DNA from: Geosiphon pyriformis | Lineage: Eukaryota; Glomeromycota; Glomeromycetes; Archaeosporales; Geosiphonaceae | NCBI GenBank assembly: GCA_016748015.1 | Contig: JAAOMT010000648.1 | Location: 234,659-298,658, forward strand | Direction of reading: 5' to 3' | Length of the DNA stretch: 64,000 nt | In this document: positions 1 to 64,000 of the stretch, in pieces | Layout of the letters: every line of letters begins with the position of its first letter | Position numbering within the stretch: position 1 is the stretch's first letter | Program-made: the position numbers and the translations under genes | The notes under the pieces: generated by a model | The model's database searches: none | Seen by the model: the letters and a program-made list of their open reading frames with translations, nothing else | What the model was told of the DNA's origin: nothing

Positions 1-1267
1 AAACAATATAAAACTGGTTTTATAGAATTTGTTTTTATATGCTTAAATTATTAATTTCAAATTCAGTCTTTTTTTTGTTTTTGACATATTTTTTAACAAT
101 AATAAAAATATTTTTAAAATGATTAATAAAATTGTTGCTATTAAATTAAAACCAACTAGTTTGTAATAATATGTAATTATTTACATTAAAAATTTAAATT
201 TAACTAATTTGGCTTTAATCTATTTGATTAATTTAAAAAAAAAGCAATATTAAAATATATATTTTAAATCTGAAAGAGATTATTATCTTAAAAAACACTT
301 TTAAAGACCAAATTGGTTAATTTTTTTTGGCTGTACAGTTCTTAAAATTAGTAAAAATTTTTAATTGTTAATGCTATTATAAATGTTAAAATTCAAATTA
401 TTTTTGAATTCAATAAAGTGGTTTCAAAAACACTGGTACCAAAATGTATAATTTCAAACTGAATAGTTGGTTCTGTATTATATTCTCAAGCCGTTAATCA
501 ATTTGCCATGCCACCAATTGTTACTATTATATAAATTTGAAAAACACTTGTTTTTTAATAACCCAAGTGCAAATTGGTTCTAGTGATTCCAGAAACTCTT
601 AATCATCTTGTAAAAAAAAGAGATTTTCTTTAATCTTATATGATTAAGAAAAATGAAATCTTATCGAATATGTATGCTAAATTGGTGCGTGAACCCGATC
701 ATGTTACTCCCACGGTATTTACAAACAAAAATCTTCATGCATTATCTAAAAATAATTGATAAATCGTGAAAAATAGTATAATTCAGATCAGCCGATTTTT
801 AACTGCGCTTACTCCTTCATTCATATTGATAATAAAGCGGTAATGATTTTAGTTCGTCACTTTTCAAGCTGAATTTGTACGTGAAATTTTAAGTTCTTTA
901 TCAGTCCGGACAAACATGATTGATTAACAACTATAGAAATTTCGTGTTGTAGCTTTCAGAATTAGGTACACTCCTGTTTGCATAATTGTGCACGAGTCGA
1001 CAAATATCATGAGTAACAGAGGTAAAACCTCACATTTCCCTGAAAGTTCCCTAAACATGGCAAGTTCCGAAGACCAATGTAGAGGCCAGATTTGTTAGTT
1101 TCAGAGTGTAATTTATGACCAAGACTTTTATATTATCAGTATTTTAAAAACTATTCTACTAATGACCATATAGTTTATAGTGTTTCTCGTTTCGTATTTC
1201 ATTTGAAATTTTTGATGCTTTGATAATAACCATTTTCGAATTTATTAAGACCCAGGAGAACTTCTCA
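1..1267. other. gene-poor AT-rich stretch
   Basis: I see no convincing coding exon on either strand. The stretch 600-1120 is somewhat less AT-rich than its surroundings and could hold an eroded element, but no protein motif was recognised. The promoter of the downstream P5B ATPase must lie in its right part. Confidence 0.4.
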
Positions 1268-4200
1268 ATGTCTGATCCAATTCCTTCACGTAATTCAACT
1301 ACTGCAATATCACGGCACAAAAAAATAGTTCAATTCGAAATTGATGATGATAATATTCAAAGAGACCATGAGTGTTTGTCTTCAAATTCCGAGCACGAAG
1401 ACGAACTAAGCGATAATGATTTGGCGCGACATAAGGAGCCTTTTTTAAAAAATCACAATAAAACGCGTATAAATGATACCGTGGGGTCACGTGTGATAAT
1501 TAATGTCTCTGGTAAGGATTTAAATAGGCTTTGTTTATTAAATGAAAAGTGTCAAAAAGCTTTTTTGTTCTGATTGTGTTTATTACCATCAGAAAATGAT
1601 AAAATGGCATCATCGCCTTCCACCCAAAAAGTTCATCTGGAGGAGGAAGATCTTAATGTATATTTTCAATGTATTGAGCTTTTATTGATATATCAATTAA
1701 ATTTATTCATGCGAATACTTTTACTATTCTCCTCTCAATATATTATCCCACTACAGCTTCTTTTAACGGGTTACCAATTTCATAGATTTCGGCTTTATAT
1801 TTATTATGCTTTGTGCTTTTTATCTTGTGGAATTTTTTACTTAATTGGCCGATGGATGCCAAAATTGTGGATCTGGTGGGTTGGCACTCCCTGTGAGATG
1901 AAAAAGGCTCAATGGGTAGTCGTAAAGGCAAGTGATAGATTTTGTCTCGTGACTTGCAACCTGTTGTTATTTTTGTTGATTGAGAATCAAAAATCTTGAC
2001 TTCCGCTTCCCAGAGTCAATGGGGTGATATAAAAATTGAGAATATAAGACGGAAGTTTTATGGAGGAGCATTATCTACCATCTTTTCTCCTGTACAGCCC
2101 GAAGAACCTCATTTCATAGATTTACCTAAAAATTCCTCATTTGACGAAACTCTGCTTCACATGCATTTTTTTGATCATCGCTATATAAGATTTATATATC
2201 ATCCTTGGCTAGGGAAATTTATACAGCATGGGTATTTCTTTGATTCTTTTTGACATGATCATTTTTCGGAGTTTTATTTTAATAAAATTCAATTTTTACT
2301 AGATATTGGAAAGATCCTTCATGGAACAACACTAAATCATTGAAATATGGAATACGGCGGGAAATTCACGATGAAAGGCTTATAGTGTTTGGACAAAATT
2401 TAATCGATCTGAAAGCAAAATCTACTCTTCAACTTTTGGTTGATGAGGTCTGTAAATATCAATTTATTTGTATTTTACCTGCCCTATTTTGATGCATCTT
2501 GCTATTTTTTATATTTTCCCGATTAAATATTAATTGCTCTTTCGATCTTTAGGTTTTGCACCCATTCTACATCTTCCAAGTATTCTCCATAGTTTTATGG
2601 GGCTTAGAGGAATATTATTATTACGCCATTTGTATATTTATAATATCCGCCACCAGTGTTACTAGCACATTGATAGAAACAAAACAGGTTTTTAATTCTT
2701 TTTTTGGTATTTTGTGTTGAAAGCTTATATCAACATTTTATTAATTACCTTGATTCTAATTTCATGATGCAGACGGTTAAAAGATTGGCCGAAATGTCGA
2801 AGTTTTTATGCAATATTCGTGTGTTTCGTGGTGGATTGTGTATGTATTTTTTTAAATGTAGAACAACTGTTGCTTTTTAATCATTCATCACACTCAGTTT
2901 ATTTGTCCTGTTTAAGGGAGATATGTTAGCTCAGACGATCTAGTGCCAGGTGATGTCTTTGAAATTTCTGATCCAGATCTTCAGATATTTCCTTGTGATG
3001 CTCTTCTTTTGTCTGGTGACTGTATCGTCAATGAAAGCATGCTAACTGGTATATGAAATTTATTTTATTCAGTTTCATTATATATGCTCATTTTTCATTA
3101 ACCATTAAATTAACCAAATTAAACATCATTCAGGTGAATCGATTCCCGTCTCGAAACTACCCATTAGCGATTCTGCATTACGTAAAATAAGTTTTTTCGC
3201 TCCGAATTTCAACCTTGAAGATACCAAATATCTATTGTTTTCAGGGACGAAAATTATTAGAGTTCGAAAGGGCAAAACTGGGAACAATGGTTCATCAGTT
3301 AGCAATGTCACGGCGGATGATGAAGGAGGTGCATTAGCGATGGTCGTTAGAACAGGTATACTATTCAATTTGGTGCTTTTATATGAATAAATAACCTTAC
3401 TTTTGAATTCCTTTTTCCTTAGGCTTCAACACAAGTAAAGGAGCCCTGATTCGCTCCATATTATTCCCCAAACCAAACAAGTTCAAATTTTATCGTGATT
3501 CGTTTCGCTTTATCGGCGTCCTATCCTTAGTTGGTAAATTTGCCGTGATTTAGCTATTATTAATTATGACTTCTTTTTTAAATTTTGCATTTTTTTATTA
3601 ATTTCCCCTTGGGAATTTTTCTATTCAGCTGTCATTGGATTTATAATCAGCAGTTATAATTTTCTTCGAATGGGGGTCAATCTTGAATTGATTATTTTGC
3701 GTGCGCTCGATTTAATCACCATTGTAATTCCTCCTGCTTTGCCTGCAACTATGAGCGTAGGCACAAACTTTGCGATTGAAAGGCTGAAAAAATGCGGGAT
3801 ACACTGCATTAGCCCTAACAGGTAAAATATTTGAGAATCTAAGTTACGTTCTGATAGAAATTCCCTCGGTATTTATAATAAGCTTAAATCATATATAGAG
3901 TCAACATAGGTGGCCAGATTAACGTCATGTGTTTTGACAAAACGGGGACACTAACAGAAGATGGTTTAGATGTCTTGGGAGTGCGTGGTGTTGATCATAA
4001 GCTTAATAAGTGTGTCTGAGGTTAATATTTTAGTGTTTAATTTGTATATACAAAATTTAATTGTTTTTCACATGTACTTTATTATTATTATTGAATAGAT
4101 TCTCGGAGCTTTGTAAAACCATTGAAACCTTTTCTCCCATACCATCCAGTTTTACCGATCCTTCAATAGATTCCCAAATTGGTTTGGGCTGTCAAGACAG

Positions 4201-6992
4201 TATCCAACTTGCATATGCAATGGCCACGTGTCACTCCTTAAAGTTGGTTAACGGTGAATTAATCGGTGACCCACTTGATTTAAAAATGTTTGAGTTCACA
4301 AGATGGGTATTGGAAGAGGGTGGACACTCGACCTCTTCCACATCAACTGGTCAGTCTTCTATGCTTTCATCGAGAGGCACAGGTGGTATAGTGCCCACTG
4401 TGGTAAGACCTCCAGGTAGTAGACAATTTAACTTGGAAGATGTACTTAAAATAGAAGCCCTGGATCGGGACGATATGGTAAGTCATGATTTCACATACCG
4501 AGATCTCGAATTTCAAATAATAATTTTTTTTCAACAAAAGATGAACCCCTTCCTCGAGCTTGGTATTATTCGTACTTTTGAATTTGTTTCCTCCTTACGT
4601 CGGATGAGCGTTATTGTTAAACGCCTTAAAAGTCACACAATGGAGGTTTATGTTAAAGGAGCTCCAGAGATCATGATAGAAATTTGTAAAAAGGAATCCC
4701 GTTAGTATTTGCCCATGATTCAATTCTCCTAAATCTCAGAATCAATATTTTTCATTAATTAATGGTGATTTTTCATAAAGTACCTCAAAATTATCAAGAA
4801 ATATTGAATTATTATGCGCATCATGGGTATCGCGTGATTGCATGTGCTGCAAGGAGCTTTAACGATCTCACTTGGATGAAGGCGCAGAAAGTTAAAAGGC
4901 ATATTTTTTCTTTTTTCTTTCTCGAATCCTTTCAATCTCTCAATTAACTAAAAATTTTGATGGATTTCAAAGAGACCAGATTGAACAAGAATTGCAATTT
5001 TTGGGATTTATCATCTTCGAGAATAAACTGAAGCCAGGGACAAAACCAGTCATTGATGCTCTCAAAACGGCTAACATTCGTCAAATTATGTGTACTGGTA
5101 AGTGAAGATTCAAAACATTGTTCAATATATATGCGAACTATTTTAATGACTGATAAATATTATATCAGGCGACAATGTTTTAACAGCCATTAGCGTCGCA
5201 CGTGAATGTGGTATTATTAGCAACACCGCACGAGCCTATGTCCCACGATTTGTTGAAGGATCAGCAAATACACCTCGTGCCTTAATTATCTGGGAAAGCT
5301 TTGAAGATCCAAAAGATATTTTAGATCCCAAAACTCTCAAGGTTTTTATATGATATTTTTGTATATGATGAAAGTAAGATCACTTCACAATTTTTTTATA
5401 GCCCTTAGTTCTACCCGCTCAACGAGACATTATTGCTGGATATCCGCCAATTCAGAATTTTAATTACGATATTGCTGTTCCCGGAGATGTATTTAGATGG
5501 ATAATGGATTATGGGGAGGAGGAAACGTTACTCATGGTATTTTAATTTCTATTTTCCGATTTTTCGTTTAATTCTATATCTAAGTCACCGTATTTTGTAA
5601 GATGTTAATCAAAGGTCAAGTATTCGCTCGAATGTCACCCGATGAGAAACACGAGTTAGTGCATAAATTACAAGATTTGGATTATTGCGTTGGTTTTTGC
5701 GGTGATGGAGCTAATGACTGCGGAGCCTTAAAAGCGGCCGATGTCGGAATCTCTCTTTCAGAAGCTGAGGCTTCTGTGGCCGCCCCATTTACTAGCAGTT
5801 CTACCGATATTACATGTGTTTTACAAGTTATTAGGTCAGTAATTCGTAACTGACACTATTCTAATTGAACACTTTTTCACTTGACAAATTTTTATTGCAT
5901 TATATGACAACCACATATAGAGAGGGACGTGCCGCTCTTGTGACAAGCTTTAGTTGTTTTAAATATATGGCCTTGTACAGCATCATACAATTCACCACAG
6001 TTAGTGTATTGTATGCATTTTCTTCTAATCTAGGTGATTTTCAAGTAAGCAAATAATTTTTTTTGTACTTACTTATTTATATATGTTGAAAAAGAAAACT
6101 AATATATGAAACATCATTTTAGTTTTTATACATAGACCTATTTTTAATACTGCCGATAGCGGTTTTAAGTAAGTCATCAAGCTGAATGTAAAACCAATAT
6201 CTTTTCCTGAATTTTGTTTTATTTTTGTTAGTGGGTCGTACCGAACCTTATCCTGAGATTCATCCAAAGCGTCCAGCGGCTAGTTTAGTATCGAAAAAGG
6301 TACTAACATCAATGATTGGGCAAATCATGATCCAATCTGGATTCCAGTTTATGATTTACTTCCTAGTTCGACGGCAACCATGGTACAATCTTCTTTTCCT
6401 TATTTATTTGGGATCTAATAATATTCCAAGATTTCATACCGATTATTTTCTATTTATAGGTACATACCGCCTGAATTTGATCCAGATGCTAAGAATGTTG
6501 AATGTTTTGAGAATACGGTTTTATTTTTACTTTCCTGCTTTCAATATATCGTTATTGCAGTCGTATTTAGCGTGGGACCACCATATAGAAAGCCGATGAC
6601 TACAAATGGTAAATTGAAATTGACCTTGCTAATTTACGTCACCTATTACTGTTCTATCTAAAAATTATTTTACTAATTCAACCACGTGATATCAAATAGT
6701 TCCTTTCGTCGTTGCCACAGTTTTTCTCGCATTTATCACTGCCGTTTTGGTCATATCCACTCCGGAATTCGCCAAAACTATTCTGGAGCTACGTGATATC
6801 TCTCATAGTTTTCGATGGATCCTATTACTTAGTGCAGCAATGAACTTTGGGATTTCTTGGGTTTGTGAAAAATATCTATTTAATCTTATTGCCCAATCGA
6901 TTGGTAGAATTTCAGATCGAGGCTCTTGTTCGCAAGGGTCAAAATCGCAGAAAAAACTTTATAAGCGGTTACAAGATATGCATATTCAATAG
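1268..6992 (+). CDS. YPK9: P5B-type cation/polyamine-transporting ATPase (Ypk9/ATP13A2 family)
   Basis: P-type ATPase of the P5B subfamily. Known members sit in vacuolar/lysosomal membranes and handle polyamines or metal tolerance; that role is from family knowledge. Splicing the 24 exons gives a continuous protein of about 1299 residues, normal for the family. Visible landmarks in order: actuator loop MLTGES, the P5B-specific PPALPATMS in M4 (about residue 537), phosphorylation site DKTGTLT (Asp near 580), nucleotide-binding KGAPE, MCTGDN, hinge [14 protein letters not shown] (about 1002), then C-terminal membrane helices. The start ATG at 1268 is the first in frame. Exons: 1268-1511, 1593-1657, 1757-1927, 2014-2231, 2303-2447, 2553-2687, 2773-2839, 2917-3048, 3134-3355, 3423-3533, 3629-3821, 3899-4009, 4099-4477, 4541-4700, 4781-4898, 4973-5097, 5169-5341, 5402-5536, 5602-5834, 5921-6044, 6123-6168, 6232-6382, 6460-6608, 6700-6992. 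The intron after 1927 starts with GC, and the one after 4898 probably does too. No catalytic residue is missing. Confidence 0.93.
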
Positions 6993-7400
6993 CATCAAAG
7001 GTCCCCTTTCAAATAAATTAGATTAAGGTTCAACATATAGAAATTATTCAACCCCTTTTACTGGAAAACCATTCGTTTTAATATTTAATATAAATTCGGG
7101 TTGTAATACTAGCTCAAGTTTGGAAACCAAGAACTTTTTCGTTAGATTTGGTAGAATGACAAAGGATTTAGAACCTCTCAAACTTTTTCAAGGCTTTATA
7201 GGATTTTAACGAGCCATTATTAATTCGAAAACCAAAACAGATTCAAAAATCAATTAGAAATTTACAGAGCAATTTAATAATTCTCTATTAAATAACCTTA
7301 ATTATAATAATGACAATTCAGAAAGATCAAAATTCAAATATTTAATTTATCAAAATGTTATTTTAAACTGCATTCACTGTAATTGAACTTATTTTTATTA
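6993..7400. other. intergenic, convergent 3' ends
   Basis: Spacer between the 3' ends of the P5B ATPase and lipase-like gene L1. It is AT-rich with no recognisable gene; both transcripts must terminate here. Confidence 0.5.
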
Positions 7401-8899
7401 TCAAATAAGTAAATCCTCATCTGATGGAGCTGGGCATTTATTCATTATAATTTTAAAATATGGTCCAAAATGATTTGACTCATCCACTGGGTTTGAATCT
7501 AAAGTACCAGCATTACAATACTTTTTTTTTTAAAAAAAAAAAGTATTATTAAAACGTCAATAAACAAAATTAGCAATAAATACTGTTTAAATACCTGATT
7601 TTCACCACTTCCTTGAGGTTTTTTATATCCTTCACAAGAAAATAATAAAGGTATTTCGCTTTTGATTGGGTGGCTCCCTTCATCTTTAGGAGTTGTGCAA
7701 TCACAATTTGGATCCCATATCCAAACCTCAGTTTCAACATGTCGAAAGTCAGACGGAGGAGGAAACATTCTGGGAAGCCAATCATTGCTATGAGTAATCC
7801 GATAGATTTCCGGGAAGCGATCTCGATTAGAATTCATCAAATCGGCTAATTCCTTATTCCCAAACCGTGGGCTACCAAAAGCAATAGCAGCAATACGTGA
7901 TAATTCCCATTGACTTCCCAGTTTTTGCTTGAACGCTGTTGCGGCTAAAATAGCGTACACTATTCATATTAAAAATTATAGAATTAAGTTTTTATGAAAA
8001 TTTTTATTTGAAATAAGTTAGCAGAGATTTTCCAGAGTATTCACCACCACCAACTGCATGCCCAGTGAAAAATATGTTTACAAAACGTATTTTTAAACGG
8101 ATCTTTTCCTCCAAGTATCCATTAATTTTTCCCACAAGTCTAGGGACCATTTTGTCTACATTTTGTTTCCAAACAGCATCGACTAATGCCAAAGTTGGTT
8201 TTCCATCTTCATATTTGTATGGTTGAAGATTTATTGGCCTTTGCTGCCATTCAGAGCGAGTTAAAGTCCTTCCTTGAAAATAGACAATAATATCACTTTC
8301 ATAGAATCTTTCATTTCTATAAACAAAGGCTAATAGAATTGGAATCAAGATACAAATTAGCATTTATTTATGGGAAGACTAAACAAAAGATTTTCAGAAA
8401 CAATTTCAAAGCTACCTTTTGCTTCAGAAATGTCTATTACATTAGCTACATCACTCGATTTTCTGCAATATGCCCAATTTGCATATATTGCAATACGGGG
8501 AAAAATCCTGGGATAAAACTTATGATTAAATTTTCGTCTTTTTGGATATGGATTTTGTGCCATATTCGCTACTAAAAATGAAGAATTTTCATCATGAGGA
8601 ATCTTATTTCTTCCAAAATTTAAGTGGCTTTGGTTGATAGTGGGAATGATATCAACAAGATTATTTCTATTAAAATGCCATTCAGAATATTTAGTGACGA
8701 TTTCAGGAATTTGATTCTGAAATGTGGATTGTGTTCTAAGAAAATTCAATTTTTTATTCATAAATACATTGAGTGGTTGATTCAAGAAATAAAAACCAAG
8801 AGAATAAGCAAGTAACACTAGAAAGATTGGGGATAAGGCAATTGAAAACATTTTCAACTCCCAAAGATTTCCTGTCGAGAGTTGAGGGGCAATTATCAT
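7401..8899 (-). CDS. class 3 lipase-fold protein L1, nucleophile Ser replaced by Ala
   Basis: Member of the Rhizomucor-type class 3 (triacylglycerol) lipase family. Exons in transcription order are 8899-8416, 8329-8045, 7959-7595 and 7520-7401, giving 417 residues. Order of elements: hydrophobic anchor (about residues 17-39), variable linker, lipase entry motif YANWAYC, core strand DIIVYFQG, elbow FTGHAVGG, YAILAA helix, AFGSPRFGN, catalytic-Asp region THSNDWLPR, paired cysteines NCDC, and a tail with catalytic-His region NHFGPYF. Asp and His are present, but the elbow reads GHAVGG, so the Ser nucleophile is Ala and hydrolysis by the usual mechanism is not expected. The start could also be the ATG at 8854, which puts the hydrophobic stretch at the very N terminus. 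It is the only Ala substitution in the cluster. The anchor implies secretion or type II membrane insertion with the core on the lumenal or outer side (inference). Confidence 0.9.
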
Positions 8900-10434
8900 A
8901 AAAAAACAGTTTTACATAATGAATGAAAGTCCTTATCCATCAAGCTTTGGTGATTCGGGACTCATGTCAAATTATTAATAGTAAACAAATATTAATTCTG
9001 TTTTGATAGGACAAATAGGAAAATCGGAAAACCTTTTTCTCTTTATAATTTTATTTTGCTTGTTTGGGTTTTATTATCCTTCTTAAATAACTTTGATTAG
9101 TTGAAATTTTTTATGAGACAGTTTAATTCACTTTACTTGTTGAAAATAAGAAGACTTAAATAGTTACCAATTCTGATAGAAGATATTGATGCTATTATTA
9201 GTAAATGTAATAATAATAATATATCAAATTCATGGGATTGTAAAAAAGATTTTCGAAAAACTTGGATGACAAAAACTAGTATTTAAAATCAAAAGTTTTA
9301 TCCTCTCGGTTGTCTTGACATTTCTAAAGCAAGAAAAGGAAAGTGCCTTGGCTGCAGTCGATTTATTTTGATTAAAAAGGACTTTTTTTTATGGCCTGAG
9401 GACCTTATAAATATTGCAACAAAAAGAGAACAAATCTAATTATTGAAAACCGACCAGTAAGGCCATATCTTTGATGTTCGGATTCCAATTTTTTAAAGAG
9501 TAATCATGAACTCGACAACTTGAAATCTATTAAAAATTCTTATACTAGCATTTTAAGCAAATACAAAAATTTGAATTAAATGTACATGCATTTATTTTTT
9601 TCTGGTGATCATGTTCTTAATTATCAAAGGTTTTAAGGGGCCTTTGCCTAAATTTAATGTTTTTTACTTTTAAAATCAGGCAGGTTCAAAAAATCCATTG
9701 AAAGAATTTCAATCCTCAATATCTATCTGTATTTTCTTTAGACAAATATATTATTGTACTTGTGGCATGTTTTAAAATTTTTCACAATTTCAGGATATAC
9801 AAGGATAAGGTGATTAATGCATTTTAGCGGATTGAACTAAAGCCATGTGCCATTCTATGCTTGCGCACCAAACACCCGAAGGCACCCAGTGTTCATGAGC
9901 ACTGTCCGATTGCGTAAATATCTAATAGACTGATAATCGAAATTTTTACCTTAATTCAGCGGTTTCTCCCGAATTTATATTGTTATCACCTTCAGTTGAT
10001 TGGGCTTTTCAAGTATGAGAATAGAATTGTTTGATTCATATCTCATCTCATTGCGTCGTTTATTTTTGGTTCATTGTCAAGCGACAGCGGAAAAAATAAA
10101 AATATCAGTATTTGGAGAATCATCTGTACTGAATTTGATTCAATTATTGTCAACCATAATTGTGGGATAGGGAGGCTGATATAAATCAACTTTATTAGCA
10201 ACAGCTGGCTCCCACGAGACTATTTTGGCATGAAGGTAATGTTCGAAAAGAAGATGAATGGATACAAATAGTAGAAAAATTGGCTGAGAATAGTGCTGAA
10301 ACAGTATTCCTGAAATTCAGTCTTTCTTGCTCTTCAAAATCTGTCTGTGAACAGTAACGGTGATCTAGATTAATGAAAAATTTCATCTTCCATCAATTTT
10401 AATTAAAATCTGGCTATTATCCATGAAGACTTAT
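8900..10434. other. intergenic with possible decayed gene on + strand
   Basis: No intact gene. On the + strand, 10090-10370 contains two coding-like stretches separated by stops; they are described in the findings as a possible relic of a P-loop protein. The rest is AT-rich. Confidence 0.35.
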
Positions 10435-11772
10435 TTACTTTGGGGCAGGTTTGAAAGGAGGCAACCAATTGGTAATTTGTTTTCTACATTGTCCCATGGT
10501 ATAACCAAAATATGGTCCCATATGAGCAGCTTGATTTGGTATGAATCTAGAATCTTGTCTACCAGGCTCAAATTTTAAGTTGCATTCCTAAAATTCAAAG
10601 AAGACTCATTAAAAATTACAAATTCATGAAGAAAAACAAATTTGCACACCCAAAACCTTTTTTACCGGATGTTCAGTCATTTCTTTCAGGTAACAATCAA
10701 CTACTAATGGCATACGCTGAGGTCGATCTTCAAGTTCGCAACATTCATAGTCATCATCGTAAGGAATCCAATATTCAGTGTTTGGATGCTTAAATCTTCG
10801 ACTCAAATATAGCGGGACGTAATCTCTTCCATATGTTACCCGATTGATTGTAAAACGCTGACCAACAAATTTAATAAAATCTTCGTCACCAATTCGAGGG
10901 GCACCGAATGTTGTAACTTCGATATGCCTTTTTAATGACAGGCTACTCAGAAAAATATCAAGAGCTGCGTAAATTGCGATTACTGAAAAGAAATAAAGAA
11001 GAATTGAATAATCACAGATAATTTTTTAGTAATAGGGCAATCAATTTATCGCAGTTTTTCTGAAATCTTAACCTCCGCCATCCCCATGTCCAGTAAAGAG
11101 AAGCACATGGTTTTTATAATAATCATTGAGGAGATATTTGCGTAACATTTTCAAAATCTTGTTCTTTGCATAAAAATAATGAAAATATGGGTAAACAGGG
11201 ACTGAGATATCAGAATATCTTGTGGGATATTTCACATGAGACTGATTCGAATCTCTTCTTTCCATGATTTCAGGAGTCAATTGTCTGCTTCTAATTTGAA
11301 TAATAATTGCCCGGCCTAGCCCATTAAGAAGTTGTATTTTCTCATATGAAGGAAGGATCCATACTAATAAGATTTTAACCGGAATGTGAGTTTTGCTCGC
11401 CTTTTGCCCAAGATTGAAATTTGGAAAAGACCTTTTTCATTTACCATAAAGATCATTCGAAATAAAACTACTTTCTTTATGCAGACAATATGTTTGGTGT
11501 GCGTAAAAAGCCATGTCGGCCAAGAAATCTAATTTTCGAGGATCTAATATTTGATAAAGTGGATATAAGCCTCTTTTTTGATTTTTAGAATGCTCTCGAA
11601 CATTGGATAAAGGTGTGTTGTTGTCATTTTTGCCTATTTCAAAATATCCTATCAATGAGTTTTTCTTGTTTATCATATCATCAAAAATGACTGCTGCAAA
11701 AGTTAAGAAAAAAATGGCCATTAAAAGACCCATAAATTTTTGATCACATTCTTGAAGGGAATTTCTTGCCAT
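10435..11772 (-). CDS. class 3 lipase-fold protein L2, nucleophile Ser replaced by Gly
   Basis: Exons in transcription order: 11772-11445, 11363-11073, 10982-10666 and 10587-10435; 362 residues. The first in-frame ATG is at 11772. Residues of about 15-30 form a hydrophobic anchor, followed by a short linker and the entry motif MAFYAHQTYC, shared almost exactly with L3. The elbow is FTGHGDGG: Gly where Ser should be, with an unusual Asp behind it. The GQPRIG strand is FGAPRIGD. The Asp region is TYGRDYVPL and the His region AAHMGPYFG, so two of three triad residues remain. The GT dipeptide of the oxyanion strand is absent (IIIQIRSR). The gene diverges from L3 and, by shared motifs, forms a subgroup with it, which suggests an inverted duplication. 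Confidence 0.9.
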
Positions 11773-14065
11773 TTTCAAAAAAAAAAACTTGAATTATCAT
11801 TCTTTGATTTTTAAGATGATTAATATGATATCAATTACGATTTAATGTAAATCAGATAATCTGGTTACTTCTGAGTGGTTGATTATAATTTTGGTGGAAT
11901 CAGTAATAATCTAAGGGATGCTAATTTAGTTTTCTTTGGGAAATTTTCGACTTTTCAAGAGTTCATGTGTACAAACATTGATCAAAATAACTGACACATT
12001 GATCGATTAGTAATTTCCAAGAATTTTTTTCATATTTTGCGCTAGTATACCGTAAACAATTTGATGGTAATGGTAGTCTAAAAGTCCAATAGACCAAACA
12101 CCGTAAGAATACCAATATTAAGAGAGGTAGGTAAAACAGAATAAATCTTCAACACCGTTCTTCGAAGGGAATTACAAAAGATATTAGGTTGATTAATAAT
12201 TTTATTTAGTGGCACAGATGGCTAGTCACATTTAGAGTATTTTAATTTTTTTGTTCTATTCACATTATCACCACTTTTCATTGATTTTACTCCTTGGTGT
12301 GAGTTACAAGTAAAATATGAAGAAGTCCAATATTTCTCTTACAAAAGAACAACAATGTTTTGATTTTTAAAATTTTTATGAATTATTATATTTTTTAAAA
12401 TTCAATTTAAATTGTAAATATTACTGTAGAATTTAGAAATAAATAAATATTTATTAAATAATTTTCATTTTTGTCAAGATTGATTTGGTTTTATTTATAA
12501 ATTATATTTTTATCATAGATTTCAAGATATATTGCTTAGTTATAAATAATAATATGATAATATGATAATTTATTATTGACAATTTTTATGTTAGTTTTTT
12601 TGAAGACAATCAAAAATCAAAAAAATTTATTGAATATTTTAAATTTATTGTTTAAAATTTGGTTCATTTAAAAAAGATAATCTCAATAAAGAAATTGGCA
12701 TCCTTAGAATCTTAAATACTACCTATTAAGATCCGAACTATGGTGCAAGTTTTTGTATTTTCACAAAGATTTTTTATTCATACATTTTTAATTATAATGA
12801 ATTAACTTTTAATCAATGTAAAATTTTTATTGAAGTGTTTTTCCTAGTCGAAGTAATTAAATGTTTTGGGCAAAATCTCTCCCAAAACCAATTGGTATTT
12901 TAGGAACGCGTAACATCGACTGATTTTATGCGTGATACAGAAATCAATCTCATAAATTATTTCTCTTTTTGTTAGATAAATCTGTGATATATAATTTATT
13001 AATATTTTTTTACTAATATGAGTAATGCTTAAAGACCTTTTATTGACAGTAAACACCTTTACTAAAAAATAATTATCAATTTTTAATTTCAATTATAATA
13101 TAAACAAAAAGAATATTTGGATTGAAACAATTTGTAAAATGAAAAAATTTAAATAAAATTTTACATGAAAATTTATTTAAAATCAAAGAGGAATATGAAT
13201 ATTATCACTTTGAATTAATATAATGAATAAAAGTATAAAATATAATTTCTTTCTAAAATGGTAAGCTCTATTTTAGTAACATTTGTCTTACAGGACTAAT
13301 TATAACATGAAATAAAATTACAATGAGGCTTTTATATTTGATCAAGATTAATTAAATTCATTTATCATTAATTGTTAAATTTGCCTTGAAATTTTATTGC
13401 CCATCAATCACTAAAGTATTTTCCTGAACAAAATACTTGGAAAAAATCCAAATAGACTTTAATAGAATAACAGTTAAGTTGAAATAAATTTGAGATAAAC
13501 ATTTTTGTTGAAAATAAGAAATTCAATATATATTGAGCTTGAAGATATGGATTGTTTATAGAAAACAAAACAATTCGTCGATTATGTAATTAAATTGTTA
13601 TCAAGAAATTGGTAAGTCAAAGTGTAATTATTAGGTCTTAATTCTTTCTATCAAGTCTAAATATTTTGCCTGATGTTAACGTTACAACTTATCAATGTGT
13701 TGAGATTGCCTAATGGTAGCGGTACAACTTATCAATATTTTGAGAATAAACTGAATATAAATTTTCTTTTTTATGGAAGTCAAGACCATTGAATTTTTCA
13801 AAATCATTGACTATCTCTTTTAAAATGTTCATAGGATTGATCTTTTTAATTTTTTTAATTTGTTCGAGCTTGAAATTAAAGCTCGAAAATGAGCATAATA
13901 TATTTGAAGTTACCAAACGATATGAAAAAATTGGTACATAATTATTTAAAAATTGAAGGGTAATCAAATAATTATAAAACTTAAATTATAATTCAATTCT
14001 TAGAAATAAAACAACATGAATTCACTTTGAAGAATGGATCAAAATATGAAAAAAGAGATGATAAA
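11773..14065. other. long AT-rich spacer between divergent L2 and L3
   Basis: About 2.3 kb between two divergently transcribed genes. It has long A/T tracts and several chance frames of low-complexity composition (for example minus strand 12844-13092 and 13710-13967) that I do not regard as genes. Promoters of L2 and L3 are expected at its two ends. Confidence 0.4.
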
Positions 14066-15225
14066 ATGAAGTTATTGACACAAACATCAATTCTCAGATA
14101 TTTGGCTGATGTTGCTTTTTACGCTCATCAAACTTATTGTTTACAAAAAGATGGTGGTTTTATAGATTTGGGCATTTATGGTAAAGTTAGAATTAATCTA
14201 ATGCTATTATTTCATAAAAATTTGAATTTTTCTTTTAATTTTCATCTCTTTCCTGATTTTAAAGTTTGGGTCTCCACTACCTCTGAACCATTATCATTTA
14301 AAGATGGACCTGCAAAAGCAATTATTGTTCAATTAAGAGGCATCGATTTAACTTATGATTTAATGGAAGGAATTTCTAAGGATTTATCAATGATTAAATA
14401 TTCTTTCAAAAAAAATATTATGGTAGCCAAAGCATTTTATATTGAACCGTATAGAGAAAATGCCAAAAACAAAATTTTGTTTATGCTTTCTACATATTTA
14501 AAAAATAATATTTATAAACAACATAAATTCGTCTTTACAGGACATGGTTCGGGTGGAGGTAAGGTACTATTAATGATTCTTTTTGGCCTTTTTTTTTTTA
14601 ATAGAATCTGTGAAAAATGCTGAACATTCTCACCCCAAATTCAATGATGGAATATCCCCAGCCCTAGCTGTGTACGCTGCCTTAGATTTTCGAAACTTTC
14701 TAATTGAAAATAAGTCTAAAAGGGATGTTGAAGTTGTAACTTTTGGTGAACCTCGAATTGGAACAAAATCTTTTTCAATATTTGCTGACTCAATGCTAAG
14801 TATTGCACGAGTCACTTTTGCTGACGATTTTGTACCATTGTTTTTTGCGGAAAAGTTGACTCATCATAATACTGAATTGTGGATTCCTGGGGATGATCAT
14901 GAATGTAATTGTCCAGATTCTTTGGATGAACCTCGAAAGTTTCCATTAATTTATAATTGTGTCGTTGTAAGAGGGGATGAAAATTCGGTAAATGAAGATA
15001 TTATTTTTGAAAAAAGCTTTTTTTTTTTTGCTTCAGTCATTAAATAATTGATTATATTTTTTTTTGATTATAAATTCGATTTCAAAGATGTGTAATAAAC
15101 AATTTCACCAGGAAGATACAGCTTCAGTAAAAAAACCTCTTGAATCACGTGTTCATAACGGACCATACTTTGGCTACATTATGGGACAATGTAGTAAAAA
15201 AAGAACAAATTGGATAGAAATCTAA
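14066..15225 (+). CDS. class 3 lipase-fold protein L3, lacks N-terminal anchor; elbow GHGSGG
   Basis: Exons 14066-14180, 14265-14558, 14662-14987 and 15112-15225 give 282 residues, clearly shorter than the 362-489 of the other complete copies. The first in-frame ATG lies just before the entry motif VAFYAHQTYC, so no signal or anchor is encoded. Upstream the frame stays open only to a stop at about 13983, and no hydrophobic exon was found. The elbow is FTGHGSGG: the nucleophile position is Gly, with a Ser one residue later that would not sit at the elbow tip. TFGEPRIG, the Asp region TFADDFVPL and the His region RVHNGPYFG are kept. The tail exon starts ED and lacks the usual Cys-Asn. It may be an N-terminally truncated copy, a cytosolic form, or have an unrecognised first exon. 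Confidence 0.82.
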
Positions 15226-16217
15226 AGAAAACTCTGATAATAGGAAGTCAAGATTAATAAGTTTAGGAATTTTTTTCTTTAATTTTTAGAGATAAATTTT
15301 CCTAGTTTAAAAATATATAGGCAATAATAGATTATTCTCTGCATTTACTTATTCTATATCTAGGCTAAAAAGAGATTTTATTTAATTGCGATTAGTTTTT
15401 AAGATAAAATTATTTCTCAGGTTAATTTTCCAATATCAAAGCTTTTGATGTTTCTTATCGAGAAATTATTGAATTCAAGTTAAAAAGATATGCTCTTAAT
15501 GAGTTAAGAAAAAAATTCAGTTTTTGAGACAAGGTTTTAAGGAATTTTTTTGTGAAATGAATACATCTAGATACGGTAGAAATAATGAAATAGTTTATAT
15601 ATTTTGAAATTAAAAGATTTAAAATACAAACTTTAGAATTATCACAAATGGATCTTTTCGAAATTTTTAAAGAATCAAAATTTTGAATAGAATGAAATAT
15701 GAAGTGTGAGGATTTTTATGTTTCGAGATTTTTATTATTTTAGTATGACTTTTTTCCTAAAGAATTATCCTGATATGGAATGTTGAACTCATTCTGACGC
15801 ACCACTGAGACCTTAACCAGTAATTTGAGAAATTAGGTGTTTGATTCGTTTTCACGACCATCTGAAAAAAAATCAGAATCAACATATGACACACGATCTT
15901 TTGATAGATTCGGGAAGTTCAAACAAATAACCAAAAAAATCATTGAAAACTAAACAATAATAGACAGAAATCTATCAATGATCGATTCGTAGAATTTTGG
16001 CCAAATTTAATAGTTTATTATCAAAAACACTGAAATGATTATGTAAGTAAGTGTCCAGAAAAAAACTTTTTTCAACAATGAACGATTCATAAAGTTTACC
16101 TTGAAAAAATGTCCTCGATTCTCAAAATAAAAATTTTAGAGAATGTAAACACAACCTTATATATATTTCCGAGACGTTGATGCTTCTTTTTATTTTTATT
16201 ACAATAATAACAACAAC

Positions 16218-16267
<50 letters not shown>

Positions 16268-16393
16268 TCGAACGTATTTTATAGGCCTATAAAACCATTG
16301 GGTGATTATGAAAGTTTACTTGGAGAGTTTCTGATTTTGAGTTACATGATTTTCATTCATGAAATTTTGTCGACTTTTATCACATTATAAACA
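15226..16393. other. intergenic with trinucleotide repeat
   Basis: No gene seen between L3 and the FetB-like gene. It contains the TAA microsatellite listed separately, just upstream of the FetB-like gene. Confidence 0.5.
16202..16265. repeat. (TAA)n microsatellite
   Basis: An almost perfect run of AAT/TAA units preceded by AAC units, about 130 bases upstream of the start codon of the FetB-like gene. Confidence 0.95.
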
Positions 16394-18073
16394 ATGTCTC
16401 ATCAAGCGATAATACATAATTCAACAGTAACATTTCAAAACACTCGTTCCCAAGATGATGTTTCCCATATTCAGTGGTCTAATGTGGGGCTGGCCTCACT
16501 TTTCATCTTGGTGAATGGTATGATATGCTTGCTTTGCATTTCTAAATTTAAATTTGAACTTTTAGATTTAAATTGTCACAACCTGATTACTTTGATAAAT
16601 TTTAAAATTATGCTGACCAGGAGGAATTTCAATGTGGTTTGGCCTTGGTTTAGAAAAATCATTATTTATTAGTGCCGTGAGATGCATAATACAATTGACA
16701 GTAATGGTAAGGGATAGAATTTTTGGCTATTTTTTTTCTCTTTGATTCTAATGTTTTTGCTATTAATAGGGTTCCATTCTTGAGGATGTATTTAAAACAG
16801 AAAATCCCATATTAATAGTGGCTGTGACTCGTGAGTTTTTTAAAATTATTTTATTTGGGAGTTTCATTGGTTTTCTTGCAATCTTTAACCCTAATATTTG
16901 CCTCGTATGAAAAAAGTACTTTTAACCCTCTTTGGAGCAAATGAAATTGTCTTCAATAAAAGTAAACGAAGATTTTCGGGAATGGTACCTTTTTTGATAC
17001 TTAATAATTCCAAAGATAAATAATATCCAAGAAATTAAAACCAAAATTTTAAATTTACTAGTTTGTTATTGCATTCGTTTCACTAGCTTTTAGTGGTCTA
17101 ATAGTGGGAATTATTGGTAAGTTGTCAGTTCATGTTATTGATGGAGTCCATCCGGTCATAATTTAATATTTTCCTTTTCTATACAAGGAACACGTTATGC
17201 TATGGCACAAACACCATTCTGGACCCCGTACAAGTTTGTTCCAACAATGGGAATGTTACTTGGAAACTCGATGTCCGGAATTGCTGTTGGGATATCTTGC
17301 TGTTTATCACAACTCAGGTAATTCAATTTAACAATCTCTAAATCTTTATTTTTGTTTGACCAGAAAATTTAAACCAATTTTCATTTAAGCGAGCAAAGAG
17401 ACAAAATTGAAACTTATTTGGGATTTGGAGCGACAAGATGGGAAGCTGGGCGTCCCGTTGCAATAGAAGCTATAAGAATCGCCATGTTACCAACCATTAA
17501 TGATATGAGGTAAGGGATTCTCTACCTTGGGATTTCACCATGGAAAATAAACTCGTTGAGCTTTTTAATCTTTTTTAAAGTGTGATCGGATTGATTTCAA
17601 TCCCTGGAATGATGACCGGGCAAATAATTGCTGGGGCACCGATCATGGCGGCAGTCAAATATCAGCAAATCATCATGTTTATGATAACAGCCTCTGTAGC
17701 ATTAGGTGTCCTTTCTTCAGTTTGTGTGAGTATAAACAAATTATTGACTATTATTATAAACACAAATCGTTTAACTAATTTATTTTCATAATACAGCTTT
17801 GTATCTACACTTGTATTGATAGCTCTCATCGGCTGCGTACGGATCGAATCACCGATGCTGAGCCATGGATATTCGTAAAAATCAGGAAAATGATAAATGG
17901 TATGTGGGCAATTAAGATTTTTCATGAACATGTTTAAATATCTTTAAAAAATTATACAAATCCTTATAGAAACTTTCGCCTACGCAAGAGACACAACCTA
18001 TGGAGTCTACACGATGATTGGATCAAATTATTCAAATAGTAGTCAAGACTTGAACGAGAAAATTAGGGTCTAG
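16394..18073 (+). CDS. FetB/UPF0014-like membrane transporter subunit
   Basis: Ten exons (16394-16517, 16621-16706, 16770-16830, 16917-16984, 17062-17116, 17188-17317, 17390-17509, 17581-17725, 17797-17899, 17970-18073) join in frame to 331 residues. The protein matches the UPF0014 family, whose bacterial member FetB is the membrane part of an iron exporter and whose plant member ALS3 forms part of a metal-related ABC transporter. Diagnostic stretches: RCIIQLTVM after the first helices, MGMLLGNSMSGIAVG, a conserved cytosolic block containing ETYLGFGATRWEA, MLPTINDMS, and IGLISIPGMMTGQI followed by GGAPIM-like AGAPIM and KYQQIIMFM. Several hydrophobic segments are visible. No ATP-binding partner is encoded in the window. 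The gene is unrelated to the lipase cluster that encloses it. The substrate in this organism is unknown. Confidence 0.9.
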
Positions 18074-18464
18074 TTTGTATTTTTTAGAAAATTGAATTGA
18101 ACGTAAATAAAATTAGGCAAAATTTGGGTATGTCTACAAAAAATAAATTAGGCTAGCCACTCGTCACTTTCAGGTGAATCAAAGGCTAAAAATATTTAAC
18201 GTCCATCTCCTAATTCAAAAACGTGTAAATTTTACGGAAGATCCTTTAAAACCATGATAATAACAAAACTAAATGCCAAATAAAAATTAAAAGATAATTC
18301 TGGTGTTTTCTATCTTTCGAATAAAAGTTTTCCCATACCTATTTTGTTATTGTTTACGTCATTAACCAGTAGATAAGATGCTATTTAAAAATTTTCGGAA
18401 AGAGAAATTTTTTTGTTTCTATTTTTAAAAAACATTGATTAGAAAATCTCGTAACAAAAATCAA
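18074..18464. other. intergenic spacer, promoter of L4
   Basis: AT-rich spacer between FetB-like gene and L4 on the same strand. A TATTTAAA-like element lies near 18381, about 80 bases before the L4 start codon. Nothing else was recognised. Confidence 0.4.
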
Positions 18465-19990
18465 ATGAAGGAAAAGAAGAATCTTTGTCTTCAATTTCTG
18501 TTACCTCTTTTCATAAAATTTGTTGTACCTATTACAATTGTGATATTCACAATTGAGAACATTCAAAAAAATGGTCAATTTTCGATAAAACTTAAAAATA
18601 AAAAAGAATTTCAACAAAATTTCAATATACCTTATCCAAAAGAGATTGATTACAAGAATTTCACCGACAAATTTCTTAAAATTCATATAATAAAAAAGAA
18701 ATTAAAAAATGAGGCTCTATCTAAAATCTGGTCAGTTAATAATAAAGAGTCATTTCAAGATCCAAAGATTTTTCACAAATCAAGTTCAAAGATAAAAGGT
18801 CGAAGTTGGAGCTTTAGGTCAGAAGAAGAAGACCCTCAAGAGATAAAAATTTTGGATTATTCAGATATTGATTTTATTGAAATTATTTCTCGGTTTGCTC
18901 ATTGGTCAAATCAAGCTTATTGTAAAGCTGATGTGAACTTTTATCAGGTGGTCTCAATTCGTGGAGCACTAGGTACTCTGTTCATTATTCAAGTGTAGAA
19001 AATTTTTTGATTATCTCTTTATCAAATCTGTAAACTCTTTTTTACTTTTGTACTATTTCAAAAGCTAAGGTATTTTTTGAACCAGAATTCAGAGTAATAG
19101 TAGCATCTTTTCAAGGGCAAATTTTTTCTAGCCTGCAATGGACCAAGAGAAAATCTAATTTAGTTGCATACAAAAATGGTGGTCAACTTATCGATCGTGA
19201 TGCAAGAGTCGATGAAATATGGTTTCAAGATGTAGAAGCAATGAAAGATTCATTGATTTCTTTGATCAAACACTTGGTTTTATTAAATTTACAAAAGGAA
19301 GAGATATTTATTTGGCTTACTGGTCATGGAATTGGTGGTGGTAAGTGTTGATATTAAGCAGAGAAATCAAATTATTTTTTTAATATTTTTTCAAAAACTT
19401 TAACCAAAAAAACAGCATATGCAGTATTATCCGCTTTGGCACTTGTATTGGATGGAAAACTCTCTTTTGAATTAGATCGTGATCAATTTAATATTCACTT
19501 TTGGACGATAACCTTTGGGCAACCGCGAATAGGGAATTCGAAATTCAGTCAATTTGTTAATGATGAGCTTCAAGTTATTCGTGTCACTCATACAAATGAT
19601 TACGTCCCACATTATCCTCAATTTTCATTTCACCAACAAATTTTGAAACATCACCAAGAAGAACATTGGTTGGCCCCACCGCCTACATGTGATTGCGAAG
19701 AATTGGACAAGATTCCGCTTTATGCTGGGTTAGCCGTTTACGTATGTAAAGGAATAGAAGAAAACAAGGTATTTTTTTTTTTTTTTTTTTTTAAGAAAAA
19801 AACCTCTGTAGAATATGTTGAGAAAGAAATTCTCTAATTTAAACCGTCATTTCTGAAAATTCAATCGCACTAGAAATGTAATGCGGGACAAGTACAGACC
19901 GTTAGGAGCTCAATTTCTCATAACGGACCGTATTTCGGAGTAAAAATGCGGGATTGTCGCTCCTATGTCGACCGATTATATAGTTTATGA
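18465..19990 (+). CDS. class 3 lipase-fold protein L4, nucleophile Ser replaced by Gly
   Basis: Exons 18465-18972, 19065-19340, 19416-19768 and 19874-19990; 417 residues. Start is the first in-frame ATG. The hydrophobic anchor lies at about residues 9-30, followed by a Lys-rich, low-complexity linker of roughly 100 residues and the entry motif HWSNQAYC. Exon 2 carries RVIVASFQG and ends in LTGHGIGG (Gly for Ser). Exon 3 has TFGQPRIGNSKF, THTNDYVPHY (catalytic Asp) and a histidine-rich KHHQEEHW. The tail has CNAGQ, ISHNGPYFG (catalytic His) and MRDC. A poly-T run follows the third donor. Convergent with L5 across a 2.2 kb spacer. Confidence 0.92.
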
Positions 19991-22213
19991 TATATTCTTT
20001 GATGTAATGTGATTCAAAATCAACTTAAAAAAAATTGTTTTTATGCAATGATATCGATAGTAAAATTCATAATGATCAAAGATGGGTTACACAATCACTG
20101 ATTTTATTATCAAGATCCAAAATGTTTCTATTAAAATAAATAAATTTTTGTAAATGCACAGAATTTTAAAAATAAAATTAGAAATGGTGACTGATATCTT
20201 AATTCGAACTTAATTTTAAACAGAAATTGCTAACTATACATCCAAGAGTCATTATAAGTTTTACAAGATTCATTAAAACTTTGCAGATAGACTTTTGCAA
20301 TAAAGTTGAATACTAAAAATTCCCAAAAAGTATAAGAATCATTATACTGTTTACATTTTCAAAAAATTTGACCGATTAAACTGTAACAAAGAAATCTCGA
20401 CTTATTTAATGAACGTTTCCATATATTTTTATCTGAAAAGAGCACCATTTCAAAAAATTTCTTTTTCATAAAATAAAAATGAAACAATATTATTAATTTA
20501 GAAAATTCTATTTATGAACCAATGTGATTTGAAAATACATTATATAAAATTATATAAAGTATATAAATTATTTTATTTTAATTAATTATTTTAAATAAAT
20601 TATCAAAAAAAAAGTTTAAACAAGAAGCTTTATTCCAATGTGGTCACGAAAAATTTTAAATTCCTAGCAACTTTTATTACTCAAAAACCAATATTTACAA
20701 AAATATTTTATCAAAAATTTGTATTTCTACCTATACCAGAATTTTTAATTGACAAATTTTTTCTACAATTTTTTCAAACAATAAAAAAAAATGTAATTCA
20801 AGATTTCTCTTGCTTTCTTCTTTATTTGCCTTTTGTTTTTGTGACAGATAAAACCTGGTTTGATGACAAAAATGTTTTAACAAGTTTATTGACAATAAAT
20901 AAGTCAATTATTTAAATGTTCTAATAAGCAAATGTTGAAACAAAAAAACAAACGAAAAAGTAAACAATCATAAATAAGTCCCTATAATTAAAGCTATAAC
21001 ATGAAAAATTCCAGTAAGACGTCAAAATCAGGGTTTTTTTAATTTGATGTTTATGAAAGAAATAATGGAAAAAAATAATCTGTTGAAATATTGTTTATAT
21101 TTTTCATTCATTGGAAGTGAAAACTTGTACTCGAATGTATTTGAAAGGTTGTTTAATAAGGATAAGAGTGGCGAAAGGGGATTAGGAAAAGATATGAATG
21201 AAAAAACATGGTTGAAACCATAAAGATGGGCCCCATTCTGTTTTTATACATTTTTGAGCATGTCATTAATAGGGTCGTGGAAGAAATTGCAAGTATGTTT
21301 TATTCTTTGTAACACAGTCTTTATTCAAGTATTATTTATACCTTTCTGAATGGCTTTAAATCACATTAGTAAAATGAAAAAAGAAAGGTCAAAAAGGTAA
21401 ACGCAGAGAAAAAAATAAATTATTGATTTAATATTTTAAAACGAAAATATCATGTGAAATTCAATGTTAATCAACTTCTTAAATTTATGAATTGTAAAAT
21501 TGTTTGTATTTAGATTATTAAAATTTTTTTTAAGTAAAAAAGAACCATTGCTTTAAAAGTCTAATTAGCAATAAAAGATTTTCGAATTAAGGTTGTTAGA
21601 AAATTTTGGTATTCTAGAAATAACTTTAATGTATCATGTTTTACGTAAAATTTTATTTTATAATAGGTTAGTCTTTTTCTTTAAAGCCTAAAAATGACCC
21701 CAATAAAATTTTAGAAAATTATGGAAAACTAAGGGAAATAAATTATAACGAATACTACATGTATCATTTTTAAGAATTAATCCTAAATAAATTATTTTGG
21801 GTTGAGACTTAGAAGTATATGATTAGAATTCTTATCACATGCAAATGTATCATATAAACAAATCTTTCCTGAAAAAAGCTGCTTTAAATTATTCAAACTT
21901 CAGGTACTTGTCTACACTCTTTCGAGATTTTTATAAAATTCTCAATGAATAACTTTTCATTATATTTGTAAAGCTAAATTTTTTTGCCAATATATTTTGT
22001 TTTAAATTGTTGAATCTGTGGTCAATAGATAAAAATTGTTATACTATGTGTTATATTATTGAAAAAAAATGGAAAATTTGATAAATCTGTAACTTTTTAG
22101 CTTTCTAATAAACTATTTTACATGTAATTTTGGGTTTAATCATTGTGGAGTAATGATTAAATGATTTTTGTCCAGACTTTATTAACACACTGCATGCATC
22201 TTTTTTATCTTTT
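19991..22213. other. long spacer between convergent L4 and L5, with a possible lipase relic
   Basis: 2.2 kb of AT-rich DNA. A + strand open frame around 20640-20915 ends with a segment resembling lipase exon 2 and is listed separately. Otherwise only A/T tracts. Confidence 0.4.
20835..20915 (+). pseudogene. possible fragment of lipase exon 2
   Basis: The translation VTDKTWFDDKNVLTSLL resembles the segment of exon 2 that in intact copies reads VDKTWYDQVEFIMPRL (L5) or VDEIWFQDVEAM (L4). It is followed by a stop and no elbow motif. Flanking sequence is Phe/Lys-rich and not recognisable. If real it is a solitary relic of a lost copy; a chance match in AT-rich DNA is quite possible. Confidence 0.3.
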
Positions 22214-23607
22214 TCATTTGCAGTTCTTCATGAAAATGTCAAAATAAGGTCCAAAATGAGGTGAAGGGGTATGAAGATCTAATAAATTTTGTCCTAATAA
22301 ACCTTGTCCTTGATTGCATTCCTAAAAAAAAAAAAAATAGAAATTTGGCAAAATAGAAATTATTATTTACTTTTTACAGTGAATCTACAATTGGATTTTT
22401 TTTAATAAATTTCATACCAAATTTTCACCAAAAATAGATTTATCTTTATAATACCCTGGACATCTATATAGCTCAAAATAACCTTGATTTTCTGAAAAAA
22501 TTGCATATGGATTTCTGCAATCGCAATCTGGATGTGAAATCCAGAATTCAGTTTCATGATGTTCGTAAAATTTTTCTCGTGGTGGGAACCGTGGAACGTG
22601 ATCATTGGTATGTGTAATGCGATAAACGTTCAATACTTTGTTAATGTGGGCTGCCAGGACTGGATTACCAATTCTTGGTTGACCAAAAGTGACTACGACT
22701 ATCCTCACATATTTATATAATCTTGTGAGGAGAATGTGTTTTCTGAAGCTTAGCGCTGCCAACACAGCGTACGCTGGATCGGTAAATTTTTTAATTTTAA
22801 AATAATTTCGAGAATAAAATAAAAGTTTAAAAATTTTCTAGATTATCGTTAAAACTAATTTACCTCCACCAATTCCATGTCCCGTAAATGACATTCTCTT
22901 TAGACCATGTGGTCCAGGAGAAAATAAAGGAATTGAATCTTCCAGTAATCTAGGCATTATAAATTCAACTTGATCGTACCATGTTTTGTCTACGGATGCT
23001 CCTGAAACAAAAGGATACTTTATTAAGTAATTCTCTCTCAAACTCCATTGCTTCGGAGAAAGGGCTCTATTGGTCCCGAAATAGGCAACTACTTGGTAGG
23101 ATGTTTTATCGAGAAATATGTCGGCTAAATTTTGAACAAAATTTTTTAATTTTAGCCAAGTGATCATTATAAAAATAACAGATATTCTTTTTTTAAATAA
23201 ATAAACATACCAACAAAGTTGAGAAAAACTTTGCCGTAGTCGTTTGAATTGTGACAATATGCAAGATTTGCAAATTTTGCAAATTTCTTGAAAACACTTT
23301 TATAAATTGGATGGGAAATATTTTTCTTATGAGGATACAATGGATATAATTCGCCTATGCCAGTACCCAAATTACTTGATAAAGGCTGTACATTAGCAAA
23401 ACTTTGGAAATTTCTATTTTCACGCTTCCACATCAAAATTACATTTTTTTGATTAAATCCTCCTACCCATCCAAAATATTTATAAAGGGAAAATAGTCCA
23501 AGAATGAAAATCCATAAAAAGATTAATCTCTTTAATCGCCAGTCATGTTTGATAAGAGAATTAAAATTTTCAGGTTTCCTTTTGAATGTGAAACAAAAAA
23601 TTGACAT
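22214..23607 (-). CDS. class 3 lipase-fold protein L5, nucleophile Ser replaced by Gly
   Basis: Exons in transcription order: 23607-23211, 23124-22864, 22773-22418 and 22321-22214; 373 residues. The N terminus is basic and then has an anchor (FLWIFILGLFSLY, about residues 30-43). Entry motif FAKFANLAYC. Exon 2 contains DIFLDKTSYQVVAYFG and ends in FTGHGIGG, with Gly at the nucleophile position. Exon 3 shows VVTFGQPRIGN, ITHTNDHVPRFPP (Asp) and PDCDC. The tail has CNQGQ, PHFGPYFD (His) and a final NCK. Head-to-tail with L6 and L7 on the same strand, 850 bases downstream of the L6 end. Confidence 0.92.
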
Positions 23608-24464
23608 TATTAAAACGTGAAATACCCAGGGGTAATTAACAGATTATAAAGATTAAACTTTAAAAAAAATGTTCATTTTTCTTTGTTTTAATCATTTTTA
23701 TTAAGTGAATAAAAAGATAATTTTTTGTTTTTTTATTACAAATTATTTTCTCTTTGATGTTTAAATTATCAGTAATTAATTTTGGATTTAAATGAGATAT
23801 TTATTATCAGTTTTGGTTATTTGAGATGAGAGCTTCCATTTTAAAAAATTTTTGTCGATATGTTTAACCCTGCTTTCTGGTATTCTTACTCAAAATAGTT
23901 GTTTTAAAAATTAAGCTTAATCCCGATTAACTCTCATAAATAGAAAAATTTTTTGCGAAAAGCGAGACATGTGATATCCTATGTTTGTGTAAATGAAAAA
24001 CACCACCCAAGCTGATCGGCATCATCATCGATGTGCCCAACTCATTCGCTAAATTAAAATTTCATTACTACCCACCATATAAAATTTTCATTATTTAAAA
24101 GTTAATACTTGGCGCAAAGAAAAGATTGAGATTTCGAATCAAAATTTTTTATCTCTCTCTCTCTCTTTGATAATAGTACATCCTCAACTTGAAAATTGAA
24201 ATAAGCCGAGATTCAAAAAATGTGACTACAAAATTCCGGAATTTGCTGAAATTAACTCTTTGACTGTTCAAAGTTCAATAGGAAAAATAGAGCGAGAGCA
24301 AAAATTTGGTTTCTTTATATGAAAGAGAAGATTTTGATATTTAGCAAAAAATTGAAGCCATTCTTTAATTTTTGAACTATAAACTTGTGGAACATGTATT
24401 TACATACAGTGTTGTTTCTATTGAACACCAAACTAAAAATTTTTTTCTAATGCTTTAACGAATT
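23608..24464. other. intergenic spacer with CT-repeat
   Basis: Spacer between the L6 3' end and the L5 start on the minus strand. It holds a short CT repeat at 24151-24168 and no gene. Confidence 0.45.
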
Positions 24465-26034
24465 TCAACGATAATTCTTTCTGATGTTATTTAAATTTTG
24501 TGGGCCACATTCACTCATTAACACATTGAAATATGGACCATAATGAACTGAAATGTCTCCGCTGACTGTCCCTGCAATACAATCCTAGAAAAAAAAAACC
24601 AAATGACTATCTTAAGATAGCTGAATTGTCTAGTGAAATGTTTTGACAATACTCTCACTTACAGGATTTTCACCGACAGAAATTCCAAGCTCATGTTCCC
24701 AAACGCCTCGACATTCAAATAATTCTACATCTTTTTGTGATTTTGGAATATTCGTACAATCACAATCCTGTAAAGCAATCCAGTATTCAATTTCATGGTG
24801 CTTAAACTCATCACTATCTCCGGAATTTATTGGAAACAAAGGAACGGGATCATTTTTATATGTCACTCGATAGACTTGATTTTTCAATAGATTATTCACA
24901 TAATTTGCAAATTCTGCGTTTCCTATGCGTGGTTGTCCGAATGTCACAACTGCAATGTCAACGTATATTTTTCCAAATATTTGGGTAAATTTCAAATCTT
25001 TCATGTATTCTGCGAAGCTAATAGCCGCTAGAACAGCATATACTTATAATCGAAATAAAAAAATTCAGATTCATTAATTAATAGTTAAAATGAAAAATTA
25101 GACAAAATTTCACATACCACCACCAATTCCATGACCTGTAAAACGCATTTGAAGAATTCTCAATTTCTGAGATTTGAATAAGTCTTCAATTTTTGAAATC
25201 ATTCTTTCAATCATGGCTTCTACTTCGTCATACCAAATCATGTCCACAAGTAAATTTTGAATTCTCTTATACGATACCATTTTTCTTCTTTTCGGTCGGT
25301 TGGAAGGCTTCATTCCACGAAAGTAGGCAATCATCTCTGTTGTTCCTGGATCAAATACAATGTCAGCTAATTATGAAGGCAAAAATTCTCAGGTTTAGAT
25401 AAATTTTCGAGGTTGGTAGATAAATTTTGATTGGAAAAATTTATATAATTTTTTTTTTACCTATAATACCACTCTGAATTGCAATTTGACCTATTTCATT
25501 ATTATTAGAGCAGTATGGATAATTTGCAAATTTAGCCATCCTGCCCAAAAACCCCAAAATCTCTGATTCTTTTACTAGTACTTTTGGGGGAGCTGGCCTT
25601 GGGAACGCTCCTAATGTCTCAATTGGATTAATTGAAATAAAATCAGTACGTTTATTAATGGTCAACTCGGATTTTCCTCGGCGTGTCTCATCTCTGGTAA
25701 CTTTGAATATATTATTTTCATTAAACTCTACAGACTTTGAACGTCTTGTTAATATGCTATATTTGAGTCTATTTTTTGGAATTATAGGTTGTGAGATATT
25801 TTGTGAGATAGGTTGTGAGATATATTGTTCTAATGAAATATTTGTACGTAAAAAAATTTGCTCTCTTTTTTCAATATTAGCCGCAGTAAAATGGGAGATA
25901 CAATTTGTGAAAATAACTGAAACCCATAAAGATTTCATAAATCTTATTATCGAAAAGGAAAACAAAAAATAAAGATAAATATAATTAAGCGGTTTTATCA
26001 AAGGATAAATGATTTGCAAGTTTATCTTCGACAT
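24465..26034 (-). CDS. class 3 lipase-fold protein L6, nucleophile Ser replaced by Gly
   Basis: Exons in transcription order: 26034-25461, 25366-25118, 25042-24663 and 24584-24465; 440 residues. Two close hydrophobic stretches near the N terminus (about 14-50) form the signal or anchor. The linker holds a small imperfect repeat (ISQPISQNISQPI) and a proline-rich end (FPRPAPPK) before FLGRMAKFANYPYC. Elbow FTGHGIGG (Gly for Ser); VVTFGQPRIGN; TYKNDPVPLFP (Asp); LQDCDC; VWEHELGISVGENP; tail CIAGTV and VHYGPYFN (His). With L7 and L9 it shares the proline-rich linker end and the WEH(D/E)xG..VxEN ending of exon 3, marking a subgroup. Confidence 0.92.
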
Positions 26035-26719
26035 TGTAAGCGATTAATGCAAAAGAAACTAATATTAGAATATCTCCTGGCATAAACAAATGTAATAATT
26101 CTCTTTCAATTTATCAATTTTTCAAAGAGTTTCAAATATAAATAGCTGTGATTGATGATTGGGTGAAGATTTTCCGTTTCAAGTATTTTCTCCGAAAAAA
26201 AGTTTTCTTATCATTATTTAATCAAAAAGCAGATGAAAAAAACTTTCCTTATTTCAATAATTTTGTTGCGGGAAAAATTTAATTTTTGAACGAATGATAT
26301 TCATTACTCTTTGACATTAAATTTTTTTTTTCAATAAATTCTAAAATCTTGTTCTACAATTATCTTGAACAAAATTTTCCCAATATATTAATGTAACATC
26401 TAAACCTTTTTTTTATTATGCTGTTCGAGTAAATTTTGTTGAAAATTTTGCTTGTTAAGTTGTAACTAAACGAATAGTTTTTCCTCGGAGACTAATATCG
26501 GAACAAAAAGAGCTTGTGTTTAAATTGAAATAAACTAAATACATGTACTAAATTATATCAAGAAAACAAGTTTTGGCAAGTTTAAACATGAAAGATGAAA
26601 AGATTCTCATTTCAATTTATATCATTATCAAAAAGGTTTTTCCATATCTTCAAACTCGTTTTGTAAACAATTCGTTGCAACTTAATAAATAATTTTCACT
26701 TAGTATCTTTAAATTTGGT
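26035..26719. other. intergenic, L6 promoter region
   Basis: Between the L7 3' end and the L6 start, minus strand. A TATTTATA-like element (minus strand) lies near 26135-26145, about 100 bases upstream of the L6 ATG. No gene seen. Confidence 0.4.
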
Positions 26720-28166
26720 TCATAATTGAAAATCCTTACAATTATTCATGGTAGTTCCAAAATACGGGCCAAAATGAGCTAATGAATTCCCAGGTGAAGC
26801 TCCAACATTGCAATCCTAAAGAATTAAGCAATTAAAACAATCAATCCGAGAGTAAAAAATCGAAAATCTTTGTAAAGCAAGCAAAGAAAGCAAGCAAGAA
26901 AGAAGAAAGAAAGAAAGAAAAAAGTAATCGTACCGGATTTTCTCCTACAGCGTTTCCAATATCATGTTCCCAAATACCACGACATTCATATAAATTATAG
27001 CTTGAATCTATCTCTGTGAGTCTTCGAGTTGTTTCACAATCACAATCTCTTTTCGAAATCCAAAACTCTAATTCATGATGTATAAAATAAGGTAGGTCAT
27101 CAGAATTCATAGGAAAACGTGGTATTGGATCATTTTTATTGGTGACGCGAAATATTTTGTCCTTTAAATTCAAATTAATATAGTTGGCAAGTTGTGGATT
27201 TCCAATACGTGGCTGACCAAATGTTATGACAGAAAAATCGATTTCTAGATCTTTCCAAAATCCGAATAAACTTCCAGTATCTTTCGTCAGCTCTGTCCAA
27301 ATTAAACCCGCTAGTACTGCATAAACTTTGGGAAAAAAACGTTAGAGTCATTTAATATTTTAGCGATTAATTCACATATAGTACTTTCGAAAACTTACCT
27401 CCACCAAGGCCATGACCAATGAAACAAAGTTTGAATTTTTTTATTCCATGAGATCTTATCTCATATCCAATTTTTAACGTTAGAGATTTCATTAAAACCT
27501 TAGTCTCATTAAACCATATCTTATTTACGTAGAGACCTTTATGGTTATTGTATTGAGACATTCCCTGCCAATCTATTTTCTCTCTTTTCAGATTCATATC
27601 TCTTCCCTTGAAATATGCAACTAACTCTTTAAACTTTTTGTTCCAAATAACGTCAGCTAAAGAAATAAGAGAATAATTTGGTCTTTTGAATTTTAATTTA
27701 AATATCTCACGAATTAATGGTGTGTCTTAACTTTGAAAAAAAATTTACCAACAGCTCCTGGTACACCAAATCCAATATCGTTATTTTCAGGGAAGCAGTA
27801 GGCCATATTAGCAAATTTTGCCATCCTTGACAAGAAATATAAAATCCTGAACTCATTTACATTGATAACCGGGGGTGAAGGTGGTGAATTTTTTCCCCAA
27901 CGATCTTTTGGAGCCGTTGCAATTTTATCTTTTCTGTTTAAAATTTGACGTTTGAGAATCCGTTCTTGAATCTTTTCTTGTGATTGTGAATCAAGATTTA
28001 TCAATTGAGAAAGTCCGTCTGTGTATGATTCTTGTTTTAGAAATATATTTTTTAAACTAAAAGAATTTAAAGATAATGAATAAAAGTGAAAATTTATTGT
28101 CAATGTCAACAACCAGAGAATAACCAGGATTTTTTGAGCGAAAATTTTGGTAAACATATGAACCAT
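26720..28166 (-). CDS. class 3 lipase-fold protein L7, nucleophile Ser replaced by Gly
   Basis: Exons in transcription order: 28166-27749, 27656-27399, 27325-26934 and 26815-26720; 387 residues. First in-frame ATG at 28166, with another three codons later. Anchor KILVILWLLTLTINF (about 12-26), short linker ending NSPPSPPV, then FLSRMAKFANMAYC. Exon 2: LVAYFKGRD, VNKIWFNE and the elbow FIGHGLGG (Gly for Ser). Exon 3: ITFGQPRIGN, TNKNDPIPRFP (Asp), KRDCDC and IWEHDIGNAVGENP. Tail: DCNVGAS and AHFGPYFG (His). The third intron contains a GAAA-rich purine tract (26876-26924). Diverges from L8 with 777 bases between start codons. Confidence 0.92.
26876..26924. repeat. GAAA-rich purine tract in L7 intron 3
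   Basis: Imperfect repeats of AAAG/CAAG/GAAA units, nearly pure purine on the + strand, lying wholly inside the third intron of L7. Confidence 0.85.
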
Positions 28167-28943
28167 CGTCAATAGAGATAAACATGATTTCAACTGTTAA
28201 ATTCTGCTACGCCTACTTTTAAAATCAAAATACAGAAATGATAATTTTGCTCATTAATTCTGACCTATGACTGATGGATAATGGGTCTCTTGATTTTTTT
28301 TTTTTTATCGATCAAACAAAGGATTATCTATCGTATTTAATATCCCTTCATTGTTAGAATGTTTGTGATTGACGGATCCGAAATTATCAGATGTCGCTTT
28401 GAATCGACCTATTTAGCAAGTTTTTCTAATTGTAATTGAGTGATTGAAATTAATCGGTACTATAAATTAATTTTAAACTCCATCAACTCACCCTTTTGCT
28501 TTTGAAAAAATGATGATTTTTTTGATTGCCCAAATAAAGATTTTCTAAATATCTCATAATTGTGCACCGAGTAATCGATAAACCTGAATAACGTCAAATT
28601 TCGAAGCAAATTAATGTTTTGTTGATTGGCAATTTTAGAAAAAGAAATGGCCTTTTATTTTTGAAATTGAGGTAATAATATTTTGTAATAAACATAACTC
28701 ACCGATCACCCGACCTCAGACTTTAGTGAAATTTTGCTTTTCAATGATGGAAGCTTTAGATATTCTTTTCCTAAAATAATAAAAAATCTTCCGAGTAAAC
28801 CAGCTTCTTCTTTGCAGAGTTCAAAAAATTCCTTTCTTGAAAACCCACGTTCTCGCTTTAAAGGTCCACAAAAATTGTAACATTTTTGACAAAAATCTCA
28901 AAAAGGCAACCGTAAATGATAATCAGAAAAAGTTCTTGCCACA
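28167..28943. other. bidirectional promoter region between L7 and L8
   Basis: 777 bases between divergent start codons, AT-rich but with a more mixed middle part (28380-28900). No exon was recognised. It should contain both promoters. Confidence 0.4.
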
Positions 28944-30373
28944 ATGAGGTTCAATTTTTTTTATATATCTTTAACAGTAAAAACCCAAAATCAATTCGCT
29001 CAAAAAGCAAAAAATATTAATAATAAATCCTCAGAAATCATGCTTAGTGATCACCTCGACCATTTAAAAATCAATGTTTTAGTCATATCATCATTATTAC
29101 TGATATTTCTCATTGTGCTATCCAAAGATTTTGCCTGTCGAGAACCTCGTCTAATGCAAGAAAAAACATCTTCACTTTTAAAAAAGCAAAAAGGAAATCC
29201 CGTCATCAACTTTTTACCAGATAATAAATCGTCTATTATTCCAAATTCCACATTTCCCAAGGCTCAACGAATAACGCCTTCCATTATCAAAAGAATACAA
29301 ATATATCCTTTAGAACGAATCACCGATTTCACTTTGCTGCATAAATTACAAAGAGCCGCATTCATAGCAAGTTTGACATATTGTTTAAACGAAGATACCG
29401 ATGAGGTTTCTCCGAGTATGTTAGGTAAAATAATTCCAAACGATTATTTTGCATGACTTGGCTAATTCTTTGCTCACATTTTATCCTAAATTTCCGAGCT
29501 TAGCTAAGGCTGAAATTATCCAAGGAAAAGCAATTAACTTTTTAATCAGAGGAATCGATCCCAATGATCTTGATAACTGGGCATTTCGGACATTTAGACT
29601 TGAATCGAATTCGAAATTTTTCGAACCTAATGGTGTTAATGGACGATTGGAAGCTACATTTTCCCAACAAATGTATCTAGCCTGGGAAAAAATGGATGAG
29701 AAGTTAAAAAAGTCCTTAAAGGAAATGAATCCTTATAATTTAATTGAACGCAATAAAATAAATTTGATTGGTCATAGTTTGGGAGGAGGTTAGGTGGCCT
29801 CATTTTTCTTAATTTTGAGCTTATATGCAGTAGATCTAGCCGTTTGAAAAATAATTATTTATTTATTTGATCAGTATACGCTGTACTTGCTGGGGTTAAA
29901 TGGGCAATAAATATGCCAGATGTCAAGTTCACGGTGTATACATTCGGGCAACCTCGTTTAGGAGATCTCGAATTTGCTAAAACGATCAACATGCTCACTA
30001 GAAAAAATCTTGGTATTTATCGAGTAACTCTGAACGATGACTCTATTCCAAGGTTACCGTTGGACAATATACCACAAATTTTTCATCATCATCAAACTGA
30101 ATATTGGATATCACGGGAGTGCAATTGTAATGGCGATCCGGTTGTATACAGGTGTATTGGTACGGTCATAGATCCCTCGACTGGTTATGTTCGAGAAAGT
30201 CGGGTAGGTTATTAAAAAAGAGACGTGATTTTGAGAATCATGAAATTTTCAAATGGCAAATATTAAAAAATTACGTTTAATAGGATTGCAACAATCGTTA
30301 CACAACGCCAACAACATTATCACATAATGGGCCCTATTTTGGACACACCATGGGTTCTTGTCCTTCTTTATAA
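28944..30373 (+). CDS. class 3 lipase L8 with complete Ser-Asp-His triad
   Basis: Exons 28944-29424, 29504-29788, 29875-30203 and 30284-30373; 394 residues. This copy has the canonical elbow LIGHSLGG. The Asp region is TLNDDSIPRLP and the His region LSHNGPYFG, so the whole triad is present and esterase or lipase activity is plausible. The oxyanion strand reads NFLIRGIDPND, closer to the usual RGT than in the neighbours. Anchor VLVISSLLLIFLIVLS lies at about residues 45-60 from the first ATG. An alternative ATG at 29040 would put it nearer the N terminus; I cannot decide between them. Entry motif FIASLTYC; GQPRLGD; RECNCNG; tail DCNNRY. The second donor (GTTAGG) is weak but the frame requires it. 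Its neighbours L7 and L9 lack the serine. Confidence 0.92.
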
Positions 30374-31582
30374 TGATCTTATTTTGTTTCCAAAAAATAT
30401 CCTATAGTATATCACACATTGGATAAGATTTAAAAAAATAATAGATAAATTTTGAAGGTAAAAGAAGCTTCAAAGATGTCTTTTGAAAAATGTTGCAAAG
30501 TGCATAGCGAATTTTGTGTAACAAGCGATTATACTCAAAAAAAAAATTAATAATTCCATTTCGTAGACAACTTTTAGATATTAAGATTTTTATTTTTATG
30601 GGAAACAAAATAAGGATGTGTTGATATCTTGAATATTTTAGATAGGTGGGGGATAAGTTGGAATAAATTTTGTTTGAAATATGTGATTGATATTGATTTG
30701 GAAAGGAATCAAATTGAAGAGCAAGGCTTTTGGTAATTTTGGCTGCCAATTATCAAGATTAGAAATATTAAAAGTATTGTTTTGAAAGACAAATTGGTGA
30801 ATATTTTCTTCATTTGTTTATAAATAACAAAGGTTTAATAGTTTTGGGAATTACCTTCATTATTTATAGTATTTCAATGCAAAATATTGAATTTTGAGCT
30901 ACGAAAATGTTTAATTTGAGTTAATAACCCAATAAAGGGCTGTAAATTACTAAAATTTATGTACTTTGCAAGTCAAGGTTTTTTTTTTTTTGGGGGGGGG
31001 GGCTAATTATGAGAAAGTTGAGTTGATTTATTTAGAACAATCACGTGTAGTTAACAGATACCTGATAAAATCAAAGCAACATCCACATAAATGTGATAGA
31101 CTTGATTTCCACTATTTCCAAAGTGGAATTAATTTCAGCTTCACATTAAAAATGAATCTGTCGGTCAAGGAGCGTACCAAGGAAAAGTTAATCTACTTCT
31201 GATGTTAGGGTGAAATGTTCGTCGCAAGAAGATTACGGGGGTCAAAATGTTCATAAAAATTCTTTGTATTTGCAAAAAATTGCTACTAAACTAGATACAG
31301 AGTGAGTAAACATTTCATGTCCCACGGTTGGCAAACATTTAAAATCACTTGGATATACCAATTACTACCTCCTCAATGCTGACGAAAATTCACTTTAATA
31401 ATAAACAACTAAAAAAATTTTTATTTTATGATACAGCATTTCAAACAAGTCGAAAATCTGTGTACAATCATTATGTTGATCAATTTAGTCGCAGTTGATA
31501 AATTTTATATCTTTATATCAATAAAATCAGGAACTGTGATCAAATTTGTGTATTCGTCCAAGACAATTTTATGTAAATCATT
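30374..31582. other. intergenic
   Basis: No gene recognised. It contains a run of 13 T followed directly by 11 G at 30979-31002. An open frame on the minus strand (30402-30749) has AT-driven composition and is not supported. Confidence 0.45.
30979..31002. repeat. T13-G11 homopolymer junction
   Basis: Thirteen T followed by eleven G. A long G run is very unusual in this AT-rich window and may be a sequencing or assembly artefact, or an integration scar. Confidence 0.9.
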
Positions 31583-32544
31583 ATGAATTCTGAAGACACC
31601 AGTTCAATCCCCCCTCTGAATATTCAAAAATTACATGATTATTTTCATTATGAAAATTTTGGTACAGACTCAAAAATCATTACCAAATGGGTTCAAATCA
31701 TTATAGAATCTTACAACGAACCTCAGCGTCATTATCATACTTTAAGGCATATCGACAGGATGTTGACACTGTATGAAGAAGTCAAAAATCAAATATTAGA
31801 TAAAAGAGCTTTTATTTTAGCAATTTTCTTTCACGAGTAAATTATGAAATTTCATATCACTCAAAATTTTTTGAGTACAAAAACTGAGTACAAAAAACCT
31901 TGCTAATATATTCTTATGTTTTATTGGGCTCAAGTATCATTTATGATCCAAGAAAATATACAGATAACGAGGAAAGAAGCAGTAAATTATTTCAACAATA
32001 TGCAAATGAAGTTCAATTGGTAAAATTACTTGTAAAGATCAAAGTCAAAGCAAAAAAGAAACTATACTTAAAATGGTCTTCTATTCAGTCTTCCTCGGAT
32101 ATTGAGAAGGTTTCACTTTACATTTCTGCAACAATAAGACATGAGATGGTCAAAGTTCCAAAAACTTTATTTTTGGCAAGAAAACCAGATTTCGAGAAAG
32201 ATATAGAACTTTTTTTGGATTTGGATTTGGAAGTCTTGAGTTGGGATGCAGCTGGTTTGTTCAAATCTTTAAGCCTTTGATATATATATATTATTATAAG
32301 AATGATTTTGTTTCCTTTCCACAATTTTCATGCAGATTATGATAAATATTCAGAGCAAATACGACAAGAATATATTCAATATTCATATAAAGATTTTGCA
32401 GCTGGCCGAGTGAATATACTTGAAAAGTTTTTGAAAAGAGAAAGAATCTACTTTTCGGATGAATTCTATAGCAGACGTGGATGTGAGACGCGTGCACGGG
32501 AAAATTTAACAAGAGAGATTCAACGACTAAAGGGAATGATTTAA
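31583..32544 (+). CDS. HD-domain protein of the COG4339 type (predicted metal-dependent phosphohydrolase family)
   Basis: Exons 31583-31836, 31935-32019, 32089-32254 and 32336-32544 give 237 residues, a usual length for this family. Motifs: RHYHTLRHI (first metal-ligand histidines, about residue 50), FFHDIIYD (the HD pair, spliced across intron 1), DNEERS, an IRHE segment corresponding to T..H in relatives, LDLDLEVLSWDA (conserved acidic motif), then YDKYSEQIRQEY and a C-terminal ARENLTREIQRL. The Thr normally before the third histidine is Ile-Arg here. The family is predicted to hydrolyse phosphoesters with bound metal, but the true substrate is not known. It sits between L8 and the amidase on the same strand and shows no link to the lipases. 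Confidence 0.87.
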
Positions 32545-33524
32545 AACGCTCATGTACACAAAATTAGGACCATTTTCTCAAGACCGTAAAGAATTTTAAA
32601 GATTTTAGTAATATTAATAACCTTAAAATTCCATCCACATGTTTAACTTTAACTAAATAGTGAATTAAACAAAGACGAATGTCTTTTTTTATTAAAGAGC
32701 GAACTGGAAATTCGAAATGTGTACACAAATGGGTAACCAAAAATATCTTATTAAAAATGAATTTTAAATAGTAAAAATGAGGTATGTCGACCGCAAAAAT
32801 TGTGCGCATTATTGAATGGACCGCCAAATTGTGTTAGGAATTATCTTAAACGACTAGAATTAACAAAAATATTTATTATTTTAAAAAGAAATATTTTTAA
32901 TGGTCGAAAATCTATTATTAATAAAAAAATCCAGGAATAAAAAAGATGTCAAAACATCTGCTTACTGCCGGAATCCACATCTAAAATCTAAACTCCTATG
33001 TCCTTCTAGAACTTTAACGAAAACTCTGAAAAGAAGCAATATTAAATCATGATTAATAAGGTAAACCCGAATCAAACGGCTAAATCGGGCTAGAAGCTAC
33101 AAGCATTGGATCAAAGAGAATTGGCGACGCGTTCTTTATGGAAATTTTCGTGTACGGGATGTACCCCTCATGTATCACTGGTGAAGCATATGGAAGCCAA
33201 TGATTATGACCGCGAAAGAAATAGTTCAGTAATATAACGCTTCAATTCACAAGTGCAAGACTCCAAGATAATCTTAGAATTGTGAGTTTGGAATGACATA
33301 GATCTTGGTTCAATAGAAAATATGTGGAAATAGACCATTCTTCAATTTATTGACTCAATCTTAAAGAAATGGTTATGCGGACCAATGGTAGACGTTTATT
33401 TTTCAATAATAATCGCACATAATCAGTTAAATTAAACTCACAGGCCACACGATTTTTGTCCTATCTTGTTTCAACCCATAAAGGTCTCGTTTGGGTAGAT
33501 AACCTTCCTCTCATTTCTAATATA
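32545..33524. other. intergenic containing a decayed transposon
   Basis: Spacer between the HD gene and the amidase. The left part is AT-rich; 33100-33335 holds the Tc1/mariner relic listed separately. Confidence 0.55.
33100..33335 (+). mobile_element. Tc1/mariner transposase relic
   Basis: Three blocks in the correct order match a Tc1-like DDE transposase: KHWIKENWRRVLYGNF (33110-33160, the W..DW..V.F.DE region), YNASIHKCKTPR (about 33230-33265, the QDNA..H region) and IDLGSIENMWK (33298-33330, the PDLNPIENLW region). They lie in different frames with stops between them, and the second catalytic Asp is Tyr (TAT), so the element is dead. No terminal inverted repeats were recognised. Confidence 0.6.
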
Positions 33525-35983
33525 ATGACTGACCAAACTGAAAACTCGACAAGTCAACTTGTTTTTCCTGAAGTAACGCACTTTTTCCTTGAATTAAATA
33601 AAAACAACACAATACTTTTCAACTAACTTCTAGTTTTATGATTTAGATAACTAAAAGTCATAAAGCACCTTATCTAAGCCATATATCACTTATTTTATTG
33701 ACCCATCTTGGTGAATGGGTTCCAGGTTTATCAAAAATTTTATTTCATAACTCTGGCTTAACCTCGTTGAGAAGCCTAAACTTTGAAGAGCGACCTACAT
33801 TGATTCCACTTCCTTTGCCTAAAGAAAAGTTTGGTGTCACTGAGGTTATTATCATGTCAGTTATTCTTGCATTCATTTGCTTTTTAATAATTTTCCCGCG
33901 CTTTTAAGTATTAATTTGTCTCTTATTCAAAGACTCTCATTCAAGGCTTGGAAATTTTTGATCAAAAAAGTTCAAGCTATGATCAAAATGGATCTACTGG
34001 TTTTTTGACAGTTTGGCACTTACGTGAAGCATACCTTAATGCAAAAACTACACCTTTAAAAGCAAGTATTAAATTATGTTCTTAGAATGTAAATTTAAAT
34101 TATAATTTAACTGAATACTATGGCCCTTTCTCTAGGTTGCTGAAGATTTGCTTCAAAAGATCGAAATAGCTCACAACTCTACCCAGAGTTATACTTCATT
34201 AGGTGGCTTTCACATATATGACCGGGAAGATATTCTAAAACAAGCTGAAGCTTCAGCTACACGCTATGCACAAAGGAAATCACTTGGGCCACTTGATGGT
34301 ATCCCTATTGGAATTAAGGATGAGATTGACGTGAAGGGATACGAGACACGAGTTGGAACCTCATTCATTAACCTTGGCCATAAGGCTCAACGTGACGCAT
34401 TTGTAGTGGAAAGATTAAGGGAGCATGGGGCAATAATTTTGGGGAAGACTAATATGCATGAGTTTGGATTGGAGTAAGTTTACAATCATTCTTTTGGGAC
34501 ACTTCTCGACTTTATTATTGATCCAATTTTTATAATTCTTTTGTTAAGTATTACTGGCAATAATCCTGTTGCCATTACCCCAAGAAATCCATATAATCAA
34601 AAGCATTATTGTGGTGGATCTAGTGGTGGTAGTGCTGCGATTGTTGCTGCTGGTTTGTCCCCAATAGCTATTGGATGTGATGGTGGTGGATCAATCAGGT
34701 ATATTACCGAATTCATTTATAAAAGTTCTCTTTCAAATAATTAAATCTAATTAATAAATTGGTTATTCCTAATTTTCATAGATTGCCGTCAGCCTTCTGT
34801 GGTATTTACGGATTGAAACCGACTTGTGGGAGAGTATCCTCAAGGGGAATATGTATCAAATCACATTTCATATAAAACCTTTATTTAAGCGTTGATTGGT
34901 ACAGTCTTTCTTTTTATTGAAATAACTTCACGATTCTCATTTAGATCCTTTATGTTGGTCTGTTGGTTCAACTGGTCCAATGGCTGCGAGTGTTGATGAT
35001 TTAGCTTTAGCATACTATGTAATGGCAGGGAAAGATCCAGAGGTAGGTAACCTTTTTTTTTGAATATCTCGATCTCCACCAATCCTTCATTGATTACTAA
35101 ACTCATAATAGGACACGAATACCTATTTTCAACCTTCTCCTTCTCTCTATGGCTTTTATATGACAAACACCTTATCAGATTTAAGAATTGGTATATTTCC
35201 AGCTTGGAATTACCAGGTGAAAGATTCTGAAATTTCCGCGGCGCTTGAAGAATTCAAAAATGCATTTCAACTTCGTGGAGCTGAATTTATCGAAATTGAC
35301 ATTCGCGAACTAGAACAAGCTCGAGTGGGTCATCTTATATCCATCGGCTCTGAAGTGAACTCATCTATGAAAAGATTCAAAAAGGAGATGCATAAAATCA
35401 GTTATCCAAATAGAGCTACCCATTTGGTCTTGGATCATATTACAGCTAGCGTAAGCACAGATCTAGTATTTTGTAAACTCCTTCCTAAAAAAAATGAATT
35501 TAACTAATTGTTATCCATCTTGATTTACTAGGATTACAGTTGGGTATAGAATAATGGAATTTTTTATTCAAAAAGGTTTCTACAATTTATTATCTCTTTT
35601 CTTCACTAGTTCAAGCTCAACAAGTTCGTACGCGGGTTATGGAACATCTCATGAGTATCTTCTCAGATGTAAATCTCATACTTACCCCTTCTTCGGGAAT
35701 TACTGCACCGTATATACACCCTTACGCTTTGCGCCATGGTGAACTGAATTCCTCAGTTACTGCGGATGCTATGCGATTTGTTTCTTTGGCAAATTTTACC
35801 GGTATACCTGCGATTAGTGTGCCAGCGGGTTACGATGCAAAAGGATTGCCCATTGGATTACAATTTATAGCAAAATGGTATGATGAAGCAACGTTATTAA
35901 GGGCTGCAAAAGTATCGGAAGAAATTTTAGGTAGTAGAAGACGGAAGCCAAGTGAGAGCCGATGGTTTGGTGATTGGTTGTAA
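33525..35983 (+). CDS. amidase-signature family enzyme
   Basis: Ten exons (33525-33572, 33647-33844, 33933-34061, 34136-34473, 34549-34698, 34782-34852, 34945-35042, 35112-35472, 35540-35575, 35610-35983) join to about 600 residues, typical of fungal amidase-signature proteins. Visible: catalytic Lys in [12 protein letters not shown], the Gly/Ser motif [10 protein letters not shown] with the cis-Ser, and the nucleophile Ser in [16 protein letters not shown], where relatives usually have D-T-G-G-S. Later conserved parts are VGSTGPMA and the C-terminal [19 protein letters not shown]. It hydrolyses an amide bond; whether the substrate is a fatty acid amide, a nitrile-derived amide or another is not visible. 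The intron after 34061 begins with GC (AAA then GCAAGT), because no GT donor keeps the frame. The small ninth exon and the end of exon 8 are the least certain parts. An HD gene lies upstream on the same strand. Confidence 0.88.
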
Positions 35984-37155
35984 TCGGAAAATAATTTATC
36001 TTGCTAAATTGATGAAACTTGTCGTTACCAATATTCCTAAAGATTTATTTATTCCATAAGCCAAAATCTATAGGGGTTAATTGTTACCTGTTAACTGCAT
36101 AATATTTTAATTTTCATAATCATCTTAAAATAGCAGAAAATGGGATCATTTGATTTCCTCCGTTTACGTAATAAGAAGCTGCTGATCATGATTCGCAGCT
36201 TTTAGATCAATTTCTCCATCATTAAAGACTTGACAGTTGATCCATTCCCTCGGTAATATGAGGATCTTAGGCAAAAGTAGATTTTTGGATTTACTCTCAC
36301 TATGCCGTGGGATTTAAATATTACAGGTTCCATCTGTAAATACAAACAAGATCGTATTTGCAAATACTGATTACAAGAATAAATCTACATCTAACCATTT
36401 ACCATTGAATTTTGGCTCCCCAATCTTTGAATAAAAGATTTTAAACCTAGTTTTTTTGGCCAATTATTCTCTCCAAATTTGAATCAAGCAATGGGCGCAA
36501 GTTTTTTTGTATGCCTAAATTTTGTTGAACAGGAAACTTTCCACATGAAAAGCCTTGTTTGCCTTCCAACTTATTTTGGTTTGATATTTGAAATTAGTGC
36601 CAGTGGCACAAAAAATTGACTTCATTTCTTTTTCATAAATGAGATTTATAATGAAAGCGCCGAAATATCTTTTAAAGCAAAAAAAATAAAAAGATTTATT
36701 AATCAGGTATAATTAATTTTTGTTTTTTAGATGATTTAATACATCAAAAAATCCAAAGTAACTACTAATTTAACAAAAATTCTGTTAAGGCTGAAATAGG
36801 AAAAACCATGTCTTTTCGCTCTCTTTCCAAACTTCCTGATTATCACTACATCAAATAGTAACGCGATCTAAATATTTTCCACGTATTTATTTTGATTATC
36901 AGGTTAATCAAAAAAAACATAAAATTTTTGCCTTTTTTTTATGTTAGCAGAAAACTCCTCTAAATTCTTATACGTTTCGTAATTCTGACCTCCCAAAAAT
37001 TCAATATATTTCATAGACCTCCGTCCACATGTATTATAATTTTTTTTTCCCAGCTTATTATTCGATTTGTCCTTTAAGATATTTTCAATGCATAGCACGA
37101 TGCACCCGACATTTTTTCATGATTTTTTTTTGAAAAAAGAATTTATGTTTCTAGA
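35984..37155. other. intergenic
   Basis: About 1.2 kb without a recognisable exon. The L9 promoter is expected at its right end. Confidence 0.45.
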
Positions 37156-38605
37156 ATGCTTTATATAGGATTAATGACAATGTGTCTATCACTTCATTTG
37201 TTTCTCGTATCTTTTAATGTTCAGCGAGAGTATGCAACTATATCATTACTCAGAAATGATAGCTTGTCAATACCAAAGAGTAATTTATACCTCCCTCATC
37301 AAACTGACATCCCTTCCTTACAATTCGAGCATGGCATAACTTATTCAATAATATTATCTGAATTTACGCGTTGGATGAATTCTTTTGAACATGGTGAAAA
37401 TTTATCACCACAAAAGAACTTTTCTAGGCGAAGTTATGACACCAAATCAGCAATATATTCGTCTATTTCCCTTGGGAGCCGGAATCCACCTAATCCTCCA
37501 CTTGTACCAGTGACAGAAATTAAAATTTACGGTCTTTTAGCCAGAATGGCCAAATATGCTAATTCGCCACATTGTGGTTCTATTTTAAATCACAAAACAT
37601 GGCGGGGAAAAGAAATTGTTTCACCAATGGGTACGAATCAGATATATGAATGCAACATTTTTTTATAAAAAAATTTCTGGCTTTAATCGGCTCAATTAGG
37701 TGATGTCAGGATTGACTTTCCAACTGGTGATATTGTCGCGTATTTTGGTGCTAAGAGGATGGATGTTGGATATGTTTTGACTAGCCCACCAGTACTCATT
37801 TCATATAGAAATATACCAGATGCTCGGGTTCATAAGGAGTGGTTTGAAGAAACAAACGTTCTTCTACAGAAGATCTCACCATTAATTATCGGAGCAATAA
37901 TAAATCGAAAAGCTTCTGTCATTCGCTTACGTTTCACTGGTCATGGAGTTGCGGGAGGTATTTAATTGAATTTCGGCTTCAAATATAATTCTAAACCTAA
38001 CTCTTTGTAATTGCAATTAGCGTACGCATTATTAGCTGGTCTTTTATGGGCAGAATTTTTGCGATCAGAGAAAATAAAACCCAAACTAGGAGGGAAAACA
38101 CTAAAACTTGCCGTAGTCACATTTGGACAACCTCGTGTCGGAAATCATTACTTTGCCAATTACGTGAATCAAATAATGGGTAACAATTTATATCGAGTTA
38201 CCTATCGAAATGACTTTATCCCACAATTACCTCCAAGGAAAGAATTTGATGCCGGATTTATTCACCATGAAGTAGAATATTGGATTTCGGATCCAGATTG
38301 TGATTGTCTGAATAGTGGAAGATATCCTGGTAGTTCTGCAAATTACGATATCTTTGAGTGCCGAGGAATTTGGGAACATGATCGTGGAAAAGCTGTCAGG
38401 GAAAACCAGGTATTTATTTTCGAATTTCAACGAGATAAAAATTCTCAAAATATGTAAAAATCTCACATCTTTTAATTAAATACGTTACTGATTTTAGGAT
38501 TGCAATTCAGGAGTTTCGCAAGCTGATTTCAGTGTTCATAATGGCCCTTATTTCGAAACAGTAATTCATGATTGTCGCTCATATTCACCGGTAGTTTTTA
38601 TGTAA
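37156..38605 (+). CDS. class 3 lipase-fold protein L9, elbow GHGVAG
   Basis: Exons 37156-37630, 37700-37957, 38021-38409 and 38498-38605; 409 residues. The hydrophobic segment is at the very N terminus (about residues 1-20), so this could be a cleaved signal peptide. Linker end NPPNPPLVPV; entry motif RMAKYANSPHC, where His replaces the usual Tyr before Cys. Exon 2: IVAYFGAKR and the elbow FTGHGVAG, with Gly for Ser and also Ala for the first of the two closing glycines. Exon 3: VVTFGQPRVGN, TYRNDFIPQLPP (Asp), DPDCDC and WEHDRGKAVRENQ. Tail: DCNSGV and VHNGPYFE (His). Same subgroup as L6 and L7 although 9 kb away from them and on the other strand. Confidence 0.92.
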
Positions 38606-41600
38606 ACGCTTCAAATGGATTAAAAAAAGTACTTTGAATCAGATAAATTATTGTTCAATAAAGTGTGAAAAACCAATGATTTTTGATGTTTTCTTAATGC
38701 GTTTTTAACCTTAAAAGTCTATATAACAAAAGCGTGACTATAAAACCTTGTTTGCAAGCAAAATATGGCCATAATTAATAATCAAACTCGAAAGTTGCAA
38801 TAATTCTCGGATATAGGGAGTTTGTTATTTTATCCATGTTATTTTACTCCTCATTATTTCTGCAATCATTTAATCCTGACTCCGAAATATGTGCAGCTAC
38901 CCTCACTTGTTCTGGTCCATTCTGACTTAGGTTGCATTCCTTAGGATATAATAGAGATAAGGTTTTTAAACTTTTTTTAAAGTCTTTTTTTGATGATACT
39001 GATGGCTTAACATTTTTGAAGTTTTCCGTTCCATGATTCCCAGGAAAAAATTGAGAATCTTCGATATCACTTTGGTTAATATTTTGAATGTTTGTTTTTG
39101 TCCAACTTTTAGATAATTGGATTGCTTGGATACATATCTTAGAACTACTATCGATATAAACAGAATGATTGTTAAATAAATGATAAAAGAGTTTGTTGAA
39201 TTTGGCAATTATTGGGGCGTAATCTTTTTCTGAACAAAGTCCAAAGATCAGGAAATTTTTAGCCTCAACTAAAAGGTTCTGATTTAGGGAACACAGAAAA
39301 AATTGATTTCATCAGTTTGAAAATCTCATACTAAACTTGTAATATATACAACATTTTCCAATAAATCTTTTGAAGCTTAATCCACAAATTTCTCAGCTGT
39401 TGAGTTAAAGCGAAGCTGATTAAGATATTTGACACATACAGAAAAGTTAAGATATAACTGTAAGAAGATTTTTTTTTACTATGTATGAAAGTATTTTATT
39501 AAAATATGATAGCATATGCAGTATTGGAAGCTGATATATATTACATCTCTTTAAAAATTATTCATTTTTTGATTAAATAGTTTTTATATTGACACCATTT
39601 AATAAATTTAGATATTTTATTTATGAATAATCAAGAAATAATTTTACGAGTTAATTAACGATGGGACTACGCTTGCAAGGTAAGCCTACAAATTAAACAC
39701 TTATGAATAAACCTTTTAATGTATTCTTTTTTAATTTGAGTAGGGTAAACGATAAAAACATAGGTGATAAATTTTTTCCTCTATTAATCAAAAAATACAC
39801 TAAATATTTATTTTTGTATTGAATCGCATAAATTATAATTTTACTAATAAAAATCAATCGGGAAGATATTATACAAATTTTGATATTCCCTGTGGTGATA
39901 ATAGAAGATCCATTATTAATTTGAATTGCTGAAAAAGAACAAAGAAAATGATTTAATTTTTTCACCTCTTTACAGATCAAAGTAACATCTCATTCAATGA
40001 ATAAGTTTTATCTTCAAATTGTTCCCAATTTCAATCTTTTTAACCATATTTATTTCTTGGAAAATGAATTTTCTACCCCAAATTTAACTTGATTACCTCT
40101 ATGGTGATTTTTTTTACACTTATCCAGCTTTCAATTAGTTAAAATAATGGTTAGCTGTGGCCAATATCAAATATTAAACGAAACATATTGTTAGATGCTT
40201 AGAGTTTCAAGGTTCATAAAAACCATAAAATTTTTTATCATCATAAATTCTTTAGAGTTGGTGACTTTAATTTTATAAAAAATTAAAGAATGGCTGAAAT
40301 TCAACAATAAATGAAATTCAAACAAAGAAAATAAAATGATAAACATACAATCAATGTCTTATTGAAATTAAATATAAAATGAAGTTATAACTGATTTGTT
40401 TAAAAATATTTTTTACAAATTTATTATGAATTGCAAAAAATTAAAGATAAAAAATTTATTTCAAAAATTTTTTTTTTTTAAAAAATACTTTTTAATATTG
40501 AATCTTTTTTGAAAAAAAAACTTGAATATAATAATTACTTATTATAAATTATTTTGATGAATTTTACTTTTATATACCTAAACCACTTGAAAATATAAAT
40601 TAAAAACTAATGTTTTTTATTTTATATTAATTAATTTTTTTCAGAAAAGTAAAAATCAAAAGTAATTATATTGAATTCAAATGTACATACATTATAATTG
40701 TTTATAATACAAGTAAAATAATTATTGAATAGAAAAAAAATGCAATTGATTTATTTTGTAATGTATATAAAAAGCTTCAAAGTAAACATAATATTATTCA
40801 TGAAAAAAAAACCCCCCATTTAAGCATTACATTTATTTATAATTTAACAATTTAAATTTTTTAATTATAAATTGTAAATTTTCACAAAAAATCTATTTAT
40901 CTTTTAGATAATATTATCATAAGCTGGCTAAATAACTTTGTAAAAACTATTTTAAGGAATAGTTAAACATGAGCAACAATGTATTGTTTTTTAAGACCCC
41001 TAGAGCTATGTAAACATTATTACATTTTTCGCTTTTGCTAACATTAAATTAGGAATGTGTTGGTTTTAATGTATGCGTTTTCAATGGAATTCTCCTAAAA
41101 TTTATTGAATCGTGTCAATTTCTGTTCTGAACAATAATTAGTCTCTTAAGTTTTTGTTCATAAAATTACTAGATTGATCAAATTTCCTTTCCAGGAATAC
41201 AAATATTTGATCAAAAATATTAATGCCACAAAATACGGGAGTCGAGAAAATCTTTTAAATGTTACATGTGTATTACACTAATTAGAAAATAGGATCTTTA
41301 TTTAGTTTTGATTAGGAAAAAGATATTAAGACAAATATTTGTTAAATATTTCCATTTACACCAGTTTATTTGTAATATTTAACCATATTCATTCACTAAA
41401 ATCTAAATTATCATAAAAATTCACAGAATGAGTTCTGCATGGATATTAGATTCTCTAATTAATATCAGATTCTTTAAAATATATGATCGAAAAGCTTATT
41501 ATAATTTGTTTGTTTGGGTTATAAATTTAATTGAATTTGGCTTTTAAGGTCACTCTAACAAAAAGAAATAATAGGGATTTATTTATCAAGGAGACTTATT

Positions 41601-42057
41601 AGGTGAATTTCATCGGCATCAAGTTTCCCAAGTCCTTTTCACGAATTTTCATAGGCCTAGAATTTTTCAAAAGAACAATTAGGTCATCAAATGGAAAGTT
41701 TTTTTAATCGTCTTGTATTTTTTTTTAGTGAAAATATGATAGATTTATTTTTCCTCTAATATGATCTTAAACAATTCTAAAAAGAAATGAATGGCGACAA
41801 ATTGGAAATCCAATTTTCCAGACATTAAATAATGATAATTACTATATGTACCACGCTTATTTTTTTTTAAACTAAAAGTTTGGGAATAAGCCTGCCTGAC
41901 TAGAATTGAAACGTTTCAGCCGTTTCTGTAAATAATCATCATCTTAATCTATATTTTTACTCTTAAATAAGATAGAAACTTGATGGGGAAAATTATAATT
42001 ACATGAGAATGGCAATACAATAAAATGTTCAAACTTGTTCTGAATAAAAATCTAAAT
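38606..42057. other. 3.4 kb gene-poor region between convergent L9 and L10
   Basis: Mostly A/T tracts, densest at 40430-40870. The only coding-like feature is the minus-strand open frame at 38844-39268, listed separately. Other short frames, such as minus strand 39693-39980, look compositional. Confidence 0.4.
38844..39268 (-). other. coding-like open frame without start codon, possible orphan terminal exon
   Basis: About 140 codons are open on the minus strand from a plausible acceptor (CTTTTAG ending at 39269) to a TAA at 38844. There is no ATG in this frame and it is not similar to the overlapping hydrophobic frame at 38966-39208, which also lacks an ATG. The composition is mixed rather than AT-driven, with stretches such as GLCSEKDYAPIIAKFNKLF, and it ends SGLNDCRNNEE. 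I do not recognise a family. The ending ECN...H...NDC loosely recalls the lipase tail exon. It could be the last exon of an unrecognised gene or a rearranged relic. Confidence 0.3.
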
Positions 42058-43632
42058 TCATGTATCCAGAAATTGGGCAACCTCTGGGTTCTTGCTACAA
42101 TCTCCCATTACAATGTTCACATAAGGTCCCAAGTGTGCAGATTTACTTTGAATTTCTTCAATTTCTTGTCCAGCATTACACAACTATTTATAAAATTCAA
42201 AATGCCATTATCAAAAAATTGGTTTAATTTTTTTTAGCAACTTTCAAAATAGGTTAACATTAAATGTCTATTAAACTAACCTTATTTTCAGATTTATCTG
42301 TTCCTCTTGGGCAGTAGTAAAGCCCATAAGATTCATAATCTTTTTGTGAATCATAACCAGAATCTGGCCCTGGACAATCACATGATTCATTAGAAAGCCA
42401 AAATTCACTGCCACTGTGTTGAAAGGTATTTTTTTTGGGGGGAAATCTGGGAACATAATCATTGGTGTGAGTTATTCGAACTACTGTGATAACTTCATCC
42501 ACAAATTCAGCGAAATATCGGTTCCCTAGACGAGGTTGGCCAAACGTTACTGCTACCGCATGAACGCTATTAGGGTTACGGGTTCCCAAAGGGGATATTG
42601 TATGGTATTTTAGTTTAAATGCCAGCCCTGCAAGAACAGCATATGCTAATTTACAATTTGTAATTTATAAAAAGATTAATCATATTATTCTCAAAATTAA
42701 TTATAATTTCTGAAATTAAATTTTTTTAATTGCTTACCCCCACCAATTCCATGTCCCACAAAGTGTAATCTTTCAGCAGAATACGGTGTTATACGATTAG
42801 CGAATTTAACCATTTTCCAAATCTTTTCAAAAAGTCTTGGTTTCATTGTTTCGACGTCTTGAAGCCAACGTTCATCAACTAAATTCTTTGGATCCCACTT
42901 CCACATTTTAGCGTTTTGTGGCTCAGGATATTGTGTCAGACATATCGTCCTCGTCTTCCATTGGTCCAGATTATAAATTGCACCTTTGAAAAATACAATT
43001 ATATTTTTGGTTTTTTGGTCACGGAAAACGTCAGCTTTAGAAATATTTTTAGAAATATTAACTTTTTAGTCAATTTTTCATTATATTTTATTTTTTTTAA
43101 AAAAAAAGGATAAAAGTTTAATATTATTCGAACCTTTGACTTCAGACCGTTTGAGGAGGGCTCCAATTTCATTATGAGAAGTACAATAAGCGTAACTGGT
43201 ATCAATAGCAAATCTTGCTATCCTTTTGAAAGAAACACTATTTCGTGGTAAAAAATATTTTTTTGCAGGATCTGGATTTTCATGAAATATCTTTTGAAAT
43301 AGGTTTACATTCCGAATCCAAGGAAATAAGGTGGCATTGTTGATTCTTGGTATCCTTTTAGATAATTGATGAGAGGTATAACTCGTTGAAGATGGTTTAG
43401 AATGGGTAGGAAGGAAATTTAGAGTTGAAAATTTTGAGGGCTGTGATGCAGTATGGCTAAAAAATTTTTCTCCATAGGCCCTTTTTAAATTAACTATAAA
43501 ATTTTTATTGCTTTTAACTAAATTATTTTTTAAAAGTTGACCAATTGTAAAAGAAAGCGACAAAAAAATTGCAAGAAAAAACAATCTGGGTATTAATTTT
43601 GAGTTGAAAAGTGAGTGTGTTTTTGATGACAT
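42058..43632 (-). CDS. class 3 lipase-fold protein L10, nucleophile Ser replaced by Gly
   Basis: Exons in transcription order: 43632-43134, 43034-42738, 42645-42281 and 42183-42058; 428 residues. First in-frame ATG at 43632. Anchor LFFLAIFLSLSFTIG (about 17-31), then a Ser/Thr-rich linker and RIARFAIDTSYAYC. Exon 2: NIIVFFKGAIYN, DERWLQDVETM and the elbow FVGHGIGG (Gly for Ser). Exon 3: AVTFGQPRLGN, THTNDYVPRFPP (Asp), ESCDC and YYCPRG. Tail: LCNAGQE, AHLGPYVN (His) and MGDC. The first donor (GTTCGA) is weak, but it is the one that keeps the frame and the common intron position. Confidence 0.9.
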
Positions 43633-45961
43633 TTTAAATTTGTTCGTAAAAATAAAAAAATTGGTTTTAATTTTTTTTGATGAACACTTTAATGATCCCC
43701 CCACCCTTTTTATTTATTTTTGAAAACGGAAAATGTATACTAGAATCTTTAAATGTTAAAAACAAATGAAAAATTTGATAAATTTAATCAGCGTAAATCT
43801 TGAGCAAATTTGTTAGCCGAATCATACCGGCCCCCTGAAGCTCCCAATTCATTATAAACAATGATATATGATTACTAAAAAAAGAGATGAAAGATTAATT
43901 AAAAACAAAAAAACATTGGTCATAAAATATTCCTGTAATTTTTTAAAATTTAGCAAAAGTTTTCTCCAATAAGCTAAATTTTTATTGGCATGTGTAAACT
44001 TTAAATTCCCAATTCTAAGTGTGTCCAATTTAGCATCATTCACTAACAGATGAGATTAATTGGTGTACAATTTTTACATTACTCATATTCGATAATATCA
44101 AAAAATTTTATTATTGTCTGACCGAACAAAACTTTTTTTAAGTGGTGGATCTCATTCTTAAATCAAATATATATTGCAAAGTTCAAATTTAGTAATTCTC
44201 AAATAATATAAAACTTAAATTTGTTTATTTAGATCTCCTTGGACAAAAAAACACGTGTAATAGTAAAATAGGATCATCTTCATTCACGAAATTATATAGT
44301 CATCCCAAAAATTTTGTCATTCGGAAAGCTTATTCAGAGTTTACGTTTAGTTTACGGATTATCAAATTCCCAATCATATGAGTTTCCATTGAAATGTGAA
44401 AAGACAATTGGTTCTGAAATGAACTTTTATTTTGATCGAAATATTACTATATTTTAATGTTTTCTTCTGTGACTTTTTAATCAAGGAAAAATACTTGCCG
44501 TTTTAATTCGAGATTCTTTGAAAGTGGAAGAGTAATAGAAATTTGCAGATCATACAAATATTTTTTCAACTCAATGGTTGATTGAAATAGTGACAGATTT
44601 TATTATTTTAGTTTGACGTCATGATTTATTGACATATTTTCATGAATCTATGTTTTAACCAGATCCATTTTCCCAAGATTTCTTGTATTAAATTTTAAAG
44701 GAACAAATCAAACTTAAAACTATTCATCAATCTCTTTTTAAGATTGTGTGAACTTTTTCGTTCATTCTTTAAATGATCTTCTAGATGACACGAAAAAACG
44801 TGTTGAAATTCATAAATTTATAAATCCTTTTTTTGATTGAAAAACAGTAATTAAGAAAACAAAGGTTCTTCAACAATAGTAAAAAACTGGGGAAAATGTT
44901 TTCAAAAATGAGATTTAGATTATCAGTGAAACTCGATGGTGGTCAATAATTTTATCCGTAATAAAAATTATTTCCGGAACTATGATCTCTAAAAATAATG
45001 AGTTTTACACATTGGGTTCTGATTTCATGACAAATAAAATCTATATTTTTTTTCATGAGCTTTGATATTAGACAACAAATTAGGTTTGGTCTAATATAAT
45101 TTTGATACCTTTTTATTAATCTTCTTAGATTTTAACAAATTAAAAGCAAAATAATGTTTTTAAAATTATCTACATAAGCTTTGTTGAACTTTTTCAATTT
45201 TCTCTTTGGATTAATGAATATCAAATATATAAATTATATATATATTTAATTTTTATTTTTTAATTTATTCAAAAAATTTTTAAAAGAATTTTTAAATAAA
45301 AGAATTATTAATGAAAAATTATTTAATAATGAGAAAATATTTTTTTTTATTACTGTTTTGAAAATAACAATTTTTAAAATAAATTTGAATCAAAATAATT
45401 ATTATATTTTTTAAAATAAAATAAATTTTTATTTAAATTTAATTAAAACTTAAATAAAGGTTTTAAATTTTAATTTTAATTTAATCAAAAATTTTTTTAA
45501 AAAAATTAAATTTCAAATTTTTATTATGTAAATGTTTTTTTTTCTTTTAAAAAAATTGTTTTAATTAAGTGAAAATATTTCACTATCAACTTTAATGTTT
45601 TTATCAATTTTTAAATTTCAAATTAATTTAAATATGCAAATTAAGCATTAAAAATATTCAAATTAAACTCTTGAGTGATTACTGAACTGAATCGAATTGT
45701 GATACATGAGAAAAATCTCTTATATTATTGGTCAGAAAATTTTTATAAATATTTTCCCAAACATGAATCTAAAGCAAAAAAATTGTTAGCATCAAAGCTC
45801 ATTACCAGATTAGCCTTAGGGAAAATTTTTAGAAAAATCTATTTTTTGCCATATATATACTTTTCTTGGAAATTGGGTTTGCTCTTGTTAAAAATTTATT
45901 TAAGCTTTACCTTTTTTTGAGGGGTACCAATAACCAGAAACAGAATCTTTTAAATTGAAAC
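43633..45961. other. 2.3 kb gene-poor region upstream of L10
   Basis: AT-rich, with long A/T tracts at 45240-45560. At 43800-44043 on the minus strand there are two coding-like pieces, one ending GGRYDSANKFAQDLR before a stop. They could be the last exons of a lost gene, but no family is recognised. The + strand frame at 45675-45920 is not supported. Confidence 0.35.
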
Positions 45962-47491
45962 TTAAAAAAATATCTTATATGGAGATCCTCTTTCCAAACT
46001 GCATTCCCCTATATTGATTCCAAAATAAGGCCCTTTGTGTGCTTTTAATTCTTCTTCGAGGGTACCCTTTTGACCTAAATTACATTGCTATTTTTAAAGG
46101 ATAAAAAACTTTAAATTAGACACCCAAAAATTCTGAATATTCTAAACCTAATCCAATACTAACCGGATTTTCAAAAAAGCCAGCAGGTTGAGGATATTCT
46201 CCATTGCAAAAATAAATCTGAAAATCTTCAGCGGACTCGACTGTTTTAATTTGACTTTTATATGAACAATCACAAGATTGATTTGGTATCCAAAACTCAT
46301 TCCCACTATGTCCAAATATATCTTGATTCATGAAAAGCCTTGGAATAAAATCATTGCTATGAGTGATTCGGTGTAAATTCTGTTCAAATTTTGCGCTTGC
46401 AAGTTTTGCAAAGTCTTTGTTGCCCGTCCGTGGTTGTCCAAAAGTGAACACTGTGACAAGTATATCCACATCTAAATCATGAAATGTTGGGCCTTGTTGA
46501 TCATACTCCTCTTGCAAGGCTAAAGCGGCAATTACTGCATATGCTGGAAAAATGAGAAATAATGTTATTGAGGAAAAATGGAATTTGGAAATTTTAGCAA
46601 AGAAACATACCTCCACCGACACCATGACCGACAAATCTTACGTTTACATATGGAATGAAATCGTCCCATAAATGAGCAATACTATCACTCCAAGTTTTAA
46701 GTAGAGATCGAATCCTGTTGAAGAGTCTTGGTTTCATTTTTTTCACATCAGAACTCCAACTTTTATCAACTTTGGCTTTGGTTCCGATTTTATAATTTTT
46801 AAGGGAAATATTTCTTGCTTTCCATTTTTGTAATGTTAATTCTTGTCCTCGAAAGTATGCAACTATCTCTTTGTTTCGACTATCAAGAAACACATCGGCT
46901 GAAAGTTCAAAAAAATACATTTGAAAAAATAGAAATTTTTACAACTTTTTTTAATTTTCAAAATTTACACCTACCGACTACACCTTTTTGCTTAATTCCC
47001 ACTCGATTTTCATTGAAGCAATAAGCAAAATTAGCAGCCCTAGCCATTCTTGGAAATGGTTCCAAAACATATTGATTAATCACCAGGTATTTTTCTGGAT
47101 ATCCATCTTTTAATGGTTTTGTAAATGTTGTTGATGATTTAGTTTGCCGTTTGAGCTTTGTTTTTGAGCCATGAAACTGATGAAAAGGTTCACTATTATT
47201 TAAATTTTGTGATTTACTTGACTTTGAGGTTGTGAATGAATAATTAAGTTGGCTAAAATTTTTATTTTCGTAGCTAACTCTATAATACATTAAGACTGAA
47301 TCATTAATAATAAACTTTGGTTCAACCTTTGCCATTAGAATCCCAAATTTGTTCAAGTAGATTGTGTAAAACACTAAGAATACCAAAAATAAGTAGATCA
47401 AAATTTCCAGAATATATTTGAGTAAATATCTACTTTCATACTTTCGCTGAGATGCAAGTAAATTTCTCTCTGATCTTGGCTCGTATCTCAT
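45962..47491 (-). CDS. class 3 lipase-fold protein L11, nucleophile Ser replaced by Gly
   Basis: Exons in transcription order: 47491-46975, 46898-46611, 46543-46164 and 46087-45962; 436 residues. A basic cytosolic-like N terminus (RYEPRSERN) comes before a strong anchor, IYLFLVFLVFYTIYL (about 32-46), fitting a type II membrane protein. Linker rich in Ser and Lys; entry motif RMARAANFAYC. Exon 2: EIVAYFRGQELTLQKW, VDKSWSSDVKKM and the elbow FVGHGVGG (Gly for Ser). Exon 3: TFGQPRTGN, THSNDFIPRLF (Asp), QSCDC and YFCNGE. Tail: QCNLGQ, AHKGPYFG (His) and GEC. Head-to-tail with L10, L12 and L13 on the minus strand. Confidence 0.92.
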
Positions 47492-48497
47492 CAGTTAAAA
47501 TTTTATTTATTTTACTTTGGGGTTTTCAAAAAATTGGTTCAATAAAACTTTTCAGACTCTATTTAAACACACATGAGATCCAATAAAATAAATATAAACA
47601 GATTAATATTTTTTTTTGACGAACAAAAATTTAATAAAATTTATTTATACGGAGAAACCAAATTTTCTTTTCCTTAAAGTTATCCTATGTAGAAAGACTT
47701 TTTACTGTATATATCAGATTATTTTGAAATTAGTCGGGATTAATTATGATAACACGAAAAAATTTTAATATTTTATTAAAAAAATCAATAATTTAAGTTC
47801 AATTTCCTTTTCATTTGAATTTTTTTGCGAGTTCCGAGTTTCCTCGCAAATCCAAAAGATCGATGTTTGCTTTTTTTTGAGAAAATTGTTTTCTAAAGTA
47901 CGAATTTGATGGCAAAACTTCTGGATTAGGGATTTGCAGGCAAAGATTTTATTGATATTGGGATATAATTTAGATTTTTATGATAAATATTAACTTGAAT
48001 AGGAAAAGGAAGGTAAATAAAACAAAATTCCTTTGAAATTCAGAGTAATGAACTAGTATAGCAATCACCATAATTCTTACGAGTCATTACTATAATTAAT
48101 ATATATATTCAATAAATCTTGTCCCACGGAAACTTTTAAATCGATATGTATTTTGAACATCTAGAGGAATCAATCTATTAGACTATTTCAAAGCAAACTA
48201 TATCAACCATGAATGGATTAAATATTCTCCCCTTCTCCTTCTCCTTCCCCTTCCCCTTCCCCTTCCCCTTCCCCTTCCCCTTCCCCTTCCCCCCTTAAAA
48301 GCTTTAATAGATGCAAAATGTAAACTTTGATTTTTAATTTTTTTCGATTCATTATTTGAGCCAATAAATTTCATAGAGAAGCCTGAGCTGGTACTTCTTA
48401 CACGCAATGGGATATATTAAATAGCCAGAATAGTTGTAACGTTTTTCAATCCATATCATTATAAAATAAAAATTTAAAGCTTAAATTATTCAGAATT
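47492..48497. other. intergenic with hexanucleotide repeat
   Basis: 1 kb between the L12 3' end and the L11 start. It contains the CCTTCC repeat listed separately. The minus-strand frame over it (48198-48407) only translates the repeat. Confidence 0.6.
48227..48295. repeat. pyrimidine repeat (CCCCTT/CTCCTT)n
   Basis: About 70 bases of pure pyrimidine on the + strand, mainly CCCCTT units with CTCCTT at the left end. It is a striking GC-rich island in AT-rich surroundings, 200-270 bases upstream of the L12 stop codon in + coordinates, so downstream of L12 in its own direction. Confidence 0.95.
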
Positions 48498-50068
48498 CTA
48501 TAGATGAGGGCAAATCATCATATAACTAAAGTACGGCCCATAATGGTTTAATTTAGAGTCACCTTTCAAGTTGGGTACAGAATTATTGCAAAGCTTAGAA
48601 TAAAAAATTATTTGGAGAGTTAATTTAAGTTGTAACTTTAAAAGTGTTAAAAATTATAAAAAAGTTAATTACCGTGGATTCGTTTACACCAGAATTCAAG
48701 CTAATGTCTTTACACTCAAATACTTGATAAATCTCTGGACAGTCACATGAAAAAGAAATCCAGAACTCTGTTTCATAATGCACGTAACCTGCTCTTCCTT
48801 TCTTTTCAGGGAACTGAGATACGTAATCATCGGTATGCGTGACTCGATAAATTGTTCCAAGTTTATTCTTTACATGTTGAGCAAAAAAACTATTTCCAAT
48901 TCGAGGGCTTCCAAATGTATACACCTTCACCTCAAATTCATGTGTAAAGCGAGGGATATATTGAAGTTCTAAAGCAGTAAATGTAGCATAAACTAGAAGA
49001 ATGACAGAGTAAAAATAAGCAGAATTTTTAGGGAAAATTTTTCAAAAAATTTTACAAATCAGAACTCAATATCAAATAGCTTTAAAAGAGGAGAAAACAA
49101 AATTTATATATATATATTTATAATCCAAACCTCCAGCTATTCCATGCCCTATCAACGTAATCTTTTTGTGGCTGTACAATAAATCTTTAATTTTTTCTTT
49201 AACTTTGTGTGATACATTTGAATAATCTTCCCAAAAATAGGCGTCAACTAATCCGAGTTCCAAATAAGGATAATTAACCATTTTTTGGGGTCTGCCTTCC
49301 CATTGCATTTTGTTTAACTCCAATTCTTTAAAAAAAAATATAATTTCATCGGCAATCACCTCAGCTTTCCCTAGATAATTAATAAAACTTTTTTTTTTTA
49401 ATTTCATATTATTTGAAACTTTACAATAAAAACAATTTACCATATAATCCTTTCATCAACATGTCATCTGCACTTTCCAGGCAATAAGCTTTTTGTGCAT
49501 AACTGGCGTAAAATCGAAAATCCGCAATCAGTTTTTCATCAGTGACTAAATTTTTATACTGAGAATTTATATCTGTGATTCTATTATCCTTTAAATCATC
49601 TCCATAATCATATTTCGACCTTTTTTGCCACGAAATATTTTCAAAGGATCTTGTAATATTAGATGAAATGACTTTTTGGGAAAATCTTTGATGTTTATTT
49701 GTAAGTTCCTGAGGTTTTCTAAAGCTTTTGTTATCATTTTGCGATATGTTAAAATAAATTTTGAAAGGTTTTTTTTGAAATGTATTGGATATATTTTTTT
49801 TGAAATCCCTCAAAGGCTCTTGTTCTGCTTCAACATTTGAGGTGTCCCTTCTCGTATGAAAACCTGGTTTAAATTTTATTTCACCAGAATACCCAGAAGA
49901 AAACAGTATAAAGAGTAACCATCCTAAAATTAAACTTTTTAAGATAATAGGAAATTTTTTCCAAAATTGTTGCTTATACGAAAAAGATTCAAATATGAAT
50001 TGCTTCCTATTTCGATTTGAAGCAGGGTGAGATTTTGTAAAATCCAAGCAAACAAAATGCTTATTCAT
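48498..50068 (-). CDS. class 3 lipase-fold protein L12, elbow GHGIAG
   Basis: Exons in transcription order: 50068-49441, 49370-49131, 48992-48673 and 48593-48498; 427 residues. Anchor SLILGWLLFILFSSG (about 45-59), then a long charged linker of some 130 residues and RFYASYAQKAYC. Exon 2: EVIADEIIFFFKELELN and the elbow LIGHGIAG, with Gly for Ser and Ala for the first closing Gly, as in L9. Exon 3: VYTFGSPRIGN, THTDDYVSQFP (Asp), FSCDC and FECKD. Tail: LCNNSV, NHYGPYFS (His) and MICPHL. Exon 2 may begin at 49370 or six bases later, since both acceptors keep the frame. The second donor is GTTTGG. Confidence 0.9.
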
Positions 50069-51088
50069 TGAAAATGATTTGCATAGTTAGGAACTAAATT
50101 TTGTTTATGGGGGATTATTATATATATATATATGTACTTATACTTTTCTAAACTTCATTCAAGAAGGAGAAATGTTAGATTGATTATCTGAAGAGGTTTT
50201 TATCGGGAAATTTAATGATTCGTTTTAGATGATCGACCATTTCGTGAGAAGGAAATTTTTACTTTTGAAACGAGTAGTTAAGTTTTCATGATTGTTGATA
50301 GCCTTCTCTAACAAGTTTTTTTAATTAAAAATAAGTGAAAAATTTTTTTTTTTTAAGTGAATAAAGATCTTAAAAAGTTTTAAGCAACTTTCTTTAAATA
50401 ATAAAAGGGATTAAATACATCAACGCGATTTTAAGAATCATTTCTTTTTGATTTTAAATTTTAATATTGATTGACCTCCAATGTCTTTTGGGAATAATTT
50501 CATTTGATGAACGTGAATAAATTTAAGTGAGAAAAAAAAATATGATTCAATTAATAAAATATTAATATTAATTTGTGAATATATCGATTGAAATACCTAG
50601 AAAAAAGTTTCAAATTTTGAACTTTATTAATAAAAAATAAATTAATTCAAGAACCAAAGTAAAAATTAATTAACAATAAATAAAAAGTGTGTGAAAAAAT
50701 TTTTGCCTAAAATTAAAAATTCAAATGAAAAGTTTTTAAGATTTTGTTTTCGGTCATTTCATAGACAAAATTTCATGTTAAATATTTTACTGGTTTTTTT
50801 TTTAAATATAAACAGATTGCTCGAATGTAATAGTACATTTTTTATCTGAAAAAAATTTTTATAAAAAAATATATATAATATATTATTATTATTTATATTT
50901 ATAATTTCTTTTTGAAATTCTTTTTTTTTTTTTTTTTCAGTAATTATTTTGATGATTTAATTTATTTTTTTATTTTAATCATCTTTTATTATTATCTTAT
51001 TAATCTCATTACATATTTATTTCTTTATTTTGTTTACTAATATATTAAATATGTTTATGAAAAAACTGTAAAAAGGAATAAAATAAAG

Positions 51089-51119
<31 letters not shown>

Positions 51120-52410
51120 ATTAATTAATCCCCTAATTTATCAAATTTTCAATAAAAATTATACATTCTTATTTTATATCTCAAAAAAAAATTTTAATTT
51201 TTAATCTTTATATATTTATAATTCATTTTTTTACAAAATAATTTTATATAAAATAAATTTACTTATTAATTTCAAAATCTCATTTCAAAGACATTTTCTG
51301 AACATTTTTAGAATCTTTTTCATAAAGTAGACTTCAAAAATGTATTCATTATTTTATGATGAATTCTAATGAATTATATATATATATATATATATATTTT
51401 TTAATATACATATATTAATCATTTATTCAATTCACATTACAAAAAATCTTAACCTAACTAAGTAAGTTATGTTTTAGTAAAAATGGGATAAATGATTATT
51501 AGAAAGTAAAAGAGATATTTATTCAACCGCTAATAATATAATGATAAATGAGTGTCTTATCGTATGAATAAAGGCCCGAATATAAATCTCGTAGTTTCAC
51601 ATTTTATTTATTAGAGGATCAACAATAAATATTACCAATAAATCAAAAATTCCCAAATCAAAATCTTAAAATGTGAAACTAAAGCCCATATTTCCAATAA
51701 AGGTTTATACGGTTCAATATTTTCGGCAGCATGACCATAAGATGGCTATAGTATTTGTACAAATACCTTTTGTTGTGTCAGATTTTTCACACAAACATAG
51801 TAAAACTATATTTTTATGATCAAATTTTAATTACGGGATTAGCTTGAAAAATAAAACATTTACTTGATAACAAGTAATAAGCCATATTTTTTACTTTAAA
51901 CATTCTTGGGAAAGAAATTTTCTGTAATTTTATTTATTTTTCAATTCGGAAAAATAATTCCCTTATTTTAGTTTAAAAATTTTTTCTCATTCGTTTTCTG
52001 AAATGGAAACTTCTAACCACGTTAAATTATTGTATTTTGGAAATAATTTAATGAATTAGAAAAATAAAAAGGTCGAGAACTTTTGTCACATGGTTATATC
52101 ATCTATAATTTTTTTTTCTTCTCCACAATCCATCTATCATGCTAATTGAGACAGGATTTTCAAACCATTTGATTCAAAGAAAAAGTATTCATGAATAGCA
52201 TAGTTTTAATGAGAATGAAAAATATTCGTTTTATGGTAAAACCAAATTTTGACGTACTCAGTCGAAACATGAGGAGAAGATTTTTAGCCAGAAAGTAAAA
52301 TAATTTACATTTTAAGAACTTGTATTTCTTCTTCAATTCGAAAAAATTTCATTTGACTTATTTTGCTTAAGCGTTATAAATCTTCATAATTGGTTATTAT
52401 TGATTTAGCT
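50069..52410. other. 2.3 kb AT-rich region with TA repeats
   Basis: Spacer between the L13 3' end and the L12 start on the minus strand. Very AT-rich, with (TA)n tracts at 50118-50133, 51089-51119 and 51374-51397 and a T run near 50922-50938. No gene seen. Confidence 0.5.
51089..51119. repeat. (TA)n tract
   Basis: Nearly perfect alternating AT repeat; a similar one lies at 51374-51397. Confidence 0.9.
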
Positions 52411-53994
52411 TTAAAGGCAGTCACCCATGGTAACCCCAAAGTAAGTTCCTCGATGTTCTAAAAGACTTTTCTCCTCAGTCCCTGCCACCTGTCCAGCATT
52501 GCATTCCTTTAGAAAATTTTTGAAAAAAGTTAAAGATTAATTTTTCCTCATAACTTCTTCAATTTCACAGCTTAAACTTCTCACCGGATGTTCGCTCTCA
52601 AAATTTCCTTGCGCTTCCAATTCGGGGCATTCCCAAAGAATATGACCATTTAAAATCTCTGGGACCGTCTCGTCATCGTTATATTGAGGACAATTACAGT
52701 CAAACTTGGCCAACCAATATTCTCTTTGATGATGTCTCCAATCAATAGGAGATGAAACTCGAGGAATTGGGTCATTGGCGTGAGTTACACGATATACATT
52801 GAGAATTTTATTTACAAACTTTGCAAAAATTAAGTTTCCCATCCGAGGTTGGCCAAAAGTGATTGCTTCGACGAAGAGATTTGAAGCAGGAAAACTAGTA
52901 TCTCGTTTACGGAGTTCTTTTTCAAATTTTATAGCGGCTAATACTGCATAGGCTGTGAAAGGTGACAAGAAAAGTAAACTTTTACATTAAATAGCAGATT
53001 AAATTTATAACACAAATTATCATGATAATATAATTGAAATAATATTTACATCCTCCTATTCCATGTCCAGTAAATCTAATTGGTAAGACTATATTTGATC
53101 TTTTAAATGACTTCAAAAGTCGTAGAACTTTTTCCAAAATTTTTGGCCACATTTTTTCCACTGCTCCATTAACATAATAATCCAGTATTCTGTCTACATC
53201 TTCAAAGCTTACAGTTAAAGGTATAGCTTTTTGATCCCTGTCTATACTAGTGAATGGAGCCCCCTTGAAATATACAACTATTTCTTTGTTGGATGAATCC
53301 ACAAAAGCGTCAGCTTTAAATGATAATGAAGGGAATAAAAAATGAAATTTCATCAGTTTTTGAATTTCTTCCATTGTATCCCAGAAAATTTAAAACAATC
53401 GAACTTACCAACTACATTTTTTCCAGGCACAAGTTTTCCTATTGCATTGTTTTTTCGACAATAGCCAAAATTTGCATACGTTGCGAATTTGGCCAACATC
53501 GTGATAATATTAATATCTCGTACAATGGTCTTACCAGGATATTGTGAGCCAGAAGTTTGTAATTCTGAGGGAAGAAATTGAAAGTTTCTTTTCTTTTCTT
53601 TTTTGGAGGGTTCAATACTGTTCATATTATAATTTTCATTATTTTTTAACAAGCTTTTCTCACCTCTTTGGCTTTCATCATTTTCTTTACTTTGATTTCT
53701 TGTCACACGTGAATTAATGTCTACATTTAATTGAAGTGGTTGCTTGCGTTGATTCCAACTCTTCTGTTGCAACATTTTATTTTTCTCGGCTTCTATTAAA
53801 TTCACACTGTATTGTGAGGAAAAGATTAACGAACACAACCATATCGAAAATATTACAATAAAACAAATTGTAGGAATTAAAGTATGTTTCGGTGGGTTAT
53901 CGATGAATTTTCTAGGTCGAGGATGCAAAGAAATTGGTTTCTGAAAATGTTTAGAGGCGAAAGTGTAATAATCAGAACCACGATTTTTTTTCAT
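52411..53994 (-). CDS. class 3 lipase-fold protein L13, nucleophile Ser replaced by Gly
   Basis: Exons in transcription order: 53994-53409, 53313-53050, 52952-52585 and 52506-52411; 437 residues. Basic N terminus, anchor LIPTICFIVIFSIWLCSLIF (about 39-58), and a Lys/Asn/Glu-rich linker of about 110 residues. Entry motif KFATYANFGYC. Exon 2: IVVYFKGAP and the elbow FTGHGIGG (Gly for Ser). The junction then gives Ser instead of the usual Ala or Val, because the donor lies after GGAT rather than GGAG. Exon 3: ITFGQPRMGN, THANDPIPRVS (Asp), DWRHHQREYW and DCNC. Tail: CNAGQV, LEHRGTYFG (His, with Thr in place of Pro) and MGDC. Diverges from L14 with 691 bases between starts. Confidence 0.92.
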
Positions 53995-54685
53995 GCTGAC
54001 TCAAAATGAGAATTCAGTCTAAAATGGAGAAAATTGTAATAAAGGCTTGAAATTTACATTTACTATTTCGAAAGATGAAAACTTTTTAGGTTTGATCTGT
54101 TTATAAAAACCTTTTTGGTCAAAGCTGCTAACTTGAAATTTTTTATTAAAAGTTATCCATGGTTGAGAGTAACAACCAATAGAAAATCCGGCAACCGTAT
54201 AGTAGTCAGGCTGATTGAAGCAATCACATGATTTGGTTAATTCCGAACCTCGCTTTAGATATAAAAATAAAAATAATGAAAGCCAAGGATGGCAAACGTA
54301 TTAAGGGACAAAATCAAGTAGACATTATATATTTCCAGAAGATATTTACTTTATAAAGATTTTTAAATCTTTCTTTCTCTCTCTTTCATTCATAAATCAC
54401 CGGAATTATCAATTAGAATTTAATTACCGAAATTCAGTAATTTTCATGAGTTTCACGTAATGATAGATTTGCAATCTAAAATTTATAAAATTTATAATCA
54501 ATGAAACTAATGCCTTATCATGAAAACAAACATAAATCAAGTTCTTGAGATTATATAAATTTAATTGCGAAGAACTTTTGAATCCATTACTTTTAATCTT
54601 TCTTAGCTTTCAAATATTTCAAAAGTTTATTATAGTTTACTTTATTGAATTATAATAATTCAGAAAGAGTGATCACTTATCAAAA
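53995..54685. other. bidirectional promoter region between L13 and L14
   Basis: A TTTATAAA element at 54100-54110 lies about 110 bases upstream of the L13 start (minus strand). No exon recognised. Confidence 0.4.
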
Positions 54686-56392
54686 ATGTCTTGGTCTTGT
54701 AATTTACACAAATCCTATAACTTTGTAAAGTTTATCGGATATGAAACTAGAAAAAAAATAATAGGAATTCACCTATTTCTTGCCCTTTCTTTCGTCTTTT
54801 TGATGTCTCACATTAAAGATGTAAACGCCATCTCATGGAAGCTAAAAAACTTCATTCAGAAACGACAAAATGAAATTCTCAGTGAAAACAATATTTCATT
54901 GGACTTTGAACCAATTCCTACTGTTAAATCATTTGAATCAAATTTCCTATATCCAATTTATAAAGAAGAAAATATCTCAAATAACAGGAAATATTACTCT
55001 TTGAATTCAAATGGTTGGTCAGATTCTATTTCTAGGCAAGAATCTGAAAAAAATTTTGATGACTTAAGCGATGAGTTTTTGGGTACTGAGACTGCAAGAA
55101 AATTTGAAACCTCTGAGAATATTTTAACAAAAAGCCCATTTCCAATTGAAACTCAAAAATTTGACATCAATGGCAATTCATTGATTCAAAATGAAATATC
55201 TACAAAAGAAGTTAACTCAATGAATCCATTCGTCGGTTCTAGTATGTTTAATTATGAAACGAATCAAGAAGGAAATTCGTGGTCAATTGCAGAGGATATT
55301 ATTGATAATCCAAGCATAGGAAATGAAAATTCTATAAACTCAATCAATCCGAATACCAAGATATTAGAGCGGTTTAAGTTGTTTGCCAGATATTCAAAGA
55401 TAACTTGGTGCAAAAATTCTGGCACAAAATATTTTAATAAAAATGTTTTAGGTAATTTTACCTCTAATCTTAAGTAATAATAATTCCCAAATAAAAGTTT
55501 AATTTATATATTCTTTCTCATTTAAATTTTTATATTTAAGGAAATGTATTCTTTGAACCAAAAAATGACGAAATTGCAGTTATACTAGCTGGTAAGGATC
55601 AAAACGCCTCTCAGATGTTGGCAAATAATACTTATCTAGAATACCCGGGCAAAATCGGATTTCATGTGAACAGGGCTTTATACGAAACTTATGTGGGGGC
55701 TGAGAATAAAATAATTGAACAGTTGAGCCAATTATTGAATTCCGACCCTAAATCACCCATAAATCTGGCAGGCTGGAGTCTTGGTGGAGGTAATTTTTTT
55801 TAATGAATATTTTTCATTTTCGGGATTAATAAAATTACACAATTTTTACTTATAAAATTTATTATTAATGAAATGACAAATTAATTTAATAGCCTTTGCG
55901 GTTTTTGCTGCGATTTTTATCAACATAAAATTTCCAAACAATCAAGTGAACGTATACACCTATGGCCAACCACGTATTGGATTAAAAAATTTTAAAACGT
56001 ATCTGAGCTCTCGTAAAAACCTCCGAATTTACCGCATGACAACAAAAAATGACCCATTTGTAGATTTGCCCATGCGTTTTCCGTTAGGATATGTGCATAC
56101 TGGTCAAGAGTATTTGACCAGCACCATTAACAAGATGGAAACATTCGAATGTCCTGATGGTCCTAATTCTGAAAATACGGTATTTGATGTGTTTTGGAAC
56201 TTTTGATACAGTTCAACTGCAACATATAATAATACAAGAAAATCTTTTTAATCATTTTATTTCGCTTCATTTTAGCAATGTGCAAGTCAGTTAAACTTAC
56301 CTGCTGCATTCAGACTTCGTAATAATGAATACAAATTATCACCACATAGTGGTCCATTTTTCGGGTATAATATGACCAATTGTAATTATTAA
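54686..56392 (+). CDS. class 3 lipase-fold protein L14, Ser nucleophile kept (elbow GWSLGG)
   Basis: Exons 54686-55451, 55541-55789, 55893-56179 and 56276-56392; 472 residues. Anchor LFLALSFVFLMS (about 30-41), then an acidic Asn/Ser/Glu-rich linker of about 185 residues, the longest so far in the cluster. Entry motif FARYSKITWC, with Trp before Cys. The elbow is LAGWSLGG: it fits the general GxSxG pattern, but the His before Ser, nearly universal in the family, is Trp. Exon 3: VYTYGQPRIGL and TTKNDPFVDLP (Asp); the paired CDC cysteines are missing. Tail: QCASQ, PHSGPFFG (His) and TNC. The triad is therefore complete, and the protein may be active. With L15, L16 and L17 it forms a subgroup with acidic linkers. 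Confidence 0.9.
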
Positions 56393-57071
56393 TTACAAAC
56401 TCTCATTCGGAACTTGCTCACGGGAGGGTTATTGTTAAAATAATTTCAGGCCTAGCGTAAAATATAAACCATTTTTAATTCAATAAATAATTTAATTCAT
56501 TAATTTTTCGAAAAAATGCTGAAACTCAAAATCAAAATATTAAAATTTGAGGAATAGCGTTTAAAAAATAGTAAAATTTCAATGTAACCAAAGGGTTCCA
56601 AAATTTCGGAGCTTTTAGTGACGCAGGAGTTTTTATAGCGAAAATAAACTCGAAAATTTAAAGCAATTCATTGATACAAATAAATAAAAAGATTTCAGAA
56701 TTTTCAATTGTTTCATGTAATGATATCCATTCAGTTGCTGCTGAAATTTGAATCAAAGACGAAGAATAATATTGAAGTTAGAAAAAATCCTTTGATACTA
56801 AATTTATTAACCTTAGCATTCACTACGAATTTTATAATACGAAGAAAACTAATGGAAAGAAATTTTCAAGAAAATTAAAGTTAATACCTAATCTCAACTA
56901 AATTTATAAAAAGGTCATTTACTTTGGAGTAATTTCCACTTTTAGCAACGGGTTAGCCGAAAAAGAGACAAAAGAAGCGTCAAATACCTGAATTATGAGA
57001 TATGTAAAAGCCCCGATTAAAGTCGTCACGTGATAATTGATTTCGCAAATGTTGATTAAATAAATCATAAA
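56393..57071. other. intergenic between convergent L14 and L15
   Basis: About 680 bases, AT-rich, no gene. Both transcripts must end here. Confidence 0.5.
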
Positions 57072-58647
57072 TCAGGGAATAAAAATACTGTTTGGCCAAT
57101 ACTCGAAGTGACATTGTCCCATTTTAAAATTAAGGTATGGGCCAACATGTGGATGAACCGGATTTTCGTTTTCGGCATTTAGTCTAGAGCCAGATTGTGA
57201 TTGAACCGAATTGGCACAGCTCTATAAAAGTGATTGCGAGAAGCATATTATACAATCTTAATTAATATCATGTTATAATTATAAACAATTCTTAATCCGA
57301 ATAACTTTCCTCACTCTCAACTCCAGGACTAGTGTCACATTTGTACACCGTATTAGCTGAATCAGCAATCCAATATTCTAATTTATGATGTGTATACCTG
57401 GTCTCCGAATCGCTGGCCGGCATTTGTACAAATGGATCAATTGTATGTGTAAAGCGATATATTTTAAAGTTTTGAATATTATCAACGTATTCAGCAAATT
57501 CTTTGTTTCCAATCCTTGGCTCTCCAAATGTGGTGATTATTATTTGTTCGTCTTGAAATGTGGGAATATTTATCAGCGCTAGACCTGCAAGCACTGCATA
57601 GGCTATAAGGATAAAGATATTGAACTCATTTTGGAATTTAGAAGAAATCTCAATAAAACACTTTTTATGATGAGAGAAGTTTATTTATACCACCGCCGAG
57701 ACCATGTCCAGTCAAAACAAATTTCCATTCAGGTCTTATTTTTTTTATTCTCACAAGGTTTTTTAAAATCTTGACTTGAGCACCATTAAATCTTTGATAC
57801 AAGCCAGCATGAACTTTTGCGAAAGAAGAAAATGCAGCAGTAGGAGGATAATCGATTTGGCGGGTATTTTTTTTAAATTCAATTGGATGTCTTTCAACAC
57901 CGAGAAAATTGAAAATAATTCGTTTCTTTTGTGGTTCCAATTGAGCAGAACCTGGAATGGATTAAAAACGTTTAAGTTTTAGAATCAATTTCATTATTCC
58001 CAAAAATGCCAAATGACCCGAAATTTACCTAAGATATCATTTGAAAACTTGGAGGTTTGGTCATTTAATTTTAAGCAATATGCTAATGCAGCCCATCTAG
58101 CATATTCTTCTAAACCTTTCAGTTCTTCTATTGGCACGAGTGTTTTCAAAGTGTCTGTTTCTTGTGTTGATTCTACGGCAAACAATGAATTTATTTTTCC
58201 TTGTATTTTATTTGAAGAGCCTGAGTTTTCAATCGAAAGATTTACTGGAAATGCAATATAGTTAGATTTGTTGTCATTTGTGTAATTTGAGCTTGTAAAA
58301 ATCTCATGAGGGTAGTAATTGTCAATCCTCGAGTTATCCAAATATGAAGGTTCTTCGTTGAACGAGGACATTAATGGGACCAAGGGATCTACTGCGGTCA
58401 TTTCTGTTTCGAGAGAACCAATAACAAAAATTAAAAAAAGCATTATTTTTTCAACTAAAAACGAGTTCTGTCCTTGCTCACCAACTAGAATATCTTGATC
58501 ATAATCATTATTCTCATTTGAAAACTGATCTAAAATTTGTCGCGTTAGCAATCGTTGAACAGGTTTAGCTTGAATCAGACATTCATTAAGTAGGCCAAGA
58601 AGCAATAAATAAAGGATGAAATGTTTCGAGCCCCGCTCTAGAATCAT
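57072..58647 (-). CDS. class 3 lipase-fold protein L15, nucleophile Ser replaced by Gly
   Basis: Exons in transcription order: 58647-58029, 57951-57691, 57602-57322 and 57221-57072; 436 residues. The N terminus looks like a cleavable signal (ILYLLLLGLLNECLIQA), with a second hydrophobic stretch, IMLFLIFVIGSL, near residue 70. The linker is acidic. Entry motif YARWAALAYC. Exon 2 begins SAQLEPQKK and ends LTGHGLGG (Gly for Ser). Exon 3: TTFGEPRIGN, THTIDPFVQMP (Asp) and HHKLEYW. Tail: SCANSV, HPHVGPYLN (His) and GQC. The third intron is the weakest call in the cluster: the only in-frame donor found is GTTGAG at 57321, so the end of exon 3 may be slightly wrong. Confidence 0.87.
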
Positions 58648-59797
58648 TTTTATGGGGTGGAAAAATATGAAGAGTAAAACGAAATTTTAGTAATGTCTAT
58701 CTTATATCAGTAAATGGAAGGGGTTTATTTTCGAAACGCGCTGATTTTTGTTTGCTTTCCCAAAAATACAAGATTTTCAGTGGGACTTGATGTGCGAAAT
58801 ATTGATAAAGAATGTTAATGAAAATAGATTTGATAAGTATCTAATTCTTTTAACATAAAACTCAATACCTTTTAGAATAAATTTTAGCTTATTTATTTTT
58901 GAATTATTCAGAAAAATTTAGCTGAAATTTAAAATTGATAAATATTATCTAGATCTAATTGACAAAATTTTCCAAGTTTTTAAACAAAATATTATTATTT
59001 ATTTTATATTTAAAAATTTAAATAATTTTTTACATAATTAATTTCAAATAAAAATTTCTCAGCTTTTAATTTATTGTAAATATATAAATATTAATGACAA
59101 AGTTAATTGAATTTTTTAATTTTAACATTTTTTATAATTATTGTTAAAGATGCTCACAAAATTTTTTTTACAAAAATAGGCTTAAATATTAGTTCAATTT
59201 CTAAAAAATTTTTAAACTTGAATTAGAAAATTCGAGTTTTCAATACAAAAAGATTACTAACTTATTAAATGGCCATATTAATAATATTTTTTGAGAGACT
59301 TATATTAATTCTTAATGAAAGCATTTTGAAAAATTCTCATATCTCTAATTTTTTCTGCAGAAACAACTATAACATATAAAAAAATTTACTATTTATTTTC
59401 AATATAATAAAATTAAAATAATTCTTTAATATTAGTGATAGATTATAAATTTTGCAAATGGGTTATTTTTCAAAATACATTGAAAAATTGAAACTTCAAA
59501 CAGATCAAATTGATGTTGCGAAAAAATACTGTAGATCAGTAAAGGTTTATTTTGGTTAATTGTAACACAATATTATTTAATTGTTGGTAAGGTTTCATCC
59601 TAGTTTCTTCTTGAATGATTTGTTATCGTTTCGAAGTTGGAATGTTTTTTGTTTTCTGTGATCAAATTAAAAAATGTGGTTTTAGCATCATAAAGAGAAT
59701 TATCAAGTAATGATTTTATTTGATAGATAAAATATAAATACATGTACTTTACCTTGATTCCTACATCACAAGTGGCAAAGGATTTTTAATTTTGAAA
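58648..59797. other. bidirectional promoter region between L15 and L16
   Basis: 1.15 kb of AT-rich DNA between divergent starts, no exon recognised. Confidence 0.45.
59733..59740 (+). promoter_or_regulatory. candidate TATA box of L16
   Basis: TATAAATA lies 58 bases before the L16 start codon, a plausible spacing for a short 5' UTR. In such AT-rich DNA a chance match is possible. Confidence 0.35.
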
Positions 59798-61485
59798 ATG
59801 CTCCATAATCTTTTGACAATCAAGGTGGCTTTATTATGCCCATTTATTGTAAAGCTTTTGCTCATTTTCCCATTACTAACAAGGGCAAGCCCAATTGCCG
59901 AAGAATATGCCGAGGAAACACAGAATTTACTTTCACAAAGTAATGGTTTCATGAATTCAGAATCGAATTTAATTTTACACGACATGAATCTCGATGAGTT
60001 GTCATCATTTGAAAAAAGCGAGAAAGATATCGTAGATTCAGATGAGATTGAAGCCTCTATTACATTACCAGAAGTTTCACAAGAGCAACAAAATTTAAAC
60101 GAGAATCAAAACCTATTTGACGAGGTGGCTAAAAAATTCGATTCACTTAATCTAATTCCTGCTGAAGGAGGTTTAACTGATGAATTAAGGGAAGAAAGTG
60201 GCTCAAATATCGACGAGATAGTTTCATATTCAACGGAGGAACCAATATCAGGACCTTCCTTTGTTAATATAAAAAATGCTAAAACAAAAAAAGGGATGCT
60301 TGACCATGCGCGTGATTTCATTTTTGATGTGCTACATCATCGACAAGTTTTAAGCAAAAAAGATAAAAATATCAGCGATCTACAACTCTATGCAAAAGTT
60401 GCAAACGTTCCTTATTGCCAACCATATAACCGAATTTCAATAAGCTATTTCGGTTCGTTGAATCTAATCACTTTAAAAAGTTTACAAGTTCTAATTCTTT
60501 GAAAAATTTTTTCATTTCTAAGGAGCTGAGCAAACCAGACAATCAAATGTTAATGTCATCGTAGTGACCTTTGGAGCCCATAAAACAAGTTTACACGATT
60601 GGAAACGTGATAATGTCGTAATGAAAACTTTATATCCAGCTTACGTAACAGAAAAAGAATTTCATCGAAAAAATTTTTTCGACTGGAAAAACGAAATGGT
60701 TCATGGAGAAATGTATCGCGACTGGTGCCCCCATCAAAGAGATTTTTTAAACGAAATGAAGAAATTGGTTGAGAAATATCCTAACCATGGCATTCGGTTT
60801 GTTGGTCATGGATTAGGCGGAGGTTTGTCTCGTATTTTCTAACAAATTTATTGTCAAATTTAAGCTTTTTTAATCTTTTATTTTAAATTCTCTTCAAAGC
60901 ATACGCAATATTCGCGATGCTTGCGTTCATAATAAATTATCCAAAAAGTAGGGAAGTAGCGGCTTATACATTTGGCCAGCCACGTATTGGGAACCGAGCA
61001 TTTGCCCGATTTGTCAATGAAATGATATTTTTGAAAACAATAAAAGTTTATCGTGCCACTATATTAGGTGACCCAATTATTCTTTGGCCTGATACATCGA
61101 ATATGTCCGAAACTTCCCAAATAACGCCATTTCAACATCATGAAACGGAATTCTTTATCGATGAGGAAAACCAAGTGGTTCGTTGCCAGAGTGAAAATGA
61201 TGAGGGTACTGAAAACAAGGTAAATTTTCCAAACCATTAAATGAATTGTTTTAAAGCTATCAAGTTTTTAGCGAAAATTCAATATTGTAGAGTTGTTCTG
61301 CTGGTCATAATCAACAAAACACTGTAGATAAAAATACTGGTCCATATTTTAGCATTCCAATGGGAACTTGCATCGAGCCCCAGTCCATCATAATTCCGGA
61401 GACTGGCCAAAATTTCATCAATCATTATTTTTATGTTGAATCTAGTGATTATAAACACAACATTTTACATAGAAGAAAGTATTAA
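59798..61485 (+). CDS. class 3 lipase-fold protein L16, lacks both Ser and His of the triad
   Basis: Exons 59798-60452, 60523-60822, 60900-61219 and 61291-61485; 489 residues, the longest complete copy. First in-frame ATG at 59798. A signal-like N terminus ends near LLTRASP (about 33), then an acidic Glu/Asp/Ser-rich linker of about 150 residues leads to LYAKVANVPYC. Exon 2: VIVVTFGAHKTSLHDW and the elbow FVGHGLGG (Gly for Ser). Exon 3: YTFGQPRIGN and TILGDPIILWP (Asp kept). The tail has SCSAGH, but the His region reads DKNTGPYFS, with Asn where His is expected. It is extended by about 30 residues beyond the last conserved cysteine. The first donor is GTTCGT. Confidence 0.9.
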
Positions 61486-63021
61486 TTTTAGTAAAACAGG
61501 CATGTTTTTTTTAGCTAGAAGGATATTTATCAAATTTAGAGAGTTCGATTTATGATAAAAACGCAATCATCAGACATGAAACCTTTTATCACTCAGAGAA
61601 AAAGTGCGGGAACTTTCTATATACCAAAGATTTTATAGGCTTAATTTTCGAAATTAATTCTGTTATTTAAAAGGCCAAAGTCATTAATTTTTTAATTCAA
61701 GCCTTCTTGTTGAATTTTTGCCAACAGGTCAGTTTTTGACTTCATATATTAATAATAAAAACACTATCTGGGATGTTGATAATTAATGTTTCACATTTAG
61801 AATTTCTCGGAATATTCTACTTATTACCTGTGAAACATATTTCAATACAATACATGTAATTTGAATTTGTTTTATTATTATAATTTCCGTAAAATCATTT
61901 TGATATATTGCCAAAAAGAAAAATCTTTATCACACATATTTTTATAAAGTTGAGGATTAATGTTCAAATCTATAATCTTTCTGTGTAAAATAAGAGGCCA
62001 ATTTTTTATTCACAAAATTATCTAAAGGTGATTGATATTGATTCAAAAATAAAATACTTTGAAGCAAATTCCTTTCCTAATGAGAACTCTTTTTAAATGT
62101 TGGCTTGCTTTCTTCCATCTTTTTCTCTATTCATTGAAAAGTGTCATTTTTTACTTTTTAGCAAATTTCATTAGTTTCATTTGTCATCATTGAATCAATT
62201 GATCTGTTGTTAAAAGCTCTCTAATTTAAAATCATAATTTTAAACTTTATTTTCACTTGTTAATTTTATGCTAACCTATATTTACATATGTTACTCATTG
62301 AGAGCTTTGTTTTAATATTATTAAAATTTATTAATTTTTATTTAACTCAATTTACTGGAAAAAAACAAGTTTTAATACTTTAGGTTTTAGGATAAAGTTA
62401 AATATTAAAATCATTCAAATATTATCATTGAAATGATTTTATCCTTAAGAATTTGCTTTTTTGCATTTCAGTTTCTGAAGATAAAGGTTTTAAATTTTGT
62501 TTCTACTTGTACTCATATGAGCAGACTTGGAGTCTCTTATTTCTTGAAGAATTTTCTACAAATTTGGTAATATTATTATTAAAACATTTTTCCGTTGAGA
62601 ATTTTTATTTGAATGAAAATTTAAAGATAGACTTTCTTTCAAAGAAACGAAATCTTTTAAAAAGAACATTTTGCTCGTATTAAAGTTATGTCAATTTCCC
62701 AACAGAAATTTGCAATATTCTTTTTTATATTATTATTATTATTATTATATATAAAAAGTCATCTAATTCAAATGATTTAATATTCATTATTTTCGGAAAT
62801 TTATTTTAAAAGTTTCAAACAATTATAAGAGGGTGTTCATATTCTAATCCGAAATGAGTTTTTATAATTTTTCCGATTAAAATATTAGACCCTAAAAGCG
62901 AACTTATCGAATCCCAACAAGTATAAAACCAAAAAAGCTTTAAGCTTTTGGAGGGAAAAACTTTTTAATTGAAATTTCCTTTTCATATAAATACCAGCTA
63001 GTCGAAAACTGAATTTTCCCC
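61486..63021. other. intergenic between L16 and L17
   Basis: 1.5 kb of AT-rich DNA, no supported gene. The promoter of L17 is at its right end. Confidence 0.45.
62985..62993 (+). promoter_or_regulatory. candidate TATA box of L17
   Basis: ATATAAATA lies 37 bases before the L17 start codon. Spacing and form resemble the element before L16. Confidence 0.35.
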
Positions 63022-64000
63022 ATGAAGTGTTTAAATATTAATAATTTGCTAAATTTCCAAAAAAAGCCAAGAGTTTCAATAACAGAAACGTTTCATGCAC
63101 TGACCTTAGTTTCTTTCATATTATTTACGTTTTCTTTGAGTTACCTTGTCACTTTCGCATATTCTTCACCTCTTTTAACAAATAACAACTATGATAATCA
63201 AAGACGACAAATAATGAACCTAAATTTTGATTCTGAATTTCAAGATCCACTTTTAGCTTCTTCAAGCGAAACAGAATTCAATGAAAATTCTCAACAGTTG
63301 GAAACAATAGATTCTTTAACTTCTCAGTCTGAATTATCGAATAATCAAATTAAGCCTCAGGAGTTTAGTTCGAATCTTTTAGGAACTGAACAGGGAGAGT
63401 CGATAGATATGCAAGTACCTGATTTATTCGCAACAGCTGATATAAATAATAACCCTGCAAGTGGCTTACGTGAGTTATGCTGTAATGTTTTTATAATTTA
63501 AAGTTAATTCTCTTGACCATTAATACCTTTCAACTTTCAATTGAAAGAAACATCAATCGATCAAGATGTGTTCGATAACGGAGGGTCTAATCCAACAAAA
63601 GTTTCTTTCGAATTCGGAAAATGGACTGAAGAGCACGTGAAAGATGTTAATTTCGTTTCAGGGAGCGATGCGGTTGAAGACAATTTAGCGTTATATGCTC
63701 GAATGGCAAATACGGCTTATTGTTTCAAAGAAAAAGTCTCTGCAAGATATTTTGGTAGGTCATGACTTTTCTTTACCATTTAGTTTTTGACATTTTTTTT
63801 TAACGCAGAAAATGGAATCAACTATTTCCATTAGATTTTGTTTTTTCTCAAGTTTGGACTAAATTTCCCCTATCTTCTTTCGTCCTTAGTCAATGAAAAT
63901 TTTAACTTTCGGTCTCTCGTAACAGTTTTTAGCGGGCTCGAATCTGACTTGCATGAATACCAGAGTACAACCAAAATTGATATAACTACATATCCCGAGA
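63022..64000 (+). CDS. class 3 lipase-fold protein L17, cut by the window end
   Basis: Exons 63022-63469, 63548-63754 and 63890 to beyond the window end. The frame is open at the edge. N terminus with a hydrophobic segment (LVSFILFTFSLSYLVTFAY, about 29-47), then an acidic, Gln/Asn/Ser-rich linker. Entry motif LYARMANTAYC. The last visible exon starts as exon 2 of the relatives (FRSLVTVFSGLES, corresponding to the core strand and oxyanion region). Unlike the other copies, its linker is interrupted by an extra 78-base intron (63470-63547), with donor GTGAGT and phase 1. The elbow and the triad lie outside the window, so activity cannot be judged. Confidence 0.87.

Follow-up and report, generated by a model that had tools for sequence, protein, structure and literature searches.

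The genome of Geosiphon pyriformis appears to hold several hundred copies of a class 3 lipase-fold gene, most of them without the nucleophilic serine, spread across the genome and not gathered in one cluster. As the Ser loss is real and widespread, and as the copies are under selection, we regard a non-hydrolytic role as the best reading. We think it probable, judging from the sequences, that these are secreted proteins that do not hydrolyse esters and that most likely function as binding proteins.

Lipase-fold copies in the window

The window (the whole 64,000-nucleotide stretch of DNA analysed) was searched with a six-frame motif scan and a spliced profile aligner, and 16 class 3 lipase-fold copies with a complete elbow were rebuilt on the two strands, from 7434 to 61371. 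The nucleophile is Gly in 13 (GHGxGG or GHGxAG), Ala in one (GHAVGG) and Ser in two (GHSLGG and GWSLGG), a tally that the initial annotation had given and that motif scan and aligner reproduce. Ser-less copies on the reverse strand, all placed by the aligner, lie at 7434–8497 (GHAVGG at 8063; domain exons 8497–8416, 8329–8045, 7959–7595 and 7520–7434), 10486–11514 (GHGDGG, 11091; also by motif scan; 62.0 bits), 22220–23286 (GHGIGG, 22882; 66.2 bits), 24507–25542 (GHGIGG, 25136), 26738–27827 (GHGLGG, 27417), 42097–43224 (GHGIGG, 42756; 60.7 bits), 46001–47050 (GHGVGG, 46629), 48516–49510 (GHGIAG, 49149), 52417–53490 (GHGIGG, 53068) and 57361–58104 (GHGLGG, 57709). Those on the forward strand were likewise placed by the aligner, at 14114–15192 (GHGSGG, 14540) and 18891–19957 (GHGIGG, 19322), both also found by motif scan, and at 37543–38575 (GHGVAG, 37939) and 60389–61371 (GHGLGG, 60804). 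The two Ser copies, also placed by the aligner, are on the forward strand at 29352–30361 (GHSLGG, 29770; codon AGT), which has IRGI and thus no Ser or Thr at the oxyanion position, and at 55382–56383 (GWSLGG, 55790; 75.4 bits). The bit scores are for Lipase_3 (PF01764), for which the Pfam cut-off is 22, and cover the four of the 16 copies that were scanned. A 17th copy is present as its 5′ part, with the leader exon, at 63013–64000 on the forward strand and runs beyond the window end, where its elbow is FAGHGLGG, again with Gly. The pattern G[HYF]-S-x-[GA]-[GA] matches the six frames of the window once, at the 29770 elbow; the GWS elbow at 55790 falls outside it, and unusual Ser elbows may therefore escape such a scan.

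The aligner finds the catalytic Asp in all 16 copies. All but one of the 14 Ser-less copies have the His, as first reported. The aligner finds it in 12, and one more was read by eye: the model of the 57709 copy ends before its last exon, and HVGPYL was located in a downstream frame. The sole exception is the 60804 copy, in which Asn takes the place of His (NTGPYF).

Size and structure of the family

The initial annotation saw an expanded cluster; the expansion is real but belongs to a genome-wide family. Words for the Gly elbow occur 329 times in the genome and 24 times in a reversed control, against 45 (control 4) for Ser elbows with an AGY codon and 27 (control 7) for those with TCN, and HxGPYF words number 414 (control 5). 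Gene models were built for 134 fetched loci, chosen as the top Lipase_3 (Pfam) hits, which with the 16 window copies gives 150. One model (L056) has no elbow, so that the nucleophile was counted in 149 (133 Pfam-hit loci and the 16 window copies). This tabulation, which the initial annotation had proposed, gave Gly in 96, Ser in 36 and other residues in 17, and hence 113 of 149 models without Ser. The 36 include two models (L007 and L020) of another Lipase_3 type, which have no introns in the modelled part and score only 81. Six loci (L005, L006, L008, L009, L010 and L066) were selected through the exon that bears the elbow; all six have Ser, and this selection bias therefore runs against the Ser-less reading.

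Intron positions are shared, as had been noted for the window: of the 150 models, 145 have an intron at profile column 113, directly 3′ of the elbow, 129 at column 234 and 90 at column 25 or 27. The whole domain is spanned by 89 of the 113 Ser-less models, and 73 have exactly the three standard introns. The Ser-less models are very diverse, with a median identity of 30% among 104 representatives that share less than 70% identity with one another. A splice that would restore Ser was considered and rejected, as the Gly codon sits inside a long open exon some 10 bases before the donor and as the window scan for G[HYF]-S elbows, a pattern that does not cover elbows such as GWS, matched the 29770 copy alone. 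Assembly error was rejected because the Gly codons of the 96 models are varied (GGA 41, GGT 35, GGG 10, GGC 10).

Although not one cluster, the Gly elbows do group locally, with 58 of the first 100 listed (of 329) lying within 20 kb of another listed one. This grouping, the hundreds of copies and the quick change outside the core (see below) would all suit an allorecognition or defence repertoire, in which the fold would serve only to carry variable surfaces by which other hyphae or microbes are recognised, the cyanobacterial partner among them; we hold this possible but unlikely.

Leader, linker and processing site

A hydrophobic leader precedes the domain in 55 of 94 Ser-less models (180 of 2420 shuffled sequences) and also in 14 of 27 Ser models; among the 55, the flanking charges are inside-basic in 30 and even in 11. 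The linker is enriched in NxS/T sequons (115 against 70.6 ± 7.8 expected; reversed motif 77 against 71.7), whereas the domain itself is depleted of them (81 against 166). Of 87 Ser-less models, 65 have Lys-Arg ahead of the domain (33.1 ± 4.3 expected; Arg-Lys 38 against 32.9), as do 11 of the 16 window copies. Leader, pro-region and dibasic site together form the architecture of a prepro-lipase, with cleavage predicted, and the leader, the sequon-rich linker and the Lys-Arg site point to a product that is secreted and processed.

History of the serine loss

The initial annotation described a family-wide loss of the nucleophile. The loss is indeed widespread, but on a tree of 147 of the 149 models (L007 and L020 excluded) Ser and non-Ser copies interleave, needing 18 changes if both directions are allowed, and 35 losses if Ser is never regained and the root is placed at the canonical Ser clade. 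On this tree, where strong support is confined to 31 of the 144 inner branches, Ser was thus not lost in a single event. Ser is encoded by AGY in 33 of the 36 Ser models, one step from GGY, and given these codons Gly may have reverted to Ser.

The canonical Ser clade has 12 members, and seven of the 11 aligned there carry an oxyanion Thr. The presence of this clade in the same genome would provide partners if the Ser-less proteins served the active Ser lipases as regulators, decoys or chaperones, for example as dimers or by competing for substrate. We judge this quite unlikely, as 113 Ser-less models with a median identity of 30% stand against 12 canonical ones, a diversity that so few partners would not require.

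Catalytic residues

The Asp is present in all 150 models, and so in 113 of 113 Ser-less models and in all 104 of the dissimilar representatives; its invariance might be purely structural. The His column holds His in 115 and Asn in 14 of the 133 models aligned there, and His in 89 and Asn in 12 of the 104 that are Ser-less. Active class 3 lipases have an oxyanion-hole Ser or Thr, which we take to be the residue after F-R-G. A Ser or Thr follows the oxyanion Gly in seven of 11 canonical models, in none of 22 other Ser models and in four of 106 Ser-less models aligned there. This residue is thus mostly lost in the Ser-bearing members of the branch as well, so that Ser alone does not mark an active copy. 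A CxC motif is absent from the 12 canonical models and present in 13 of 24 other Ser models (among which L007 and L020 end before that region) and in 94 of 113 Ser-less ones.

The retained Asp and His could be taken to mean that the Ser-less proteins are still enzymes, with the Asp–His pair and a water, or some other chemistry, at work in the space vacated by Ser. We consider this very unlikely: the oxyanion Ser/Thr is mostly gone, the His has become Asn in the models just mentioned (genome-wide, NxGPYF occurs 70 times, control 12, Ser and Ser-less members pooled), and the column table of the models reveals no conserved substitute nucleophile near the elbow. A Tyr at column 114 was rejected as a replacement since it is common to Ser copies (18 of 24 other Ser models; 70 of 113 Ser-less models).

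Selection

Column-wise pN/pS was calculated for 16 hand-picked paralogue pairs, which are not fully independent since one model (L077) occurs twice and some pairs share a subclade. In six young Ser-less pairs (dS below 0.15) pN/pS is 0.32 at conserved and 1.11 at variable columns (Fisher P = 1.5e-5); in five older pairs the values are 0.10 and 0.73. The conserved columns of young Ser-less paralogues are under purifying selection; the values near 1 at variable columns fit both relaxed and diversifying selection. The six youngest Ser-less pairs split evenly in overall dN/dS, three at 1.21–1.29 and three at 0.52–0.73. In several pairs dN is about equal to intron divergence, so that constraint on much of the protein is weak. 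The initial annotation had named dN/dS near 1 as a sign of decay; three overall values do exceed 1 and variable columns in young pairs are near it, but conserved columns lie well below. That the copies are decaying, left without present function by a burst of lipase duplication and neutral loss of activity, is most improbable despite those overall and intron-like rates, given that even the youngest pairs show constraint at conserved columns, that most Ser-less models span the domain with standard introns and that none lacks the Asp. The selected non-hydrolytic role proposed at the outset is, to this extent, supported.

Discussion

Our model of a secreted binding protein would run as follows. 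The hydrophobic leader would direct the protein to enter the ER. Next would come a glycosylated pro-region, about 90 residues long, and a Kex2-like protease would cut after Lys-Arg, about 27 residues ahead of the domain, releasing a disulfide-stabilised lipase fold to the outside or to a symbiosis compartment. On the stem branch of the family the oxyanion hydroxyl may have been lost and the CxC motif and the post-elbow Tyr gained. The nucleophilic Ser would then have been dispensable and have given way on several occasions, in most cases to Gly, a residue that could relieve the strain of the nucleophile elbow, with Asp and usually His (or Asn) retained as a structural or ligand-holding pair. 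Purifying selection on core residues, with the rest quick to diverge, would be the pattern of a recognition or ligand-binding repertoire. The simplest guess for the ligand is a lipid or other acyl group in the old substrate groove.

Geosiphon pyriformis houses Nostoc within its cells and is a member of a group that lacks fatty acid synthase; an FAS_I_H profile search of the genome, made without a fungal positive control, gave no match, consistent with the group. We tentatively suggest, as one possibility and not the expected outcome, that a secreted lipase was turned into several hundred diversifying Ser-less proteins that bind lipids or other ligands and act as carriers or in recognition, either where fungus and cyanobacterium meet or on the surface of the hyphae. 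If they do bind lipids or mark surfaces, they are candidates for handling host or symbiont molecules in a lipid-auxotrophic fungal lineage. Pseudoenzymes are typically few, alongside many active members. In this family most members look inactive, they number in the hundreds, and no model lacks the Asp even though median identity is 30%. The family is thereby a natural experiment in the uses of a lipase fold without its chemistry. If our reading is true, we know of no larger pseudo-lipase family.

Comparison with known systems

The initial annotation knew of no family with this combination. The titles and abstract openings that we searched contain no description of this Ser-less family (the Geosiphon genome paper, outside that search, may report the expansion), but the kind has precedents in the non-hydrolytic lipase folds of EDS1/PAD4 and the Drosophila yolk proteins. 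The yeast-type LIH1 is a class 3 lipase. The passages of PMC10629195 that we consulted describe multiple duplications of LIH1 in Mucorales, with function unclear, and mention neither Ser loss nor such an expansion in Glomeromycotina.

The plant proteins EDS1, PAD4 and SAG101 match the profile weakly (best E 6.6e-10 for EDS1 and 4e-9 for PAD4). In them the class 3 lipase fold is reused as a non-hydrolytic, ligand-sensing domain. EDS1 and PAD4 act inside the cell and carry a C-terminal EP domain, whereas 55 of 94 Ser-less Geosiphon models have a hydrophobic leader and, in the two copies for which the end was read, the protein stops 10–12 residues past the last Cys; the other copies may have later exons. 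The Drosophila yolk proteins share with the Geosiphon family a lipase fold without the catalytic Ser, there reused for storage and binding, but they are of a different lipase family (PF00151), with three genes, in animal eggs.

The secreted fungal class 3 lipases (PF01764) of solved structure match the profile with E values of 4.3e-28 (5ap9) and 5.6e-28 (1dt3), both of which we take to be Thermomyces lanuginosus lipase, and 9.8e-25 (1tgl), presumably Rhizomucor miehei lipase. The alignments place Ser and Asp as equivalent, the latter in TND.VP, and Cys positions correspond. A leader and pro-region, known in Rhizomucor and Rhizopus lipases, are a further likeness. The Geosiphon family differs from these enzymes in its replaced nucleophile (113 of 149 models), its mostly missing oxyanion Ser/Thr, its extra CxC motif and its hundreds of copies.

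Results

Lipase-fold copies in the window and across the genome

Rebuilding the gene copies with a purpose-written spliced profile aligner gave 16 lipase-fold copies in the window (C252:234659-298658; 29.5% GC from base counts). The nucleophile elbow reads GHGxGG or GHGxAG in 13, GHAVGG in one and carries Ser in two, the same figures as in the initial annotation; a six-frame scan recovers 15 of the 16 elbows, the GWSLGG elbow being outside its pattern. The catalytic Asp is found in 16/16 copies and the His in 13 of the 14 Ser-less copies (12 through the aligner, one by reading a frame; the remaining copy has Asn), which agrees with the earlier statement that 13 of the 14 keep both regions. The cluster extends beyond the window, with L134, L130 and L016 at C252:298352-303293. 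A P-type cation ATPase exon (window 4061-4705; PF13246, 32.2 bits) lies upstream of the cluster. Within the cluster there is an amidase exon (34136-34477; PF01425, 86.6 bits), and more open frames resembling an amidase gene extend to about 35983.

The whole assembly (G000; 124.7 Mb, 406 contigs) was searched with short words, each controlled by the same pattern in reverse. GHGx[GA]G words number 329 against 24, HxGPYF 414 against 5 and NxGPYF 70 against 12; GH-Ser elbow words number 45 against 4 with an AGY codon and 27 against 7 with a TCN codon, the latter possibly including other alpha/beta hydrolases. Of the 96 Gly models described below, 69 are picked up by the Gly pattern, and of the 36 Ser models, 24 by the Ser patterns; we infer from this that Gly copies number nearer 400.

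The initial annotation had proposed tabulating the nucleophile in the Lipase_3 proteins of this species and its relatives. From this genome we fetched 134 stretches around Pfam Lipase_3 matches, all among the 150 highest scores in a list of 750 candidates, a selection biased towards canonical copies; with the window copies these make 150 models, 149 with an elbow. The nucleophile is Gly in 96, Ser in 36 and another residue in 17 (Asn 5, Ala 4, Asp 4, Arg 3, Cys 1); leaving out the window copies, the figures are 83, 34 and 16 (n=133). In most fetched loci the match falls on the exon that follows the elbow, and in some it covers this and the elbow exon; six matched on the elbow exon, and all six have Ser. 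Two loci, L007 and L020, are Lipase_3 genes of a different type (GHSLGAALG, Ser codon TCA), intronless in the modelled part.

Some observations concern the assembly itself. The word GGTCATTGGTYNGGTGG recurs across many contigs among the 100 matches listed and looks like a piece of another repeated element, not lipase. An 18S start word has a single match, at L136 (C320 near 1046530), and this copy seems to deviate at positions normally universal in 18S. With an E limit of 0.001, COX1 (PF00115) gave no match in the assembly, which therefore probably lacks the mitochondrial genome.

Retained residues and structure

The Asp is present in 150/150 models. Of 258 columns in the Ser-less models, five show no variation at all, and the Asp is among them; it is kept in 104/104 Ser-less representatives below 70% identity (median pairwise identity 30%). 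The His position has His in 89 and Asn in 12 of the 104 Ser-less models aligned there. By alignment, the Ser and Asp are equivalent to those of solved fungal lipases; the equivalence of the His is taken from a C-terminal alignment of one canonical copy with entry 1tgl. Six Cys positions are widely conserved. The domain is spanned in 89 of the 113 Ser-less models, 73 of which carry exactly the three standard introns.

A leader (Met, then a hydrophobic stretch within 60 residues) is found in 55/94 Ser-less and 14/27 Ser models, against 180/2420 shuffled sequences. In the 55 Ser-less models with a leader, the linker to the domain (median 89 residues) is rich in NxS/T, which we read as a sequon (115 against 70.6 +/- 7.8 expected; reversed motif 77 against 71.7), and in Lys-Arg, presumably a Kex2 site (55 against 28.0 +/- 4.7; Arg-Lys 31 against 28.6). 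Within the domain NxS/T is scarce (81 against 166; reversed motif 145 against 164). Over the 90 residues that directly precede the domain, a stretch that may contain untranslated frame in some models, Lys-Arg occurs in 65/87 Ser-less models (33.1 +/- 4.3 expected), at a median of 27 residues ahead of the domain, and in 12/24 Ser models (4.8 expected). In the stretch read for each window copy it is present in 11/16, the exceptions being those with elbows at 19322, 37939, 55790, 57709 and 60804.

Selection on paralogue pairs

With conserved columns set from 82 rows outside the compared pairs, pN/pS in conserved, intermediate and variable columns is 0.32, 0.37 and 1.11 for six Ser-less pairs with dS <0.15, 0.21, 0.31 and 0.74 for five pairs at dS 0.28-0.6, and 0.10, 0.29 and 0.73 for five at about 0.7-1.1; for the young pairs, the contrast between conserved and variable columns reaches P 1.5e-5 (counts rounded). 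Taken over the whole alignment, dN/dS among the six youngest Ser-less pairs is 1.21-1.29 for three and 0.52-0.73 for the rest; the single young Ser pair has 0.35. The initial annotation had named dN/dS near 1 together with absent transcripts as the mark of decaying copies: the conserved columns lie well below 1 and speak against decay; the variable columns of the young pairs, near 1, are in keeping with relaxed or with diversifying selection, and the three pairs above 1 with decay. Exons diverge more than introns in the young pairs L077/L092 (dS 0.080, dN 0.097, intron 0.024) and L042/L089 (0.052, 0.038, 0.013), which could reflect diversification or conversion. These two cases count against a firm claim of selection, as do the choice of pairs by hand, the relatedness of some of them, a counting method that takes no account of codon bias, dN/dS above 1 in three pairs and dN about equal to intron divergence in several.

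Discussion

In fungal lipases the oxyanion hydroxyl is supplied by the residue after F-R-G. This is Thr in 7/11 models of the canonical Ser clade (12 models, of which 11 align there); Ser or Thr follows the oxyanion Gly in 0/22 other Ser models and 4/106 Ser-less models. The CxC motif has the opposite distribution: 0/12 canonical, 13/24 other Ser and 94/113 Ser-less, models short of the region being scored as without. As the other Ser models share the loss and about half of them the motif, the change of role seems to have come before the loss of Ser, and the two window copies that keep Ser (29770 and 55790) are probably not typical lipases either. On a quick tree of 147 models Ser and non-Ser copies are intermixed, with 18 changes of nucleophile state (four forced by starred branches); shuffled states give a mean of 30.7, and 0/500 shuffles are as low as 18. 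The backbone of a nucleophile elbow is strained, and Gly, Asn and Asp are best tolerated there; the replacements match this in the main, Ala, Arg and Cys being the exceptions.

We suggest a binding repertoire as the best explanation for hundreds of diverging copies of a probably secreted and processed, disulfide-stabilised lipase fold that has apparently lost its chemistry. Lipid auxotrophy is no more than a context for it: according to PMC11134847 the Glomeromycota analysed there have no homologues of fatty acid synthase, PMC9453076 gives a proposed loss in the common ancestor, and the one fatty acid synthase profile tried had no match in our assembly.

Titles and abstract openings of the literature searched, which did not include the Geosiphon genome paper, hold no description of this family, and a text search found no occurrence of the word lipase in the available portions of PMC11134847, PMC9453076, PMC8786786 and PMC13315312. 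In the available parts of PMC10629195, PMC8778642 and PMC7550596 lipases are named in other contexts only, for example LIH1 duplications in Mucorales, TGL1 duplications in Glomeromycotina, and a mean number of secreted lipases that is similar in saprotrophs and symbiotrophs.
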